Source: Streptomyces sp. R44 (GTDB lineage Bacteria > Actinomycetota > Actinomycetes > Streptomycetales > Streptomycetaceae). Taken from it: a stretch of DNA of 64,000 bases. The stretch is taken from contig NZ_CP163444.1 of NCBI RefSeq assembly GCF_041053105.1, positions 8,154,501-8,218,500 on the forward strand, in the 5' to 3' direction. Numbering within the stretch: the stretch's first letter is position 1; each line of letters opens with the position of its first letter. The notes beneath the pieces are model-generated. The model did not search any database and was not told the DNA's origin. It saw nothing but the letters and a program-made list of their open reading frames with translations. A program made the position numbers and the translations under genes. This document shows positions 1-64,000 of this stretch, piece after piece.

Positions 1-539
1 CGGGCGTCGCGGACGACGTCGAGGACGGGCGCGAGCCCCTGGTGCACGCCGACCGCGCGCAGGTCGCGACCGATGGCGGCGGCCATCTCCCGTACGAGCG
101 CGGGGTCGAAGGTGGCTCCCCAGGAGAGCGGGACGGGATAGGCGGTGGCGCCCCAGGCCGCGAAGCCCGCGAGGCACTCCTCGTGCGCGACGGCCGGGAT
201 GCCGAAGCGGTTCGCGGCGGTGATCCGCGCCTGCGTCCGCATCAGGGAGAGGGCGCCGAGCGCGGGGTCGACGGGGACGGTTCCGAAGGGCCGGGTGAGC
301 TGGCCGAGACCGTCGGGCAGCAGAGCGTCGAGGTCGACCGGCTCCTCCATGTCGTGCTGGTGCGGCGCGACCTCGGCGCCCTCGTCGGAGGCGCCGACCC
401 ACACGCCGTAGAGCTGGGCGGTCTTCTCCTGCAGGGTCATCTCGCGGATCAGCGCGTCGACGCGGGCTTCCGCGCTCAGGGCGGGGTCGCGCCAGGCGCG
501 GTACGGGGCTTGGGTCTTGGCGGCCACGGTGTCGGTCAC
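1..539 (-). CDS. GH3 family beta-glycosidase (beta-xylosidase/beta-glucosidase), C-terminus cut by window
   Basis: Only about 179 N-terminal residues are inside the window; the gene runs off base 1. The start is a GTG that overlaps the upstream permease stop as GTGA. Visible GH3 features are an early LIREMTLQEKTAQLYGVW segment, HEECLAG and PLSWGATFDPALV, all typical of the (beta/alpha)8 N-terminal domain. No signal peptide is seen, so the enzyme probably acts in the cytoplasm on oligosaccharides brought in by the ABC importer encoded just upstream in the same operon. The order LacI / binding protein / two permeases / GH3 resembles the bxlR-bxlEFG-bxlA xylobiose locus described in Streptomyces, so a beta-xylosidase is favoured over a beta-glucosidase. 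The catalytic residues lie outside the window. Confidence 0.85.
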   Translation of the reverse strand, partial: MTDTVAAKTQAPYRAWRDPALSAEARVDALIREMTLQEKTAQLYGVWVGASDEGAEVAPHQHDMEEPVDLDALLPDGLGQLTRPFGTVPVDPALGALSLMRTQARITAANRFGIPAVAHEECLAGFAAWGATAYPVPLSWGATFDPALVREMAAAIGRDLRAVGVHQGLAPVLDVVRDA

Positions 540-1354
540 TTTCCTCCGACCCCCATCAGGCCCTGGACCAGGGCGCGACGGGCGAACAGATAGACGAGCA
601 GGATGGGGAGCATGGACAGGACGACGGCCGCGAGGAGGCCGGGAATGTCGACGCCGTGTTCCGTCTGGAAGTCGTACAGGCCCATGGTGATGACCTTGTT
701 CTCCGAGGACTGGGTGAGGACGAGCGGGAACAGGAAGCCGTTCCAGGCCTGCAGCGAGGAGAACACGACGATGGTGGAGAGACCGCTCTTCGACAGCGGC
801 AGCACCAGCCGGCGGAAGATCGTCCAGGGGGAGGCCCCGTCGACGGTCATGGCCTCGTACAGCTCGGGCGTGATGTCCCGCATGACGCCGGTGAGGATCA
901 GGGCGCACACGGGCATGGCGAACGCGGCGGTCGGCAGGATGACGCCGAGCAGGTTGTCGTACAGGCCGGCCTCGTTGATCAGGTAGAACATCGGCACGAT
1001 CACGGCCTGGGACGGGATGGCGAGACCGAGCAGGAAGAGCCGGAAGACCCGGCCGGTGGCCTTGCCGTCGCTGCGCACGATGGCGTACGCGAGCGGTGGC
1101 ACGAGGAGCACGACGATGCCGACGACCGCGACCGTGACGACGACCGTGTTGAGGAAGTACTGCGCGAAGCCGCCGTCGAGGTCGTCGACGTAGTTGTCGA
1201 GGGTGAAGTGCTCGGGGAAGGCGAGCGGGCCGTTCGCCGCGTAGTCCGCACGGGACTGGAAGGTGGCGATCAGCATGACGTAGAGCGGCAGGCCGACCAC
1301 GAACAGCCAGACCGACGAGCCGAAACCGGCGAGGAGGTTGGGACGGGGCTTCAT
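536..1354 (-). CDS. Carbohydrate ABC transporter permease (MalG type)
   Basis: A 272-residue inner-membrane permease of the CUT1 sugar importer class. Six hydrophobic segments are visible, the first at LFVVGLPLYVMLIATFQS. The EAA loop that docks the ATPase reads YEAMTVDGASPWTIFRRLVLP, as two adjoining parts. The ATG start overlaps the upstream permease stop by one base (TGATG), and the stop overlaps the GH3 start, so the genes are translationally coupled. No ATPase gene is present; Streptomyces CUT1 importers usually share the MsiK ATPase encoded elsewhere, and that is inferred here. Substrate is probably xylobiose or a related xylo-oligosaccharide, from context only. Confidence 0.9.
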   Translation of the reverse strand: MKPRPNLLAGFGSSVWLFVVGLPLYVMLIATFQSRADYAANGPLAFPEHFTLDNYVDDLDGGFAQYFLNTVVVTVAVVGIVVLLVPPLAYAIVRSDGKATGRVFRLFLLGLAIPSQAVIVPMFYLINEAGLYDNLLGVILPTAAFAMPVCALILTGVMRDITPELYEAMTVDGASPWTIFRRLVLPLSKSGLSTIVVFSSLQAWNGFLFPLVLTQSSENKVITMGLYDFQTEHGVDIPGLLAAVVLSMLPILLVYLFARRALVQGLMGVGGK

Positions 1355-2301
1355 CACACGCCCTCCATGGTGCTGCGCATCCTGTCGTAGCCGGTCAGGC
1401 GCACCATGACCAGGGAGACGAGGGTGGCGACGAGGACGAGGAGCAGCGCGATCGCGGAGGCGGATCCGAAATCGAAGCTCTTGAAGGCCTTCTGGTACAT
1501 GTAGTAGGCGCTGTTCGTGGTGTCGGTGCCCGGTCCGCCCTGCGTGAGGATCAGTACGGTGTCGAAGGTCGTGAGCCCGCCGACCACCATCAGGATCATC
1601 GAGGTCACGACGGTGTTGCGCAGCTGCGGCAGCGTGATGTGGAAGAACTGGCGGACCGTGCCGGCGCCGTCGATCCGGGCGGCCTCGTAGAGGACACCGG
1701 GGACGGCCCGCGCGGCGCCCTGGTAGATCAGGGTGTGCAGGGGTGTGAACTGCCACGTGCTGACGAAGACCAGGACACCGAGGGCGCCGGTCTGCGTGCC
1801 GAAGAGATTGCCGTCGCCGAAGAGCCACTTCGCCTGTGAGGGGACCCCGAAGTTGGGGTCGAGCACGGCGCGCCACAGGACGGAGACGGCGGTGATGGAC
1901 AGCAGGAGCGGGACGAAGTAGATCGCGGACAGGACGGCCCGGTTGCGCTGCCGGCCGGCGGCCCAGACACCGAGCAGGATGCTGATCGGCGTCTGGACGA
2001 CGACGCCGAGCACGGTGAGGAGCAGGCTCAGCCAGAGGCTCTTCACCATCACGGGGTCGTCGAGCAGCCGGCTCCAGTTGTCCAGGCCGGCGAACTCGGG
2101 GGAGCCGAGGCCGTTCCAGCGGGTGAAGGACAGCACGACGACCAGGACGAGCGGGACGAGGGCGAACAGACCGAAGAAGACGGCGGCGGGCGCCGCCCAG
2201 GCGAAGCCCGGGCGGCCCACACCGGTCGCGGGGCGGCTGGACCGCCCGCGCCGGACGCTCTTCTCGGTGCTGTCCGCGGTGGGTACTGCGGCAGTGGTCA
2301 T
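1354..2301 (-). CDS. Carbohydrate ABC transporter permease (MalF type)
   Basis: A 315-residue CUT1 permease forming the membrane channel with the MalG-type partner. A charged cytoplasmic N-terminus of about 35 residues precedes the first membrane span (AAPAAVFFGLFALVPLVLVV). The EAA loop is visible as YEAARIDGAGTVRQFFHITLP. The gene lies 28 bases downstream of the binding-protein gene and ends one base into the next permease. Family and topology are clear; substrate is inferred from the neighbouring GH3 enzyme and the xylanase genes. Confidence 0.9.
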   Translation of the reverse strand: MTTAAVPTADSTEKSVRRGRSSRPATGVGRPGFAWAAPAAVFFGLFALVPLVLVVVLSFTRWNGLGSPEFAGLDNWSRLLDDPVMVKSLWLSLLLTVLGVVVQTPISILLGVWAAGRQRNRAVLSAIYFVPLLLSITAVSVLWRAVLDPNFGVPSQAKWLFGDGNLFGTQTGALGVLVFVSTWQFTPLHTLIYQGAARAVPGVLYEAARIDGAGTVRQFFHITLPQLRNTVVTSMILMVVGGLTTFDTVLILTQGGPGTDTTNSAYYMYQKAFKSFDFGSASAIALLLVLVATLVSLVMVRLTGYDRMRSTMEGV

Positions 2302-2329
2302 GTCAGGCGTTCCGGAGGTCGGGCCGCGG

Positions 2330-3637
2330 TCAGGCCGCGGGGAGGCTCTGCATCGCGGCGATGAAGGCGTCGGGGCCGGTCTGGCCGTTGAAGAACTGCT
2401 GGACGGCCTGGTGGATGGTGGTGGTGGCCGCCGGGGGATAGGCCTGGTCCCAGGAGAGCTGGAAGTGGGGCGCCTTCTTCACCAGGTCGTACTGGTACGT
2501 CGAGTAGGCGGGGTTGGCGGAGCCGTCCAGGAACTTGGCGGTGTTGGTGGTGGTGGGCAGGTTGCCGATGCTCAGCTGGCCCTTGACGAACTCGTCCGAG
2601 TACATGAGCTTCAGGAACTCGGCCACGGCCTCGGGGTGTTCGGTGTTCTTCAGGACCGAGTAGAAGTTGTTGGTGTTGCCGGCGAGGTTGTCCGGGCCGC
2701 CCTTGCCGCCCTCGACGGCCGGGAAGGGGCCGTAGCCGAGATCGCTCTTCACGAAGTCCGGGTAGGCGTCCTGGAGCGTGGAGTACTCCCAGGAGCCCAT
2801 GAGCTCGAAGGCGGCCTTGCCGGAGGCGAGGAGGGCGGGGGAGCCGCCGTCGGTGAACTTGACCGAGTCGTAGTTGGTGCCGAAGGCACCCGCGTCGATC
2901 AGCTCCTTGAGCTTGTCGAGGGCCTTCCTGCTGTCGGCGCTCGCCCAGACGCTCTTGTCCCCGCTCACCGCCTTCTGGAAGAGCTCGGGGCCGGCCACCC
3001 GGTCGTACATGTACTGGAACCACATCTGGGTGGTCCACTTGTCGCCGCCGCCGAGGGCGATGGGGGTGATGCCCTTGGCCTTGAGGGCCTTGACGGTGGT
3101 CAGGAGCTCGTCCCAGGTGCGCGGCGCGGTGACGCCGGCGTCCGCCAGGACCTTCTTGTTGCTGAACAGCAGGACGGGCTGGGTGCCGCGCATGGGGATG
3201 CCGTACGGCTTGCCGCCGACGACCGCGGTGTCGAAGACGGACGGCAGGAAGTGGGACTTGAGGCCGGGGTCCTTGGCGATGAAGTCGTCGAGCGGCATGA
3301 GGAGGCCCGCGTCGACGAAGGGCTTGATGCTGCCGCCGCCCCAGTTGAAGAACACGTCCGGCGCCTGCTTGCCGCTGATGATCGTCTGCAGCTTGGACTG
3401 GTAGTCGGCGCCGGGGATGGTGTCGAGGACCGCCTTGACCTTCGAGGTCTTGTTGAAGGTGTCGACGAGCTGCTTCTCCACCTTGTTGGTGGCATCGCCG
3501 TACACCAGGACGTGGATCTCGTCCGAGCCGCCTCCGGCGGAGTCCCCCGAGCCGCCACAGGCCGCCAGGGAGAGGGTCATGGCCAGCGACGCCCCACCGA
3601 CGACAGCGGTTCTCAGGAGCCGTATGTGCCGCTTCAT
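2330..3637 (-). CDS. Extracellular sugar-binding lipoprotein of ABC importer
   Basis: A 435-residue solute-binding protein of the CUT1 class. It begins with a lipoprotein signal (basic MKRHIRLLR, hydrophobic stretch, lipobox LAAC with the lipidated Cys near residue 27). The mature protein has the usual family layout, ending in the DQAYPPAA motif common in actinobacterial members. It is the first gene of the leftward operon with the two permeases and GH3. It should capture xylo-oligosaccharides at the cell surface. Transcription starts in the shared intergenic region facing the LacI gene, where CGAAA/TTTCG operator repeats lie between the promoter and the start codon. The BxlE-like assignment rests on locus order, not on a search. 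Confidence 0.9.
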   Translation of the reverse strand: MKRHIRLLRTAVVGGASLAMTLSLAACGGSGDSAGGGSDEIHVLVYGDATNKVEKQLVDTFNKTSKVKAVLDTIPGADYQSKLQTIISGKQAPDVFFNWGGGSIKPFVDAGLLMPLDDFIAKDPGLKSHFLPSVFDTAVVGGKPYGIPMRGTQPVLLFSNKKVLADAGVTAPRTWDELLTTVKALKAKGITPIALGGGDKWTTQMWFQYMYDRVAGPELFQKAVSGDKSVWASADSRKALDKLKELIDAGAFGTNYDSVKFTDGGSPALLASGKAAFELMGSWEYSTLQDAYPDFVKSDLGYGPFPAVEGGKGGPDNLAGNTNNFYSVLKNTEHPEAVAEFLKLMYSDEFVKGQLSIGNLPTTTNTAKFLDGSANPAYSTYQYDLVKKAPHFQLSWDQAYPPAATTTIHQAVQQFFNGQTGPDAFIAAMQSLPAA

Positions 3638-3747
3638 CGCGCCTCACTTTCGAAAGAGTTTCGTTACGAAGTTCGAAACTTCACGCTGCCGGACGCTAAG
3701 GTGGCCGCGGCGAAGGGGTCAACCCTCCGGCCGGGAGTTATCAAAGC
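3638..3747. promoter_or_regulatory. Divergent control region with LacI-type operators
   Basis: The leftward promoter candidate is -35 TTGACC (reverse strand, 3717-3722) and -10 TAGCGT (3693-3698), with an 18-base spacer. Downstream, in the leader of the binding-protein gene, are the recurring 16-mer TTTCGAAAGAGTTTCG (3648-3663), which contains the palindrome CTTTCGAAAG (3647-3656), and a second inverted repeat GAAGTT-CGA-AACTTC (3668-3682). This is the position expected for a LacI repressor, most simply the divergently encoded one. Confidence 0.7.
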
Positions 3748-4806
3748 GTGACTATCTCGATGCGGAGAGCAGTGCTTTATGCTGCTCAGATGCGAGACGG
3801 CGAGGAGAACAGGCGAATCAGGCTGGCGGAGGTGGCGCAGCAGGCCGGAGTGTCGCTTTCGACAGTTTCGAAAGTTCTCAACGGCCGGCAGGACGTGTCA
3901 CCGGCCACGCGGGGGAAGGTGGAGCGACTTCTCGAAGCGCACGCGTACCGCCGGACCACCCGTGCCGCCCGCGAGGCGCCCCTCATCGAACTCGTCTTCC
4001 ACGAGCTCGACAGCGTGTGGTCGATGGAGCTGATCCGCGGGGTGGAGAACCTCGCCAAGGCCCACCAGGCGAGTGTCGTGCTGACCGAGAGCGGCACCCG
4101 GCACGCCCCTGCGCCGGACTGGATCGAAGGAGTGCTCCAGCGCCGGCCGATCGGCGTGGTCCTGGTGTTCTCCTCCCTCCCCGACGCCGTGAAGCGGCAG
4201 CTCGGCGCGCGGTCGATCCCCTTCGTGATCGTCGACCCCGCGGGCGACCCCGAGCCGGACGTGCCGTCCGTCGGCTCGGCGAACTGGTCCGGCGGAGTCG
4301 CCGCGACCCGTCACCTGATCGACCTCGGGCACCGACGCATCGGCGTCGTCACCGGCCCCGAGGACATGCTGTGCTCCCTGGCCCGGCTCGACGGCTACCG
4401 GTCCGCCCTGAACATGGCCGGCCTGGAACACGACGCCTCCCTCGTCCGCTTCGGCGACTTCCACGTCGAAGGGGGATACGCGCGGGCGATGGAGCTGCTG
4501 CAGCGGCCGGACCGGCCCACGGCCGTCTTCGCCGGAAGCGACCTGCAGGCGCTCGGCGTCATGGAGGCGGCCCGGGAGTGCGGGCTGCGCGTACCCGAGG
4601 ATCTGTCCGTCGTCGGCTACGACGACGTGATGATCGCGCGATGGTCGAGCCCCCCGCTCACCACGATCCACCAGCCACTGCGCGAGATGGGCGAGGAAGC
4701 GGTGCAGATGCTGCTCCGCATGCGCGCCGGGGAACCCTCGGTGACGCGCATGGAGCTCGCGACCAGCCTCGTCGTCAGGAAGAGCACCGCCCCGCCGCCG
4801 GCCTAG
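3748..4806 (+). CDS. LacI family transcriptional regulator (BxlR-like)
   Basis: A 352-residue repressor with an N-terminal LacI helix-turn-helix (RLAEVAQQAGVSLSTVSKVL) and a periplasmic-binding-protein-like effector domain to the end. The GTG start at 3748 is preceded by GGGAG about 10 bases away; an internal ATG at 3790 would give a form closer to the usual family N-terminus, and I cannot exclude it. It is divergent from the sugar importer/GH3 operon and probably represses it and itself through the TTTCG/CGAAA repeats. It is clearly paralogous to the second LacI at 8207-9232 (shared AVFAGSD, PEDLSVVG, SPPLTT). Confidence 0.9.
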   Translation: MTISMRRAVLYAAQMRDGEENRRIRLAEVAQQAGVSLSTVSKVLNGRQDVSPATRGKVERLLEAHAYRRTTRAAREAPLIELVFHELDSVWSMELIRGVENLAKAHQASVVLTESGTRHAPAPDWIEGVLQRRPIGVVLVFSSLPDAVKRQLGARSIPFVIVDPAGDPEPDVPSVGSANWSGGVAATRHLIDLGHRRIGVVTGPEDMLCSLARLDGYRSALNMAGLEHDASLVRFGDFHVEGGYARAMELLQRPDRPTAVFAGSDLQALGVMEAARECGLRVPEDLSVVGYDDVMIARWSSPPLTTIHQPLREMGEEAVQMLLRMRAGEPSVTRMELATSLVVRKSTAPPPA

Positions 4807-4855
4807 GGGGCGGGCGCGGCCGCACACGGCGCTCCTTCCCTGGGGAGACGACGAC

Positions 4856-4888
4856 GAAGTGGAGCCAGGACCTTCCTGGCTCCACTTC
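4856..4888. terminator. Bidirectional terminator hairpin
   Basis: A perfect 15-base-pair stem (GAAGTGGAGCCAGGA and its complement) with a 3-base loop. It sits between the converging LacI and esterase genes, so it can serve both strands. Confidence 0.75.
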
Positions 4889-4918
4889 ATGGTCGGGCGG
4901 GTCATGAGAACTGGCGGG

Positions 4919-6283
4919 TCACGAGAACTGCGCGAAGAACCTCCAGATCTCTCCCTTGGTCCAGGTCGTGACCCCGTTCTCGTCGGGCGAGCCGTCGACC
5001 GGACCGGGCAGGTGGCCTCCGTCGAACGCGGCCCATTGGACCGGGTACCCGGCACGGCAGCCCGCGTAGGTGGTGGTGACGTGCGTCCGGCTGCCCGGGG
5101 CCGGCTCGCGCGGGCTCTGGGGAGTGCAGCCGTTGTCGCTGACGAATCTGTCGCGCAGGGACCGTCCTTGCGCGATGTCGAGGACGGAGTCGCCGATGCC
5201 GTGGATTCCGAAGTAGGCGATGGGCAGGCTGCCGCCGCTGCACCCGCTGATCTGGCCGCCGGAGATGACCGCGACAGCCCTGAACGTATTGGCCCGGGCG
5301 CATGCGAGGGCGTAGCTCATCCCGCCACCCCAGCTGAAACCTGTGGCGAAACGCTGTGCCGGGTTGACGCAGAGTCCGCCCTCGATGCGACGGATCATGT
5401 CGTCGACGAAGGTGACGTCCTCACCGCCCGCATTGGCCCAGCCGTTGCCGAGACCCTGGGGTGCGACGAGGATCGCGCTGTTGTCGGACTGTTCCTGCTG
5501 GCCGTAGTAGGACCAGGCGCTCCCGCTCGTTCCGCCCGAGGCGACGTCGCCGGCGGTTCCGCCGCGCCAGTGGAACGCGAAGATCAGCCGGTAGGGTCGG
5601 CTGGGGTTGTAGTTGTCGGGAACCCTGAGGATGAAGCTGCGGCTCTTGCCGCTGCTCTGCATCGTGTGCGTACCGCCGGCCAGGGTCGGGGCGCTGCCGC
5701 ATCCGCCACCGGCCGACAGCTTGACCAGCTGCCATTGCTGGTTGGCGCCGCCCCAGTCGGCGTACTGGACGACGCTGCCACCGTCGGTGGTGGAGCCGCC
5801 CTGCACCTCGACGGCCTTGCCGCTGTTGCGGTTGATCAGCCGGACGTGGCCCGCGTCGGAGTCGGCCAGGCGGAACTGCTGGTTGGCCCCGTCGGCGTCG
5901 GTCCACTGCGCGATCGCGGCACCGTCGGCGGTCGAGGCGCCGGCCACGTCGAGAACCTTGCCCGAATGCCGGGCCCTGAGCCGGTAGTAGCCGCCGCCGG
6001 AGTCCACGAACTGCCACTGCTGATGGGCTCCGTCGCTGCGCGTCCACTGGCTGACCCGCGCACCGTCGGCGGTGGACCCGCCGTAGACGTCCAGCGCCTT
6101 GCCGCTGTTGCGGTTGACCAGGACGTACCAGGCATGGGTGTCCACCGTCGCCGCCTCGGCGGTCGTCGGCCTCGCCACGACGAGCAGGCCGATCACGAGG
6201 GTCGCCGCCACCACGGCGGCCAACCGGGACCACCGGCGATGTCCGTGGGGAAGGGCGGCGGAATCCGGACCGTGGGTCTTCAT
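4919..6283 (-). CDS. Secreted CBM13 (ricin-type) esterase, probable feruloyl/acetyl-xylan esterase
   Basis: A 454-residue exported enzyme. The order is a signal peptide (hydrophobic core about residues 20-38, ending TTAEAA), a ricin-type beta-trefoil carbohydrate-binding module (about 45-185, with three repeats ending in QQW or QQF), a short GGGC linker, and a C-terminal alpha/beta-hydrolase of the PHB-depolymerase/feruloyl-esterase (CE1-like) group (about 200-454). The nucleophile elbow is GFSWGGG and a likely catalytic His lies in DGGHLPGP. It should release ferulic or acetyl groups from arabinoxylan. It follows the GH10 xylanase by 25 bases in the same direction, consistent with joint expression. 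Which ester it cuts cannot be told from sequence. Confidence 0.85.
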   Translation of the reverse strand: MKTHGPDSAALPHGHRRWSRLAAVVAATLVIGLLVVARPTTAEAATVDTHAWYVLVNRNSGKALDVYGGSTADGARVSQWTRSDGAHQQWQFVDSGGGYYRLRARHSGKVLDVAGASTADGAAIAQWTDADGANQQFRLADSDAGHVRLINRNSGKAVEVQGGSTTDGGSVVQYADWGGANQQWQLVKLSAGGGCGSAPTLAGGTHTMQSSGKSRSFILRVPDNYNPSRPYRLIFAFHWRGGTAGDVASGGTSGSAWSYYGQQEQSDNSAILVAPQGLGNGWANAGGEDVTFVDDMIRRIEGGLCVNPAQRFATGFSWGGGMSYALACARANTFRAVAVISGGQISGCSGGSLPIAYFGIHGIGDSVLDIAQGRSLRDRFVSDNGCTPQSPREPAPGSRTHVTTTYAGCRAGYPVQWAAFDGGHLPGPVDGSPDENGVTTWTKGEIWRFFAQFS

Positions 6284-6308
6284 CGGTTCACCCTCTCGCC
6301 GGTGCGGG

Positions 6309-7850
<1,542 letters not shown>

Positions 7851-7940
7851 TCAGGGCGTAACAACTCAAGGCTGGTGCCCGGAATTCGGGCAGAGGGGCG
7901 TCACTGCCTCGGGACTCAGTGTGGAAACCCGACAGAAACA

Positions 7941-7968
7941 TGTCAAGAGTTTCGAAAGGGTTTCGAGA
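7941..7968 (-). promoter_or_regulatory. Xylanase promoter -35 element with adjoining operator
   Basis: On the reverse strand a consensus TTGACA (7941-7946) is directly preceded by the 16-mer TTTCGAAAGGGTTTCG (7950-7965, plus-strand reading). No good -10 hexamer is obvious at 16-18 bases, so the core promoter is tentative. The 16-mer matches those at 3648 and 9415. Confidence 0.55.
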
Positions 7969-8016
7969 TTCCTGTGCTCTGTCCGGCCCGGTAGAGGCTT
8001 TCGGCAGCACCGACAG

Positions 8017-8037
8017 CCATCGAAAGTCTTTCGATGG
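8017..8037. promoter_or_regulatory. Perfect 21-base palindromic operator candidate
   Basis: Arms CCATCGAAAG and CTTTCGATGG flank a single central base. It contains the same CGAAAG/CTTTCG half-sites as the LacI-type operators and lies upstream of the xylanase promoter, about 170 bases past the end of the second LacI gene. Confidence 0.6.
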
Positions 8038-8206
8038 CGATCACCCCAGATCCGGGTGCTGTCATGGAAAGCCGACCCTGGATGCCCCCTGCATTCGCAT
8101 GTGGACGAACAGGGGGGAATCCGGGTCAGGCGTGGTTGTCAGAGCCGGAAAATGGGCGCTGGTGGTGAATGGTGGACGCTGAGGAGAGATCCCGCCCCCG
8201 GATCGG

Positions 8207-9232
8207 TCAAGGGTTCTCCTGGGGGCGGGGCGGGGCCGTGGAGAGCCGGACCTTGAGTTGGGTCGAGAGCTCCATCCTGGGGCTGACCAGGGGCTGGTTC
8301 TCCAGGAGCTGGAAGAGCGTACGGGCGGCGAGCCGGCCCATCTCCTCCAGCGGCTGACGCACCGTCGTGAGGGGCGGCGACAGCCATTCGCACATCGGCA
8401 GGTCGTCGAAACCGACCACGCTGAGGTCCTCCGGGATGCTCAGTCCGCCCTGCCGGGCGGCCTCGTAGACGCCCATCGCCTGCTGGTCGCTGCCGGCGAA
8501 GACGGCGGTCGGCGGCTCCGGGAGGGCCAGCAGTTCCCGGGCGCACTGGAACCCGCCCTCGTGCTGGAAGTCGCCGAACCGGATCAGGTCGCGGTCGACC
8601 TCGATCCCGGCCCGCTCCAGCGCGGCCCGGTACCCGTCGATGCGGGCCTGACTGCAGAGCATCTCCTTGCGCCCGCCGATCGTGGCGATGCGGCGGTGCC
8701 CCAGCTCCAGAAGGTGCTCGGTGGCCGCGAGGCCGCCCGCCCAGTTGGTCGCACCGATGCTCGGCACGCCGTTGCCCGGCAGGTCGATCGGGTCGATCAC
8801 GACGAGCGCCACCCCGGCCCGTTCGGCCTGGGCGCGCTGGGCGTCGGTGACCGAGGTGGTGACGAGGATGACGCCGTCGCTGTGGTGCAGGACCGGCAGT
8901 GCGGCCCAGCTCGACGGCGTGGCCTCGCCCGGCGGGACGAGCGACACGACGGTGCCGACGCTCCGCTGGGCGCACTCGGCCTCGACGCCGCGCAGTATCT
9001 CCACCGCCCACGCGCTGTCCAGACCGCCGATGACCAGGTCGACGAGGCCCGACCTGCGGGCCCTGCCCTGGCGGCCCGGGGGGAGGTAGTTGTGGGACCG
9101 CAGCAGACCCTCGATCCTTTCGCGTGTCGAGGGTGCGACATCGGAGCGGCCGTTGATCACCTTGGACACGGTGGCCTGCGAGACCCCCGCCTCCGCCGCG
9201 ATGACGGCCAGGGTCGGACGCTGCTCGCTCAA
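8207..9232 (-). CDS. LacI family transcriptional regulator of the second xylan operon
   Basis: A 341-residue LacI repressor. The helix-turn-helix is at residues 7-27 (LAVIAAEAGVSQATVSKVI) and the effector-binding domain runs to the C-terminus. It is divergent from the second sugar importer operon starting at 9465. Its own promoter overlaps a TTTCGAAGAGTTTCG site, suggesting autoregulation. The shared motifs with the LacI at 3748-4806 and the near-identical operators suggest the two repressors recognise overlapping sites. The inducer is probably a xylo-oligosaccharide, from context. Confidence 0.9.
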   Translation of the reverse strand: MSEQRPTLAVIAAEAGVSQATVSKVINGRSDVAPSTRERIEGLLRSHNYLPPGRQGRARRSGLVDLVIGGLDSAWAVEILRGVEAECAQRSVGTVVSLVPPGEATPSSWAALPVLHHSDGVILVTTSVTDAQRAQAERAGVALVVIDPIDLPGNGVPSIGATNWAGGLAATEHLLELGHRRIATIGGRKEMLCSQARIDGYRAALERAGIEVDRDLIRFGDFQHEGGFQCARELLALPEPPTAVFAGSDQQAMGVYEAARQGGLSIPEDLSVVGFDDLPMCEWLSPPLTTVRQPLEEMGRLAARTLFQLLENQPLVSPRMELSTQLKVRLSTAPPRPQENP

Positions 9233-9281
9233 CTTCTCTCCTCTGCGCGGACGCCTTCGGATGGCGACGGGTATCGCAAAC

Positions 9282-9318
9282 TTTCGAAGAGTTTCGACGC
9301 GGCGGGACGGCTTGTCAA
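9282..9318 (-). promoter_or_regulatory. Promoter and operator of the second LacI gene
   Basis: On the reverse strand TTGACA (9313-9318) is followed, after 17 bases, by a weak -10 GAAACT that falls inside the operator-like TTTCGAAGAGTTTCG (9282-9296). A repressor bound there would cover the -10 box. Confidence 0.5.
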
Positions 9319-9361
9319 GCCTGCCAACAGGCGCTGCTCTCAGATTAATTGGGCGCAGGTC

Positions 9362-9430
9362 TTGACCGGGCAGCTTCGCGTTCCTAGTTTATGGCAGCGC
9401 AGAATTCGAGAGTATTTCGAAAGTTTTTCG
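9362..9430 (+). promoter_or_regulatory. Promoter and operator of the second xylan operon
   Basis: TTGACC (9362-9367), a 17-base spacer and TAGTTT (9385-9390) form a good housekeeping-type promoter. The 16-mer TTTCGAAAGTTTTTCG (9415-9430) lies about 20 bases past the expected transcription start, as for a road-block or start-occluding repressor. Confidence 0.65.
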
Positions 9431-9464
9431 GACACGAAACGGCATTCTCCACCCCGGAGGTCCC

Positions 9465-10757
9465 ATGGCCAGCACCCTCCCGAGCCGACGTAGCTTCCTG
9501 GCGCTCTCGGGCTTGACCGCACTGTCCGTCTCCATGGCCGCGGCCTGCGGCGTCGACGACTCCGGCGGCAAGCCGTCGGCCGACGGCACGGTGTCGTTCG
9601 AGTGGTGGAACATCGCCACGACAGAACCGGGCAAGTCCCTCTTCCCGCAGATCTCCTCGGCGTTCACGTCCGCCCACCCGAAGATCACGATCAAGACGAC
9701 CTCGTTGGAGAACGAGGCGTTCAAGTCCAAGCTGACCGCCTCCACTTCCTCGGGCAAGCTCCCCGATGTCTTCCAGACCTGGGGCGGCGGTGTGCTGCAG
9801 CAGCAGGTCGACGCGGGGCTCGTCGAGGACCTCACCGACGCGTTCGCCTGGTCGTCCGACCTCATCCCGGTCTCGCTGCAGGCCTATCAGTTCGGGGGCC
9901 GGACCTACGGGGTGCCCTACGACGTCGGCATGGTCGGCTTCTGGTACAACAAGAAGCTCTTCGCCAAGGCCGGGATCACCGCTCCGCCGGCCACCTGGGC
10001 CGAGTTCCTCGAAGACGTCAGGAAGCTCAAGGCGGCGGGCATCACCCCGATCGCCCTCGCCGGCAAGGAGAAGTGGCCGGGCCACTACTACTGGGCCTAC
10101 CTCGCGATGCGCGTCGCAGGCCTCCCCGCGCTGCAGCGGGCAGCGACCACCAAGGACTTCACCGGGGCCGGCTTCGTCCAGGCCGGCACCCACCTCAAGG
10201 AGCTGGTGGACCTCCAGCCGTTCCAGACGGCCTTCCTCGGCGCCGGCTACGCCACCCCCGGCGGCCAGGCCGCGACCATGGGCAACGGCAAGGCCGCCAT
10301 GGAGCTGATGGGGCAGTGGGGACCGTCGGTGCAGAAGGACGCGGGCGCCGACCTCGGAGCGGACCTGGGCTTCTTCCCCTTCCCGACGGTCGACGGCGGT
10401 GCCGGCCGGATCACCGAGGTGTTCGGCGGTGGTGGCGGCTTCGCGCTGCGCAAGGGCGCCCCGAAGGAGGCGATGGACTTCCTGAAGTTCCTCGTCCTGG
10501 ACAACGAGTCCAAGCTGCTGGCCTCCAACGGCTACCTGCCGGTGGTCAAGGGCGCCGAGAGCCGGCTCACCGACGCCAACAAGAAGGTGGTGGCCGACAG
10601 CCTGGTCAAGGCGACGGGCTTCCAGCTCTTCCTCGACCAGGCCTACCCGCCGGCGGTCGGCCAGGAGGTCAACGACAGCGTCGCCGACCTCATCGCGGGC
10701 AAGAAGACGCCCGAGCAGGTCACCCGGTCGATCACCGAGGCTGCGAAGGGTGCCTAG
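9465..10757 (+). CDS. Extracellular sugar-binding lipoprotein (second xylan importer)
   Basis: A 430-residue CUT1 solute-binding protein. The N-terminus combines a twin-arginine-like SRRSFLALSG with a lipobox-like AAAC, suggesting export folded by Tat before lipidation. The mature part begins SFEWWNI and ends with a DQAYPPA segment, as in the first importer's binding protein. It is the first gene of an operon with two permeases, GH30, GH10 and sugar-processing genes. It likely binds xylo-oligosaccharides, perhaps branched or acidic ones given the GH30 partner; that specificity is inference. Confidence 0.9.
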   Translation: MASTLPSRRSFLALSGLTALSVSMAAACGVDDSGGKPSADGTVSFEWWNIATTEPGKSLFPQISSAFTSAHPKITIKTTSLENEAFKSKLTASTSSGKLPDVFQTWGGGVLQQQVDAGLVEDLTDAFAWSSDLIPVSLQAYQFGGRTYGVPYDVGMVGFWYNKKLFAKAGITAPPATWAEFLEDVRKLKAAGITPIALAGKEKWPGHYYWAYLAMRVAGLPALQRAATTKDFTGAGFVQAGTHLKELVDLQPFQTAFLGAGYATPGGQAATMGNGKAAMELMGQWGPSVQKDAGADLGADLGFFPFPTVDGGAGRITEVFGGGGGFALRKGAPKEAMDFLKFLVLDNESKLLASNGYLPVVKGAESRLTDANKKVVADSLVKATGFQLFLDQAYPPAVGQEVNDSVADLIAGKKTPEQVTRSITEAAKGA

Positions 10758-10761
10758 CTCC

Positions 10762-11739
10762 GTGTCCACCCTGACCGAGGAACGGACGGAGGACGTCGTG
10801 CCGGTGCGCCCGCCCGCCCCGGCCCGGTCGCTCCTGCGCGGGTGGGGAAGCTGGGCGTCGGTCGCCTGGTTCCTCGTCCCGGCTCTGGTCCTCTTCCTCG
10901 TCTTCGTCCTCGCTCCGATCGTCGTCGCCGTCTGGACCGGCTTCTTCAAGTGGGGCGGAGTCGGCCCCATGGACGACTTCGTAGGCTTCGAGAACTACGC
11001 CCGGCTGTTCGGCGATCCGGTCTTCCTCGGCGATCTGGGGCGCGGTCTGTACCTGATCGTCCTGTCGATCACGGTGCAGTTGCCGTTCGCGCTGTTCACG
11101 GCGGTCCTGCTGAACCAGAGGCTGCGCGGCCGGGCCGTGTACCGGATGCTGTTCTTCGCGCCGTACATCCTGTCCGAGGTCGTCACGGCGGTCCTCTTCA
11201 CGATGATCTTCCTGCCCGGGGACGGCATGGCCGACCACCTCGTCGGCGCCCTCGGCCTGGACGGGCTGAAGGGGACGTGGCTCGCCGACCCCTCGACCGT
11301 CATGCCGACCCTGTTCGTGGTCATGGTCTGGAAGTACTTCGGTTTCCACATGATGCTCTACCTCGCCGGACTGCAGAGCATCCCGGCCGAGATCATCGAG
11401 GCGGCCACCATCGACGGCGCCGGCGCCTGGCAGCGCTTCCGGTACGTGACGCTGCCGCTGCTCGGCCCGACGATCCGGATCAGCGTCTTCCTGTCGATCA
11501 TCGGGTCCATCCAGCTCTTCGACCTCGTCTGGGTCATGACCGCGGGCGGGCCCAACCACTCCTCCGAGACCATGGCGATCTCGATGTTCCAGTTCGGGTT
11601 CAAGCGGTACCAGGTCGGCTACGCCAGTGCGATCAGTGTGGTGATGTTCATGATCAGTCTGGTCTTCTCCCTCTTCTACCAGCGTCATGTGCTCCGCCGT
11701 GACCTGAGCGGGGCCGTCACCTCGGGAGGCGACCGATGA
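10762..11739 (+). CDS. Carbohydrate ABC transporter permease (MalF type)
   Basis: A CUT1 permease of about 325 residues. The GTG at 10762 is chosen because GAAGGG lies about 11 bases upstream; an in-frame GTG at 10750 would overlap the binding-protein gene. A charged N-terminal tail precedes the first membrane span (VAWFLVPALVLFLVFVLAPI). The EAA loop is visible around IIEAATIDGAGAWQRF. The stop overlaps the next permease as ATGA. As in the first importer, no ATPase gene is present, implying use of a shared ATPase. Confidence 0.9.
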   Translation: MSTLTEERTEDVVPVRPPAPARSLLRGWGSWASVAWFLVPALVLFLVFVLAPIVVAVWTGFFKWGGVGPMDDFVGFENYARLFGDPVFLGDLGRGLYLIVLSITVQLPFALFTAVLLNQRLRGRAVYRMLFFAPYILSEVVTAVLFTMIFLPGDGMADHLVGALGLDGLKGTWLADPSTVMPTLFVVMVWKYFGFHMMLYLAGLQSIPAEIIEAATIDGAGAWQRFRYVTLPLLGPTIRISVFLSIIGSIQLFDLVWVMTAGGPNHSSETMAISMFQFGFKRYQVGYASAISVVMFMISLVFSLFYQRHVLRRDLSGAVTSGGDR

Positions 11740-12566
11740 ACGCCCGCAGGACGGCACGCGGTCTGTCGCTGCACGCGGTGGTCTGGCTGATCGGCGCGTT
11801 CGTCGTCGTACCGCTGGTCTACGCGGTGATCTCCGGGTTCAAGAGCACCGGCGAGCTGACGTCCAACCCGTTCGGGCTGCCGGAGCACTGGAGGACCGGC
11901 AACTACACCGGCATTCTCGGCGACGGGATGTTCTGGCGGCAGATCGCCAACAGCGCGGGCATGGCCATCGGTACGACATGCTGCACCGTGGCGGCCTCCG
12001 CGATGGCGGCGTTCGTGCTGGCCCGCTACGCGTTCCGGGGCAGGGAGCTGTTCTACACGCTGTTCACGATCGGGCTGATGTTCCCGTTCGCGGTGGCCGT
12101 CCTGCCGCTGTTCCTGCTGCTGCGCACCTTCGACCTGCTCGACAACCCGCTCGGAGTGATCCTCCCGCAGGCAGCCTTCGGGCTCCCCATGACGATCATC
12201 ATCCTGCGCGGTTTCTTCCGGACCATCCCGGCGGAGGTCGAGGAAGCGGCCGTCGTGGACGGCTGCGGCAAGCTCCGCTTCTTCTGGAAGATCCTGCTCC
12301 CCATGGCGCGTCCGGCGCTCGGCACGGTCTCGGTGCTCGCGATCGTCGCGAGCTGGAACAACTTCTTCCTGCCGCTGCTGGTGTTCAACGACCCGACATG
12401 GCAGACGATCCCGGTCGGCGTCCAGCAGTTCCAGGGCCAGTATTCGACCGACTACGCGCGCGTCCTCGCCTACATCGTCCTCGCCATGGTCCCTGCCCTC
12501 GCCTTCTACGCCGTCGCCGAACGGCAGTTGATCGGCGGCCTGACCGCCGGCGCCACCAAGGGCTGA
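11736..12566 (+). CDS. Carbohydrate ABC transporter permease (MalG type)
   Basis: A 276-residue CUT1 permease, partner of the preceding gene, with six predicted membrane spans. The EAA loop reads EVEEAAVVDGCGKLRFFWKI. The ATG overlaps the previous stop. A 36-base gap with GAGGAG separates it from the GH30 gene, so transcription probably continues. It completes the second oligosaccharide importer of this locus. Confidence 0.9.
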   Translation: MNARRTARGLSLHAVVWLIGAFVVVPLVYAVISGFKSTGELTSNPFGLPEHWRTGNYTGILGDGMFWRQIANSAGMAIGTTCCTVAASAMAAFVLARYAFRGRELFYTLFTIGLMFPFAVAVLPLFLLLRTFDLLDNPLGVILPQAAFGLPMTIIILRGFFRTIPAEVEEAAVVDGCGKLRFFWKILLPMARPALGTVSVLAIVASWNNFFLPLLVFNDPTWQTIPVGVQQFQGQYSTDYARVLAYIVLAMVPALAFYAVAERQLIGGLTAGATKG

Positions 12567-12602
12567 CCCGTTCCGTGTGACCTCCACCCCCGAGGAGACG
12601 TT

Positions 12603-13979
12603 GTGAAACGCCTGACCGCACTGGCAGCAGCACTGATGTTCGCGTTGTCATCCCAGGCCGCGGCCGCCCCCGCGCGCTCCGGCATCGACTTCCGCGCCGA
12701 ACTCCAGCCCATCGACGGATTCGGCTTCTCGATGGCCTTCCAGCGGGCCGACCTGCTGCACGGCGCGCGCGGACTCAGCCCGGCCAAGCAGCGCGAGGTG
12801 CTCGACCTGCTGCTCAGCAAGGACAAAGGCGCGGGCCTGTCGATCCTGCGCCTGGGCATCGGATCGTCGACCGACAGGGTCTACGACCACATGCCGACGA
12901 TCCTGCCGGCCGATCCCGGCGGGCCGGACGCCGCGCCGACATACGTCTGGGACGGCTGGGACGGCGGCCAGGTATGGCTCGCCAAGGAGGCCAAGGCCTA
13001 CGGGGTGAAACGATTCTTCGCCGATGCCTGGAGTGCCCCGGCCTTCATGAAGACCAACGGCAGCGAGAACGACGGCGGCGAGCTGCTGCCCGAATGGCGC
13101 CAGGCCTACGCGAACTACCTCGTCCAGTACGCGAAGTTCTACCAGCGGGAGGGCATCGGGATCACCGACCTGGGATTCACCAACGAACCCGACTGGACGG
13201 CGACCTACGCCTCGATGCGGTTCACCCCGCAGCAGGCCGTCGAGTTCCTCAAGGTGCTCGGGCCGACCCTTCGCGTGTCCGGACTGAAGACCGAGCCGGT
13301 CTGCTGCGACGCCGCCGGCTGGGACCGGCAGGCCGCCTACACCGAGGCCATCGAGGCGGACCCGGAGGCCGACAGGCTCGTACGGACCGTCACCGGCCAT
13401 CGCTACAGCGGTCCGACCGACGTCCCGCAGCCGACGGACCAGCACGTCTGGATGTCGGAATGGTCGCCGGACGGCTCCACCTGGAACGAGAACTGGGACG
13501 ACGGCAGTGGCTACGACGGCCTCACCGTCGCCGCCGACATCCAGAACACCCTGACCGTCGGCAACGCCAACGCCTACGTCTACTGGACCGGCGCGTCCCT
13601 CGGCGCGACCCGCGGTCTCATCCAGCTCGCCAACCCCGGTGACGGCTACCGGGTGTCCAAACGGTACTGGGCACTGGCCGCGTTCAGCCGGTTCATCCGC
13701 CCCGGCGCCGTCCGCGTCCCCGTCACGAACACCGACCCGGCCCTGAAGATCACGGCCTTCCGCAACGCCGACGGCAGCCGCGTGATCGAGATCCTCAACA
13801 CCTCGACCACCCAAAGCACCGCCGAGTTCTCCCTTCGCGGCGGTCACGACCGGCACCCCGACGGCTTCGTCACCGACGAGACCCGCTCGATCACCCCGTC
13901 CGACATCGTCTCCACGCACGGCACGACCCTCACAGCGAAGCTCGCCCCGCGCGCGCTCACCACCGTCGTCCTCGACTGA
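12603..13979 (+). CDS. Secreted GH30 family glycosidase (glucuronoxylanase-like)
   Basis: A 458-residue secreted enzyme with a short signal peptide (cleavage near AAAAPA, residue 22). The (beta/alpha)8 domain begins at IDGFGFSMAF, the standard GH30 entry motif. The acid/base Glu is in GFTNEPDW and the nucleophile Glu in WMSEWSPDG. A side beta-domain follows from about residue 370, ending in an ALTTVVL strand. The size fits GH30. Subfamily is not certain: glucuronoxylan xylanohydrolase is favoured by the surrounding genes, but beta-1,6-galactanase and related activities share this fold. Confidence 0.85.
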   Translation: MKRLTALAAALMFALSSQAAAAPARSGIDFRAELQPIDGFGFSMAFQRADLLHGARGLSPAKQREVLDLLLSKDKGAGLSILRLGIGSSTDRVYDHMPTILPADPGGPDAAPTYVWDGWDGGQVWLAKEAKAYGVKRFFADAWSAPAFMKTNGSENDGGELLPEWRQAYANYLVQYAKFYQREGIGITDLGFTNEPDWTATYASMRFTPQQAVEFLKVLGPTLRVSGLKTEPVCCDAAGWDRQAAYTEAIEADPEADRLVRTVTGHRYSGPTDVPQPTDQHVWMSEWSPDGSTWNENWDDGSGYDGLTVAADIQNTLTVGNANAYVYWTGASLGATRGLIQLANPGDGYRVSKRYWALAAFSRFIRPGAVRVPVTNTDPALKITAFRNADGSRVIEILNTSTTQSTAEFSLRGGHDRHPDGFVTDETRSITPSDIVSTHGTTLTAKLAPRALTTVVLD

Positions 13980-14009
13980 TCCGCCCAGCACCCGAGGAGT
14001 GTGTCCGCC

Positions 14010-15050
14010 ATGCCCATGTCCCGGAATCTCGCGGCCCTGGCCGCCGCCGTCTGCCTCGCGGCCGGACTGGCCGCCGCGCCCGCAGCCGCCGAGCCCCACC
14101 CCAGGACGCTCGGCGATCTGGCCGAGCAGCACCACAAGTACTTCGGCTCCGCCACCGACAACCCCGAGTTCACCGACGCCGCCTATCTGAAGCTCCTCGG
14201 CAGCGAATTCGGGCAGACCACCCCCGGCAACGCCATGAAGTGGTACGCCACCGAGCCCCAGCGCGGCGTCTTCGACTTCACCGCCGGCGACGAGGTGGTG
14301 GCCTTCGCCAAGGCCCACCACCAGAAGGTCCGCGGCCACACCCTCGTCTGGCACAACCAGCTCCCCGCCTGGCTCACCGAGGGCACCTGGACCGCCGACG
14401 AGCTGCGCGCCGTCCTCAAGAAGCACATACAGACGGAGGTCCGGCACTACAAGGGCCAGGTGATCCACTGGGACGTCGTCAACGAGGCCTTCAACGAGGA
14501 CGGCACCTACCGCGAGACGCTCTTCTACAAGACGCTCGGCCCGGGCTACATCGCCGACGCCCTGCGCTGGGCCCACGAGGCCGACCGGCACGCCAAGCTG
14601 TACCTCAACGACTACAACGTCGACGGGATCGGCCCCAAGAGCGACGCCTACCACACCCTGATCAAGCAGCTGAAGGCCGACGGCGTCCCGGTGGAGGGCT
14701 TCGGCATCCAGGGCCATCTGGCGCTCCAGTACGGCTTCCCCGCCGACGTCCGGCAGAACCTCCAGCGCTTCGCCGACCTCGGGGTCGAGGTCGCGATCAC
14801 CGAGCTCGACATCCGGATGACCCTCCCCGCGACCCCGGAGAAGCTCGCCACCCAGGCCACCTGGTACGCCGACTACGTCAAGGCCTGCCTGGCGGTGAAG
14901 AAGTGCGTCGGCGTCACCATCTGGGACTACACGGACAAGTACTCGTGGATCCCCTCCGTCTTTCCCGGCGAGGGCGCGGCGCTGCCCTACGACGAGAACC
15001 TGCTCCCCAAGCCCGCCTATCACGCGATCAAGGAGGTGCTGGGCGGATGA
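14010..15050 (+). CDS. Secreted single-domain GH10 endo-1,4-beta-xylanase
   Basis: A 346-residue GH10 xylanase without a binding module. GAGGAG (13994-13999) is correctly spaced for the ATG at 14010 rather than the GTG at 14001. The signal peptide ends near APAAAEP. The acid/base Glu is in [12 protein letters not shown] and the nucleophile Glu in ITELDIRM; GH10 motifs RGHTLVWHNQLP and TIWDYTDKYSW are intact. It differs strongly from the CBM13 xylanase at 6309-7751 and is not a recent duplicate. It probably handles soluble or short xylan. The stop overlaps the next gene as ATGA. Confidence 0.93.
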   Translation: MPMSRNLAALAAAVCLAAGLAAAPAAAEPHPRTLGDLAEQHHKYFGSATDNPEFTDAAYLKLLGSEFGQTTPGNAMKWYATEPQRGVFDFTAGDEVVAFAKAHHQKVRGHTLVWHNQLPAWLTEGTWTADELRAVLKKHIQTEVRHYKGQVIHWDVVNEAFNEDGTYRETLFYKTLGPGYIADALRWAHEADRHAKLYLNDYNVDGIGPKSDAYHTLIKQLKADGVPVEGFGIQGHLALQYGFPADVRQNLQRFADLGVEVAITELDIRMTLPATPEKLATQATWYADYVKACLAVKKCVGVTIWDYTDKYSWIPSVFPGEGAALPYDENLLPKPAYHAIKEVLGG

Positions 15051-16093
15051 TCAGGACGGCGATCGTCGGAACGGGCGGGATCGCGGGCGTGTGCCACGTC
15101 CCCGCCCTCCGGGCGCAGGCGCACCGGGCCGTGATCGTGGCAGCCGTCGACGTGGACGCCGCGCGCGCCGAGGCGTTCGCGGCCGAACACGGCATTCCCG
15201 CGGTCTACACCGACCTGCGCACGATGCTCCGGGAGCAGAGGCCTGACCTCGTGCACCTGTGCACGCCGCCGTTCCTGCACGCCGAACAGGCCGTGGCCTG
15301 CCTGGAGTCGGGGGCCTGGGTGTGGTGCGAGAAGCCGGTGGCACTGTCGATGGCCGAACTCGACCGGATCCACGCCGCCGAGGGGCCCGCCGCCGCGGGC
15401 GCGGTGTTCCAGCACAGGTACGGCTCGGGGGCCCGCTACCTGCGCGACCGGATCGCGGCCGGAGCGCTGGGCCGTCCGCTGGTCGCGCAGTGCGTCACGG
15501 CCTGGTACCGCGACGACGCGTACTACGAGGTGCCCTGGCGCGGTACGTGGGAGAGCGAGGGCGGTGGCCCGACGCTGGGCCACGGCATCCACCAGATGGA
15601 CCTGATGCTCGCGGTGCTCGGCGCATGGGCCGAGGTCCGCGCGATGGCCGGCCGGCTCGAGCGTGATGTCCAGACGGAGGACGTGTCCACGGCACTGGTC
15701 CGGTTCGAGAACGGAGCCATCGCGACGATCGTCAACAGCGTCCTTTCGCCACGCGAGGAGAGCTACCTGCGATTCGACCTCACCGACGCCACGGTCGAGC
15801 TGCGGCATCTGTACGGCTACTCCAACGCGGACTGGACGTTCACCACCCGGTCGGCCGATGTGAAGTGGGAGCCGCCGCACGACCTGCCCAGCTCGCACAC
15901 CGCCCAGCTCGCGGAGTTCCTGGACGGCTACGAGGCGGGGATCCGGCCCGACCTCGGCAGATCCACGATGGAGCTGGTCACCGCCCTGTACAAGGCAGCG
16001 ATCACGGGCCTGCCGGTCCGGCGCGGGGAGATCGAGCCGGCCGACCCGTTCTACGGCTCGCTCAACGGAGGGCGCCCGGAGGTGTTCCGATGA
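15047..16093 (+). CDS. Gfo/Idh/MocA family sugar oxidoreductase
   Basis: A 348-residue NAD(P)-dependent oxidoreductase. The Rossmann fold opens the protein (AIVGTGGIAGVCHVPAL) and the family signature CEKPVALSMAELD appears near residue 95-107. The C-terminal domain has the usual GHGIHQMDLML helix with the catalytic His region. It is translationally coupled to the GH10 gene before it and the DUF6807 gene after it. It probably oxidises or epimerises a sugar from hemicellulose inside the cell. The exact sugar is unknown. Confidence 0.88.
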   Translation: MIRTAIVGTGGIAGVCHVPALRAQAHRAVIVAAVDVDAARAEAFAAEHGIPAVYTDLRTMLREQRPDLVHLCTPPFLHAEQAVACLESGAWVWCEKPVALSMAELDRIHAAEGPAAAGAVFQHRYGSGARYLRDRIAAGALGRPLVAQCVTAWYRDDAYYEVPWRGTWESEGGGPTLGHGIHQMDLMLAVLGAWAEVRAMAGRLERDVQTEDVSTALVRFENGAIATIVNSVLSPREESYLRFDLTDATVELRHLYGYSNADWTFTTRSADVKWEPPHDLPSSHTAQLAEFLDGYEAGIRPDLGRSTMELVTALYKAAITGLPVRRGEIEPADPFYGSLNGGRPEVFR

Positions 16094-16950
16094 CGTTCGA
16101 ACTTCTCGAGAACGAGGACTCGCTGAGCGTCCGAGCCCGCGGCGTCGACCTCTTCCGGTATGTGCACCGGCCCGTCATGGACCCCTTCGAGGCGCCGAAG
16201 CCCTACCTGCATCCGGTGCGCACGCTCGCCGGCGACGTGGTCACCGGGTACCGGCCGCACGACCACCGCTGGCACAAGGGCGTCCAGATCACGGCGTCGT
16301 GGGTGTCGGGGCAGAACTTCTGGGGCGGCGGCACCTACCTGCGCGGCCGGGGCTACGTCGACCTGCCGAACCTCGGCACGATGCGCAGCCTCGCGTTGTC
16401 CGCCGAGACGGGCCACGGCCGCGCCGTGATCACCGAGCACCTGGCCTGGCACACGAGGGCGGGGGAGCACTGGATCGACGAGCGCCGCACGCTGACCGCA
16501 CGCGACGTCGAGGCCGACTCCTGGACCCTGGAGGTCACCACCGCGCTGACCAACGTCCTCGACACCGAGCTGCTGTTCGGCAGCCCCGGCACCCAGGGCA
16601 GAGAACTCGCCGGGTACTCCGGCCTGTTCTGGCGCGGCCCGCGCGACTTCACCGGCGGCACCGTGATCGGCCCCGCGATGGGCGAGAAGGGCGACTGGCT
16701 GGCTTTCATCGGCGCGCACGACGAGGTCGACCGCTCGTCCACGCTCCTGTTCCTGGACGATCCGGACGCCCCCTGTCACTGGTTCGTCCGCAGTGAGCCG
16801 ATCCCCGCCGTCAACCCGTCCCTGGCGTTCGACGAGGAACTGCCGCTGGCCCCGGGCGACACCCTGTCGCGCCGCTACCGGATCGTCGTCGCCGACGGCG
16901 CATGGAGCTTCGGGCGCCTGTCCCGTCATGTCGCGGAACACCCGTGGTGA
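16090..16950 (+). CDS. DUF6807 (PmoA-like) family protein
   Basis: A 286-residue protein with no signal peptide or membrane span. Recognisable segments are [22 protein letters not shown], split around residue 30, and the His-rich [13 protein letters not shown], which are characteristic of this uncharacterised family often placed beside Gfo/Idh/MocA oxidoreductases. The fold is probably a beta-sandwich resembling aldose epimerases. Conserved His residues could bind sugar or metal. It overlaps both neighbours and belongs to the same operon. Function is not established. Confidence 0.75.
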
Positions 16951-17693
16951 CCCAGCTCCCCGGCGGCGTGGGGATCTCCGGACTGACCGTGTACGACTGG
17001 GAGGCCGCGGACGGGCTGTGCGGCGGGACGCCCCACATGCACCTCGTCTGCTCCGAGGCGTACATCGTCATCGGCGGCGCCGGCAGCGTCCAGACCCTCA
17101 CCACGTCCGGCTTCGCCGACACCCCGTTGCACCCCGGCGACGTCGTCTGGTTCACCCCCGGCACGATCCACCGTCTCGTCAACGCGGGCGGCCTGCGCCT
17201 CGTGGTGCTCATGCAGAACGGCGGACTCCCCGAGGCCGGCGACGCCGTCTTCACCTTCCCCGCTCCCGTGCTGGCCGATCCGCACGCCTACCAAGCGGCG
17301 GCCGCCCTGACCGGCGACCCTTCCACGGCAGCGCGCCGCCGCCGCGACCTGGCACTCGAGGGTTTCCTGGCCCTGCGTCGCGAAGGCGGGCTGCGGGAGT
17401 TCCACACCGCGGCCCACCGCCTGAAAAGCGAACTCCTGGACGCCTGGTGGATCCGCTGGCGCGACGGGCCCCTGGCCGCGGCCGTCACGACCGGCCGTCA
17501 ACTGGAACGGCTGAAGGCCGGAGACCTCTCGCACCTGGACGACGGCGAAGTGTCACGACGGGCACGCCCGGAGCACCTGCTCTTCGGCATGTGCGGCCGC
17601 TTGCAGACCTATTCCGTTCCCGACCCCCCGACGCGGCCGCTCGGCGGTCCCTCGGGGTCACCTCACCCCCACCTCCCGAAGGAGCTCCTCTGA
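16947..17693 (+). CDS. Cupin domain protein
   Basis: About 248 residues. The GTG at 16947 gives a GTGA overlap with the previous gene; a GTG three bases earlier is equally possible. The N-terminal half is a single cupin barrel: [17 protein letters not shown] carries the first metal-binding motif (H-x-H and Glu) and [17 protein letters not shown] the second. The C-terminal half is helical and unassigned. The gene always moves here with the Gfo/Idh/MocA and DUF6807 genes, so a sugar isomerase, epimerase or sensing role in the same pathway is the simplest inference. Confidence 0.75.
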
Positions 17694-19159
17694 TGCGGTT
17701 TCGCCCTCATCCACCGGTCCACATGAAACGCCTGCTCGTCGTCCTCTCGTCCTTGCTGCTCCTGGCCACGTTCTTCAGTGCCCAGCCCGCCGCCGCGGCG
17801 ACCGTCGACCCCACCGCCTCGTACGTGCTGGTCAACCGCAACAGCGGCAAGGCCCTGGACGTCTACAACCTGGCGACCGACGACGGGGCCCGCATCACCC
17901 AGTGGACCAGGAACGACCAGAACCAGCAGCAGTGGCAGTTCGTCGACTCCGGCGGCGGGTACTACCGCATCAAGTCCCGCCACTCCGGCAAGGTGCTGGA
18001 CGTCCTCAACGGGTCCACCGCCAACGGCGGCTCGATCGTGCAGTGGACCGACCTGAACGGCACCAACCAGCAGTGGCGGCTGGCCGACAGCCCGGACGGC
18101 TACGTGAGGCTCATCGCGCGCCACAGCAACAAGGCCCTCGAAGTACAGGGCGGTTCCACCGCCGACAACGCGAACATCGTCCAGTACGACGACTGGGGCG
18201 GCGCCAACCAGCAGTGGCAGCTCGTCAAGGTCGGTAGCGGCACCCCCGGCGCCTGCGCTCTTCCCTCGACGTACCGCTGGTCGTCGACGGGCGCGCTGGC
18301 GCAGCCCAAGCCCGGGTGGGTCTCGCTCAAGGACTTCACCGTCGTGCCCTACAACGGCCGGCAACTCGTCTACGCGACGACGCACGACACCGGCACGAGG
18401 TGGGGTTCGATGAGCTTCAGCCCGTTCACCAACTGGTCGGAGATGGCCTCGGCCGGCCAGAACACGATGTCCGGTTCCGCCGTCGCGCCCACGCTCTTCT
18501 ACTTCGCGCCGAAGAATGTCTGGGTGCTCACCTACCAGTGGGGCAGGACGGCCTTCTCCTACCGGACGTCGAGCGACCCCACCAACCCGAACGGCTGGTC
18601 GGCGGAGCAGGAGCTCTTCTCCGGGAGCATTGCCGGCTCCGGTACCGGACCCATCGACCAGACGCTCATCGGTGACGGCACGAACATGTACCTGTTCTTC
18701 GCCGGCGACAACGGCAAGATCTACCGGGCCAGTATGCCGATCGGGAACTTCCCGGGAACCTTCGGCACGAACTCGACCGTGGTCATGAGCGATTCGACCA
18801 ACAACCTGTTCGAAGCCCCGCAGGTCTACAAGCTCCAGGGCCAGGACCGCTACCTCATGATCGTCGAGGCGATCGGCTCGCAGGGCCGCTACTTCCGTTC
18901 GTTCACGGCCGGCAGCCTGAACGGCTCATGGACACCCCAGGCGGCGACCGAGGCCAATCCCTTCGCCGGCAAGGCCAACAGCGGCGCCACCTGGACCAAC
19001 GACATCAGCCACGGCGAACTGATCCGCACCGGCCCCGATCAGACGATGACCGTCGATCCCTGCCGTCTGCAGTTGCTCTACCAGGGGCGCAGCCCCGACT
19101 CGGGCGGCGACTACGGCCTCCTGCCCTATCGACCGGCTCTGCTGACACTGCAGCGCTGA
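17693..19159 (+). CDS. Secreted CBM13-GH62 alpha-L-arabinofuranosidase
   Basis: A 488-residue exported enzyme. GGAG 8 bases upstream supports the ATG at 17693; ATG 17723 is an alternative. Order: signal peptide (ending AAAATVD), ricin-type CBM13 (about residues 42-180), then a five-bladed GH62 catalytic domain from [13 protein letters not shown] to the end. GH62 landmarks include [20 protein letters not shown] (catalytic Asp region), GPIDQTLI and FEAPQVYKL. It removes arabinose side chains from arabinoxylan. The CBM13 is close in sequence to that of the esterase at 4919-6283. It ends the xylan operon, just before a strong terminator. Confidence 0.93.
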
Positions 19160-19196
19160 CGGCACCACTCGGCACGGGCTCCGTCGTGGAGCCGGC

Positions 19197-19229
19197 GTGG
19201 CGGGCCCGGCGGCAGGCCGGGCCCGCCAC
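19197..19229 (+). terminator. Intrinsic terminator of the xylan operon
   Basis: A perfect 14-base-pair GC stem (GTGGCGGGCCCGGC with its complement) and a 5-base loop, starting 38 bases after the GH62 stop. Confidence 0.8.
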
Positions 19230-19256
19230 GGTCGCCCGAGAGCGACGCGCGGACCG

Positions 19257-19326
19257 TTGACACCCTCCTCGCGGTGTCACTACGGTCGCGCCACGATTTC
19301 GAACGTATGACGAAATTTCGAACGTA
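19257..19326 (+). promoter_or_regulatory. Promoter with duplicated operator before the epimerase gene
   Basis: TTGACA (19257-19262), an 18-base spacer and TACGGT (19281-19286). Just downstream are two identical 12-base direct repeats ATTTCGAACGTA (19296-19307 and 19315-19326), with the palindrome CGAAATTTCG (19311-19320) across the second. They share the TTTCGAA core of the LacI-type sites but differ in layout. Confidence 0.65.
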
Positions 19327-19349
19327 CTGCGTGAAGGAGTCCCATCGAC

Positions 19350-20516
19350 ATGACCATCAACAGGCGCACGGTGATGGCGGCGGGCGCCGCCGGAGTGGCG
19401 GCAGCGGCCGTGGGGGCGGCCCCGGCGTTCGCCTCGGGAGGCGCGGAACGGCCGGGCGGAAGACCGGCGAAGGAGCTGTTCGGGACCCTGCCCGACGGCA
19501 CACGCGTCCACCGGTGGACGGTGGCCGCGGGAGGAACCCGGCTGCGCGTGCTGTCGTACGGCGGCATCGTCCAGGCCCTCGACATCCCGGACCGGCACGG
19601 GCGATACGCGAATGTGTCGCTGGGCTTCGACACTCTCGAGGACTACGTGACGGGCAGCCCCTACTTCGGCGCGCTCATCGGCCGCTACGGCAACCGCATC
19701 GCGGGCGGCGCCTTCACCCTCGACGGCCGTACGTACCGACTCCCCGTCAACGACGACCCGAACAGCCTGCACGGCGGGGACAAGGGCTTCGACAAACGGG
19801 TGTGGGACGTCGAGCCGTACGCGAAAGGGCCGGACACCGGCCTCACCCTGCGCTACACCAGCGCGGACGGCGAGATGGGCTACCCCGGCACCCTGCGCGT
19901 CCGGGTCGACTACGTCCTCACCCCGCGCGGCGACTTCCGCATCGACTACGAGGCCACGACGGACAGGGCCACCGTCGTCAACCTCACCAACCACACCTAC
20001 TTCAACCTCGCGGGTGAGGGCAGCGGCAGCATCCTCGACCACAGCCTGAGGATCGCCGCGTCCCGCTACACCCCCGTCGACTCCACCCTCATCCCGACCG
20101 GCGAACTCGCCAGGGTCGCGCACACGCCCTTCGACTTCCGCAACGGCAAGCCCATCGGCCGGGACATCCGCGAGGCGCACCCGCAGGTCGTCTTCGGTCG
20201 CGGATACGACCACAACTTCGTGCTCGACAAGGGACTCACCGACACCCCGCAGCACGTCGCGACCGTGACGGAGCCCGTCTCCGGCCGCGTGATGAAGATC
20301 GCGACCACCGAACCGGGCGTGCAGTTCTACAGCGGCAACTTCCTCGACGCCACGCTGGCGGGCTCCTCCGGGAAGGTCTACCGCCAGGGGGACGGCTTCT
20401 GCCTGGAGACCCAGCACTTCCCCGACTCGCCCAACCAGCCGTCCTTCCCGTCGACGGTGCTGCGCCCGGGACAGACCTACCGCTCGACGACGGTGCACTC
20501 CTTCGCCGCGCGCTGA
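19350..20516 (+). CDS. galM: Secreted aldose 1-epimerase (mutarotase)
   Basis: A 388-residue GalM-family enzyme with an N-terminal Tat-like signal (NRRTVMAAGAAG, Ala-rich core). The catalytic domain shows GRYGNRIAGGAFTLDGRTY, NSLHGG with the family His, a second His in NLTNHTYFNL, and the catalytic Glu near the end in FCLETQHFPDSPNQP. It interconverts alpha and beta anomers of free sugars outside the membrane, which would help uptake of xylose, arabinose or oligosaccharides released by the neighbouring glycosidases. It has its own promoter and so is a separate unit of the locus. Confidence 0.92.
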   Translation: MTINRRTVMAAGAAGVAAAAVGAAPAFASGGAERPGGRPAKELFGTLPDGTRVHRWTVAAGGTRLRVLSYGGIVQALDIPDRHGRYANVSLGFDTLEDYVTGSPYFGALIGRYGNRIAGGAFTLDGRTYRLPVNDDPNSLHGGDKGFDKRVWDVEPYAKGPDTGLTLRYTSADGEMGYPGTLRVRVDYVLTPRGDFRIDYEATTDRATVVNLTNHTYFNLAGEGSGSILDHSLRIAASRYTPVDSTLIPTGELARVAHTPFDFRNGKPIGRDIREAHPQVVFGRGYDHNFVLDKGLTDTPQHVATVTEPVSGRVMKIATTEPGVQFYSGNFLDATLAGSSGKVYRQGDGFCLETQHFPDSPNQPSFPSTVLRPGQTYRSTTVHSFAAR

Positions 20517-20644
20517 TCCACGAGAGACACAAGCCCGGTCGACGCCGTGTCGCCGGCCGGGCCGAGGAGAGAGGCGCCTGACCGGCTTTCGGCGGTCCGG
20601 CGGCTCTTCGTCTGTCTTTGTATTTAACTACCGACCAGCAAGTC

Positions 20645-20684
20645 TTGACTGCGGGAGATGGCCACCTCTTAAATTTGATTTTAA
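20645..20684 (+). promoter_or_regulatory. Promoter of the nitrilase-family gene with shared operator element
   Basis: TTGACT (20645-20650), an 18-base spacer and TTAAAT (20669-20674). The -10 box is inside CTTAAATTTGATTTTAA (20668-20684), which resembles CTTAAATTCCGATTCAAA in the promoter of the peptidase gene (22937-22955, reverse strand). The upstream 20517-20644 holds only an imperfect GC hairpin after the epimerase gene. Confidence 0.6.
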
Positions 20685-20725
20685 CACTGCCACCGAATCC
20701 GCCCGGAACGAAAGCTGATCCCCCG

Positions 20726-21607
20726 ATGCGTACCCTGGCCATCGCCGCCGTCCAGACCGCCCCCGTGCCGTACGACCTCGAAGCCACCTGGGCCCGCTTC
20801 GCCCACCAGGTGAGGACGGTCCACGCACTCTTCCCCCACGTCCAGCTGGTAGTCGTCCCCGAACTGTTCCTCGCGGCCGAAGGGCCGCTGCTCGCCGAGC
20901 ACCCGGAGGAGTGGATGGAGCAGGCCGCGGTCACCATCCCCGGACCGCTCACCGACCGTCTCGCGGGACTGGCGAGGGAGACCGGCCTGTGGCTCGTGCC
21001 CGGCACCGTCTTCGAGCGCGCCACGGACGGAACGATCTACAACACCGCACTCGCGATCTCGCCCGAGGGGGACATCGCCGCCGCCTACCGCAAGGTCTTC
21101 CCCTGGCAGCCGTACGAACAGGCCACGCCCGGGAACCGCTTCACGGTGTTCGACATCCCTCGGGTGGGGCGCGTGGGCCTGGCCATCTGTTACGACGGCT
21201 CCTTCCCCGAGACCATGCGCCAGCTCGCCTGGCTCGGCGCGGAGATCGTCATCCAGCCCACCCTGACGACCACCCGTGACCGCGACATGGAAGGGGTCTG
21301 CGCCCGTGCCAACGCCTGGACCAACCAGCTCTACGTCGTCAACGTCAACGCCTCCGACCCGGCAGGCGTGGGCGCCAGCCTGATCGTCGACCCCGAGGGC
21401 ACCGTCCGCCAGCAGGCCGGAGCCGGCGAGGAGGTCCTGGTCGACGTCCTCGACCTCGACGCCGTCACACGCGTCCGCCAGTACGGCTCCGCGGGCGTCA
21501 ACCGCCCCTGGAGCCAGCTCGCCCGCTACGGATCGACCATCGAACTCCCCATGTACGGCGGCACGTTCCGCACGCCCGACTGGCTCAAGGAGGCGGAAGG
21601 GCACTGA
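20726..21607 (+). CDS. Carbon-nitrogen hydrolase (nitrilase superfamily)
   Basis: A 293-residue cytoplasmic amidohydrolase. The catalytic triad is visible: Glu in VVPELFLA, Lys in YRKVFPW and Cys in GLAICYDGSFPE. No signal peptide is seen. It probably cleaves an amide or carbamoyl group from a small molecule. Neighbours are a convergent P1-family aminopeptidase and its TetR regulator, and the shared promoter element suggests these enzymes work on the same class of amide or amino-acid derivative. The substrate cannot be read from the sequence. Confidence 0.85.
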   Translation: MRTLAIAAVQTAPVPYDLEATWARFAHQVRTVHALFPHVQLVVVPELFLAAEGPLLAEHPEEWMEQAAVTIPGPLTDRLAGLARETGLWLVPGTVFERATDGTIYNTALAISPEGDIAAAYRKVFPWQPYEQATPGNRFTVFDIPRVGRVGLAICYDGSFPETMRQLAWLGAEIVIQPTLTTTRDRDMEGVCARANAWTNQLYVVNVNASDPAGVGASLIVDPEGTVRQQAGAGEEVLVDVLDLDAVTRVRQYGSAGVNRPWSQLARYGSTIELPMYGGTFRTPDWLKEAEGH

Positions 21608-21647
21608 GCCGGGAACCCGCCGGGTGCGGTCCCGGGTGGGTCTCCCG

Positions 21648-21727
21648 CCGGCGCCGCCCGCCCCGCCTCTGCCCTGGGGCGGGCGGCGCCGGGACGGCAC
21701 CCCCATGAGGTTCGCCTCATGGGGGTG
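21648..21727. terminator. Two consecutive bidirectional terminator hairpins
   Basis: The first is a perfect 17-base-pair stem (21648-21664 with 21676-21692, 11-base loop). The second is a perfect 13-base-pair stem (CACCCCCATGAGG at 21698-21710 with 21715-21727) closed by a TTCG tetraloop. They separate two converging genes. Confidence 0.8.
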
Positions 21728-21741
21728 TCCGGGTTCCTGCG

Positions 21742-22899
21742 TCAGGCGAGGCCGAGAAGAGCGCGGACGCGGTCGTGGGGGAGCGCGGGGGTGCGGTGCC
21801 CCTGTCGGCCGGTCATGGATTCGTTGGCGACGAGGGCGTTGAGGACGGCTTCCTCGACGCACTGTACGGCCGCCTCGTAGAAGCGGTCGATGCGGCCCCA
21901 GGGGACGAAGCGGAGGGTGTCGTACTCGTCCTCGGTGGGTTCGCCTTCGGGGAAGGTGCTGTTCAGGGCCCCGTCGTTGGCGGTGGAGAAGGCGAGGAAG
22001 ATGTCGCCGGAGAAATGGCCGCCGTTGGTGCCGGTGCGGCCCAGGCCGAGCGCGGCCCGGCGGGCCAGGGCCTTGCACTGGCCCGGGAGCAGGGGTGCGT
22101 CGGTCGCCAGGACGACGATGACGGAGCCCGCCCCGCCCGGTGCGCGGCCGGGCGCACCTGCCAGGTCCCGCTGGAGCCAGTCGTCGTCGTCCAGCGGGTT
22201 GTCGTCGAGCAGGGAGCGGCCCGCCGGCACGCCGGCGATGACGAGTTCCCGCCGCTCGCCGAAGTTGGCCTGGACGAGGGCGCCGACGGTCCAGGTGTGC
22301 GGTCCGTAGCCGACGGTACGGGAGGAGGTTCCCGAACCGCCCTTGAAGCCGTAGCAGTTCATGCCGGTGCCGCCGCCGACCGAGCCCTCCTCCAGGGGGC
22401 CGGAGGCGGCCGCGTCGAGGGCGGCGACGGCGTGTTCGGGGTGGACGTGGCCGCCGTTGATGTCGTTGAGGTAGCCGTCCCACGTCTCGGCGACCACGGG
22501 GAGCATCCACTGCGCGGCGAGGCGCGGGTGGTGTTCGGCGACCCACCGGTCCACTCCGGTGTGGACCGCGCCGACCGCGTGGGTGTTGGTGAGCGCGATC
22601 GGCAGGTTGAAGCCGCCTGACTCCTCGATCCAGGTGGTGCCGGTCATCTCGCCGTTGCCGTTGAGCGAGTACCAGCCGGCCGCACAGGCCGAACCGACCC
22701 CTTCCCGGCCCCTCGGCAGCAGCGACGTGACGCCGGTGCGGACGCCTTCGCCCTCGATCAGGGTGACGTGCCCGACCTCGACGCCCGGGACGTCCGTGAT
22801 CGCGTTCCACGGGCCGGGGGCGCCGTCGAGCGGGATGCCGAGGGCACGCGCCCGGGGCCGACCGGAGGGAGTGTGATGGGCGGTGTCGCTGGGGGTCAT
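21742..22899 (-). CDS. P1 family peptidase (DmpA-like L-aminopeptidase/D-esterase)
   Basis: A 385-residue N-terminal-nucleophile hydrolase of family S58. Such enzymes self-cleave before a Ser or Thr; the likely site is in GFKGGSGTSSRTVGYG around residue 200. Other landmarks are ITDVPGVEVGHVTLIEG and the ALTNTHAVGAVHTG strand. No signal peptide is seen. It would remove N-terminal residues from peptides, amides or esters, including D-residues in some relatives. It is divergent from the TetR gene at 23041, and the intergenic element matches one before the nitrilase-family gene. Confidence 0.9.
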   Translation of the reverse strand: MTPSDTAHHTPSGRPRARALGIPLDGAPGPWNAITDVPGVEVGHVTLIEGEGVRTGVTSLLPRGREGVGSACAAGWYSLNGNGEMTGTTWIEESGGFNLPIALTNTHAVGAVHTGVDRWVAEHHPRLAAQWMLPVVAETWDGYLNDINGGHVHPEHAVAALDAAASGPLEEGSVGGGTGMNCYGFKGGSGTSSRTVGYGPHTWTVGALVQANFGERRELVIAGVPAGRSLLDDNPLDDDDWLQRDLAGAPGRAPGGAGSVIVVLATDAPLLPGQCKALARRAALGLGRTGTNGGHFSGDIFLAFSTANDGALNSTFPEGEPTEDEYDTLRFVPWGRIDRFYEAAVQCVEEAVLNALVANESMTGRQGHRTPALPHDRVRALLGLA

Positions 22900-22936
22900 G
22901 GTGCCTGGCTCTCTGCGGGAGGACGGAGAAGGGGTG

Positions 22937-22977
22937 ATTTGAATCGGAATTTAAGAAGTGTTCGTCAAGGCTGTCAA
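22937..22977 (-). promoter_or_regulatory. Promoter of the P1 peptidase gene with operator candidate
   Basis: Reverse strand: TTGACA (22972-22977), an 18-base spacer and TAAATT (22948-22953). The element CTTAAATTCCGATTCAAA (22937-22955) covers the -10 box and resembles the element at 20668-20684. The divergent TetR protein is the obvious candidate ligand. Confidence 0.6.
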
Positions 22978-23040
22978 CAGATGGATCTCCCTGTTTTAAT
23001 GGCGGTGAGACTTCGCAAGGTGACCGAGGAGGCGGTGCTC

Positions 23041-23637
23041 GTGGCGAGCGGCAGGGGCAAGGGCAAGGAAGCCCGCATGGCGGAACTGGCCGAGGCGGTC
23101 GAGCGAGCCCTGCTCACGCGGGGGCTCGAATCGCTCCGGCTGCGGGACGTCGCGGAGGAAGCGGGCGTCACCCCGGCCGCGCTGCTGTACTACGGCGATC
23201 TGGACGCCCTGGTCCACGAGACCTACCAGCGGGCCATCGAGCGCTTCGCGCGCGAGCGCGAAGAAGTCGTCGAGGCCCACCCCGACGCCCGGGACCGGCT
23301 CCGCGCCTGCATCGACAAGGGGGTGGCGACCGGACCGGACGACACGCTCACGCGGCTGCTGTTCGAGTACTGGCCGCGCTGTCTGCGCGACGTCAAGGCC
23401 GCCACGCTCGACAGCTCCCTGACCGAGCGCCAGGTCGCGATCTACTACGGCATCCTGCTGCTCGGCCAGGCCCAGGGGCACTTCACCCTCCAGGACCCGC
23501 CGCTCCAGCTCGCGGCCACCTTCATCGCCCTGGAGGACGGCTTCCAGATGGAGGTCCTCGCGGGCCGGCGCTCCCGCGCCCAGGTGATCGCGGCGATTCA
23601 CGCCTACGCCCGGGCGGTCACGGGCTGGACGCCCTGA
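23041..23637 (+). CDS. TetR family transcriptional regulator
   Basis: A 198-residue repressor. The GTG at 23041 is chosen because GAGGAGG (23026-23032) sits 8 bases upstream; in-frame ATG codons at 22981 and 22999 lack a ribosome site. The helix-turn-helix is LRLRDVAEEAGVTPAALLYYG, in two parts around residues 33-53. The C-terminal ligand domain is ordinary for the family. It is divergent from the P1 peptidase gene and probably controls it, the nitrilase-family gene and itself. Confidence 0.85.
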   Translation: MASGRGKGKEARMAELAEAVERALLTRGLESLRLRDVAEEAGVTPAALLYYGDLDALVHETYQRAIERFAREREEVVEAHPDARDRLRACIDKGVATGPDDTLTRLLFEYWPRCLRDVKAATLDSSLTERQVAIYYGILLLGQAQGHFTLQDPPLQLAATFIALEDGFQMEVLAGRRSRAQVIAAIHAYARAVTGWTP

Positions 23638-23659
23638 GGCCGGCCCGGAACCGCCGGCC
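23638..23659. terminator. Small hairpin between converging genes
   Basis: GGCCGGC and GCCGGCC arms around an 8-base loop, directly after the TetR stop and before the converging aldehyde dehydrogenase gene. A weak terminator candidate. Confidence 0.4.
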
Positions 23660-23683
23660 CGGTCCCCGTCTCCCGCTGGGCGC

Positions 23684-25084
23684 TCAGATCATCACGTGCT
23701 TGGGCCGGGTGTAGTCGAGGAGGCCGGCGAGGGACAGGTCGCTGCCGTAGCCGGAGTGTTTGACCCCGCCGTGCGGCATTTCGGAGACCGTGGTGCCGTG
23801 GGTGTTCACCCACACGATCCCGGTGTGCAGGGCCCTGGTCGCGCGCATCGCCCGGTCGTGGTCCCTGGTCCATACGCTCGCGGCGAGTCCGAAGCGGACG
23901 TCGTCGGCGAGGCGCAGGGCCTCGGTCTCGTCGGTGAAGGGCTGCACGGTCACGACGGGGCCGAAGATCTCCTCCTGGACGATCTCGTCGTCCTGGCGTA
24001 CCCCGGCGACGACGGTGGGGTCGTGGAAGAAGCCGGGCCGCGCGGGCCGCGTGCCGCCCGCCACGATCCGAGCGTGGCCGGGCAGCCGGTCGAGCAGGGC
24101 GCGGACCGAGGCCAGCTGGGCGGCGTTGTTGAGCGGGCCGAGGTCGGTGCCGGGGTGCAGGGCGCGGGCGGCGCCGGCGAGGGCGTCCAGGAAGGCGTCG
24201 TGGACGCGGGCGTGGACCAGGAAGCGGGTGGGGGCGGTGCAGTCCTGACCGGCGTTGGAGAAGGCGACCTGGGCCAGGGCGGCGGCGGTGGCGGCGACGT
24301 CGACGTCGTCGTGGACGATCACGGGCGCGTTGCCGCCCAGTTCGAGGTGGAGCCGCTTCAGCCCGGTCGCGGCCGCGGCGGCGATCTCCTGCCCGGCACG
24401 GACACTGCCGGTGAGCGCGATCAGGGCGACGGCGGGGTGGGCGGTGAGGGCGCGGCCGGTGTCGCGGTCGCCGCAGACGACGTTCAGTACGCCCGGAGGC
24501 AGGTGGGGGGCCGCGATCCGGGCGAGCAGCACCGATGAGGAGGGGGTGGTGTCGGCGGGTTTGAGGACCGTGGTGTTGCCGGCGGCGAGGGCCGGTGCGA
24601 TCTTCCACGCGGCCATCATGAGGGGGTAGTTCCAGGGTGTGATCTGGGCGCAGACGCCGACCGGTTCGCGGCGCAGCAGGGAGGTGCGGCCCTCGGTGTA
24701 CTCCGCCGCGGCGGCCCCCGGGAGGGTGCGGGCGGCCCCGGCGAAGTAGCGGAAGACGTCGGCGATCGCGGGGAGCTCCTCCGTGCGGAACTGCGCCGAG
24801 GGCTTCCCCGTGTCGGCGGTCTCCGCGGCCGTCAGCTCGTCCGCGTGCGCCTCGACGGCGTCGGCGACGGCGAGCAGCGCCCGCTGCCGGTGGGCCGGGG
24901 TGGTGGCCGACCAGGGACCGTAGGCGGCCGCCGCGGCCGCGCAGGCGGCGTCGGTGTCGGCGCGGCCGGAGCGTGGGGCGCGGCCGTGCACGCGCCCGGT
25001 GGCGGGGTCGACCAGCTCGGTGGTCGCGCCCGTGGCGGCGGCCCGGTCCTCGCCGCCGATGTGGTTCAGCAGACCGTCAGCCAC
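23684..25084 (-). CDS. Aldehyde dehydrogenase (aminobutyraldehyde/betaine aldehyde type)
   Basis: A 466-residue NAD(P)-dependent aldehyde dehydrogenase. The GTG start overlaps the amine oxidase stop by 8 bases. Motifs: QITPWNYPLMMA near residue 140, the catalytic Glu in LELGGNAPVIV, the catalytic Cys in NAGQDCTAPTR, and EEIFGPVVTVQPF. The QDC context is that of gamma-aminobutyraldehyde and betaine aldehyde dehydrogenases. It would oxidise the aldehyde formed by the adjacent flavin amine oxidase to the acid. It is the last gene of the leftward polyamine-transport operon. Confidence 0.9.
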   Translation of the reverse strand: MADGLLNHIGGEDRAAATGATTELVDPATGRVHGRAPRSGRADTDAACAAAAAAYGPWSATTPAHRQRALLAVADAVEAHADELTAAETADTGKPSAQFRTEELPAIADVFRYFAGAARTLPGAAAAEYTEGRTSLLRREPVGVCAQITPWNYPLMMAAWKIAPALAAGNTTVLKPADTTPSSSVLLARIAAPHLPPGVLNVVCGDRDTGRALTAHPAVALIALTGSVRAGQEIAAAAATGLKRLHLELGGNAPVIVHDDVDVAATAAALAQVAFSNAGQDCTAPTRFLVHARVHDAFLDALAGAARALHPGTDLGPLNNAAQLASVRALLDRLPGHARIVAGGTRPARPGFFHDPTVVAGVRQDDEIVQEEIFGPVVTVQPFTDETEALRLADDVRFGLAASVWTRDHDRAMRATRALHTGIVWVNTHGTTVSEMPHGGVKHSGYGSDLSLAGLLDYTRPKHVMI

Positions 25085-26393
25085 GGCGCAGGGCCTCCTT
25101 CGCGGCGGCGCGCCCGGTACGGACGGCGCCCTCCATGTAGCCGGCCACCCACTGGTCGGATCCGCAGACGTAGAAGGGCGGTTCATGGGTGCCGTGACGG
25201 GGGCCGACGGCCATGACGTCGCCCGGAGCCCATTGCGTGACGTACCCCTGGGTCCAGGGGTCGGTGCCCCACAGGCGCAGGTACGTGGCGCGTGGCCGGT
25301 GGGCCTCGTCGCCGTACAACCGGGCGACCTCGGCGAGGAGTTCACGCGTCCGCAGGTGGGCGGGGGTGCCGAGCAGGACGCCGTACCTCTCGGGCGGGAC
25401 GAGGGCGGACAGGACGCCCTCGCTCTGCGGCCAGGTGCTGCCGAGCACTCCCTCGCACTCGGACAGACCGCTGAGCCCCCGGTCGCGCCAGAACGGGCGG
25501 TCGTAGGCGGCGACGAACTTCGCGGCAAGGGCGTGCCGCTGGTGGTGCAGCGAGGCCAGCCGCTCCTCAGTGACGCCGGTGACGGCGAGCGAGCGCAGCG
25601 GGCCCGCGGGCAGGGCGCTGACGACGGCGGTCGCGGTGAGGGTCTCGCCGCCCGCGAGGCGCACCGAGCAGCCGCCGGAGCGGCGGACCGCGAGCGCCTC
25701 GACGGGCGCGCCGGCACGGATCCTGCCGTCGAGCCCCGCGGCCATCCGCAGGGCCACGGTCGCCGAGCCCTCGGCCACCCGCAGGCCCTCCCAGGCCTCG
25801 TACTCGTAGTGGCCGACGCCGGGGACGGCGGCGTGCTTGCGGAGGGCGGCGAGCAGCGAGGTGCGCTCGGACGAGCCGTCGGCGAGCGCGAGCCGGCCGA
25901 TCTCCCAGAGCCGTACGACGGCCGGGCTCGCCCCCTCGTCGCGCAGCCAGCCGGCCACGGACGACCGGTCGAGGGCGGTGGCCTGCGGGTGGGACCAGGG
26001 GGCGTCCGGGTCGACGGTCGCGGCCAGCGCGGCGAAGGCCGCGGTGACCTTGCGGTGGCAGGCGTCGTCACCGGGACCGAACCAGTGCGGCGGGTCGCCG
26101 GCGCCGACCCCTTCGGGCGTGGCGCGGGCGAGCTCGCCGGGCTCGGCGACGTAGCTGGGGACGAGGGAGAGACCGAGTTCGGCGACGAGGGCCGTGTACG
26201 CGGTGTGCGCCGAGCCGACGACCTCCCCGCCGAGCTGGACGAGGCGGCCGTCGGGCAGCGCGGTCTGCTCGACGCGGCCGCCGACCCGGTCGCGCGCCTC
26301 GACGACGAGGACGTCGGCCCCGCCCGCGGCCAGATCGCGGGCGGCGGCGAGCCCGGCGAGTCCGGCGCCGAGCACGATGACATCGTGGTTCAT
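25077..26393 (-). CDS. FAD-dependent amine oxidase (putrescine/monoamine oxidase-like)
   Basis: A 438-residue flavin amine oxidase. The FAD-binding Rossmann motif is at the N-terminus (VIVLGAGLAGLAAARDLAAG) followed by EARDRVGGRV. The C-terminal FAD motif WVAGYMEGAVRTGRAAA is intact. No signal peptide is present, so it acts in the cytoplasm. It should oxidise an imported primary or secondary amine to an aldehyde with peroxide release. Gene order ABC importer, amine oxidase, aldehyde dehydrogenase supports a catabolic route from a polyamine or related amine to an amino acid or acid. Confidence 0.9.
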   Translation of the reverse strand: MNHDVIVLGAGLAGLAAARDLAAGGADVLVVEARDRVGGRVEQTALPDGRLVQLGGEVVGSAHTAYTALVAELGLSLVPSYVAEPGELARATPEGVGAGDPPHWFGPGDDACHRKVTAAFAALAATVDPDAPWSHPQATALDRSSVAGWLRDEGASPAVVRLWEIGRLALADGSSERTSLLAALRKHAAVPGVGHYEYEAWEGLRVAEGSATVALRMAAGLDGRIRAGAPVEALAVRRSGGCSVRLAGGETLTATAVVSALPAGPLRSLAVTGVTEERLASLHHQRHALAAKFVAAYDRPFWRDRGLSGLSECEGVLGSTWPQSEGVLSALVPPERYGVLLGTPAHLRTRELLAEVARLYGDEAHRPRATYLRLWGTDPWTQGYVTQWAPGDVMAVGPRHGTHEPPFYVCGSDQWVAGYMEGAVRTGRAAAKEALRRG

Positions 26394-26418
26394 GGGTGTT
26401 CCTCCGATGGGGCCGTCG

Positions 26419-27552
26419 TCAGTCCAGGACCAGGCAGTGCTCGGGCCGCCAGCCGAGCTCGACCTCCTCGCCGCCGCTCCAGCGGTCCTCCCTGCGGGAG
26501 CGGGCGGTGTTCTGCTCCAGGACGTGCACGGTGACGCCGGGGGCCAGTTCGATGAGGTACGTGGTGGTGGGGCCGGAGTAGACGGTCTCCCGGACGACGC
26601 CCGTGACCCGGGCCATGCCGGGCTCGAAGTCGGACAGCCAGATCTTCTCCGGGCGCAGCGAGAGGCTGACCCGGCTGCCGTCGGCCATGCCGGGGCGGTC
26701 GCCGACGGGGAGCGCGGGGCCCTGGTCGAGCAGCACCCGGCCGGCGCGGTAGGTACCGGGGACCAGGTTGGAGGTCCCGAGGAACGAGGCGGTGAAGCTG
26801 CTGGTGGGGCGCTCGTACACGTCCTCCGGAGTCCCGCACTGTTCGATGCGCCCCTCGTTCATGACGGCGAGGCGGTCCGACATGGTCAGGGCCTCGTCCT
26901 GGTCGTGGGTGACGAACAGGAAGGTGATGCCCACCTCGCGCTGGATCTGCTTGAGCTCGACCTGCATACGGCGCCGGAGCTTCAGGTCGAGGGCCGCCAG
27001 GGGCTCGTCGAGCAACAGCACCTGCGGACGGTTGACCAGGGCGCGGGCGAGGGCGACGCGCTGGCGCTGGCCGCCGGAGAGGGTGGGCGGTCTGCGGCCC
27101 GCCAGGTCGCCGAGCTGCACGAGGTCGAGCATGTCGGCGACCCGGCGGCGGATCTCGGGGCGGGCGACGCCCTTGCGCTTGAGGCCGAAGGCCACGTTGT
27201 CGGCGAGGGACAGGTGGTCGAAGAGGGCATAGCTCTGGAAGACGGTGTTGACGTTGCGCCGGTGGGGCGGGAGGCCCGTCACCTCCTCCCCGTCGAGCAG
27301 GACGCTGCCCTCGGTGGGGTCGGCGAAGCCGCCGATCATGCGCAGCAAGGTGGTCTTGCCGCAGCCGGAGGGACCGAGCAGGGAGAAGAACTCGCCGGGG
27401 GCGATGTCGAGGTTGATGTCGCGGACGGCGTACGAGGCGGAGCCGCCGGGGTAGCGCTTGCCGACCCGGTCGAGCCGGACGGCGGGGTGCGGGAGCACGG
27501 CTGCCGACCGCGGGGATCGCGCGGGCGCGGGTTGCGAGGTCATGGCGTTCAC
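26419..27552 (-). CDS. potA: Polyamine-type ABC transporter ATP-binding protein
   Basis: A 377-residue importer ATPase. Walker A is GPSGCGKTTLL, the signature LSGGQRQR, Walker B VLLLDEPLAALD, with a C-terminal TOBE-like regulatory domain from about residue 285. The GTG start overlaps the permease stop as GTGA; an ATG lies 9 bases inside. The presence of a dedicated ATPase contrasts with the two sugar importers in the first 13 kb, which have none. Confidence 0.93.
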   Translation of the reverse strand: MNAMTSQPAPARSPRSAAVLPHPAVRLDRVGKRYPGGSASYAVRDINLDIAPGEFFSLLGPSGCGKTTLLRMIGGFADPTEGSVLLDGEEVTGLPPHRRNVNTVFQSYALFDHLSLADNVAFGLKRKGVARPEIRRRVADMLDLVQLGDLAGRRPPTLSGGQRQRVALARALVNRPQVLLLDEPLAALDLKLRRRMQVELKQIQREVGITFLFVTHDQDEALTMSDRLAVMNEGRIEQCGTPEDVYERPTSSFTASFLGTSNLVPGTYRAGRVLLDQGPALPVGDRPGMADGSRVSLSLRPEKIWLSDFEPGMARVTGVVRETVYSGPTTTYLIELAPGVTVHVLEQNTARSRREDRWSGGEEVELGWRPEHCLVLD

Positions 27553-28385
27553 TCTCCGGAGAGCAGGTCGAGGCCGCCGCGCCGGCCGAACAGGCGCGGG
27601 ATGGCGAGGGCGAGGGCGATGAGTCCGACGGAGCCGGCCAGCATCAGCGTGCCGACGGCGTTGATGGTGGGCTGGACGCCGAAGCGGATCGCCGAGTAGA
27701 TCCGGACCGACAGGGGCTGCGGATCGACGCCGGTGGTGAAGTAGGCGAGGACGAAGTCGTCGAAGACCAGGGCGAAGACGAGGACGGCGGAGGCCAGGAT
27801 GCTGGGCAGCAGCGCGGGCAGCGTCACCAGGCGTACGGCCTGCCGGCGGGTGGCCCCGAGGTCCATGGCCGCCTCCTCGATCTCCGGGTTGAGGGCGGCG
27901 ACGCGGGAGCGCAGGATCACCGTCACGTAGGAGATGGAGAAGGTGATCTCGGCGAGCATCACCGTCGTCGTGGACAGGGTGATGCCGAGGCCCTTGAACA
28001 GCAGCATCGCGGCGACGCCGGTGACGATCTCCGGGGTGATGAGCGGGACGAGCATCACCAGGCCGGCGAAGGAGCCGAGCCGGTTGCGGCCGCGGACCAG
28101 GCCGAGCGCGAGGGCGACGCCGAGGACCACCGAGCCGGCCATGGCGACGAGGGAGACCCGCAGGCTCATGCCGAGCGAGTTCAGCAGCACGTCGTCGCGG
28201 AGGAACGCCCCGTACCAGCGCAGGCTGACACCGTCGAAGACGGTCAGGGACTTCTGCGAGTTGAAGGAGTAGAGGACGACGACGCCGATGGGGACGTAGA
28301 GCAGCGCGAAGAAGACGGCGGTGACGGCGAGGGCGAACCGGGGACGGCGCTCGGCGCCGCGGCGGCGCCCGCGGGCGGCCCTCAT
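27549..28385 (-). CDS. potC: Polyamine-type ABC transporter permease (PotC type)
   Basis: A 278-residue inner-membrane permease with six spans, the first at FALAVTAVFFALLYVPIGVV, which is typical of PotC with its YSFNSQKS loop. The EAA loop reads IEEAAMDLGATRRQAVRLV. ATGA overlap with the preceding permease and GTGA overlap with the ATPase gene indicate tight coupling. Confidence 0.92.
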   Translation of the reverse strand: MRAARGRRRGAERRPRFALAVTAVFFALLYVPIGVVVLYSFNSQKSLTVFDGVSLRWYGAFLRDDVLLNSLGMSLRVSLVAMAGSVVLGVALALGLVRGRNRLGSFAGLVMLVPLITPEIVTGVAAMLLFKGLGITLSTTTVMLAEITFSISYVTVILRSRVAALNPEIEEAAMDLGATRRQAVRLVTLPALLPSILASAVLVFALVFDDFVLAYFTTGVDPQPLSVRIYSAIRFGVQPTINAVGTLMLAGSVGLIALALAIPRLFGRRGGLDLLSGE

Positions 28386-29272
28386 CGGACCGCCTCCGCC
28401 TCGTCCTTGCGGGTGCGCCGCAGGTAGCCGAGCATGCCGAGGAGGAGGACGGCCATCAGCAGCATGGTGAGGGCGGAGCCGAGCGGCCAGTTCTGGCCCT
28501 GGAAGAACTTGTCCTGGATCAGGTTGCCGATCATGATCTGGTCGGGGCCTCCCATGAGCTGCACACTGACGAAGTCGCCCATGGCGGGCAGCAGGACGAG
28601 GACACAGCCGGCGGCCGCGCCCTGCCGGGTGGCCGGGACGGTGACGAACAGGAAGGTCCGCAGCGGACCGGCGTACAGGTCGCGGCCCGCCTCGATGAGC
28701 GAGGTGTCCATGCGCTCCATCGCCGCGTAGAGCGGGATGATCATGAAGACGACGAAGCCGTAGACGAGACCGGCGACGACGCCCGTGCCGGTCTGCAGGA
28801 TCCGGGTCCCCCCGTCCGCGAGTCCGATCGCGCGCAGCGCCCTGAGCAGCGGTCCGTCGTCGGACAGGACGACGGACCAGCCGTACATCCGCACCAGGTA
28901 GTTGGCGAAGAACGGGACGACGATCGCCGCGATCAGCACGTTCTTGTACCGGCCGCCGCTGGTCGCGATGGCGTACGCGACGGGATAGGCGATCAGGAGA
29001 CAGACGGCGCAGGTGACCAGGGCGTAGCCCAGCGAACGCAGCAGGACCGTACGGTACGCGGGGTCGGCCAGAGCGGTGATGTTGTCGAGGACGAACCCGA
29101 AGCGCGGGTTGCCGAGCGGGTCCGTGGTGCCGAACGCGAGGGTGGCGACGAGGATCAGGGACGCGAGCAGGAAGACGGTCATCCAGAGCGTGCCGGGCAG
29201 CATCAGCCAGGTCCACAGGCGTTCCCGGGCCGCTTTTCCGGCGGCACGTGGGGGACGGGCGGTAGTGGCCAT
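28382..29272 (-). CDS. potB: Polyamine-type ABC transporter permease (PotB type)
   Basis: A 296-residue permease, partner of PotC. A basic N-terminus precedes the first span (LMLPGTLWMTVFLLASLILV). The EAA loop is visible as IEAGRDLYAGPLRTFLFVTV. It starts one base after the binding-protein stop, so the importer genes run in the order D, B, C, A. Confidence 0.92.
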   Translation of the reverse strand: MATTARPPRAAGKAARERLWTWLMLPGTLWMTVFLLASLILVATLAFGTTDPLGNPRFGFVLDNITALADPAYRTVLLRSLGYALVTCAVCLLIAYPVAYAIATSGGRYKNVLIAAIVVPFFANYLVRMYGWSVVLSDDGPLLRALRAIGLADGGTRILQTGTGVVAGLVYGFVVFMIIPLYAAMERMDTSLIEAGRDLYAGPLRTFLFVTVPATRQGAAAGCVLVLLPAMGDFVSVQLMGGPDQIMIGNLIQDKFFQGQNWPLGSALTMLLMAVLLLGMLGYLRRTRKDEAEAVR

Positions 29273-29273
29273 G

Positions 29274-30404
29274 TCAGCCCGCCTTCACATCGGTCCAGGC
29301 GGCGTCGCGGGCCTTCTCGCCCGCCGCGGTGCCGTTGCGGAAGAACATGTCGTCCCTGAGGTCGGCCGCGGTCACGTGGCACTGCGGGAAGGGCTCCACG
29401 AGCGCGGCGTAGGTGTCCTCCGAGCCGCGCACCGGCATCGGGTAGCCGATGTACTCGATGTTCCGCTTCACGTTCTCGGGCCGGAGCATGTAGTCGATGA
29501 AGAGCATGGCGGTGCCGGGGTGCGGTGCGTCGGCGGGGATGGCGTAGCAGTCGGAGTTGACCGGGGCCCCCTCGCGGGCGGTCTCGAAGCCGAACACGGA
29601 CGGGTCCTTCGCCTGGGCGAGCATCGCGGCCATGTCCCCGCTCCACGCCTGGGTCATGTCGGCGTTGCCGTTGAGCAGGTTGTTGTAGCTGTCACTGGAG
29701 AAGCCGCGCAGCCGGGGGCGCAGGGAGCGCAGGGTGTCGGTGACGCGGTCGAGGTCGTCCGGCCGGTCGGTGGTGAGCGGCAGGCCGTGCTCGAGCGCGC
29801 CGATGGCCAGCACCTCGTCGCGGTCGTCGAGGACGAAGACCTTGCCCTTGGCGTGGTCGTTCCACAGGTCGTCCCAGGAGCCGGTGAGGTCGCCGAGCCG
29901 GTCCCGGCGCCAGCCGATGCCGGTCTTGTACATGGTGAAGGGGACGGTGTGTGCGGAGCGGGGGTCGTACCAGGGGTCGGCGAAGTAGTCGTACGCGCCG
30001 AACACGGCCTCGGCGTTCCGCAGGCGCCCGTGGTCGATGCGGCGCAGCCGGCCCCCTCGGGAGAGGCGCTCGGCCCACTTCGCCGTGGGGAAGACGATGT
30101 CGTAGCGGTTGCCGGCGTTGAGTTTGGCGGCCATGCCTTCCATGGAGTCGTAGTTCGACTGGACGACTTTGACTCCGTACTCCTTGGAGAAGCCCGCGAA
30201 GACGGCCGGGTCGACGAAGTCGGCCCAGTTGAAGTAGACGAGGTCGCCGTCGACCTTGACGTCGACGGGGGCGTCGGCGGCCGCCTGGCCGGCGGCGTCG
30301 GGGGCGGAGGAGAATCCGCAGCCTGCCGCCGTCAGACCGAGGGTGGTGGCGGCGCCGGCGCGGAGCAGCGAGCGGCGGGACAGGGAAGGTGCCTCGGGGG
30401 ACAT
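29274..30404 (-). CDS. potD: Polyamine-type substrate-binding lipoprotein
   Basis: A 376-residue PotD/PotF-family binding protein. The N-terminus has a twin-arginine motif (SRRSLLRAG) and a lipobox TAAGC with Cys at about residue 29, so it is probably Tat-exported and lipidated. The mature protein opens with LVYFNWADFVDP, the usual PotD entry, and has the YDIVFPTA and WSGDMAAML motifs. It should bind spermidine, putrescine or a related cation. The start has an 80-base gap from the Rieske gene, which is probably in the same transcript. Confidence 0.92.
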   Translation of the reverse strand: MSPEAPSLSRRSLLRAGAATTLGLTAAGCGFSSAPDAAGQAAADAPVDVKVDGDLVYFNWADFVDPAVFAGFSKEYGVKVVQSNYDSMEGMAAKLNAGNRYDIVFPTAKWAERLSRGGRLRRIDHGRLRNAEAVFGAYDYFADPWYDPRSAHTVPFTMYKTGIGWRRDRLGDLTGSWDDLWNDHAKGKVFVLDDRDEVLAIGALEHGLPLTTDRPDDLDRVTDTLRSLRPRLRGFSSDSYNNLLNGNADMTQAWSGDMAAMLAQAKDPSVFGFETAREGAPVNSDCYAIPADAPHPGTAMLFIDYMLRPENVKRNIEYIGYPMPVRGSEDTYAALVEPFPQCHVTAADLRDDMFFRNGTAAGEKARDAAWTDVKAG

Positions 30405-30483
30405 GGGGTCCTCTCCGTAGGGCCGCTGGGGGACGGCGGGCGGGCGGTACGGCGGTGCGGAGGTACGGGGGCGGTCGTGTCGT

Positions 30484-31731
30484 TCACCGGCCCGGCGGGT
30501 CGCAGTGCGGTGCCGCGCCCTTGGGAGCGGCGGGGTCCGTAGGCTCCGCGGGGCCGGCCAGGTCGGCGCGGATGCGGTCGGCGAACCAGCCGACCGCGAG
30601 CTCGCGCCGGGACAGCGGGCCGGGTTCGAACCCCGGGGTGGACAGACCGTGTTGGACACGGGCGACCAGCTCGGCGTCCTCGTCGTTGGTGATCCACCCG
30701 ATGTGCATGTTCAGGCGCCGGGCGAGGCGGGTGCGCAGCCCGGTGCCGCGGCGGGTGTAGAAGGCGCCGGGGACGGCCACCCGGTCGACGGCGGTCGGTA
30801 CGGCGGTCCACGCGAGCACGTGGTCGGGGTAGAAGTCGATGAGGGTGTTGGGGTAGATCACGGCGTACCGCCAGACCCTGCGGTCGGCCTCGGTGAGACC
30901 GGGCATGGGCGCGGCGACGCGCTGGTAGAGCCGCTCGGCCCAGTTGGAGGACGGCTTGTCGCGCAGCGGCGAGGTGAACAGGACGTAGGAGTCGTGGATC
31001 TCGCAGCCGTAGCCCTGGTAGTCGAGCAGGCGCATCAGGCCGGGGTGGGCGACGGGGACGTGGTACCCCTCCAGGTAGTTGTCCACCGCCACTTTCCAGT
31101 TGGCGTGCTGGACCTCGGCGCGGGCCAGGTCGTGGATGCGTTCCCGGCCGACCGGCACCAGGTCCGCCCCGGCGTAGTGGCCGACGGCCTCGGCGAGTCC
31201 CGCGCAGCTCTCGGCGAGCGGGACGGCGTCGGGGTCGAGGTTGACGAAGACGAAGCCGAGGAAGGATTCGACCCGGGCCGGGAACAGGCCGAGGCGGGGC
31301 TTGTCGAGGCAGGGGATCTGCCGGGCCTCGGGGGCCCCGACCAGGCTGCCGTCGAGGCGGTAGGTCCAGCCGTGGTACGGGCAGCGGATCGCCTTGCCGG
31401 CCGGTTCGGGGGCGGTGACCAGGCGGGTTCCGCGATGGCGGCAGACGTTGAGGTGGGCGGCGAGACCGCCGTCCTCGGTGCGGACGACCAGGACCTCCCG
31501 GTCGGCGACGGTGGCGGCGAGCCGGGCTCCGGGGCCGGGCAGGTCGGACTCGTGGCACACGAGCTGCCAGGACCTGGCGAAGACCTGGCGGGTCTCGGCG
31601 GCGGCGAGGGCGGGATCGGTGTAGTGGCGGGCCGGCAGCGCGGGAGCGGGGAGGTCCCGGGGGGCCGTGTCGGGTGCGTGGGGTGCATCGGGTGCGGTGC
31701 GTGCGCCGGGTGCGGGGGCTCTGGGGTGCAT
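30484..31731 (-). CDS. Rieske non-heme iron oxygenase, alpha subunit (GbcA/CntA/choline monooxygenase group)
   Basis: A 415-residue oxygenase. The Rieske centre is CRHRG with CPYHGW 17 residues on (about residues 97-121). The catalytic iron site is NWKVAVDNYLEGYHVPVAHP around residue 210, matching enzymes that oxidise quaternary amines. The first 30 residues are Pro/Ala-rich and may not be conserved. It is first in the leftward operon with the polyamine importer. No usual flavin/ferredoxin reductase gene is beside it, but a NuoF-like flavoprotein and a ferredoxin are in the divergent operon. The substrate could be a betaine, carnitine-like compound or alkylamine. Confidence 0.88.
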   Translation of the reverse strand: MHPRAPAPGARTAPDAPHAPDTAPRDLPAPALPARHYTDPALAAAETRQVFARSWQLVCHESDLPGPGARLAATVADREVLVVRTEDGGLAAHLNVCRHRGTRLVTAPEPAGKAIRCPYHGWTYRLDGSLVGAPEARQIPCLDKPRLGLFPARVESFLGFVFVNLDPDAVPLAESCAGLAEAVGHYAGADLVPVGRERIHDLARAEVQHANWKVAVDNYLEGYHVPVAHPGLMRLLDYQGYGCEIHDSYVLFTSPLRDKPSSNWAERLYQRVAAPMPGLTEADRRVWRYAVIYPNTLIDFYPDHVLAWTAVPTAVDRVAVPGAFYTRRGTGLRTRLARRLNMHIGWITNDEDAELVARVQHGLSTPGFEPGPLSRRELAVGWFADRIRADLAGPAEPTDPAAPKGAAPHCDPPGR

Positions 31732-31829
31732 CGGTGACTCCTCGTGCCGCGGGGCGGCGATCGGTGTCGGGCGTCGATGTCGTGCGAACCGGATGCGGGC
31801 AGCGGGTCGGGGCGGGCGCCGGGACCTGG

Positions 31830-31845
31830 CTGACCGATGGGACAG
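31830..31845. promoter_or_regulatory. Third, imperfect copy of the TetR-type operator
   Basis: CTGACCGATGGGACAG matches 14 of 16 bases of the perfect palindromes 57 and 89 bases downstream. It lies inside the leader of the leftward operon. Confidence 0.5.
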
Positions 31846-31886
31846 CCAGCGTGGTGGCTGAATTCCGCCGGGTCAAGACTTGTACG

Positions 31887-31934
31887 CTGACCGATCGGTC
31901 AGCTAGTTTGGTTATTGCCTGACCGATCGGTCAG
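31887..31934. promoter_or_regulatory. Tandem perfect operators of the divergent catabolic promoters
   Basis: Two identical 16-base perfect palindromes, CTGACCGATCGGTCAG, occupy 31887-31902 and 31919-31934. Their centres are 32 bases apart, about three helical turns, so proteins bound to both would be on one face. A rightward promoter candidate TTGTAC (18-base spacer) TAGTTT encloses the first site. TGACCGATCGGTCA-type sites are typical of TetR regulators whose genes are autoregulated; the TetR gene at 39686 ends the rightward operon. I see no gene in 31732-32148. Confidence 0.8.
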
Positions 31935-32148
31935 TAAACGTGTTTCTGTCGCTGCTTTGCCGTCGCGCCGCTTCTGACCTGCGCATTCGCTCGACATGCC
32001 GGTGATAGCGACACCCGGTTCCTACGCCGGAAGCAGCCCGGCGTGCCCTGGCACCCGCCCCGACACGCACTTCCCTCGCTCTCCTCCGCGGCGGCCCCGC
32101 GCACGCCCGCACCCCCGCCCGCACCCCCCTTCCCCTCCGGAGGCACGC

Positions 32149-32658
32149 ATGAGTGGTCGTCGGCATCTGGACTGGCTCGGGCTCACCCCCGAGCCGGAGC
32201 GGGAGCTGCCCGCAGCCGTCGCCGCGCTGCGCGCCTCCCTCGGCACGGCGCGCCACCCGCCGCCGAGCCGGGCCGCACTCGCGGCCGCCGAGCGGCGCCG
32301 GGTGGAACGCCTGGTGCTGAGGGGCAGCCGGCACAGCTGGCTGCGCTACCTCGCCGAAGCCAGCGCGCTGGTGACCGCCGCGGCCCTCCGGCTCGACGAG
32401 CAGGGCGGCGAGGACGGCCACGCGGATGCCGACGCGGACACGAGAGCCGACGTGGACACGGACGCCTCGACCGCGGCCGCGCTCCTGGTCGCCGAGGTGA
32501 TCCTCGACCACCACCGCATGCTCATCGGCCTGCCAGGAGCGGGATACGGCCGCACCGCAGGGGACCGCGCCGCGCTCGAAAGCGCGCTGCGACTCCTGCG
32601 CACCCGGTCCCGCACCGCCGGACCCGCCCCCACCGCCCGTACAGGAGACGGCACATGA
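32149..32658 (+). CDS. Unknown 169-residue protein, first gene of the rightward catabolic operon
   Basis: I do not recognise this protein. GGAGG (32139-32143) is 5 bases before the ATG. It is rich in Ala, Arg and Leu, has no signal peptide or clear membrane span and is probably helical. It starts HLDWLGLTPEPERELP and contains an Asp-rich repeat-like stretch (HADADADTRADVDTDAST) at about residues 91-108, then ILDHHRMLIGLPG. The stop overlaps the NuoF-like gene as ATGA, so it is made together with the electron-transfer proteins. A role as a small accessory subunit or assembly factor is only a guess. Confidence 0.7.
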   Translation: MSGRRHLDWLGLTPEPERELPAAVAALRASLGTARHPPPSRAALAAAERRRVERLVLRGSRHSWLRYLAEASALVTAAALRLDEQGGEDGHADADADTRADVDTDASTAAALLVAEVILDHHRMLIGLPGAGYGRTAGDRAALESALRLLRTRSRTAGPAPTARTGDGT

Positions 32659-34043
32659 CCCGCAGCCTCCCTCCGACTCCGACTCACCCCCTGACCGCCA
32701 TCCGTCACCCGACCACCCCCGCGCCGGGCTCCGTGCTGGGCGCGACGCCGTACGCGACGGAGAACGCCGAGGCGTACGAGGCCACCGGTGGCTACGCCGC
32801 CGCCGTCACCCCCGACGAGCTGCTGCACCACCTCGACGCCTGCGGCCTGCGCGGCCGCGGCGGCGCCGGATTCCCGGCCGCCGTCAAGCTGCGCGCCGTC
32901 CGCGAGCACGGGCGACGCGGCCGGGGGAGCGGGACCCGCGGCGAGCGCGCCGCAGGTGCCGGCACCCCGGTCGTGGTGGCCAACGGGGAAGAGGGCGAGC
33001 CCGGTTCGGTCAAGGACCGCTGGCTGCTGCGGGCCCGCCCGCACCTGGTCCTCGACGGCCTCGTCCACGCCGCCGCGGTCACCGGCGCCGCACACGGCTA
33101 CGTCTACCTCTCCGACCCGGAGGCGGCCCGCCGCGTCCGCGAGGCCCTCACCGAACGCGTACCGCCGCTGCCGATCCAGGTCGTCGAGACCGCCGCCGGC
33201 TATGTCGCCGGCGAGGAGACCGCGGTCGTCCGCCGGATCGACGGCGGGCCGGCCCTGCCGACCGCCAAGCCTCCCCGCCCCTTCGAGCGGGGAGTCGGGG
33301 GCGCGCCGACCCTGGTCGCCAACGTCGAGACCCTCGCCCGGATCGCGCTCGTCGCCGCCCGGCCCGACCTGCGCGAGCCGATCGCGCGCTCCACCCTGAT
33401 CACCCTCTCGGGCGGCGGCGTCGTACCGGAACTCACCGAGGTGCCGTACGGGGTCCCCCTGCGCGCCCTTGCCGCCGCCCACGGCACCCCGGCCCCGGCC
33501 GGCGCCCTGATGGGCGGTCTCTTCGGCGGGCTCGTCGACGCACGCGCCCTGGACCTGCCCCTCGAACCCGGCGCACTCGCCGCCGCGGGCACGGCGCTCG
33601 GCTGCGGAGCGATCCGCTTCCTCACCGCCGACGTCTGCCCGGTGGGCGCCGCCGCCGAGGCGGTCGGTCACCTCGCGGCCGAGAGCGCACGGCAGTGCGG
33701 CGTCTGCGTGTCGGGCACGGCCGCGATCAGCGACGCTCTGGACCGCCTCACCTCAGGATCCGCCGAACCCGACACCGCCGAACGGCTGCACCGATGGGCG
33801 CGAGGACTGCCCGGGCGCGGTGCGTGCGGACTCCTCGACGCCGCCGCCGGCCTCGCCGGAAGCCTGCTGCGCGCCTTCCCGGCACAGGTCCGGGCCCATC
33901 TCGACGGGCCCTGCCCGGTATGCCGCGCCCATGCCCCCGGGCGGGGCCCGCACCGGCTGGTCGTGCCGGTGCCGGCTGTCGGCACACCCTCCCCGACCCC
34001 ACCCGCCGAGCCCATGGCCGCCGTACTGGAAGGAACGCCATGA
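32655..34043 (+). CDS. NuoF-like flavoprotein (NADH dehydrogenase 51-kDa family)
   Basis: A 462-residue homologue of the complex I subunit that takes electrons from NADH. Flavin and NAD motifs are intact: GRGGAGFP near residue 75, ANGEEGEPGSVKDR near 115, and AGEETAVVRRIDG near 190. The usual iron-sulfur motif SCGxCxPC is altered to QCGVCVSG, so one of the four cluster cysteines is absent, while a further Cys in RGACG and a CPVC pair near the end could substitute. No other complex I genes are here. With the next gene, a ferredoxin, it may form a NADH-to-ferredoxin chain for the Rieske oxygenase; this is inference. Confidence 0.8.
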   Translation: MTRSLPPTPTHPLTAIRHPTTPAPGSVLGATPYATENAEAYEATGGYAAAVTPDELLHHLDACGLRGRGGAGFPAAVKLRAVREHGRRGRGSGTRGERAAGAGTPVVVANGEEGEPGSVKDRWLLRARPHLVLDGLVHAAAVTGAAHGYVYLSDPEAARRVREALTERVPPLPIQVVETAAGYVAGEETAVVRRIDGGPALPTAKPPRPFERGVGGAPTLVANVETLARIALVAARPDLREPIARSTLITLSGGGVVPELTEVPYGVPLRALAAAHGTPAPAGALMGGLFGGLVDARALDLPLEPGALAAAGTALGCGAIRFLTADVCPVGAAAEAVGHLAAESARQCGVCVSGTAAISDALDRLTSGSAEPDTAERLHRWARGLPGRGACGLLDAAAGLAGSLLRAFPAQVRAHLDGPCPVCRAHAPGRGPHRLVVPVPAVGTPSPTPPAEPMAAVLEGTP

Positions 34044-34231
34044 AACTGCTGCTGGACGCCACGCTGTGCAACGGCTACGGCCTCTGCCAGGAGAACACCC
34101 CCGAACTCGTCGAGCTCGACGAGTGGGGCTACGCGAAGGTCGTCGTCGTCGACGTGCCGCCCGCCGCCGAGGACCGGGCCCGCGCCTGCGTGGAGAGCTG
34201 CCCCAACTCCGCCCTGCGCGTGGAGGGATGA
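34040..34231 (+). CDS. Small ferredoxin (3Fe-4S or 4Fe-4S type)
   Basis: A 63-residue ferredoxin of the actinobacterial single-cluster type. Ligands: Cys residues in LCNGYGLC (C-x5-C) and the final Cys-Pro in VESCPNSAL; another Cys stands four residues before that last one. The spacing is that of the 3Fe-4S ferredoxins that serve cytochromes P450 and oxygenases. It overlaps the NuoF-like gene as ATGA, which argues that the two proteins exchange electrons. Confidence 0.88.
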   Translation: MKLLLDATLCNGYGLCQENTPELVELDEWGYAKVVVVDVPPAAEDRARACVESCPNSALRVEG

Positions 34232-34232
34232 G

Positions 34233-36302
34233 ATGACGCGTGATCTGACCTCGCTCTTCGACCCCGTGTCCGTCGCCGTGGTCGGCGCCAGCGACGACCC
34301 GGCGAAGTACGGCCACGCGGTGGCCGCCCAGGCCCTCCGCGCGCCCGACCGCCGACCCGTCCACCTGGTGAACCGGCGCGGCGGCACCGTACTCGGCCGG
34401 ACGGCCGCCACCTCCCTCGGCGACATCGGCGAGCCGGTCGACCTGGTGGTGATCTCCGTACCCGGCACCGGCTTCGAGGCGGCCGTCGACGACGCCCTCG
34501 CCTGCGGGGCGAAGGCGATCGTCGCCATCACGGCCGGTTTCGCGGAGGCCGGCCCCGCCGGTCTCGCCCGCCAGCGAGCCGTCGCCGAGCGGGTCCGGGC
34601 CGCCGGAGCCGTGCTCGTCGGCCCCAACTGCCTGGGCATCGCGGACAACACCACCGAGCTGTACCTGGCCTCGGACCGGTTCGCGCCCGGCCGGGTCGCC
34701 CTGCTCAGCCAGAGCGGCAACCTGGCCCTCGAACTCCAGCTGCGCGGCGCCCCGCACGGCCTCGGCTTCTCCCGTTTCGTCTCGCTCGGCAACCAGGCCG
34801 ACGTCACCCTCGTCGACCTCGTCGAGGACTGCGCCCGCCACGAGCCCACCTCCGTGATCGCCGTGTACGCCGAGGACTTCGGCGACGGCCGGGCCTTCGC
34901 CCGCGCCGCCGCCGAGGCCGGCAAGCCCGTGGTCCTCCTCACCGCCGGCCGCGGCGCCGCCTCCGCCCGCAGCGCCCGGTCGCACACGGGGGCACTGACC
35001 ACCTCGGCCGACGTGGTGGCCGCGGCCTGCCGCGACGCGGGTGTCGAACTCGTCCGCACTCCACGGGAGATGACCGTGGTGCTCGCCGCCCTGGCCGGCG
35101 GACGGCGCACGGCCGGCCGGCGGACCGCGGTCCTCACGGACGGCGGCGGCCACGGCGCGGTCGCCGCCGACGCCGCCGAGGACGCCGGGCTCGACGTGCC
35201 CGAGCTCGGCGCCCCGGCCCAGGACCGGCTGCGGAGCGTGCTGTGGGAGCAGTCCGCCGTCCGCAACCCGGTCGACCTCGCCGGCATGGGGGAGCAGCGC
35301 CCCCTCTCGTACGCCGACACCGTCCGCGAACTGCTGGCCGCCGACGAGGTCGACGCCGTCCTGATGACGGGCTACTTCGGCGGGTACGCCGCCGCCGAAG
35401 GCGGCCTGGGCGGCGGGCCGGCCGGCGGCTCGGTCCTCGCCGAGGGCGAGCAGCGGGCCGCGAAGGAGATCGCCGGACACCTCGCCGCCACACCGAAGCC
35501 GCTGGTCGTGCAGTCCCTGTACCCGGAGTCGCCCAGCTGCCGGGCGCTCGCGGAGGCCGGGGTCCCGGTGTTCGCCGCCACCGAGGACGCGGCCCGCGCC
35601 CTCGCCGCGCTGACCGGCCGCGCGGCGGGCGCTCCGGCCGGGGTGGCCGCGCCGCCGCCCGCCGCGACACCCCTGGGGGACCCCTCGTACCACGGTGTAC
35701 GGGCGCTGCTCGCCGAGGCCGGAGTGCCCTTCCCGCCGGCCCGGGAGGTCACCGACGAGGCCGGGCTGCTCTCCGCCGCCGCCGCGTTCGAGGGGCCGTA
35801 CGTCCTGAAGGCCCTCCACGTCCTGCACAAGTCCGACGCCGGCGGGGTGGCGCTGCGGCTCCCCGACCGGGACGCGCTGCTTGCCGCGTACCGGCGGATG
35901 CACGCCCGGCTCGGTGCCCCCTCGTACTCGGTCGAGGCCATGGCCGACCTCTCGGACGGCGTCGAACTGATCGTCGGCGTCCAACGCGACCCCCGGTTCG
36001 GTCCGGTGGCGATGATCGGCCTCGGCGGGGTGCTCACCGAGACCCTGCGCGACGTGGCCTTCGCCCTCGCTCCCGTGACCGCCGGATCCGCCGAGCAGCT
36101 GCTGCGGGGGCTGCGGACCGCCGCCCTGCTCGACGGCGTGCGCGGCCGTCCCGCCGTGGACGTGACGGCGGCCGCCGCCGTCATCGCCCGCGTCACCGAG
36201 GTCGCCGCGGCCCACCCGGAGATCGCCGAGCTGGAGGTCAACCCGCTCCTCGTACGCCCGGACGGCGCCGTCGCGCTGGACGCGCGCGCCGTCCTCGGCT
36301 GA
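34233..36302 (+). CDS. Acyl-CoA synthetase, ADP-forming acetate-CoA ligase family
   Basis: A 689-residue single-chain enzyme. Order: CoA-binding Rossmann domain (about 8-130, VAVVGASDDPAKYG), CoA-ligase flavodoxin-like domains (about 150-440, with LLSQSGN and the RSHTGAL region), and an ATP-grasp domain (about 470-689, YVLKALHVLHKSDAGGVALR). GGAGG is 6 bases before the ATG. It should attach CoA to a carboxylic acid using ATP. In this operon it would activate the acid made by the oxidation steps before acyl-CoA dehydrogenation. Related proteins of this architecture include pimeloyl-CoA and acetyl-CoA synthetases; the acid is unknown. Confidence 0.88.
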   Translation: MTRDLTSLFDPVSVAVVGASDDPAKYGHAVAAQALRAPDRRPVHLVNRRGGTVLGRTAATSLGDIGEPVDLVVISVPGTGFEAAVDDALACGAKAIVAITAGFAEAGPAGLARQRAVAERVRAAGAVLVGPNCLGIADNTTELYLASDRFAPGRVALLSQSGNLALELQLRGAPHGLGFSRFVSLGNQADVTLVDLVEDCARHEPTSVIAVYAEDFGDGRAFARAAAEAGKPVVLLTAGRGAASARSARSHTGALTTSADVVAAACRDAGVELVRTPREMTVVLAALAGGRRTAGRRTAVLTDGGGHGAVAADAAEDAGLDVPELGAPAQDRLRSVLWEQSAVRNPVDLAGMGEQRPLSYADTVRELLAADEVDAVLMTGYFGGYAAAEGGLGGGPAGGSVLAEGEQRAAKEIAGHLAATPKPLVVQSLYPESPSCRALAEAGVPVFAATEDAARALAALTGRAAGAPAGVAAPPPAATPLGDPSYHGVRALLAEAGVPFPPAREVTDEAGLLSAAAAFEGPYVLKALHVLHKSDAGGVALRLPDRDALLAAYRRMHARLGAPSYSVEAMADLSDGVELIVGVQRDPRFGPVAMIGLGGVLTETLRDVAFALAPVTAGSAEQLLRGLRTAALLDGVRGRPAVDVTAAAAVIARVTEVAAAHPEIAELEVNPLLVRPDGAVALDARAVLG

Positions 36303-36354
36303 CGTCCGCCCCCCACCCCCGCACACCCTTCCCGCCCCGGAGGAGACCCGCACC

Positions 36355-37524
36355 ATGGACTTCCGCTACACCCCCGAGCAGACCGAGCTCAAGGCGCGCG
36401 CCGCGGCCTACACCCGGCTCCTGATGCGGTACGAGGAGCAGTCCGAGGAAGCGGGCGGCCCGCTGCCGGCCGACACGGTGCGGGAGCTGACCCGGGCCGC
36501 GATCGACGCCGGCGTCTACGCCATCAACATGCCCGCCGAGTGGGGCGGCGCCGGACTCTCCCTGCTCGACCAGGTGATCGTCGAGGAGGAGTTCGGCAAG
36601 GTCACCAACTGCCTGTGGGACATTCCCTGGCGGCCCGCCAACGTCCTGGCGTACGGCACCGAGGCACAGCGCGAGAAGTACCTGCTGCCGGTGATCCGCG
36701 GCGAGCGCTTCGACGCCTTCGCCGTCACCGAGCCCGGGGCCGGATCCGACCCCGGATCGGGCACGAGCACCGCGACCCGCACGGCGGGCGGCTGGGTGCT
36801 GAACGGCGAGAAGTGGTTCGTCACCTGCGGCGACATCGCCGACTTCCTGCTTGTGCAGGCCGATGCCGGGCCGGACCGGGCGGCGACGCTGTTCCTCGTC
36901 GACAAGCAGGCCCCCGGTGTCGCGATGACCCGGGTGCCCCGCTTCATGCACTCCGCGGTGAACGGGCACCCCGAGTTCCGGTTCACCGACGTCTTCGTAC
37001 CCGACGAGGACGTGCTCGGCGGCGTCGGCAACGGCTACGAGCTGACGAAGGAGTGGTTCACCGACGAGCGGCTGATGATCGCCGCCCGGACCGTCGGCGC
37101 CGCCGAGAGGGCCCTGGAACTGGCCCGTGACTGGGCCGTCGGACGCCGTCAGTTCGGCTCCCGCATCGCCGACTTCCAGCTGATCCAGGGGATGCTCGCC
37201 GACTGCGCCGTCGACATCGCCGTCAACCGCGCCTACACCCACCAGATCGCCTGGGAGGCCGACCAGCCGCAGACCGACCGCAAGACCCTGCACGCCAAGG
37301 CCTCCACGGCGAAGCTCGCGGCGAGCGAGGCCGCCGGCCGGGTGGTCGACCGGTGCCTGCAGATCTTCGGCGGGCGAGGCTACGACCGCTCGTACCCGGT
37401 CGAGCGGATGTACCGCGAGCTGCGCGTCGACCGGATCTGGGAGGGCACCTCGGAGATCCAGCGGCTGATCATCGCCAACGAGCTGATCAAGCGCGGCACC
37501 GGGGCGCTGGCCCTGCCGCGCTGA
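36355..37524 (+). CDS. Acyl-CoA dehydrogenase, first of a tandem pair
   Basis: A 389-residue flavoenzyme of the acyl-CoA dehydrogenase family. FAD/substrate motifs YGTEAQREKYLLPVIRGE and AVTEPGAGSDPGS are present, and the C-terminal part has RQFGSRIADFQLIQGMLAD and QIFGGRGYDRSYPVER. The position where many members carry the catalytic Glu reads RIWEGTSEIQRLI. It is about 390 residues, the normal size. It introduces a double bond next to the thioester. It is a close sister of the following gene, and the two may form a mixed oligomer. Confidence 0.9.
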   Translation: MDFRYTPEQTELKARAAAYTRLLMRYEEQSEEAGGPLPADTVRELTRAAIDAGVYAINMPAEWGGAGLSLLDQVIVEEEFGKVTNCLWDIPWRPANVLAYGTEAQREKYLLPVIRGERFDAFAVTEPGAGSDPGSGTSTATRTAGGWVLNGEKWFVTCGDIADFLLVQADAGPDRAATLFLVDKQAPGVAMTRVPRFMHSAVNGHPEFRFTDVFVPDEDVLGGVGNGYELTKEWFTDERLMIAARTVGAAERALELARDWAVGRRQFGSRIADFQLIQGMLADCAVDIAVNRAYTHQIAWEADQPQTDRKTLHAKASTAKLAASEAAGRVVDRCLQIFGGRGYDRSYPVERMYRELRVDRIWEGTSEIQRLIIANELIKRGTGALALPR

Positions 37525-37588
37525 GCCCACTGCCCTGCCCCGACACCCCTCCCACACCCCCACCCACACCCGAGAGGACCAGCATCCC

Positions 37589-38761
37589 ATGGACTTCCGT
37601 CTCACCGCACGCCAGCAGGAGCTCAAGGAATCGGCCCGGCACCTCACCGAGTTCATCATGAAGTACGAGCTCGACTGCGAGGAGAACAACGGTCTGCCGC
37701 CGAGGGCCCACGCCGAGATCCGCGACGCCGTCCTCGACAGCGGCCTCCAGGCCGTCAACATGCCGGCCGAGTGGGGCGGTGCCGGACTCACCGTCCCCGA
37801 GCAGGTCGTCGTCCAGGAGGAACTGGGCCGGCTCACCGGCGCCCTGTGGGACATGGTGTGGCGGCCGGCCAACGCCCTCGCGCACTGCACGCCCGAGCAG
37901 CGCGAACGGTACCTCGTGCCCGTGATCCACGGGCGCCGGCGCGACTGCTACGCGGTCAGCGAGCCCGAGGCCGGCTCCGACCCGCAGAACCTGCGCACCA
38001 CCGCGACCCGGACCGCCGACGGCTGGGTGCTGAACGGCGAGAAGTGGTTCGTCACGGTGGGCGACCACGCCGACTTCATGATCGTGCTCGCCGCCGCGGG
38101 GGAGGAGCGGGCGCCGACGCTGTTCCTCGTGGACAAGGACACCCCGGGCATCGAGATGACCCGGGTGCCCCGCTGGATGCACACCTTCGTCTACGAACAC
38201 CCCGAGTTCACCTTCACCGACGTACGCCTGCCCGAGGACGCGGTGCTCGGCGGCGTCGGCAACGGCTACGACCTCACCCGCTCCTGGTTCTCCGAGGAGC
38301 GGCTGATGATCGCCGCCCGCACGATCGGGGCGGCCGAGAGGGCCCTGGAGCTCGCCCGTGACTGGGCCGTCGGACGCCGTCAGTTCGGCTCCCGCATCGC
38401 CGACTTCCAGCTGATCCAGGGGATGCTCGCCGACTCGGCCGTCGACATCGCCGTCAACCGCGCGTACACCCACCAGGTCGCCTGGGAGGTCGGCGAGGGC
38501 CGGACCGACCGCAGGACCCTGCACGCGAAGGCCGCGATCGCCAAGCTCGCGGCGAGCGAGGCGTCCGGCCGGGTGGTCGACCGGTGCCTGCAGATCTTCG
38601 GCGGGCGCGGCTACGACCGCTCGTACCCCGTCGAGCGTCTCTACCGGGAGCTGCGCGTCGACCGGATCTGGGAGGGCACCTCCGAGATCCAGCGGCTCAT
38701 CGTCGCGGGCGAACTCGTCAAGCGCGGGACGGGTGTCCTGCAACTGCCGGTGACCCCGTGA
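37589..38761 (+). CDS. Acyl-CoA dehydrogenase, second of a tandem pair
   Basis: A 390-residue sister of the preceding gene. It keeps the same motifs (AVSEPEAGSDPQN, RQFGSRIADFQLIQGMLAD, QIFGGRGYDRSYPVER, RIWEGTSEIQRLI). An 82-base stretch (38354-38435) is identical at the DNA level to 37123-37204, although flanking parts have diverged; this suggests gene conversion or recent duplication. The pair may act on successive intermediates or as unlike subunits. The stop overlaps the next gene as GTGA. Confidence 0.9.
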   Translation: MDFRLTARQQELKESARHLTEFIMKYELDCEENNGLPPRAHAEIRDAVLDSGLQAVNMPAEWGGAGLTVPEQVVVQEELGRLTGALWDMVWRPANALAHCTPEQRERYLVPVIHGRRRDCYAVSEPEAGSDPQNLRTTATRTADGWVLNGEKWFVTVGDHADFMIVLAAAGEERAPTLFLVDKDTPGIEMTRVPRWMHTFVYEHPEFTFTDVRLPEDAVLGGVGNGYDLTRSWFSEERLMIAARTIGAAERALELARDWAVGRRQFGSRIADFQLIQGMLADSAVDIAVNRAYTHQVAWEVGEGRTDRRTLHAKAAIAKLAASEASGRVVDRCLQIFGGRGYDRSYPVERLYRELRVDRIWEGTSEIQRLIVAGELVKRGTGVLQLPVTP

Positions 38762-39648
38762 GCGACCTCGCCCGGGTGGGGATCGTGGGCTGCGGGCTCA
38801 TGGGCTCCGGCATCGCCGAGGTCTGCGCCCGCGCCGGACGCGACGTCGTGGTGGTGGAGACCGGACCGGCGGCCGCCGAGGCCGGACTGCGGCGGATCAC
38901 CCGCTCGCTGGAACGGGCCGCGGCGGCCGGCCGGCTGACCGCGGCCGAACATCGCGCCGCGGCGGGCCGGATCGCGGTGACCACCGACATGGCGCGGCTC
39001 GCCGACCGCGATCTGGTCGTCGAGGCGGTGGCGGAGGACGAGCGGGCGAAGACCGAGGTCTTCGCCCGGCTCGACGCCGTCGTGGAGCGCCGGGACGCCG
39101 TCCTGGCGACCAACACCTCGTCCCTGCCCGTCATCAGGCTGGCGGCCGCCACCTCGCGGCCGTCCCAGGTCGTCGGCCTGCACTTCTTCAACCCGGTGCC
39201 GCGGCTGCCGCTGGTGGAACTGGTTCCCTCGCTGCTCACCGGAGAGGACACCGTCCGGCGCGCGAGGGCCTTCGCCGCCGACGTCCTCGGCAAGGAGGTC
39301 GTGCACGCCCGGGACCGGGCGGGGTTCGTCGTCAACGCCCTGCTCGTGCCGTACCTGCTGGCAGCGGTACGGATGGCCGAGTCCGGTGCGGCGTCGGCCG
39401 AGGACATCGACCGGGCCATGACCCTGGGCTGCGCCCATCCGCTCGGCCCGCTCGCCCTGGCCGACCTGATCGGTCTGGACACGGTGCGGGCCATCGCCCG
39501 GTCGATGTACGCGGAGTACCGCGAGCCGCAGTACGCCCCGCCGCCGCTGCTGGCCCGGATGGTGGAAGCGGGGCGGCTCGGCAGGAAGGCGGGCCGGGGC
39601 TTCCACACGTACCCGGGGCGCCCGACCGGGCAGGATGGGCAGGGATGA
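38758..39648 (+). CDS. 3-Hydroxyacyl-CoA dehydrogenase (3-hydroxybutyryl-CoA type)
   Basis: A 296-residue NAD(P)-dependent enzyme. The nucleotide-binding motif is at the N-terminus (VGIVGCGLMGSGIAEVCARAG). The catalytic His region is GLHFFNPVPRLPLVELV and the C-terminal helical domain includes DIDRAMTLGCAHPLGPLALAD. It would oxidise a 3-hydroxyacyl-CoA, following the dehydrogenases. No enoyl-CoA hydratase or thiolase gene lies in this operon, so those steps must come from elsewhere or not be needed. Confidence 0.92.
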   Translation: MSDLARVGIVGCGLMGSGIAEVCARAGRDVVVVETGPAAAEAGLRRITRSLERAAAAGRLTAAEHRAAAGRIAVTTDMARLADRDLVVEAVAEDERAKTEVFARLDAVVERRDAVLATNTSSLPVIRLAAATSRPSQVVGLHFFNPVPRLPLVELVPSLLTGEDTVRRARAFAADVLGKEVVHARDRAGFVVNALLVPYLLAAVRMAESGAASAEDIDRAMTLGCAHPLGPLALADLIGLDTVRAIARSMYAEYREPQYAPPPLLARMVEAGRLGRKAGRGFHTYPGRPTGQDGQG

Positions 39649-39685
39649 CAGTCCGGGACGGAGACCGAAAGCGGGAGATGCCGAC

Positions 39686-40297
39686 GTGACCAAGGCGGAG
39701 CGCGCACTCGAGACACGGGAGCGAATCCTCAGGGCCGCGTGCGAGGTGATCGCGGACATCGGGTTCGAGAACGTCAGCATGCGCAAGGTCGCCGAGCACG
39801 CGGGGGTGTCGAAGGCGCTGCTGCACTACCACTTCGACACCCGCGAGAAGCTCTTCGCCGAGGCGATGACGCACTCGTTCGCCCAGACCGGCACGGACCT
39901 CGACGGCGGCGACGCCGACCTGCCGGCCGGCGTCCTGCTCGCGCGCATCGTGCGCACCATGCTGCCCACGGACGAGGAGCTGCGCCAGGACTGGAAACTG
40001 TGGCAGGAGCTGTGGGTGCGCGCACAACGCGACGACGCGGCCCGGCAGCTCGCCGTCGACCTGTACGACCAGCTCCACGCCTGGGTCGGCGGCGCGGTGG
40101 AACGCGGCGTCGCGTCGGGCGAGTTCGCCCCCTGCGACGTCGCCGCGATCAGCACCCTGATCCTGGCGCTCTGTGACGGCCTGGGCATTCGCGTGATGCT
40201 CGCCGACCCCCATGTCGACCTGTCCACGGCCCGGTCGACGATCTGGTCGGCCATCGCCCCGTCGCTGGGCATCCCTCCCGCCTTCCCCGAGGCCTGA
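39686..40297 (+). CDS. TetR family regulator of the divergent catabolic operons
   Basis: A 203-residue TetR protein. The GTG at 39686 is preceded by GGGAG 8 bases away; an upstream ATG at 39635 would overlap the previous gene and lacks a ribosome site. The helix-turn-helix is MRKVAEHAGVSKALLHYHF around residues 33-51. The ligand domain is about 150 residues. As last gene of the rightward operon it would be induced along with it, fitting an autoregulated repressor that binds the tandem palindromes at 31887-31934. A CoA ester or the imported amine could be the inducer. Confidence 0.85.
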   Translation: MTKAERALETRERILRAACEVIADIGFENVSMRKVAEHAGVSKALLHYHFDTREKLFAEAMTHSFAQTGTDLDGGDADLPAGVLLARIVRTMLPTDEELRQDWKLWQELWVRAQRDDAARQLAVDLYDQLHAWVGGAVERGVASGEFAPCDVAAISTLILALCDGLGIRVMLADPHVDLSTARSTIWSAIAPSLGIPPAFPEA

Positions 40298-40376
40298 CCC
40301 GGCGGCACCCGGGAAGCGGCAGGCCGACCGGCCGGTGGTACGGTCCCGGGCATCCGCCGGCCGAGGCTCCGTGAGC

Positions 40377-40410
40377 GGCGCCCCTGTCCGGGTGTCCGGG
40401 CAGGGGCGCC
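40377..40410. terminator. Bidirectional terminator hairpin
   Basis: A 10-base-pair stem (GGCGCCCCTG with its complement) around a 14-base loop that contains a smaller self-complementary part. It ends the rightward operon and the converging glpD unit. Confidence 0.7.
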
Positions 40411-40417
40411 GTGTCGT

Positions 40418-41995
40418 TCACCCCACCTGGGCCGTACGGGCGAGGGCGTCGCGGGCCGCTTCCTCGGCGGTGGCGCGGTCCTCCGGGACCAGGCCGATGC
40501 GTGTGCGGCGGTCGAGGAGGTCGGAGGTGTCGAGGGCGCCTTCGTGGCGGACGGCCCACACGAGTTCGGCGCCGGTGACGGGGTGGCCGGGGACGACGGG
40601 TGCGGCGAGTGCGGGGTCCGCGACGCCGAGGGCGTGGACGGCCGGTGCCTCGGAGCCGTACCGCTGGACGAGGCGGGACGGCACGTCGAGTGCGGCCAGG
40701 GTCTGCGGCCCGGCGGCGCCGACGAGGGGCAGTGAGGCAGTGCGGCACGGACCGGCGGTCAGGCCGCGGGCGGCCACGGCCGCGTCGACGGCGTCCTGGG
40801 CCATGCGGCGGTAGGTGGTCAGCTTGCCGCCGACGACGGTGATCACGCCGTCGGGCGACGTGAGCACGGCGTGCTTGCGCGAGATGTCGGCGGTGCTGCC
40901 CTCCGAGTCCCGGGTGTCGAGCAGGGGCCGCAGTCCGGCGAAGGCCCCGACCACGTCCGAGCGGTGGACGGTGACGTCGAGGGCGGAGCCGAGGACGTCG
41001 AGGAGGAAGCCGATGTCGGTCTCGGGGACCTCGGGCACGTCGGGGATGTCGCCGTCGACGGGCTCGTCGGTGAGGCCGACGTACACCCGCCCGTCGCCCT
41101 GCGGCAGGACGAGGACGAAGCGGTTCGTCTCGCCGGGGATCGGGATGTGCAGTCCGGCGGAGAGCCGGCCGAGGGTTTCGGAACGCAGCACCAGATGGGT
41201 GCCGCGCGAGGGGCGGAGGCGTACGTCGTCGACGAGGCCGCCCGCCCAGACTCCGGCCGCGTTGATGACGGCACGTGCGCGGATGCGCAGCTCCTGACCG
41301 GTGGTCTCGTCACGGACCAGCGCGCCGTCGTCGTGGAGTTCCAGCGCTCGGGTACGGGTGAGGACGCGGGCGCCGTGGGCGGCGGCGGTGCGGGCGATCG
41401 CGGTGACCAGGCGCGCGTCGTCGGAGAGTTTGCCGTCCCAGGACAGGAGGCCGCCGCGGAGCCCGACGGGGCGCAGGGCCGGGGCGAGGTGGCGGGTCTC
41501 GACGGCGGACAGTGTGCGCGGCTGCGGCAGCGTGCGGCGCGAGGTGCGGGCGCCGACGCGCAGCAGGTCGCCCGCGACGAATCCGGCGCGGGCGAGGGCG
41601 GCCTGGCCGCGGCTGACGAGGGGGGTGAGGGGCAGCACGAAGGGCTGGGCGCGGACGAGGTGGGGGGCGGTGCGCTCCATGAGGATGCCGCGTTCGACGG
41701 CGCTCTCGTGGGCGACGTCGAGCTGCCCGGACGCGAGGTAGCGCAGTCCGCCGTGGATCAGCTTGGAGCTCCAGCGGGACGTGCCGAACGCGAGGTCGTG
41801 CGCGTCGATCGCGGCGACGCGGAGACCGCGGGTGGCGGCGTCGAGCGCGGCTCCGGCTCCGGTGGCGCCGAGCCCGACGACGAGTACGTCGACGACGTCG
41901 CCGTCGGCGAGCTGCTCCAGTTCGCGCCGGCGCCGTTCGGCGTTCAGCGAGGAGCCGGGCAGGGTGATGCCGCTCGTGGGGTTCACGGGGTTCAT
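40418..41995 (-). CDS. glpD: Glycerol-3-phosphate dehydrogenase, FAD-dependent
   Basis: A 525-residue GlpD. The FAD motif is VVGLGATGAGAALDAATRG near residue 38, followed by FGTSRWSSKLIHGGLRYL, a GlpD hallmark. The C-terminal domain is also present. The enzyme oxidises glycerol-3-phosphate to dihydroxyacetone phosphate at the membrane. It is translated after a TetR gene with ATGA overlap. The neighbouring divergent alkyl-DHAP-synthase-like gene would use the same DHAP pool. Confidence 0.93.
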   Translation of the reverse strand: MNPVNPTSGITLPGSSLNAERRRRELEQLADGDVVDVLVVGLGATGAGAALDAATRGLRVAAIDAHDLAFGTSRWSSKLIHGGLRYLASGQLDVAHESAVERGILMERTAPHLVRAQPFVLPLTPLVSRGQAALARAGFVAGDLLRVGARTSRRTLPQPRTLSAVETRHLAPALRPVGLRGGLLSWDGKLSDDARLVTAIARTAAAHGARVLTRTRALELHDDGALVRDETTGQELRIRARAVINAAGVWAGGLVDDVRLRPSRGTHLVLRSETLGRLSAGLHIPIPGETNRFVLVLPQGDGRVYVGLTDEPVDGDIPDVPEVPETDIGFLLDVLGSALDVTVHRSDVVGAFAGLRPLLDTRDSEGSTADISRKHAVLTSPDGVITVVGGKLTTYRRMAQDAVDAAVAARGLTAGPCRTASLPLVGAAGPQTLAALDVPSRLVQRYGSEAPAVHALGVADPALAAPVVPGHPVTGAELVWAVRHEGALDTSDLLDRRTRIGLVPEDRATAEEAARDALARTAQVG

Positions 41996-42591
41996 GGCGT
42001 GAGGGTCCTCTCAAGGAGGGTGCGCAGCTCGTCCAGGAAGGCGGCTTCGCTCAGTTCGGGATCGGTCTCGTCGGTCATGGTGCGCAGCGAGAGCGTGAAG
42101 GACTGGACGACGAGCAGCAGGGACCGGGCCTGCAGGTCGGGCTGGACACGGCGTACGGAGCCGTCCTCGTGGCCGTCCTCGAGGGCCGTGTGGAGCAGCC
42201 CGAGCAGGGCGTCCTGGCTGGCTCCCCGCCGGTCGAGGATGTACGGCAGCAGCAGCTCGGGGTCGACGTCGAGGATCTTGTGGAACAGCGGGTGGGCCCG
42301 GAACGCCGCGGCTCCGGCGACGAGCCCCTCGACGATCCGGTCCCGCTGGGGCCGGTCGTCCTCGTCGAGCGGCATGGCGCCGGCGGCGACGGCGATCCAC
42401 TCACGGGTCATCAGGTCGCCGACGAGGCTGCGTACATCGGGCCAGCGCCGGTACAGCGTCATCCGGGACACGCCCGCGCGCCGGGCGACGTCGGTGAGGG
42501 TGGTCCGGCGCACGCCGACGGCGAGCACGCAGTCGCGTGCGGCGTCGAGTACGGGATCTGCGTCCGCATGGTTGTGACGAATGGGCGTCAT
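41992..42591 (-). CDS. TetR family transcriptional regulator
   Basis: A 199-residue repressor. The helix-turn-helix is TTLTDVARRAGVSRMTLYRR around residues 30-49. It lies upstream of glpD in one operon and is divergent from the FAD oxidase gene at 42666. The 74-base intergenic region is short enough for one operator to affect both promoters; CTGTCACAG at about 42594-42602 is a minor inverted repeat there. Ligand unknown. Confidence 0.88.
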   Translation of the reverse strand: MTPIRHNHADADPVLDAARDCVLAVGVRRTTLTDVARRAGVSRMTLYRRWPDVRSLVGDLMTREWIAVAAGAMPLDEDDRPQRDRIVEGLVAGAAAFRAHPLFHKILDVDPELLLPYILDRRGASQDALLGLLHTALEDGHEDGSVRRVQPDLQARSLLLVVQSFTLSLRTMTDETDPELSEAAFLDELRTLLERTLTP

Positions 42592-42665
42592 CTGTCACAG
42601 TGTAATGCCAGCGCAGGCCGAGTGGCAGCGCCGTTCGTGAACCAGACCGTGAGGAACCTCTCGAA

Positions 42666-44261
42666 GTGGACATGTTGTGGAGCGGCTGGGGCGACCCGGC
42701 CAAGGCGGCGCCCCTGCCCGAATCGGTGACCGGCCTGCTGCGGGACCTGCTCGGCGTCACCCCGCGCGAGAGCGGCCCGTCCGCCCTCGCCGACATCGAC
42801 GTGCCCGCCCCGGCACTGACCGACGAGGCGAGCGCCGCCCTGCGCGCCGCCGTCCCCGCACCGGACGGCGTACGCGACGACGCCGAGAGCCGCATCCGGC
42901 ACACCCGCGGCAAGTCGACCCCCGACCTGCTCCGTATCCGTGCCGGCGAGGTCGACGACATCCCGGCCGCCGTCGTCCTCCCCGGCAGCCACGACGAGGT
43001 CCTCGCCGTCCTCGCGGCCTGCGCCGAACACGGCGTCTCCGCCGTCCCGTTCGGCGGTGGCACCTCGGTCGTCGGCGGCCTCACGCCCACCACGAAGCGA
43101 CCCTTCGTCGCCCTGGACCTCCGCCGGCTCGACCGGCTCCTCGCCGTCGACGAGGTGTCCCGCACCGCGATCCTGCAGCCCGGTCTGCGCGGCCCGCAGG
43201 CGGAGGCCCTCCTCAACGCGCAGGGCTGGACGCTCGGCCACTTCCCGCAGTCCTTCGAATGGGCCTCCGTCGGCGGCTTCGCCGCGGCCCGCTCCAGCGG
43301 CCAGGCCTCGGCCGGCTACGGACGCTTCGACGAGATGGTCCTCGGCCTGACCGTCGCCACCCCCGAAGGCACCCTGGAGACGGGCCGGGCCCCCCGCTCG
43401 GCGGCCGGCCCCGACCTGCGCCAGCTCGTCCTCGGCTCCGAGGGCGCCCTCGGCGTGATCACCGCCGTGACCGTACGCATCCGCCCCCTGCCGAAGAAGC
43501 GGATCTACGAGGGCTGGCGCTTCGCCTCCTTCGAGGCCGGTACCGCCGCCCTGCGCCGGCTCGCCCAGGACGGCCCCCGGCCCACCGTGCTGCGCCTGTC
43601 CGACGAGTCGGAGACCTTCATCGGCCTCGCGCAGCCGGACGCCATCGGCGACACCGCACTCCCCGAGCACCCGGGCTGCATGGCCATCGTCGGCTTCGAG
43701 GGCACCGAGGAGGAGACGGCCGCCCGCCGCGCCGCCGCCCGTGAGGTCCTCCTCGCCTGCGACGGCGAGTTCATCGGTGAGGAGGCCGGCGACAAGTGGG
43801 AGCACGGCCGCTACAACGCGCCCTACCTGCGCGACGCGCTGCTCGACGCCGGCGCGTTCGCCGAGACGCTGGAGACGGCCGCCTTCTGGTCCGCGATCCC
43901 CGGCCTGTACACCGCGGTACGCGAGGCGCTGACCAGCACCCTCACCGAGGCGGGCACCCCGCCGCTCGTCATGTGCCACATCTCCCACACGTACGAGAAC
44001 GGCGCCTCGCTGTACTTCACCGTGGTCTCCGCGCAGGGCGAGGACGCCGTCGCGCACTGGGCGCCGGTGAAGCGGGCGGCCAACGACGCGATCCTGGCGG
44101 CGGGCGGCACCATCAGCCACCACCACGGCGTCGGCACCGACCACCGCGACTGGTACGCCCGCGAGATCGGCCCCCTCGGCATCCGCATGCTCCAGGCCGT
44201 CAAGGCCGAGATCGACCCGTCCGGCGTGCTGAGCCCCGGGGTCCTGATCCCCGTCCGCTGA
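42666..44261 (+). CDS. FAD-linked oxidase (alkyl-DHAP synthase-like)
   Basis: A 531-residue flavoprotein of the vanillyl-alcohol-oxidase/PCMH family. The FAD-binding segment is VPFGGGTSVVGGL near residue 138. The second part has GSEGALGVITAVTVRIRPLP, and the C-terminus has the SHHHGVGTDHRDW triad of histidines typical of alkyldihydroxyacetonephosphate synthase. Together with glpD on one side and a lipid kinase on the other, a role in ether-lipid or glycerophosphate-derived lipid metabolism is suggested. Many bacterial members have not been tested. Start is GTG 42666 or ATG 42672. Confidence 0.85.
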   Translation: MDMLWSGWGDPAKAAPLPESVTGLLRDLLGVTPRESGPSALADIDVPAPALTDEASAALRAAVPAPDGVRDDAESRIRHTRGKSTPDLLRIRAGEVDDIPAAVVLPGSHDEVLAVLAACAEHGVSAVPFGGGTSVVGGLTPTTKRPFVALDLRRLDRLLAVDEVSRTAILQPGLRGPQAEALLNAQGWTLGHFPQSFEWASVGGFAAARSSGQASAGYGRFDEMVLGLTVATPEGTLETGRAPRSAAGPDLRQLVLGSEGALGVITAVTVRIRPLPKKRIYEGWRFASFEAGTAALRRLAQDGPRPTVLRLSDESETFIGLAQPDAIGDTALPEHPGCMAIVGFEGTEEETAARRAAAREVLLACDGEFIGEEAGDKWEHGRYNAPYLRDALLDAGAFAETLETAAFWSAIPGLYTAVREALTSTLTEAGTPPLVMCHISHTYENGASLYFTVVSAQGEDAVAHWAPVKRAANDAILAAGGTISHHHGVGTDHRDWYAREIGPLGIRMLQAVKAEIDPSGVLSPGVLIPVR

Positions 44262-44322
44262 GCACCACCCCTGAAACCCCTCCCTCCCGAACTCCCTCTT
44301 CTGCCGTCCGGAGGCCAGATCC

Positions 44323-45204
44323 ATGCGACAGTTCACCGCCGTCGTCAACCCCACCGCGGGGGGTTCCAGCGGCACTGCGGGCCTGCTCCCGGTGGCCCGG
44401 CTGCTGCGGGAGGCGGGCGCGCGGCTCGACACCGTCTACAGCCGCAGCCTGGAACACGCACAGGAACTCGCCCGGGAGGCCGGGGCGAAGGGGCACGTCG
44501 TGCTCGCCGTCGGCGGTGACGGCATGGCCGGCACCATCGGCGGCGCGCTCAGCGGCACGGACACGGTCTTCGGCCTGGTCCCCGCGGGCCGCGGCAACGA
44601 CTTCGCGCGCGCCCTGGGGCTCCCCACCGACGCCCCGGGCCTCGCCCAGGTGCTGCTCGACGGTGAACCGCGGGCCGTCGACACCATCCAGGTGGAGTCC
44701 GCGAAGCACGCGGGGACCTGCATCCTGGGCAGCGTGTACGCGGGTGTCGACGCGGTGGCCAACCGGCACGCCAACGCCTCGCGTCTGCTGCGCGGCGCGG
44801 CCTCCTACTACGCCGGCGGCCTCCGGGCGGTCCTCGCCTGGAAGCCCGCCGCGTACCGCATCACGATCGACGGGATCCGGCACGAGCGCACCGGCTACAC
44901 CGTCGTCGCGGCCAACTCCGGCTTCTACGGCTTCGGGAGGAACATCGCACCGGGCGCGCGCGTCGACGACGGCCTCCTCGACGTCGTGGTGATCAAGGAG
45001 GCGCCCAAGCGTCTCTTCTTCGCCATGATGAACGAACTGAAGACGGGCGCGCACGTGAACCGTCCTCAGATCGAGATCCTGCGCGGCAAGGAGGTCCGCA
45101 TCGAAGCCGACCGCCCCCTGCCGTACGGCGCGGACGGCGAGGTCGACGCGACCCTGCCGGTCACCCTCAGGGTGAGGCCCGCGGCCCTGCGCGTACTGGC
45201 CTGA
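44323..45204 (+). CDS. Diacylglycerol kinase family lipid kinase
   Basis: A 293-residue enzyme with the DAGK catalytic domain at the N-terminus: NPTAGGSSG, VGGDGMAGT (nucleotide-binding GGDG) and VPAGRGNDFAR. The C-terminal beta-sandwich includes ANSGFYGFGRNI and EVRIEADRPLPYGADGE. It phosphorylates a lipid alcohol such as diacylglycerol with ATP. The gene follows the FAD oxidase by 61 bases in the same direction. Confidence 0.9.
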   Translation: MRQFTAVVNPTAGGSSGTAGLLPVARLLREAGARLDTVYSRSLEHAQELAREAGAKGHVVLAVGGDGMAGTIGGALSGTDTVFGLVPAGRGNDFARALGLPTDAPGLAQVLLDGEPRAVDTIQVESAKHAGTCILGSVYAGVDAVANRHANASRLLRGAASYYAGGLRAVLAWKPAAYRITIDGIRHERTGYTVVAANSGFYGFGRNIAPGARVDDGLLDVVVIKEAPKRLFFAMMNELKTGAHVNRPQIEILRGKEVRIEADRPLPYGADGEVDATLPVTLRVRPAALRVLA

Positions 45205-45240
45205 CCCCGGCGCGGAACCGCTCGCGGCCGGCGGGCCGGA

Positions 45241-45447
45241 TCAGCCGAGTGCCGCAGGGGAGTGGGCGTTCCGCTGCAGCTGGCGGGGCTTGCCCGAGCC
45301 GTCGGCGGGGACGGACCAGAGGTCCTTGGTGCCGTCTTCGTGCTGCTGGGCGTACGCGAGTGTGGAGCCGTCGAGCCAGGCTGCCTGGTCGTCCACGCTG
45401 CGGGTCTCGGCGGTGGCGTTCACGCGGCTGGTGGCCAGGTCCAGCAC
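45241..45447 (-). pseudogene. C-terminal remnant of a TolB/PD40-type beta-propeller protein
   Basis: Only about 68 residues are present. The stretch WLDGSTLAYAQQHEDGTKDLW is one propeller blade, given in parts WLDGSTLAYAQ and GTKDLWSVPADG. No start, signal peptide or earlier blades exist upstream, because the rhodanese gene ends at 45494. The upstream frame reads only as short Arg/Pro-rich sequence. It is best seen as a decayed gene tail. No mobile element is visible to explain the loss. Confidence 0.6.
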
Positions 45448-45493
45448 CCGCGGCCTCGGCCGTCGGCGTCATCGGCTCGGGGTGCCGTCCAGG

Positions 45494-46345
45494 TCACCCC
45501 ATCTCGACCGGAGCCCGCACCAGCGAGCCGTACTCGGTCCAGGAGCCGTCGTAGTTCTTGACGTCCGGGTAGCCGAGCAGTTCGTGGAGCGCGAACCAGG
45601 TGTGCGAGGACCGCTCGCCGATGCGGCAGTAGGCGATGACCTCACGATCGGCGGTGATGCCCTTCCCCGTGTAGAGCGCCTTCAGCTCCTCGGCCGACTT
45701 GAACGTGCCGTCGTCGTTCGCCGCCTGCGACCAGGGGACATTGGCCGCGCCCGGAATGTGGCCGGGCACCTGGGCCTGCTCCTGCGGCAGGTGAGGGGGT
45801 GCCAGCTTCTCGCCCCGGTACTCCTCCGGGGACCGGACGTCGACCATGCGCACCGCGGAACCCACGCTCTCCAGCACTTCGCCGCGCAAGGCTCGGAACT
45901 GCGGGTTCTCCTCGCCCGGCACCCTGAAGTCGGTGCGCTCGTGGTCCGTGACCAGCCGCGTCATCCCGCGGCCCTCCAGCTCCCACTTCTTCCGCCCGCC
46001 GTCGAGCAGCTTCACCTTGTCGAAGCCGCGCAGCCGCAGGATCCAGTACGCGTACGCGGCGAACCAGTTGTTGTTGCCTCCGTAGAGGATCACGGTGGTG
46101 TCGTGGTCGACGCCGGCCTCGGCGAGCAGCCGCCCGAGCGCGTCGCGGTCCAGGTAGTCCCGGCCCACGGCGGTGTGCAGGTCCGTGGTCCAGTTCCAGC
46201 CCACGGCGCCCGGGATGTGGCCCTGCTCGTACGCGGTGGTGTCCTCGTCCACGTCGATGACGCGCACGGCCGCGTCGTCGAGGTGCGCGGCCAGCCACTC
46301 GGTGTCCACCAGTGTCTCCGGATGTGCGTAGCCGTTGCCACCCAT
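45494..46345 (-). CDS. sseA: Thiosulfate/3-mercaptopyruvate sulfurtransferase (two rhodanese domains)
   Basis: A 283-residue sulfurtransferase. The N-terminal rhodanese domain is inactive-type (no Cys in its loop, YGGNNNWFAAYAYW) and the C-terminal domain carries the active Cys in AYCRIGERSSHTW, the CRxGxR loop of thiosulfate sulfurtransferases. It moves sulfane sulfur between thiosulfate, cyanide and thiols. It is 21 bases downstream of the MBL/rhodanese gene in a three-gene sulfur operon. Confidence 0.93.
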   Translation of the reverse strand: MGGNGYAHPETLVDTEWLAAHLDDAAVRVIDVDEDTTAYEQGHIPGAVGWNWTTDLHTAVGRDYLDRDALGRLLAEAGVDHDTTVILYGGNNNWFAAYAYWILRLRGFDKVKLLDGGRKKWELEGRGMTRLVTDHERTDFRVPGEENPQFRALRGEVLESVGSAVRMVDVRSPEEYRGEKLAPPHLPQEQAQVPGHIPGAANVPWSQAANDDGTFKSAEELKALYTGKGITADREVIAYCRIGERSSHTWFALHELLGYPDVKNYDGSWTEYGSLVRAPVEMG

Positions 46346-46366
46346 GGTCTTGGCCTTCCTTCCGCT

Positions 46367-47719
46367 TCACGCATGTGCCATCAGGTCCCGCACGCCACCC
46401 CTGACCACCGCCGTCACGGAGATGCCCGCCCGATCGAGCAGACTCGCCGCGAGGACGGCCCGGCGGCCGCTCCCGCAGACCGTCCACATCTCGCGGTCCC
46501 GGGGCATCTCGCCGAGCCGCCCGGGCAGTTCGGCGAGAGGCAGCGCGAGCGTGCCCGGAATTCCGCCCTCCGGGCGCTCCGGGCGTACGTCGAGCACCCG
46601 CCGCCCGGCGATGTGCCCGGCCAGTTCGGACGCCTCCGCGGTACGGAAGGAGCGGAGTGGCCGGCCTGCGGCGGCCCAGGCGTCCGTCCCACCCGCCAGA
46701 TACCCCTCGATGTTCTCGTATCCGATCCGCAGCAGCTGGAGCACGGCCTCGTCGGCCGCCTCCTCGGCGGGCTCCGGCAGGACGAGCACCAGGCGCGTGC
46801 CGAACGGGACGACCTCGCCGACCAGACGCGCGAAGCGGTCGTCCAGCTCGTCGCAGAGCGAGCCGGGCAGATGGGCGGCGGCGAACGTTCCGCGCTCGCG
46901 ACCGTCGACGATCTGCGCGCCACCCCCGACCAGGCCTTCCAGCCTGGCCGGCGTGAGCGGCCGGAGCACGGGTGGGCCGCCGAGAACGTCCGGCCCGGAC
47001 CGGTTGATCCCCGCCATGTACCGGTAGTAGGCGGGGTACGGCGGCAGGCCCGCCGTCCGCCCGCTGACGAACTCCTCCTCGTCCCGGGTGGTCAGCGCGG
47101 GATTGGTACGCCGCTCGATGCCCATGACGGTCGTCCTCGCCCCCGACACCGGCCCGGCCGCGCAGGAGCTCCCCGCACCGTGTGTCGGCAGGACCCGCGT
47201 GGCGTCCGGCAGCAGCGCCAGCCGCCGGAGCGAACGGAACTGCGCCCGGGCGAGTTCCTCCGTGTGGTCGTCGCCGGACAGGTCGGTGCGGCCGGCCTGT
47301 CCGACGAGGAGGCTCCCTCCGGTGAAGACGGCGGTCGGGGGCTGCCGCGTGTCGTCGAAGACGAGATACGAGGTGTGCTCGGCGGTGTGTCCGGGCGTCT
47401 CCATCGCCCGCACCGTCACGTCGCCGAAGGCGATCTCGTCCTCGTCCGCCAGCCCCAGATGATCGAAGGCGTACGCGGCGCGGGCCGGGCCCGCCACCGT
47501 GGCGCCGGTCGCCGCGTGGACCTCCAGAGCGCCGGAGACGTAGTCGTTGTGCACGTGCGTTTCCAGGACGTACCGGATCCGTACGCCCCTGGAGGCACAG
47601 GACTCCATCAGGCCCCAGCTGTCCCGCTGCGGGTCGACCAGCGCGGCCTCGTCGCCGCTGACGAGGAGATAGCTTGTGTCACCGAGCGACACGGTCGTCA
47701 TGATCTCGATCTCGTTCAT
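46367..47719 (-). CDS. MBL-fold persulfide dioxygenase-like protein fused to two rhodanese-like domains
   Basis: A 450-residue fusion. The N-terminal metallo-beta-lactamase domain (about 1-245) has the iron-binding THVHNDYVSG, a His in TPGHTAEH, Asp in GRTDLSGD and His in LPTHGAGSSC, as in ETHE1-type persulfide dioxygenases. Two rhodanese-like domains follow (about 260-350 and 360-450). The last has a Cys in TVCGSGRRA; the middle one lacks a Cys in its loop. It should turn glutathione-type or mycothiol-type persulfide into sulfite and pass on sulfane sulfur. The start is ATG 47719, with 17 bases to the preceding gene. Confidence 0.88.
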   Translation of the reverse strand: MNEIEIMTTVSLGDTSYLLVSGDEAALVDPQRDSWGLMESCASRGVRIRYVLETHVHNDYVSGALEVHAATGATVAGPARAAYAFDHLGLADEDEIAFGDVTVRAMETPGHTAEHTSYLVFDDTRQPPTAVFTGGSLLVGQAGRTDLSGDDHTEELARAQFRSLRRLALLPDATRVLPTHGAGSSCAAGPVSGARTTVMGIERRTNPALTTRDEEEFVSGRTAGLPPYPAYYRYMAGINRSGPDVLGGPPVLRPLTPARLEGLVGGGAQIVDGRERGTFAAAHLPGSLCDELDDRFARLVGEVVPFGTRLVLVLPEPAEEAADEAVLQLLRIGYENIEGYLAGGTDAWAAAGRPLRSFRTAEASELAGHIAGRRVLDVRPERPEGGIPGTLALPLAELPGRLGEMPRDREMWTVCGSGRRAVLAASLLDRAGISVTAVVRGGVRDLMAHA

Positions 47720-47736
47720 GCGGTCTCCCGAACCCC

Positions 47737-49005
47737 TCACACGACGACCACCCCGAGGGACGCCACGGGGTTGCAGCCGTAGCCCCCGGCGTTCCACGGC
47801 GCCCGGGGCGGCTGGGTGTCGCCGTGTGCGTCGGTCGCGCGGGCCTGCAGCCGGTACGCACCGGGGCGGCGGGGCGTCCACCGGTACGACCAGCCGGTCC
47901 AGGCATACGGCCCGGACGGCCGTTCGAGCACGGCCTCGTGCCACTCGGCGTCGCCGAGCGGGCCCTCGTCCCCGTAGCCGTCCTCACCGGGGCGACCGTC
48001 CACGTCCTCGTACGCGGCCCGCACGTCGACCCGCCGCACGGGAACCCCGCCACCCGACCAGGCCCGGCCTCGTACCAGCGTCTCGTGGCCGCGCCGGACC
48101 GCCGAGTCCGGTTCGGGGGTGGTGATGAAGGACTTGACCCGTAGGGTCGTCACCGGCCCGTCGGGGGTACCGCGCGACGCCCGGTAGACGTATTCCTCGG
48201 CCTGGAAGACCCCGCTGAAGGGCTCCGTCACGGCCCGCGCCTCGACCAGCCACTTCACGTCGGCGACCGCGTACCGCCCCGGGACCACCAGCCGGACCGG
48301 TGCCCCGTGCTCGGGCGCGAGCGGCTCGCCGTTCATGTGGGTGGCGAGGAGGGTGTCCGGGTGGAGGGCCACGGCGAGCGGCAGGCTCCGCTCGAAGGCC
48401 GTCCGGCGGCCGTGCACCCTGCCGGAGTCGGCTCCGGCGAAAACGATCTCCGCGGCGGCCCGGTCGACCCGGGCCAGGGAGGCGACACGGTGGAAGGGCA
48501 CTCCTGAGAAGTGCGCGCATCCCACAGCCCCTTGCCCCCAGGGCAGACCGGGAGGCCGGGGCGACATCTGGCTGCGGCCGTTCCCCGCGCACTCCAGGAC
48601 GACGTCGAATTCCCGGCGGTCCATCGTGAGCAGCTCGTCGTAGCCGATGTCGAACGGCTCGGCCACGGCTCCGCGGACCCGCAGACGCCACCGGCGTGGT
48701 GACGTCCCCGGGATGCCGAAGTGGTCGCGCACGAAGAGGGCGCCCACAGGTGTGACGGGCTCGGCGAGCGCAGCCGAGGGCGTCTGGGCGTTGTACGGAT
48801 CTGCTGTGACCGTCTCGGGCGCCCAGACCGTCGCACCGGGTCCGCGGGGTATGGGCCACGTGGTCACGATCACCCCTTCCGCCGGGCTCCTGCCGGGCAC
48901 GACGCGGGTTTCCTTCAGCTTACGCCCGATACGAGACATCACTCCAGGTATCGGATGCACTACTCCAAGTCGCGATCGTCGTGGCCGCGGCTGACTGTGG
49001 GTCAT
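47737..49005 (-). CDS. Sulfite oxidase-like molybdopterin-dependent oxidoreductase
   Basis: A protein of up to 422 residues; an internal ATG at 48939 would give 400 and start just before SRIGRKLKETRVVPG. Neither start has an ideal ribosome site. The molybdenum-binding Cys is in VLECAGNGRSQM and VRLVVPGRYAVADVKWL is the second cofactor segment. A C-terminal immunoglobulin-like dimer domain (about 290-422) ends GGYGCNPVASLGV. No signal peptide or heme domain is seen. It would oxidise sulfite made by the persulfide dioxygenase-like protein to sulfate, protecting the cell. Confidence 0.88.
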   Translation of the reverse strand: MTHSQPRPRRSRLGVVHPIPGVMSRIGRKLKETRVVPGRSPAEGVIVTTWPIPRGPGATVWAPETVTADPYNAQTPSAALAEPVTPVGALFVRDHFGIPGTSPRRWRLRVRGAVAEPFDIGYDELLTMDRREFDVVLECAGNGRSQMSPRPPGLPWGQGAVGCAHFSGVPFHRVASLARVDRAAAEIVFAGADSGRVHGRRTAFERSLPLAVALHPDTLLATHMNGEPLAPEHGAPVRLVVPGRYAVADVKWLVEARAVTEPFSGVFQAEEYVYRASRGTPDGPVTTLRVKSFITTPEPDSAVRRGHETLVRGRAWSGGGVPVRRVDVRAAYEDVDGRPGEDGYGDEGPLGDAEWHEAVLERPSGPYAWTGWSYRWTPRRPGAYRLQARATDAHGDTQPPRAPWNAGGYGCNPVASLGVVVV

Positions 49006-49068
49006 GTCGCTGCGAACGATCCGGCCGACAGTCCGTCAGCCGGCGCGAGCGACGAAGAGGAGTCATCG

Positions 49069-49662
49069 ATGCGCTCTGCCCGCATTCTTCTGGCCGCGAC
49101 CGCGGCCGCCGGCACCCTGGCGATCGCTGCACCCGGCGCCTATGCCGGCTCCACCGGGGACTGGGACAAGGACGACTACTCCCACAGCCAGGAGCGTGAC
49201 CACGACAAGCCGAAGGGCGGCATGCACACCGGAGCGGGTGCGCTGTCGTCGGTGAGTGGTGACGACTGGTCGAAGGGGGACCACGAGAAGTCGCAGGGGG
49301 ACCACGAGAAGTCGAAGGAAGACCACGAGAAGTCGAAGGAAGACCACGAGAAGTGGCAGGGAGACCACGAGAAGCCGAAGGGCGGCATGCACACCGGCTC
49401 CGGCGCCCTCTCCCTCGTCAACGCTGACGACTGGTCCAAGGAGAAGGAGAAGGACAAGGACACGGAGAAGGGCAAGGACTGGGACAAGGACAAGGACAAG
49501 GGCAAGGAAGACGGCTACAAGCCGGAGAAGCCGAAGGGCGGCATGCACACGGGTGGTGGCGGCCTCGCGGGCGGTACGAACGTGACCGGCGCGCTGGTGG
49601 TCGCCGGCGGAATCGCCGCCTTCGCCCTCCACCGCCGGAGGAAGGCCGCGAACGCCGCATAG
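49069..49662 (+). CDS. Secreted, charged, repeat-rich protein with C-terminal membrane anchor
   Basis: A 197-residue small exported protein. AGGAG is 6 bases before the ATG. Signal peptide: residues 1-26 (ends APGAYA). The motif KPKGGMHTG-x-G occurs three times (residues 47-57, 102-112, 154-164), and DHEK occurs at short intervals between residues 71 and 102, with Lys/Asp/Glu-rich linkers. A hydrophobic segment (about 172-187) and HRRRK tail end the protein, the layout of a sortase substrate. No clear LPxTG or LAxTG motif precedes it; LAGGTNVTG is the nearest. The next gene is a sortase. Likely a cell-wall or surface protein; function unknown. Confidence 0.8.
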   Translation: MRSARILLAATAAAGTLAIAAPGAYAGSTGDWDKDDYSHSQERDHDKPKGGMHTGAGALSSVSGDDWSKGDHEKSQGDHEKSKEDHEKSKEDHEKWQGDHEKPKGGMHTGSGALSLVNADDWSKEKEKDKDTEKGKDWDKDKDKGKEDGYKPEKPKGGMHTGGGGLAGGTNVTGALVVAGGIAAFALHRRRKAANAA

Positions 49663-49755
49663 CAGCGCACATCCGGAGGCGGGGTGTGCCGCTCAGAGCG
49701 GCCACCCCGCGTCCGGCCCGTCATGGCCCTCCGCCGCATCCGAAAGGTGTCTCTG

Positions 49756-50481
49756 GTGACGACGCGACCAGACCCCGTCGGCCCGGGAACGACCCGGGGT
49801 ACCGCACGATGGGTGAGCACTGTCGTGTTCTGGGCACTGGTGCTGGCCGTGCTGCTGTTCGTCTTCGGCTCGAAGGTGTTCACGCAGGACGCGACCTCAC
49901 CGGTCGAGCCCGTGGTTCCCTCCGCGACCGGACGTGCTCCGGCCGCCGCGCCGGAACCGGCGAGGTCAGGCCCTCAGGACTCCGCCGCGCGGGATGCGGC
50001 CTCGTCGAGCAGCCCGGCGATGCCGAGATCCGCTCCCGTCCGCCTGCGGATTCCCAAGATCGGCGTGGACGCGCCGTTCACCGGCCTGCGGATCGGCCCT
50101 TCCGGAGCTCTGGAACCGCCTCCCGCGGACGATACGAACCTGGTCGGCTGGCAGAGCTCCGGAATCACGCCCGGCCAGCGCGGTACGGCGATCATCGCGG
50201 GCCACCTCGATACCGCCACCTCGCCGGCCGTGTTCGCGAGGCTCGACGAACTCCTGCCCGGGGACCGCTTCGAGGTCGACCGTGCTGACGGCACGACAGC
50301 TGTCTTCCTCATCGACTCCGTGGAGAACTTCGACAAGGACGACTTCCCCAACCGGCGCGTCTACGAGGACACGCCGTCCGCGCTCGCGCGACTCATCACC
50401 TGTGCGGGCGGCTACGACCGCAAGGCGAAGGACTACACGGAGAACCTCGTCGTCTTCGCGCACCTCCACCCAGGTGACTGA
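49756..50481 (+). CDS. Class F-like sortase
   Basis: A 241-residue sortase. GTG 49756 is preferred because AAAGG sits 8 bases upstream; ATG 49723 is in frame. There is one N-terminal membrane span (VSTVVFWALVLAVLLFVFG), a Pro/Ala/Ser-rich linker, then the catalytic domain from about residue 95. The catalytic His is in IIAGHLDT and the Cys in LITCAGGYDR, with Arg two residues after the Tyr. It is anchored outside the membrane and would join proteins to the wall. The neighbouring repeat protein is the obvious candidate substrate. Confidence 0.9.
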   Translation: MTTRPDPVGPGTTRGTARWVSTVVFWALVLAVLLFVFGSKVFTQDATSPVEPVVPSATGRAPAAAPEPARSGPQDSAARDAASSSSPAMPRSAPVRLRIPKIGVDAPFTGLRIGPSGALEPPPADDTNLVGWQSSGITPGQRGTAIIAGHLDTATSPAVFARLDELLPGDRFEVDRADGTTAVFLIDSVENFDKDDFPNRRVYEDTPSALARLITCAGGYDRKAKDYTENLVVFAHLHPGD

Positions 50482-50533
50482 CACGCTGCCCGGTGCCTGT
50501 GGCAGCGTCCGCGGAACCCCGCTCACGACCTGG

Positions 50534-50572
50534 CGCCGGTCCCGTACGGGGCAGGCCCGTACGGGACCGGCG
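50534..50572. terminator. Bidirectional terminator hairpin
   Basis: A perfect 17-base-pair stem (CGCCGGTCCCGTACGGG with its complement) and a 5-base loop, between the converging sortase and PPOX genes. Confidence 0.8.
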
Positions 50573-50643
50573 TCGGCAAGGGAGCGAGGGGTAACGAGCC
50601 ACCTCCGTGGCGATGACCCCGCCCATGACGCGCCGGGCAGAAC

Positions 50644-51060
50644 CTAGGCGACCTTGGTGGCGTTGCCGAGGATCTTGGTCGGGGTGATGCGGACGACCAC
50701 GCGGACCTCTTCCGGCGGGGCCTCCAGGTACTCCTTGCCGCCGCCCGGGCCGAGGTACTCCTCGGCAATGCGCGCGGCCACCGCGCGGCCGGCGTCCTCG
50801 GTGACGGTGGCCGTGCCGCGGATCTCGACGTACAGATGCGGGTCGGCGAGGTCGAAGACGGTGAGGCCGACGCGCGGGTCGAGGAGTATGTTCCGCTCCT
50901 TGCGCCGGCCCTGTTGGGTGGAGATCAGCAACTCGCCGCCGTCACGGCTCACCCACACCACCGAACTCTGCGGGCTTCCGTCGGGGTTGAGGGTGGACAG
51001 GACGGCCGGGTGCGGGTCGTCAAGCAGGCTGCGTACGGTGTCGTTCATCTCAAGGGGCAT
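50644..51060 (-). CDS. PPOX class (pyridoxamine phosphate oxidase fold) F420/flavin-dependent protein
   Basis: A 138-residue split-barrel protein. Motifs: AVLSTLNPDGSPQSSVVWV near residue 18 and GRRKERNILLDPRVGLTVFD near 51, which form the cofactor pocket. No signal peptide is present. Actinobacterial members often use F420 or heme; that cannot be settled here. ATG 51060 is used; ATG 51048 is possible. The gene stands alone on its strand. Confidence 0.85.
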   Translation of the reverse strand: MPLEMNDTVRSLLDDPHPAVLSTLNPDGSPQSSVVWVSRDGGELLISTQQGRRKERNILLDPRVGLTVFDLADPHLYVEIRGTATVTEDAGRAVAARIAEEYLGPGGGKEYLEAPPEEVRVVVRITPTKILGNATKVA

Positions 51061-51193
51061 GCCAGGGAGGCTAATCGGGCTCTCGGGGCGGCGCACCGGC
51101 ATACGATCCGATCGCGCCAGATCGCCCGGGCGGCCCCTCAGGCCACCCTGCCCAGCCCCCACCGGTGACGCGAGCGCGAGGTAGTCACCGCCG

Positions 51194-52012
51194 TCAGGCC
51201 CGCGGGGCGCGTGGCTCCAGCCGGAAGTCGAAGCCGAGGGTGCCCGGGTCGAGTGCGGTCGCGCCGCCGTCGACGGTGAGCACCGCGCCGTTCACGAACG
51301 AAGCGGCAGGCGACAGAAGCCAGGCGACGGCCTCCGCGACCTCTTGCGGCTCGCCGGGCCGACCGGCGGGCAGGACCCGGGTCACCTCGTCGTACGCCGC
51401 CTCCAGACCGTTCCCGTCCAGGCCCGCCTCGTCGGCGAACCGGTTCATCCGGCGGTCCGCCATGTCGGTGCGCACCCAGCTCGGGCACACGGTGTTGGCG
51501 CGCAGTCCCGCACCCCCGTAGTCGACCGCGAGCGAGCGGGTCAGCTGGAGCAGCGCCGCTTTGGAGGTGGCGTAGGCGGCGTTCCCGACGCCGTTGCGCA
51601 GGGCGGACACCGAGGCCACCGCGACCACCGCGCCGCGGGCGTCGAGCAGGTGCGGGAGCGCGGCGCGCAGCAGCAGGAACGGACCGGTGAGGTTGGTCCG
51701 CATGACCTCGTCCCAGTCCTCCAGGGTCACCTCTCCCACCCCGCCGCCCCGCCCGATGCCGGCGTTGAGCACCAGACCGTCGAGCCGCCCGTACGTGCCG
51801 ACCACCGTCTCGACGAGCGAGGCCACCGCGGCGGGGTCCCCGATGTCCGACGGTACGGGCAGGGCGCCGGTCTCCTCGGCGACCAGCCGCAGCGGCTCGG
51901 GGCGGCGCCCGGACACCGCCACCTTGTGTCCCGCCCGGGCCAGGGAATGCGCGGTCGCCGCCCCGATCCCCGTTCCGCCTCCGGTCACCAGGTACACGCG
52001 CTCGTCCGCCAT
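51194..52012 (-). CDS. SDR family NAD(P)-dependent oxidoreductase
   Basis: A 272-residue short-chain dehydrogenase. Nucleotide motif VTGGGTGIGAATAH near residue 9; structural NAG in LVLNAGIG; catalytic Ser in VASVSALRNG; catalytic Tyr and Lys in NAAYATSKAALLQ. The end (LTVDGGATALD) is standard. It is a single gene about 130 bases upstream of the PPOX gene on the same strand. Substrate not predictable. Confidence 0.92.
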   Translation of the reverse strand: MADERVYLVTGGGTGIGAATAHSLARAGHKVAVSGRRPEPLRLVAEETGALPVPSDIGDPAAVASLVETVVGTYGRLDGLVLNAGIGRGGGVGEVTLEDWDEVMRTNLTGPFLLLRAALPHLLDARGAVVAVASVSALRNGVGNAAYATSKAALLQLTRSLAVDYGGAGLRANTVCPSWVRTDMADRRMNRFADEAGLDGNGLEAAYDEVTRVLPAGRPGEPQEVAEAVAWLLSPAASFVNGAVLTVDGGATALDPGTLGFDFRLEPRAPRA

Positions 52013-52276
52013 GTCCGCCGCCTCTCCCGTGTCGCGTCCGTCCCGGTGATCTTAGGCGCGCGACGCTGCCGGGCCGGGCCGCATGGGTGCTGCCAGGCCA
52101 CACCTCGACCCGCACACGTAGCCACACTCGTGGTTCGTGGTTTGCCCAGCGAGGCGGCGTGGGCATGGGAAGCGCTACTACTCTGCGGGTGAAGCCGACT
52201 CAGGGGGGGAGCACGGATCCCAGGGCTGAACGGACCGGCCGCCCTCGGGCCGCCCCTCGACGCAGCGCAAGGGTCC

Positions 52277-52666
52277 GTGAGCGATCCCGCCGACGTCGCG
52301 GCGCTCGCGAGCCAGGGCAGCTTCTCCGTCGGTGTGGTGGCTCCCGGAGCCCACGTCACCTCTTACGGCACTTCACCGGGCTGGGCCGCCGGTCCCGGCC
52401 ACGTCGACGCGGTGTCCGACAGGGACCGAGTGGGCGCGCTGCTGTCCCTGGCCTGGCGGAGCTCCGGCGGGCCGGCGCTGACCGAGGCCCGCCGGCGCCC
52501 TGCGGACGGCGAGTGCGCTGACCTTGTGTCCCGAGGTCGTCGGAGCGGTCTACGTCGGTGTCGCCGAAGCGACAGGCACGATGCCGGACCCCACCGCCCT
52601 GGCCGACTGGCTGGCTCCCGGACCGCACCCACGGTATCCCCGACCTGCCGCCGATGTACCCGTGGT
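52277..52666 (+). other. Possible frame-broken small ORF before the PAS-phosphatase gene
   Basis: From a GTG at 52277 the reading frame has coding-like codon use (DPADVAALASQGSFSVGVV) for about 78 codons. It then turns Arg-rich, while the next frame becomes coding-like from about 52510 (VVGAVYVGVAEATGTMPDP). This fits one short gene with a frameshift, a sequencing error, or a decayed gene. It is in frame with the PAS-phosphatase gene, so a long N-terminal extension of that protein is formally possible but looks unlikely. The rest of 52013-52738 shows nothing else I can name. Confidence 0.3.
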
Positions 52667-52738
52667 GAACCGGCGGAGCGCCGCGCCGGACCGGGCCGGT
52701 GCACTGCGGTCGCGACCGCTCGGAAGGATGATGGGACC

Positions 52739-55135
52739 ATGGAAGGGCTACCTTTCACTCCTCCCGCCGGGGCGGACGAAGGCGGGCACGTCGGCCCGCC
52801 CCCGGCCGCTTTCGCCCTGCTGGCCGCAGACGGAGTGCTCGTCGGGTGGAGTCGTGAGGCCGAGGCCCTCCTGGGCTATCCCGCCGCTCAGGTACTGGGA
52901 CGCCAGGCGGCGGACCTGCTCGTCACCTCGCCCGCCGATCGCGACGGACCGGAAGAGCGGCCGCCCGATCAGCAGCCGCGGTTCGGTGGGACACGCAGTG
53001 CCGTCGTGGACGCGCGCCACCGCAGCGGACACACCGTCCGTCTCTCGGTGACTCTGAGTCCCCTGATCCCCGCCTCCGACGGGGACCCCACCGGCCTGGC
53101 CCCCTCCGCCGTCCTCATGGCAACCGAGCTGGAGGGGCTGCGCTGGTGGGAGACCCGACAGGCGATGCTGCAGGGGCTCGTGACCCAGTCGCCGGTGACC
53201 CTGGCCATCTACGGCCCCGGCGCGCGCCTCTTGTGGGCCAACGCCTCAAGTGTCCGGGAGCTCGGCGGCGACCTCACGGCATCGCTGGGCCGCTCCATGA
53301 CCGAACTCTTTCCCGGCGACGTCCTCACCACCCAGCATCAGGAGTCGCCCGAGGAGTTCGTCCAGCAGATCCTCGAGACCGGTGAGCCGGTCATCGACGT
53401 GCACTTCCGAGGGCGCGCCCCGGCCGACCCGCGGCGCGAGCGCGTCTGGTCCTCGTCCTATTTCCGCCTCCTCGACGGCCGGGGCGAGCCGGTGGGCGTG
53501 TGCGAACAGTCCATCGACGTCACCGACCACTACCGTGCGCAGCAGCGCCTCGCGCTCCTCGCGGAGGCCGGTGCACGGATCGGGGAGACGCTCGACCCGT
53601 CCAGAACGGCAGCCGAGCTCGCCAAGGTCGCCGTGCCGCAGTACGCCGACGCCGTACTGGTCGACGTGGCGGCCGAGGTGCTCGAGGGGGAGGAGCCGAA
53701 GCCTGCCACGGAATGGGGCCTGGTCCGCATGGCCGATTCCGACGGAGAACCCTCCCGGGTGGGCGAGCGGGTCGCGTACGCCGTCGGATCGGCGCAGGCC
53801 GAGGGCCTGACCGGGGGGCGTACGACCGCGGACGCCGTGGTCGCGCCGACACGACTGTACGTTCCGCTGATCGTGCGGGGGACGCCCTTGGGCCTTGTCA
53901 CCTTCGTGCGGGGCGACGACTCGGAACCCTTCGACGACGGCGATCGGGCGGTGGCGGAGGAGCTGGCGTCGCGGACCGCCGTGTGCATCGACAACGCCCG
54001 GCGGTACCGCCGGGAGCGCACCGCCGCGTTCATGCTCCAGCGCAGTCTGCTGCCACGGTCGCTGCCCGAGCTGAGCGCGGTCGAGGCGGCCAGTCGCTAC
54101 CTGCCGGCCGACAGCCACCTCGGCGCCGGCGGGGACTGGTTCGACGTCATCCCGCTGTCCGGCGCACGTGTCGGACTCGTCGTGGGGGACGTCGTCGGCC
54201 ACGGGCTGGGAGCCGCTGCCACCATGGGGCGCTTGCGCGCCATGGTGCGCACCCTCGCCGAGCTGGACCTCGCGCCCGACGAACTCCTGGCCCGGCTGAA
54301 CGACCAGGTCGGCAAGGACGCGTCGGACCAGAACGTGAAGGGCTCGGAGGACAGTGGCGCCGTCGGAGCGACGTGCGTCTACGGGATCTACGATCCGGCT
54401 TCCCGTACGAGTACCTGGGCGGCCGCGGGACACCTTCCGCCGGCTGTGGTGCAGCCGCACGGTCCTGTCAGCTTCCTTCGTCTGCCACCGGGTCCTCCGC
54501 TGGGCGTGGGACGGCTTCCGTACGAGGGCGCGGAAGTGGCGCTCGCCCCGGGAAGCATGGTCGTCCTGTTCACCGACGGCCTCGTGGAGGCCCGGGGGCA
54601 GGGCGTCGACGTGGGGTTGGCCCGCTTGGCGGCTGTACTCGGGGAGCAGCGGGGATCGTCGTCCGACCTGTTGTGCGCCCAGATCGTCGCGGAGCTGGCG
54701 TCGGACCATGTGCGGGACGACGCGACGCTCCTTGTCGTGCGTACCCGTGCGCTGGACACTCGCCAGGTGGCGGCCTGGGAGCTGCCCTCGGACCCCGCGC
54801 TCGTCGCACGCGCACGGTCGATGGCCGCCGAACAGCTCGGGCGGTGGGGACTGGACGATCTGGTCTTCACCACGGAGCTGGTGGTCAGCGAACTGGTCAC
54901 CAACGCGATCCGTCACGCCTCCGGCCCGATCGGTCTGCGCCTGATCCGGGACCGTTCTCTCATCTGCGAGGTCTCCGACTCGCAGCACACCTCACCGCAC
55001 GCCCGCTACGCCGGCAACGACGAGGAGGGCGGACGTGGACTGTTCATGGTCGCCCAGCTCACCGAGCACTGGGGTACGCGTTACATGCCGACAGGCAAGA
55101 CGATCTGGGCGGAACAGGCCTTGCCCGTGCCGTGA
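52739..55135 (+). CDS. PAS-GAF-SpoIIE phosphatase fused to an RsbW-type kinase domain
   Basis: A 798-residue soluble signalling protein. Order: PAS (about 20-110, VLVGWSREAEALLGYPAAQV), second PAS (about 130-255, TLAIYGPGARLLWANASS), GAF (about 270-420), SpoIIE/PP2C phosphatase (about 440-650, GAGGDWFDVIPLSGARVGLV with metal-binding Asp residues, VLFTDGLVEAR) and a C-terminal HATPase (about 665-798, ELVVSELVTNAIRHASG). Such proteins control anti-sigma/anti-anti-sigma switching in Streptomyces. The phosphatase and opposing kinase domains in one chain suggest self-contained regulation. ATG 52739 has GGAAGG upstream. Confidence 0.88.
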   Translation: MEGLPFTPPAGADEGGHVGPPPAAFALLAADGVLVGWSREAEALLGYPAAQVLGRQAADLLVTSPADRDGPEERPPDQQPRFGGTRSAVVDARHRSGHTVRLSVTLSPLIPASDGDPTGLAPSAVLMATELEGLRWWETRQAMLQGLVTQSPVTLAIYGPGARLLWANASSVRELGGDLTASLGRSMTELFPGDVLTTQHQESPEEFVQQILETGEPVIDVHFRGRAPADPRRERVWSSSYFRLLDGRGEPVGVCEQSIDVTDHYRAQQRLALLAEAGARIGETLDPSRTAAELAKVAVPQYADAVLVDVAAEVLEGEEPKPATEWGLVRMADSDGEPSRVGERVAYAVGSAQAEGLTGGRTTADAVVAPTRLYVPLIVRGTPLGLVTFVRGDDSEPFDDGDRAVAEELASRTAVCIDNARRYRRERTAAFMLQRSLLPRSLPELSAVEAASRYLPADSHLGAGGDWFDVIPLSGARVGLVVGDVVGHGLGAAATMGRLRAMVRTLAELDLAPDELLARLNDQVGKDASDQNVKGSEDSGAVGATCVYGIYDPASRTSTWAAAGHLPPAVVQPHGPVSFLRLPPGPPLGVGRLPYEGAEVALAPGSMVVLFTDGLVEARGQGVDVGLARLAAVLGEQRGSSSDLLCAQIVAELASDHVRDDATLLVVRTRALDTRQVAAWELPSDPALVARARSMAAEQLGRWGLDDLVFTTELVVSELVTNAIRHASGPIGLRLIRDRSLICEVSDSQHTSPHARYAGNDEEGGRGLFMVAQLTEHWGTRYMPTGKTIWAEQALPVP

Positions 55136-55180
55136 CGGCCCCGCGCCGCCATGGGGCGACACCTCGCCCGCGGGCACGGC

Positions 55181-56272
55181 TCATGGCGTGTCCAGGCGCA
55201 CGGCCAAGGCGGCGATGTCGTCGTCGAGGCTTCCTCTGCTGTGACGGAGCAGGTCGTGGTGCAGCGCCGTGAGCAGATCACGGGGAGGTGTGGGGGGCTG
55301 TCGGCGCATCCACGCTGTCAACGGGAAGAACTCGCCGTCCCGGGCGCGGGTTTCGGCGATCCCGTCCGTATAGAGGAGGAGAAGTTCGCCGGGCGCGAAG
55401 CCGAAGGCGTCCGCACGGTACTCGTCGCCGATCAGTTCCGCGAGGCTGAGCAGAGGCGAGGGGACGGACGGTTCGAGGATGCGCACGTCCTTGAAGCCGT
55501 GGATCAAGGGCGGGGGATGTCCGCAGTTCACGATGGTGATGTGGCTGCCCTGATGCGGGATCTCGACGAGCAGCGCGGTGGCGAAGCGTTCCATCGGTGC
55601 CTCGGGAGGATGGGCGGCGTTGTGCCGGGCACAGCTGGCGTCGAGCCTGCGGGCGACGTCGGCCATGGAGGCCTCGCCGTGCGCGGCCTCCCGGAAGGCG
55701 TTGACGATCGCCGCGGCGGCCCCCACCGCCGGCAGGCCTTTGCCCCGTACGTCGCCGATGAGCAGCCGTACCCCGTACGGCGTGTCCATCACCTCGTAGA
55801 AGTCCCCGCCGATGCGGGCCTCCGCGGCGGCCGCGAGGTACAGCGATTCGATCTCGACGTTCCGGAAACGGTGCGGCAGGGGCCGCAGCACCACCTGCTG
55901 GGCCGCGTCGGCGACGAGCCGTACCTGAAACAGCGTGCGCTCCCGTTGGAGCCGGACATGGCTTCCGTACGCGGCGGCCACGGTGACCGCGATGATCCCC
56001 CCGCACGTCCACCACGTACCGAGATCGGGGAAGACCAGGCTGAGGCCGATCATCAGCAGCAGGCAGACGGTCCCGAGGAGGACGGTCGGGAGGACCGGCC
56101 ACATGGAGGCGGCCAGGGCCGGCGCCGCGGGCAGGAGGCGGCTGAAGGCCAGCTCCGGCGGAGTGGCGTAGGCCAGGCTGGCGATCACGACGGTCAGAAT
56201 CACCGGCGACAGCCGCACGAGCCTGCCGTAGCCGTGGCTCCGACGGAGCCACGGCCGTCCGGACTCGATCAT
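55181..56272 (-). CDS. Membrane-anchored SpoIIE-type PP2C phosphatase
   Basis: About 363 residues from ATG 56272; an upstream in-frame ATG at 56341 adds 23 residues. Three to four membrane spans occupy about residues 15-105 (VILTVVIASLAYATPP, LGTVCLLLMIGLSLVF, GGIIAVTVAAAYG). The phosphatase domain follows, with GGDFYEVMDTPYGVRLLIGDVRGKG in parts around residue 150 and LLLLYTDGIAETR near the end. It would dephosphorylate an anti-anti-sigma factor in response to a membrane signal. It converges with the PAS-GAF phosphatase gene. No sensor domain is visible apart from the membrane part. Confidence 0.88.
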   Translation of the reverse strand: MIESGRPWLRRSHGYGRLVRLSPVILTVVIASLAYATPPELAFSRLLPAAPALAASMWPVLPTVLLGTVCLLLMIGLSLVFPDLGTWWTCGGIIAVTVAAAYGSHVRLQRERTLFQVRLVADAAQQVVLRPLPHRFRNVEIESLYLAAAAEARIGGDFYEVMDTPYGVRLLIGDVRGKGLPAVGAAAAIVNAFREAAHGEASMADVARRLDASCARHNAAHPPEAPMERFATALLVEIPHQGSHITIVNCGHPPPLIHGFKDVRILEPSVPSPLLSLAELIGDEYRADAFGFAPGELLLLYTDGIAETRARDGEFFPLTAWMRRQPPTPPRDLLTALHHDLLRHSRGSLDDDIAALAVRLDTP

Positions 56273-56584
56273 GAATCCCAGAGTATCCGCGCGGGGCGCG
56301 CTCAGCGACGTGACGGCCGGGCCCCGGGTGCGACGGAGCACGCCTGGCGGCGCGCGAGGGCGCGACCGCGTGAGGCGTCACTGACTCACAGGAACCGTGA
56401 GGTCACGGACGGTCCCATCCGGATCGCCCCTGCCGCCCGAAGCCGCTCTTCGGCCCGTGCCGAGCTCTCGGCGAGAGCGCGCGCGACCGAAGGCGGCGGG
56501 ACGACCCGGTCGGCCCCGCGTAGGCCCTTACCGAGTTCCGCGATGCTGTGATGCTGTGCGGAGGACAGGTACGGAGCGGGAGGA

Positions 56585-57343
56585 TCAGGCCACGCCGTCC
56601 TGCCACCACCAGGACTGCGACCCGTAGGGGTACTCGACCCGGGAGTCGACGTGCTGCCACGAGACCGTGTAGGTCTCCAGGCCCGAGTACCCGCAGGTCT
56701 CGGCCTTCTGGTAGATGGTCTTCGTGGACAGGCCGGAGACGGCGACATCCGCGGCGATTCCGTACAGGTGCATGGAGTTGGCGGCACCACCCACCGATGC
56801 GTTGTGGGAGATGCTGCGGAATCCGGAGTTGACCGTGACGGCCAGGTCGCCGCACTTCTTGCGCAGCGCCTCCAGCTTGTACATGTTGCGGCGCACGTTC
56901 TCCTTGACGGTCGTGGCGCTCACCTTGCCACCCGAGAAGCCGGAGCCGTCCTTGCTCTCGAACTCGGAGAAGTCGAAGTGCGCGGTCGATCCGTCGGAGC
57001 TCTCCAGGGCGTTGAGCCGGCTGAACGTCTGCGCCCCCGCCACACCGTCCACGGTGAGCCCGTACGCGGCCTGGAACCGGCGCAGCGCGGCCTCGGTGCC
57101 GGGACCGAAGGCGCCGTCCACGGAGACGTAGGTCTGCTGGGCCGAGCCGGCGGCCCAGCCGGCGATCCGTATCTGGAGCTCCTTGACGGCGTCACCGCTG
57201 GAGCCCTGGGAGAGCTGTGAGGGCCAGCTGTAGGCGGCGGCCGGACCGGCGAGGGCCAGGCCGGTGCCGACGGCCAGACCGGTGGCGGCCACCGCGCCGG
57301 CACCGTAGCGTAGCAGCGAGCGTCGGGAGAGGTCGGATGTCAT
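56585..57343 (-). CDS. Secreted peptidoglycan-binding M15-type peptidase
   Basis: A 252-residue exported protein. A twin-arginine signal (SRRSLLRYGAG, ending PAAAYSW) is followed by a peptidoglycan-binding domain (about 45-112, FGPGTEAALRRFQAAYGL) and a C-terminal M15/VanY-like metallopeptidase domain (about 130-252). Zinc ligands appear in SMHLYGIAADV (His and Asp) and WQHVDSR (His). It probably cuts peptide cross-links in the wall. It lies 17 bases downstream of another peptidoglycan-binding gene in one operon. The 56342-56584 stretch behind it holds no gene I can support. Confidence 0.88.
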   Translation of the reverse strand: MTSDLSRRSLLRYGAGAVAATGLAVGTGLALAGPAAAYSWPSQLSQGSSGDAVKELQIRIAGWAAGSAQQTYVSVDGAFGPGTEAALRRFQAAYGLTVDGVAGAQTFSRLNALESSDGSTAHFDFSEFESKDGSGFSGGKVSATTVKENVRRNMYKLEALRKKCGDLAVTVNSGFRSISHNASVGGAANSMHLYGIAADVAVSGLSTKTIYQKAETCGYSGLETYTVSWQHVDSRVEYPYGSQSWWWQDGVA

Positions 57344-57360
57344 GATCAAGTCCTCTTCTT

Positions 57361-58122
57361 CTAGTACCAGTTGTGGGACTGCCAGAAGGACCACGCCACG
57401 CACGGGGTGCCGTACCGCGACTTGATGTAGTCGAGGCCCCACTCGATCTGGGTGGCCGGGTTGGTCTGCCAGTCCGCTCCCGCTACGGCCATCTTGTCGC
57501 CGGGCAGGGCCTGCGGGATGCCGTAGGCGCCGGACGAGGGATTCGTGGCGTACACCTTCCAGGTGCTCTCGCGGATCCAGAGGTTGTCCAGGCAGTCGAA
57601 CTGGCCGCTCACGGACCAGCCGTGCTCGGTGATCTTCCACTGGGCGGTGATCTTCACGGTGCGGGCGACGTGCATCGCGTTCATGGTCGCGGGGCCGGTG
57701 ATGCCGTCGGCGGACAGGCCGTTCGCCTGCTGCCAGGCCGTCACCTTGGACTTGGTGCCGTCGCCGTAGGCGCCGTCGGCGGTCGTGCCGACCTTGCGCT
57801 GTACCTCCATCACCTTGTTGTGCAGGGCGAGTTCGGTGCGACTGCCGTAGTCGCCGTCCTCGGCCAGTCCGTTGTCGTGCTGGAAGGAACGGACCGCGGT
57901 GCTGGTCTGGGAGCCGTAGACGCCGTCGATGCCGCTGTACGGCAGGTAGCCGATCCCCGCGAGATTGCGCTGGAGCCAGGTGGTGGAGTCCAGGGCGTGT
58001 GCGGGGGCCGAGGGCGCCAGCAGGGCGACCAGGGCGGCGAACAGCACGAGTGCCGCGCGGGCGACGGGCAGCCGGGGGGCCGACACCCGGGAGGCCGGAA
58101 GGGTCGTACCGATGGGTATCAC
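57361..58122 (-). CDS. Secreted protein with two peptidoglycan-binding domains and a transglycosylase-like C-terminus
   Basis: About 253 residues. GTG 58122 has AAGGA about 7 bases upstream. The signal peptide ends SAPAHAL. Two peptidoglycan-binding domains follow (about 47-100, GYLPYSGIDGVYGSQTSTAV; about 103-155, TTADGAYGDGTKSKV). The rest (about 165-253) resembles the lysozyme-like fold of small transglycosylases, with IRESTWKVYATNPSSGAYGI, split at ESTWK, and the AWSFWQSHNWY end. It is first in the operon and its leader contains a large palindrome and a hairpin. Confidence 0.85.
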   Translation of the reverse strand: MIPIGTTLPASRVSAPRLPVARAALVLFAALVALLAPSAPAHALDSTTWLQRNLAGIGYLPYSGIDGVYGSQTSTAVRSFQHDNGLAEDGDYGSRTELALHNKVMEVQRKVGTTADGAYGDGTKSKVTAWQQANGLSADGITGPATMNAMHVARTVKITAQWKITEHGWSVSGQFDCLDNLWIRESTWKVYATNPSSGAYGIPQALPGDKMAVAGADWQTNPATQIEWGLDYIKSRYGTPCVAWSFWQSHNWY

Positions 58123-58155
58123 TCCGAGTCCTTGTCTTCGCGGGTCGATGCCGAT

Positions 58156-58209
58156 GTCTCGACGCAAGCACGTCGAGACGGCCAAGTCGCATGTATACAA
58201 GCGACTTGG
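58156..58209 (-). promoter_or_regulatory. Hairpin plus 28-base palindrome before the wall-hydrolase operon
   Basis: Two adjoining inverted repeats lie 34-87 bases upstream of the start. 58156-58179 has 9-base arms (GTCTCGACG) and a 6-base loop. 58182-58209 has 9-base arms (CCAAGTCGC) around TGTATACA, itself a palindrome, so 26 of 28 bases are symmetrical. TGTATACA cores are common in GntR-family operators. The remaining 58210-58464 contains a short tandem repeat but no gene. Confidence 0.6.
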
Positions 58210-58276
58210 GGGCTGAAGCCATGGTGCGTCCGGGGTCCGTGGTGCGGAGCCCGTTGGGAGCGATACGGGACGGGCC

Positions 58277-58303
58277 GGGACGCGCGGGACGCGCGGGACG
58301 CGC
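58277..58303. repeat. Short tandem repeat, three copies of a 9-mer
   Basis: GGGACGCGC is present three times in a row, in the non-coding region before the DUF2165-like gene. No function is evident. Confidence 0.6.
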
Positions 58304-58464
58304 GGGGCGGAGGGGACGGGAAGGTGCGGGACGGATTGCCCTAACAGGCGCGAGGCCCCTCGTCCACAGAGCGAACGGTGCCGTACTGAAGGCCGCGCAA
58401 GCGGGGAAGGGACGGTTCGACCCGCGGTCCAAGCGCCTGCGGGACGACGAGGGAGGACACGTCC

Positions 58465-59073
58465 ATGGCACAGGCCCATCGGCCGACCGGCACCAACTCC
58501 GACGACCGTGCCCCAGGGACGGGAACGGGAACGGGAACGGCCACCCGGCGGAACTGGCTTCTCCGGCTGGGCGCGCCGCCCGTCGCGGCGGCCGCGCTGA
58601 CGGCGACCGTCGCGCTCTCCATGACCTCGGTCGCCTTCGGGAACATCACGGACTTCGGGACGAACCAGCAGTTCGTCCAGCACGTCCTGAGCATGGACAC
58701 CACGTTCAAGGACCCCGACCTGATGTGGCGTGCGATCGAATCCCCCGCCCTGCAGAACGCCGCCTACGTGGCCGTCATCGTCTGGGAGACACTGGCCGCG
58801 CTGGTCCTCCTCGCCGCTACCTGGTTCTGGGTCACGGGACTGCGTCATGACGTGTACGAGCGCGCCCGGGCGGCAAGCACCGTGGGCCTGGCGATGGTGC
58901 TGCTCCTCTTCGGAGCGGGCTTCCTGGCGATCGGCGGCGAGTGGTTCGCCATGTGGCAGTCGTCCGACTGGAACGGTCTGGACGCCGCGGCCCGCAACGT
59001 CGCCCTGGCCGCCTTCACGCTCCTCGTGGTGCACCTGCCCGGTGTTCGCCGGGCGGATGCCGAACGGACCTGA
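58465..59073 (+). CDS. Predicted integral membrane protein (DUF2165-like)
   Basis: A 202-residue membrane protein. GGGAGGA lies about 8 bases before the ATG. A hydrophilic N-terminal tail with a Gly/Thr repeat (GTGTGTGTATRR) precedes four hydrophobic segments (about 36-58, 94-118, 138-160, 175-190). NITDFGTNQQFVQHVLSMDT and WRAIESPALQNAAYVAVIVW are the soluble loop and second span, resembling DUF2165 small membrane proteins. Function unknown. Confidence 0.75.
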   Translation: MAQAHRPTGTNSDDRAPGTGTGTGTATRRNWLLRLGAPPVAAAALTATVALSMTSVAFGNITDFGTNQQFVQHVLSMDTTFKDPDLMWRAIESPALQNAAYVAVIVWETLAALVLLAATWFWVTGLRHDVYERARAASTVGLAMVLLLFGAGFLAIGGEWFAMWQSSDWNGLDAAARNVALAAFTLLVVHLPGVRRADAERT

Positions 59074-59173
59074 CGCGCCCCGCACCGTACGGCGTCAGGG
59101 GAGGAGATCGCGGACTACTGAGGCGCGCGAGCCGACTCGGTCTGCGCGGGGCTTCCGTGGCTAGAGTGCCCGC

Positions 59174-59812
59174 GTGAGTACACGCGGGTCCCGGGGGCCT
59201 TACACCAAGACCGCCGCCAGGCGACAGGAGATCCTCGACGCCGCCCTCGCGGCCTACGCCGAAGCCGGCAGTCGAGGGGTGTCGGTGCGGGACATCGCCC
59301 AACGGGTGGGGATGACCGACGCGGGCGTGCTGCACCACTTCGGCAGCCGTGAGGCGCTGCTCACCGCCGTCGTCGAAGCGCGCGACACCGCCGCCTTGGC
59401 GGCGTACACCCCGGAGACCGTGCTGTGGCGGACCGAGCTGCTCGCCGAGAACGCCGCCACGCCCGGCCTGGTCAAACTGTTCCTGGACATCGCGGCCGCG
59501 GCCGCGGACCCGGACCATCCGGGACACGCCTTCTTCACCGAGCGCTACCGGGGGCTGCGGCAGCAGATCGCGGCCCTGTTGCTCGCCGGTCCGCCCGCGG
59601 GGACGGAGGACGCCGGCCCCGAGTCCGCGCGCGACGCCGACTGGGCCGCCCGGATCCTGCTCGCCGCGACGGACGGCCTCCAGCTCCAGTGGCTGCTCGA
59701 GCCCTCCATCGACATGGCCGGCGACATCGGGCGGCTGCGCGACGTGCTGCTGGAGGCCCTGCGCGAGGACGGTGGCGCGGGGCCGGGCCCCGCACCTCAG
59801 CCGAAGGAGTAG
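59174..59812 (+). CDS. TetR family transcriptional regulator
   Basis: A 212-residue repressor. GTG start. The helix-turn-helix is SVRDIAQRVGMTDAGVLHHFG around residues 38-57. The ligand domain is typical. Its 3' end overlaps the converging RsbW-like gene by 16 bases, so no terminator separates them. Target not evident; the preceding membrane protein gene is a candidate. Confidence 0.88.
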   Translation: MSTRGSRGPYTKTAARRQEILDAALAAYAEAGSRGVSVRDIAQRVGMTDAGVLHHFGSREALLTAVVEARDTAALAAYTPETVLWRTELLAENAATPGLVKLFLDIAAAAADPDHPGHAFFTERYRGLRQQIAALLLAGPPAGTEDAGPESARDADWAARILLAATDGLQLQWLLEPSIDMAGDIGRLRDVLLEALREDGGAGPGPAPQPKE

Positions 59813-60303
59813 TCGGCGCCGGAGCGGTCGGCGCCCGAGGCGAGCGTCGCGGCCACGCGTGTGCCGCCTGCCGTGCGGACGACCGCGCAGTCCGTGGTGT
59901 AGGCCCCGACCAGGTCCATGCCGCGGCCGCAGCACGCCTCGACGCCGTCGCCGGGGAGGCGGGTGCGCCACCGGCCGCGGTCGTGGACCTGGACCGTGAC
60001 CGTCCGGTCGCCGGCCGTGAGGAGCACGGCGACGTCGGGGCTGCCGCTGTGGCGGACCACGTTGGCGACGAGTTCGGTGACGACGACGGCCAGGGCCTCG
60101 TCGGCCCGGCCGTCCAGGTTCCATCGGCGGGCCGTGTCCCTGGCGAAGTGCCGGAGCGCAGGGACCGCCTCCGCCGTCGCGGCCATGACGGACACGGCCC
60201 GCCGTGTGCCGTGGAGGCCTGGGCCGGGCTGGTGGGGGATGGCGTTCGGCGAGAGGCCGGGTGTGTTGGTCCGCACGGCTGCGGGGGAGGCGGGGGTGGG
60301 CAT
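59797..60303 (-). CDS. RsbW-like ATP-binding protein (anti-sigma kinase family)
   Basis: A 168-residue HATPase protein. AAGGAG lies 9 bases before the ATG. The N box is ELVANVVRHSG and the G box CCGRGMDLVGAY, with VTVQVHDRG between. Streptomyces has many such orphan proteins that act in sigma-factor or developmental switching. The first 40 residues are Pro-rich and variable. The promoter region contains the small inverted repeat CCAAA-AC-TTTGG near 60379-60390. Confidence 0.85.
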   Translation of the reverse strand: MPTPASPAAVRTNTPGLSPNAIPHQPGPGLHGTRRAVSVMAATAEAVPALRHFARDTARRWNLDGRADEALAVVVTELVANVVRHSGSPDVAVLLTAGDRTVTVQVHDRGRWRTRLPGDGVEACCGRGMDLVGAYTTDCAVVRTAGGTRVAATLASGADRSGADYSFG

Positions 60304-60557
60304 GTGGGGGGCTCCTTGCGCCTGTGGGGGAGGGGCGCGGCCGACGGCTGGAAACCGTCCGTAAAGCGACAGTAAGTCCCAAAACTTTGGATGTCTAGGT
60401 TTTCGTGTCATCGACCCTCCAGCTGTGGAGCTCCGCGGCCGGAGGTCCAGGTGAGGGTGGGGGCGGGAGCAGGGTGCGGGTGTCCGGCGCCGCGGCGGGG
60501 CGGCGCGGGCGGCGAGGGTCCCCTTGACGTGAGCCCGACAAGTCGCTGAACTGGTCA

Positions 60558-60586
60558 AGTGGTGTAGACCATTGGTCTAGGCCAGC
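60558..60586 (+). promoter_or_regulatory. Two overlapping DasR-type (dre) operators
   Basis: AGTGGTGTAGACCATT (60558-60573) and ATTGGTCTAGGCCAGC (60571-60586) match the DasR consensus AsTGGTCTAGACCAsT at about 14 and 13 of 16 positions. They precede the hexosaminidase gene, and an upstream TTGACG (60524-60529) could be the -35 element. DasR is the GntR-family repressor of N-acetylglucosamine and chitin genes in Streptomyces. Confidence 0.75.
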
Positions 60587-60631
60587 CCTCTGTTTGTGGT
60601 GGGTCCCCTCCCTGCTCCGATCGAGGTTCCC

Positions 60632-62581
60632 GTGAGACTCCTGCGATTGTTCTCCTGCGGCGTGCTGACCGCGCTCGTCGCCCTGGTGCTCACCGTTTCG
60701 GTTTCGGCCGGCCCGGTTGCGGCGAAGCCGGCGGCGAATCCGAAGCCCCTGACCATCCCCGCACTGCAGCAATGGACCGGCGGTACAGGCTCGTTCGTGT
60801 TCGCCGACACCACGCGGATCGTGTCGTCGACCGCACACGCTTCGGCCCTGGCGTCGACCAGTGAGGTGTTCGCCGATGACCTGCGGGCCTTGTCGGGCCT
60901 TACGGTCGCCCGATCGACCGGCACCACCGCCGACCTGCGGGCCGGTGACATCTTCCTGTCGCTCGGCTCGACCGACAGCCAGCTCGGCGCCGAGGGTTAC
61001 GCGCTCACCGTCACCGACAGGATCACCATCAGCGCTCGCGACGACCGGGGTGCGTTCTACGGCACCCGGACCGTGCTTCAACTGCTCAAGCAGGCGTCGT
61101 CGATCCCGCGGGGTACGGCGCGGGACTGGCCGCTCAAGCCGGAGCGCGGTCTCATGGTGGACAACGGGCGCAAGTACTTCACGCCGCAGTGGCTGCGGGA
61201 TCACGTGAAGGAACTGGCCTATCTGAAGATGAATTACTTCCACCTGCACCTGTCGGACGACAAGGGCTTCCGGATCGAGAGCAGTTCGCACCCGGAGATC
61301 GTGTCGACGCAGCATCTGACGAAGCAGGAGGTGCGGGACCTCATCGCGCTCGCGGCGCGGTACAAGATCACGATCGTGCCCGAGATCGACGCGCCGGGCC
61401 ACATGACCCCGATCCTGGCCGCCCACCCCGAGCTGAAGCTGGTCAGCCGTACCGGCGTGGTGCAGGACTCGTATATCGACCTCTCCCTACCCGCGGCATA
61501 CGCGCTGATCAAGGACCTGTACGACGAGTACCTGGCGCTGTTCCCCGGCCCGTACTTCCACATCGGCGCCGACGAGTACCACGTCGACTACAGTGCTCAC
61601 CCGCAGCTGGAGCAGTACGCCAAGGCCGCCTACGGCGCCGACGCCATCGGCAAGGACGCCTACCTCGGCTTCATCAACTGGGCCGATGGGATCGTCCGCG
61701 CTGCCGGCAAGACCACCCGCGCCTGGAACGACGGCATCGGCGGCGGCGTCGCGGTCGCCGTCAACACCGACGTCATCATCGAGTTCTGGTACAACTACGG
61801 CAAGTCGCCGCAGGCGCACATCGACGCCGGGCACCTGATCTCCAACGAGAGCTGGAGTCCCACGTACTACGTGCTCTCTGCCGGCGGCCCGGGCGGCCCG
61901 TCCAGCCAGTGGGGCTACGACACGTGGAACCCCGACCTGTTCCAGGGCGATCAGACCATCACCACCGCGTCGAAGTCCAAGAACCTCGGCTCGAAGATCC
62001 ACGTCTGGTGCGACTACCCCGAGGTGGCCACCGAGGAGCGCGTCGCCTCCGACATCAAGCAGGGGCTGCGGATGCTGGCCCAACAGACCTGGGGCTCGCC
62101 GAAGCTGGTGACTCCCTGGTCGAACTTCGTCCCGGTGATCAACACGATCGGCCGCAACCCCGCCTGGACGACGTCCGTCCAGGTCGGCAACCTCGCCGCG
62201 AACAAGCCGGTCACCGTCTCCAGCGCCGAGACGGCGAACCTGCTCGGCGCGAACGCGGTGGACGGTGACTACTTCTCACGCTGGTCCAGCAACTACACCG
62301 ACAACGAGTGGATCACCGTGGACCTCGGAACGGCCCGGCAGATCGGCCGCGTCACGTTGTCCTGGGAGACGGCGTACGGCTCGGGCTACAAGATCCAGAC
62401 GTCGAACGACGCCGCCACATGGACGACCATCTACACCACCACTTCGGCGGACGGCGGCACCGACGACCTGACCGGCCTCTCCGGCTCCGGCCGCTACGTC
62501 CGCATGCAGGGAACGGCGCGGGCGACGCAGTACGGCTTCTCGCTGTACGAGTTCGAGGTCTACGCGCCCACCGGGGTCTAG
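60632..62581 (+). CDS. Secreted GH20 beta-N-acetylhexosaminidase with C-terminal discoidin/F5-8 domain
   Basis: A 649-residue secreted enzyme. GTG 60632 has GAGG 5 bases upstream; an in-frame GTG at 60596 is less likely. Order: signal peptide (to about residue 31), GH20 N-terminal domain (about 40-165), catalytic barrel (about 170-515) with LHLSDDKGFRIE and the Asp-Glu pair in HIGADEYHVD, then an F5/8-type C domain (about 520-649, NEWITVDLGTARQIGRVTLSW). It cleaves terminal N-acetylglucosamine from chitin oligomers or glycans. DasR-type sites upstream support control by N-acetylglucosamine. Confidence 0.93.
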   Translation: MRLLRLFSCGVLTALVALVLTVSVSAGPVAAKPAANPKPLTIPALQQWTGGTGSFVFADTTRIVSSTAHASALASTSEVFADDLRALSGLTVARSTGTTADLRAGDIFLSLGSTDSQLGAEGYALTVTDRITISARDDRGAFYGTRTVLQLLKQASSIPRGTARDWPLKPERGLMVDNGRKYFTPQWLRDHVKELAYLKMNYFHLHLSDDKGFRIESSSHPEIVSTQHLTKQEVRDLIALAARYKITIVPEIDAPGHMTPILAAHPELKLVSRTGVVQDSYIDLSLPAAYALIKDLYDEYLALFPGPYFHIGADEYHVDYSAHPQLEQYAKAAYGADAIGKDAYLGFINWADGIVRAAGKTTRAWNDGIGGGVAVAVNTDVIIEFWYNYGKSPQAHIDAGHLISNESWSPTYYVLSAGGPGGPSSQWGYDTWNPDLFQGDQTITTASKSKNLGSKIHVWCDYPEVATEERVASDIKQGLRMLAQQTWGSPKLVTPWSNFVPVINTIGRNPAWTTSVQVGNLAANKPVTVSSAETANLLGANAVDGDYFSRWSSNYTDNEWITVDLGTARQIGRVTLSWETAYGSGYKIQTSNDAATWTTIYTTTSADGGTDDLTGLSGSGRYVRMQGTARATQYGFSLYEFEVYAPTGV

Positions 62582-62600
62582 CACCGGACGCGTGACGACC

Positions 62601-62636
62601 CCTCGGCGGCGGCGGTGCCTCCCTCCGCCGCCGAGG
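62601..62636 (+). terminator. Intrinsic terminator after the GH20 gene
   Basis: A perfect 12-base-pair stem (CCTCGGCGGCGG with its complement) around a 12-base loop, 20 bases past the stop. Confidence 0.7.
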
Positions 62637-62737
62637 ACCCACAGGGCACCAGGAGAGCTGCGGTAAGCCTGCGAAGTTCACCACCCGCACGCAGGCGCGG
62701 CGGGTCGTCGCCCCATTGCGGCCCGTCCGCGGTCGGC

Positions 62738-62766
62738 TTGCGGGGCGGCGGTGACGGTCGCATAGT
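62738..62766 (+). promoter_or_regulatory. Promoter candidate for the PLP decarboxylase gene
   Basis: TTGCGG (62738-62743), a 17-base spacer and CATAGT (62761-62766). The -10 box ends 7 bases before the ATG at 62774, so the mRNA would have almost no leader. No good ribosome site is seen. Confidence 0.5.
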
Positions 62767-62773
62767 CCGAAGT

Positions 62774-64000
62774 ATGGACGCGCGTGAGGCGGCGCTCCGA
62801 CAGGCGTACGAGCATGCTGTCCGGTGGCTGGCGAGTCTGTCCGACCGCCGGATTCCCGCCCGTGCCTCGGTCGACGAGGTCGTGCGTGCGCTCGGTACCG
62901 AACTGCCTGCCGGTCCCGGTACTCCCGCCGACGTCGTCGACCTGCTGGCCACGGCCTGTGAGCCGGGGCTCACCGCCTTCCCCAGCGGCCGCTTCTACGG
63001 GTTCGTGGTGGGCGGCACCGAGCCGGCCGCGCTGGCTGCCGACTGGCTGGTCAGCGCATGGGACCAGAATTGTGTGATGCGCAGCGTCTCGCCCGCGTAC
63101 GCGGCTGCGGAGGAGATCGCCGGCGCCTGGTTGCTCGATCTGCTCGGCCTGCCGAGTGACAGCTCCGTAGGCTTCACCACGGGTGCGACCATGGCGAACT
63201 TCACGTGCCTCGCCGCCGGGCGGGACACGGTGCTGCGGCGCACCGGCTGGAACGTCGCCCGCGACGGCCTCACGGGTGGCCCGCCCGTGCGGGTCGTGGC
63301 CGGCGAGTCCCGTCACATGGCCATCGACCTGGCCTTGCGCTACCTCGGGCTCGGTCGGCCCGAGCTGGTGGCGGCGGACGATCAGGGACGCATCGAGCCC
63401 GAGGCCCTGCGGAAGGCGCTGACGGCCGGCGGACAGGACCCCACGATCGTGATCCTCCAGGCCGGCGACATCCATTCCGGCGCCTTCGATCCCTTCGCAG
63501 CGAGCATCCGCGCGGCGCGCGAGGCAGGCGCCTGGGTCCATGTCGACGGCGCGTTCGGACTGTGGGCGGCCGCCTCGCCGGGCTACGCCCACCTGACGGC
63601 GGGCTGCGCGGACGCGGACTCCTGGGCGACGGACGCGCACAAGACGTTAAACGTCCCCTACGACTGCGGACTCGCGATCGTGCGCGACGCGTCCGCGGTC
63701 CGGGCGGCGATGGGCCAGCGTGGCGACTACCTCATCCAGCACGAGCACGGCGACCCCATCGACAAGGTGCCCGAACTCTCCCGGCGCGGCAGAGCGTTCA
63801 CCGTGTGGGCCGCCCTCAGGTCCCTCGGCCGATCAGGAGTCTCCGACCTCGTCGAGCGGCTGTGTCGTCATGCCTCCGCGTTCGCCGCGGGCATCGCCGC
63901 GATCGAGGGCGCGACCGTCCTCAACGAGGTCGTGTTCACGCAGGTCTGCGCCGAGTTCGGCAGCGACGCACGCACCGACCGGGTACTAGCCCGGCTGCTC
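62774..64000 (+). CDS. PLP-dependent decarboxylase (group II, aromatic/glutamate type), C-terminus cut by window
   Basis: 409 residues are present and the gene runs off the end. PLP motifs: TTGATMANF near residue 136, HVDGAFGLWAA near 256 and the Schiff-base Lys in TDAHKTLNVPYDCG near 290. The family decarboxylates amino acids such as tryptophan, tyrosine or glutamate, or in some members acts as another lyase. Leu 292, directly after HKT, is encoded by TTA (63647-63649), the codon read only by bldA tRNA in Streptomyces. That would delay production of the protein to late growth. Confidence 0.88.
   Translation, partial: MDAREAALRQAYEHAVRWLASLSDRRIPARASVDEVVRALGTELPAGPGTPADVVDLLATACEPGLTAFPSGRFYGFVVGGTEPAALAADWLVSAWDQNCVMRSVSPAYAAAEEIAGAWLLDLLGLPSDSSVGFTTGATMANFTCLAAGRDTVLRRTGWNVARDGLTGGPPVRVVAGESRHMAIDLALRYLGLGRPELVAADDQGRIEPEALRKALTAGGQDPTIVILQAGDIHSGAFDPFAASIRAAREAGAWVHVDGAFGLWAAASPGYAHLTAGCADADSWATDAHKTLNVPYDCGLAIVRDASAVRAAMGQRGDYLIQHEHGDPIDKVPELSRRGRAFTVWAALRSLGRSGVSDLVERLCRHASAFAAGIAAIEGATVLNEVVFTQVCAEFGSDARTDRVLARLL

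Follow-up and report, generated by a model that had tools for sequence, protein, structure and literature searches.

A conserved divergent gene cluster of streptomycetes that probably catabolises a cationic amine through CoA esters under one TetR regulator

Overview

Streptomyces sp. R44 carries, in the 64,000-nucleotide stretch of DNA that was analysed (the window), a set of 15 genes that is probably an accessory catabolic island, through which a cationic amine would be imported and oxidised aerobically to CoA esters under the control of one TetR regulator. Among substrate classes, N-alkylated or quaternary diamines and polyamines rank as the likeliest. More tentatively, the cluster may encode a new way of degrading a quaternary or N-alkylated compound of the polyamine type: a group Va Rieske oxygenase would draw its electrons from an unusual NuoF-like flavoprotein and a single-cluster ferredoxin, a small protein, U1, from a new family that occurs only alongside it, would assist, and the resulting amino acid would be broken down as its CoA ester rather than transaminated. 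A literature search, with most subscription papers outside its reach, found no description of this cluster.

Gene content and boundaries

The genes form two divergent, tightly packed operons, and all 15 were confirmed at 23684-40297 by reading frames, domain searches and model searches, where the original prediction had placed them:

23684-25084, reverse strand: aldehyde dehydrogenase (ALDH), aminobutyraldehyde dehydrogenase subfamily (NCBIfam NF010000; nearest solved chain 6c43)
25077-26393, reverse: flavin amine oxidase (AO; Pfam Amino_oxidase; nearest solved relatives are putrescine oxidases)
26419-27552, reverse: PotA-like ABC ATPase (TIGR01187, 368.1 bits, cut-off 355.6)
27549-28385, reverse: PotC-like permease (best NCBIfam models PotI and PotC, both far under cut-off)
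28382-29272, reverse: PotB-like permease (best NCBIfam model PotB, under cut-off)
29274-30404, reverse: PotD-like binding lipoprotein (PDB matches PotD and PotF)
30484-31731, reverse: Rieske oxygenase, CntA-like (Pfam Rieske and Ring_hydroxyl_A)
32149-32658, forward: U1, small all-helical protein of no known family
32655-34043, forward: NuoF-like flavoprotein with an FMN domain and an Fe-S domain (Pfam Complex1_51K, NADH_4Fe-4S)
34040-34231, forward: single-cluster ferredoxin, 63 aa (Pfam Fer4_15)
34233-36302, forward: ADP-forming acyl-CoA ligase, one chain (Pfam CoA_binding_2, Succ_CoA_lig, ATP-grasp_5)
36355-37524, forward: acyl-CoA dehydrogenase 1 (ACAD1; Pfam; PDB 1ukw)
37589-38761, forward: acyl-CoA dehydrogenase 2 (ACAD2; Pfam)
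38758-39648, forward: 3-hydroxybutyryl-CoA dehydrogenase (HCDH; NCBIfam NF005875)
39635-40297, forward: TetR regulator (Pfam TetR_N, TetR_C_6)

Within the arms, 7 neighbouring pairs overlap, 2 pairs lie 1 base apart, and the remaining gaps measure 25-79 bases. Pfam and NCBIfam searches detected no aminotransferase, GabD or gamma-glutamylpolyamine synthetase among the 15 genes.

The borders of 23684-40297 look like true cluster ends, judging from the genes that flank them. To the right, a GlpD-like gene and a second TetR have no match at E <= 1e-5 in any of 38 cluster loci from the survey by NuoF, which extend about 3.5 kb beyond the TetR and hardly reach the position of the left neighbour, an S58 peptidase. 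The peptidase itself has no match at E <= 1e-3 in 15 Streptomyces stretches of the Rieske-based survey. All three genes were therefore rejected as members of the system.

Conservation and distribution

The cluster occurs in 16 of 199 sampled Streptomyces genomes, the present one included. Of the 33 uncut streptomycete loci that NuoF led to, 32 have both arms, as do all 17 loci found via the Rieske gene (13/13 uncut loci of the genus survey and 4/4 further streptomycete loci of the class survey), 5 loci being common to the two surveys. One locus (L005) lacks the Rieske gene and PotDBCA and retains only the end of U1. Across loci, the Rieske gene matches that of AO in constancy, or nearly so. 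Among the NuoF relatives, 42 of 80 (47-52%; Mycobacterium, Nocardia and others) were set aside from the cluster counts because they had under four cluster genes by the survey thresholds. Three of these were inspected by eye: L023 and L069 lie near an amidohydrolase-like frame, and L023 also near a Rieske-ferredoxin-like frame. In the class survey, three weaker Rieske matches (G601, G558, G506) have beside them just a partial TetR-like match, and in one case also a PotA-like piece; a fourth match (G1028) stands alone on a 5.2-kb contig.

The arms also remain together, with changes, in 5/5 loci from another family, probably Mycobacterium. All five have the same divergent layout, with Rieske, TetR and AO genes facing U1, ferredoxin, CoA ligase, ACAD1 and ACAD2. 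PotDBCA is present in four; the fifth stretch (L138) has none, and another (L139) has no ALDH. Past its ALDH gene, L138 carries a GntR-type regulator and permease, ABC ATPase and flavoprotein frames. A replacement transporter there was considered as a clue to the substrate and rejected, as these neighbours were not seen as linked. A further relative (L107, family f59) carries Rieske, Pot and TetR genes, two CoA ligases, an ACAD and an ECH, and gave no match to AO, ALDH, U1, NuoF or ferredoxin; since it has Rieske, Pot and TetR genes without AO and ALDH, AO and ALDH may represent an add-on, or else the cluster class is perhaps broader.

On sequence grounds, the two arms form a fixed partnership, one conserved unit. 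The claim of a single unit resembling amine catabolism is supported, and it came through neighbourhood surveys that had the power to overturn it. The companion claim of a full route finds no support in that form: Pfam and NCBIfam searches found neither an enoyl-CoA hydratase nor a thiolase among the 15 genes, and ECH appears in the f59 relative and in 3/5 probable-Mycobacterium versions.

Control region and TetR

The region between the two arms contains the following predicted elements, all unstranded:

31830-31845: operator 1, with 2 mismatches, adjoining a leftward -10-like element (by eye)
31872-31882: conserved GTCAAGACTTG element, between operators 1 and 2
31887-31902: operator 2, perfect palindrome CTGACCGATCGGTCAG, in the spacer of a rightward TTGTAC-18-TAGTTT (by eye)
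31919-31934: operator 3, perfect palindrome (sequence search)

The 16-base palindrome occurs in exact form twice in the control region and nowhere else in the genome (8,892,027 bases); at up to 2 mismatches, 3 of the 6 genome sites lie in the control region. The GTCAAGACTTG element is found in 11/11 rows of the window's operator type, a variant, GTCAAGRCTTG, is found in 9/9 Streptomyces rows of the other operator type, and the one probable-Mycobacterium row compared does not have the element. A promoter scan of the control region found no sigma-70 consensus, the promoter elements having been read by eye, and its one terminator-like match (31886-31903) is operator 2 itself.

The TetR recognition helix reads SMRK...GVSK in 10/10 rows with the exact CGATCG palindrome and in 0/36 other rows, in 14 of which the predicted operator is weaker than exact or was not found. 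This covariation may reflect one single evolutionary event. In these sequence comparisons, the cluster has a dedicated predicted operator that varies together with the recognition helix of its TetR, which is most likely a repressor. The original prediction put both arms and their shared control region under a single TetR; this is supported by the candidate sites, which lie between the arms and vary with the helix. The protein scores 68.1 bits against the choline repressor model BetI (TIGR03384), below the cut-off of 201.3.

Rieske oxygenase and its electron carriers

The best profile match of the Rieske oxygenase is the carnitine monooxygenase CntA. Two residues invariant in 8/8 rows, Y219 and E221, align with CntA Y203 and E205, which PMC7948474 identifies as the marker of group Va and as the bridging residue, respectively; the enzyme thus carries both the aromatic marker of group Va and the bridging Glu. 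It lacks the Cys-x-x-Cys pair, having G222 and V225 at those positions, which is not decisive because PMC7948474 gives the pair for 'some' group V enzymes. Besides Tyr203, six carnitine contacts of CntA were compared (Tyr225, Phe258, Asn270, Tyr295, Tyr315 and Phe319). Just Tyr225 (Y241) is kept in the alignment; Asn270 is replaced by Asp299, Tyr295, Tyr315 and Phe319 are not retained, and Phe258 falls in a gapped stretch. Carnitine and gamma-butyrobetaine, both CntA substrates, fit poorly because most of these contacts are not kept. Of the substrates listed in the original prediction, betaines and N-alkylated polyamines appear compatible with the Rieske markers and gamma-butyrobetaine does not sit well. 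The enzyme scores 130 bits against the glycine betaine monooxygenase model GbcA (NF058607; cut-off 670), and its structure model is poor (mean pLDDT 55.3).

The resemblance to group Va and CntA lies in the fold, the bridging Glu, the cation-binding aromatic at the CntA 203 position and Tyr225. Unlike the CntA/CntB system, the enzyme lacks the Cys pair, has other pocket residues and sits among amine-oxidase and CoA pathway genes, and the 15 genes include no CntB-type reductase, offering instead the NuoF-like protein and the single-cluster ferredoxin. In plants, choline monooxygenase pairs with betaine aldehyde dehydrogenase, a system that likewise combines a group Va Rieske enzyme, a betaine-aldehyde/aminoaldehyde-type ALDH and a separate ferredoxin, but makes betaine, is not catabolic and has no CoA arm.

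The NuoF-like protein scores 159.3 against the complex I NuoF model TIGR01959 (cut-off 558.65), and no other nuo gene occurs among the 15. It was rejected as an obligate part of the cluster: being missing from 5/5 probable-Mycobacterium clusters, it is not essential beside the other genes. A 51-53% relative lies elsewhere in the genome in all five, which proves little because such relatives are common in that genus. U1 matches neither an NCBIfam model at E <= 0.001 nor a Pfam family at E <= 0.01, and its all-helical AF2 model (mean pLDDT 82.8) gave no Foldseek match with E <= 0.001. Its occurrence in the survey is cluster-specific, and it probably serves the oxygenase/ferredoxin part.

Import, amine oxidation and the CoA-ester arm

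PotD has Cys29 in 8/8 rows, and the lysine of its P[TS]AK[WY] motif is present in the 7 streptomycete rows and absent from L107. In alignments with its PDB matches, it retains the acidic residues that hold polyamine nitrogens, and Lys and Asn replace the aromatic Tyr85 and Trp255 of E. coli PotD. The best PDB matches of AO are the putrescine oxidases 3rha and 2yg3-2yg7, and the position of putrescine oxidase Glu324, which we take to be the specificity Glu, adjoins an alignment gap. The ALDH, scored on 23684-25078, exceeds the aminobutyraldehyde model NF010000 (618.9 bits, cut-off 615) but not the equivalog TIGR03374 (482.2 vs 909.3); chain 6c43 is a gamma-aminobutyraldehyde dehydrogenase. In the bacterial putrescine oxidase pathway, AO, ALDH and the Pot importer lie in one operon, as here. 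The present cluster differs in that it also encodes an oxygenase, together with electron carriers for it, and a CoA-ester arm; its AO shares 28-34% identity with the other near-full-length matches that a search of 7 genomes gave.

In the rightward arm, the CoA ligase best matches 4-hydroxybutyrate-CoA ligase (8wzu), then 9y43 and 7cm9, the last at just 214.5 bits. It shares the three-domain single chain of DddX and other ADP-forming acyl-CoA ligases but is closer to 8wzu; DddX cleaves DMSP-CoA as well. ACAD1 aligns with 1ukw across a WEGTSEIQ segment, the Glu of which is presumably catalytic. The ACADs score 185.3 and 195.8 against the crotonobetainyl-CoA dehydrogenase model (cut-off 540), and higher against the acryloyl-CoA reductase model, in both cases far under cut-off. 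HCDH, scored on 38584-39648, reaches 462.6 bits against NF005875 (cut-off 319).

Proposed pathway and alternatives

In the proposed pathway, PotDBCA would import a substrate bearing two or more charged sites, as suggested by the acidic residues kept in PotD despite the two replaced aromatics. A relay of the NuoF-like flavoprotein and the small ferredoxin would carry electrons from NAD(P)H to the Rieske oxygenase, which would hydroxylate a carbon beside a cationic nitrogen held by Tyr219, splitting or opening the molecule into an aldehyde and a smaller amine. The putrescine-oxidase-like enzyme would then convert a remaining amine to an aldehyde, the aminoaldehyde dehydrogenase would yield the acid, and the ADP-forming ligase its CoA ester. 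Beta-oxidation would begin with the two ACADs and HCDH, a hydratase and a thiolase being supplied from elsewhere, and the substrate or a CoA-ester intermediate would release TetR.

An ordinary polyamine (putrescine, cadaverine or spermidine), imported by PotDBCA, could instead follow the oxidase pathway, through the putrescine oxidase and the aminobutyraldehyde dehydrogenase, to GABA or 5-aminovalerate and then a CoA ester, with the Rieske enzyme acting on a side product. We consider this unlikely: although the Pot transporter, the putrescine-oxidase-like AO and the ALDH above its aminobutyraldehyde cut-off all suit it, the missing aminotransferase and GabD speak against it, as do the constancy of the Rieske gene, the f59 relative with its Rieske gene but neither AO nor ALDH, and the Lys and Asn of PotD. 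In addition, S. coelicolor reportedly uses gamma-glutamylation for plain polyamines, direct oxidation being a predicted alternative for putrescine (PMC8998196). That glutamylpolyamine pathway (GlnA2, GlnA3; PMC8998196) is also amine catabolism in the same genus, but nothing resembling glutamine synthetase, PuuD or GabT is encoded by the 15 genes.

A carnitine or gamma-butyrobetaine route, in which a CntA-type oxygenase is combined with CoA activation, dehydrogenation and hydroxyacyl oxidation, seems less likely still. The CntA match, the pi-cation Tyr, the bridging Glu and Tyr225 point towards it, as do the scores of both ACADs against the crotonobetainyl-CoA dehydrogenase model, though these stay far below its cut-off; the altered CntA contacts and the ADP-forming kind of CoA ligase argue against it, and such substrates should need no amine oxidase. 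Least probable, in our estimate, is a route for an alkaloid or an alkyl or aryl amine, in which a larger natural product would lose an N-alkyl group to the Rieske enzyme and its acyl remainder would be degraded by the CoA part. Group Va takes in the benzalkonium oxygenase OxyBAC (PMC7948474), two ACADs with HCDH would suit a longer chain, and the f59 relative has two CoA ligases and an ECH, whereas a Pot-type importer is suited to small cations, and AO and ALDH are closest to diamine and aminoaldehyde enzymes.

Implications

If the assignment to a quaternary or N-alkylated diamine or polyamine is true, the cluster would be a defined, self-regulated gene set whose TetR and operator could serve as an inducer reporter, so that the substrate could be found directly. 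Few Rieske oxygenases for quaternary amines have been characterised; the cluster would add one to them, with an electron chain made of a NuoF-like protein and a ferredoxin, and would bring out the U1 protein family in a well-defined genomic context. It would also mean that streptomycetes, and probably mycobacteria, eat an environmental amine for which we found no pathway in print.

Gene content of the island

The original prediction named every gene of the divergent island correctly, and our analysis only refines the identities. The window covers positions 8,154,501-8,218,500 of a one-contig genome of 8,892,027 bases and contains the following features.

23684-40297: island of 7 leftward genes (Rieske oxygenase, PotDBCA, amine oxidase, aldehyde dehydrogenase) and 8 rightward genes (U1, NuoF-like protein, ferredoxin, CoA ligase, acyl-CoA dehydrogenases ACAD1 and ACAD2, 3-hydroxyacyl-CoA dehydrogenase, TetR), with ends that overlap or nearly touch
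32149-32658, plus strand: U1, a small protein
21742-22899: S58 peptidase gene, just left of the island
40418-42591, minus strand: glycerol-3-phosphate-dehydrogenase-like gene with a 4-base overlap with its own TetR-like gene, adjoining the island and outside it

The Rieske protein most closely matches the carnitine monooxygenase CntA, and the closest relatives of the amine oxidase are putrescine oxidases. The aldehyde dehydrogenase scores 618.9 against an aminobutyraldehyde subfamily cut-off of 615, a narrow pass; the ferredoxin is a single-cluster protein of 63 residues, and the CoA synthetase is a single-chain, ADP-forming ligase. ACAD1 carries the usual catalytic segment. Measured in 2-kb steps, G+C content is 70-78% at 24001-44000 versus 67-71% over the window's initial 20 kb.

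The two arms occur together in streptomycetes

Neighbourhood surveys, named in the original prediction as its test, keep the arms together in 32 of 33 loci found through NuoF, 13 of 13 found through the Rieske gene, and 4 of 4 in a class-wide survey; five Rieske-survey loci are identical with NuoF-survey loci. A NuoF relative is encoded in 312 stretches of the genome collection. Among the best 80 of these, the nearest relatives are from Streptomyces, including S. avidinii, S. virginiae and S. xanthophaeus, which places the host in this genus; 38 carry the cluster (at least 4 genes above set identity thresholds), and the other 42 hold 47-52% relatives from Mycobacterium, Nocardia and others, without the cluster. 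Gene counts use the 33 of 38 loci that extend far enough on both sides. The amine oxidase, aldehyde dehydrogenase, NuoF, ferredoxin, CoA ligase, both ACADs and TetR are each present in all 33, the Rieske gene with complete PotDBCA in 32, and the 3-hydroxyacyl-CoA dehydrogenase, by threshold, in 26. The sole exception, L005 from S. avidinii, lacks the Rieske gene and PotDBCA, either because they were deleted in nature or because the assembly is faulty; since just the end of U1 is left there, no more than 32 of the 33 loci have U1 intact. At 8617-11374 of this locus, the amine oxidase directly adjoins the U1 remnant, and NuoF.

The Rieske gene itself occurs in 16 of 199 Streptomyces genomes, 11 of 394 genomes in the class-wide profile survey and 4 of 296 in a phylum sample, the window's own counted each time. 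Stretches from the 15 other Streptomyces genomes include 2 broken by contig ends, and all 13 uncut ones match all 15 genes; the S58 peptidase gene is beside the island in none of the 15. Four further streptomycete loci from the class survey also match all 15 genes, with the 3-hydroxyacyl-CoA dehydrogenase split in two pieces in 2 of them. Streptacidiphilus loci and one Streptomyces locus (L019) lack this dehydrogenase, and their TetR gene adjoins the Rieske gene on the leftward arm.

Versions outside streptomycetes

The same divergent layout occurs in 5 of 198 genomes of one genus, probably Mycobacterium since a PPE-family gene adjoins the cluster in one of them (G764). All five loci encode the Rieske protein (58-60% identity), TetR (48-50%), amine oxidase (65-68%), U1 (39-43%), ferredoxin (41-51%), CoA ligase (57-59%), ACAD1 (76-78%) and ACAD2 (65-68%), which therefore form the constant core. 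PotDBCA is present in 4 of 5, a short-chain dehydrogenase/reductase (SDR) with an enoyl-CoA hydratase in 3, and an aldehyde dehydrogenase in 3, at just 40-41% identity; of the two loci without the latter, one contig stops at the amine oxidase and the other stretch has none. NuoF is at the cluster in none of the five; all five genomes encode a 51-53% relative elsewhere, and such relatives are common in that genus.

A remote version from another actinobacterial family (L107, 4844-17146; Rieske identity 40%) comprises a binding protein, PotBCA, TetR, a Rieske protein, two CoA ligases, an enoyl-CoA hydratase and an ACAD, with no match to the amine oxidase, aldehyde dehydrogenase, U1, ferredoxin or NuoF. 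A related Rieske gene is found in 2 of 16 genomes of this family; in the second genome, the contig is so short that the gene's neighbours cannot be judged. Three loci with weaker Rieske relatives (L125, L126 and L127; 33-36%) have a partial TetR-like match adjoining and little else of the island. By eye, NuoF relatives outside Streptomyces (L023, 7012-11275; L069, 8299-11212) adjoin an amidohydrolase-like frame, joined in L023 by a Rieske-ferredoxin-like frame; such neighbours hint at a possible supporting role for NuoF-like proteins of this group in oxygenase systems.

U1, a helical protein of the core

U1 matches no NCBIfam or Pfam family. Its strong signature, W9-L-G-L-T-P and L125-I-G-L-P-G, is common to all 24 aligned sequences. 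The predicted model is confident and all-helical (mean pLDDT 82.8), with no match among solved structures at E <= 0.001. In the draw of 394 class genomes, strong matches (E <= 1.5e-46) occur in 9: the 8 with a strong Rieske match and G751, whose match starts at contig base 223. A tenth match (9.4e-4) is probably due to chance. Since U1 adjoins the ferredoxin gene even where NuoF is absent, it more probably works with the oxygenase and ferredoxin than with NuoF.

A candidate shared operator

The control region between the arms contains the following predicted elements.

31830-31845: operator 1, a copy of CTGACCGATCGGTCAG with two mismatches
31872-31882: GTCAAGACTTG element between operators 1 and 2
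31887-31902: operator 2, CTGACCGATCGGTCAG
31919-31934: operator 3, CTGACCGATCGGTCAG

The whole genome holds just these two exact copies of the 16-mer, and allowing up to two mismatches adds operator 1 and 3 places elsewhere; the reversed pattern, used as a control, gave one place. Relatives have a palindrome-like site in the same position in one of two forms, with CTGACTAATTAGTTAG or a near form in most other Streptomyces, and operators 1 and 2 are spaced by 57 bases in both forms wherever both are detected. Among the probable mycobacteria, a CTAACTAATTAGTTTG-like sequence lies in the control region of L124, L137 and L140, and a palindrome scan of L138 and L139 found none.

Across 46 rows of aligned relatives (five loci counted twice), the TetR helix SMRK...GVSK occurs in all 10 rows whose site matches the CGATCG form exactly and in none of the 36 others, which carry RMRM...GVST (28), RMRM...GVSS (5) or a one-residue RMRM variant (3). 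The TAATTA site is exact in 22 of these 36 and weaker or absent in 14; the sites of L009 and L015 resemble the other form more closely, differing from it at 5 and 3 positions, respectively. Such covariation would be expected of a true regulator-operator pair, and it may reflect one ancestral change.

Inspected by eye, a rightward TTGTAC-18-TAGTTT has operator 2 in its spacer, and a leftward -10-like element, separated from TTGACC by 17 bases, adjoins operator 1; a formal promoter scan of the control region gave no sigma-70 consensus match. TetR binding at operators 1 and 2 would block both arms simultaneously. The element at 31872-31882, conserved as GTCAAGRCTTG in both Streptomyces operator types, may consist of two divergent -35 elements that overlap.

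Predicted substrate and novelty

Group V Rieske enzymes are described as oxidising quaternary ammonium compounds; in group Va, an aromatic residue at CntA position 203 holds the ammonium through a pi-cation contact, and E205 is the bridging residue (PMC7948474). Their counterparts in the window's Rieske protein, Y219 and E221, are invariant in all 8 aligned sequences, including one at 39% identity. The Cys pair treated in PMC10952381 is replaced by Gly and Val. Among CntA contacts (numbered as the alignment's printed index minus 20), Tyr225 is retained as Y241, Tyr295, Tyr315 and Phe319 are not retained, and Phe258 has no placeable counterpart. Asn270 is replaced by Asp299, an Asp in 8 of 8 rows, a change that would favour a second cation over carnitine's carboxylate.

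Aligned with E. coli PotD, which supplies the numbering, the window's PotD retains Trp34, Asp168, Glu171, Trp229, Asp257 and Tyr293. Three further positions differ, with Phe in place of Tyr37, Lys in place of Tyr85 and Asn in place of Trp255. The Lys points to a ligand that may bear some negative or polar group, slightly against a plain polyamine. The skeleton would be diamine-like, judging by the putrescine-oxidase-like amine oxidase and the aminoaldehyde dehydrogenase, and the CoA ligase, ACADs and 3-hydroxyacyl-CoA dehydrogenase point to an acid degraded by beta-oxidation. The predicted substrate is thus a cationic, diamine-like and probably N-alkylated compound.

In S. coelicolor, plain polyamines are described as entering a gamma-glutamylation route, alongside other predicted routes (PMC8998196); neither 'Rieske' nor 'acyl-CoA' occurs in the main text of that paper. 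Searches of an open-licence literature library gave no description of this gene combination, which does not prove that there is none. We classify the cluster as a catabolic gene island. Its gene combination, its Rieske subtype and U1 look new, and all the other enzymes fall into known superfamilies.
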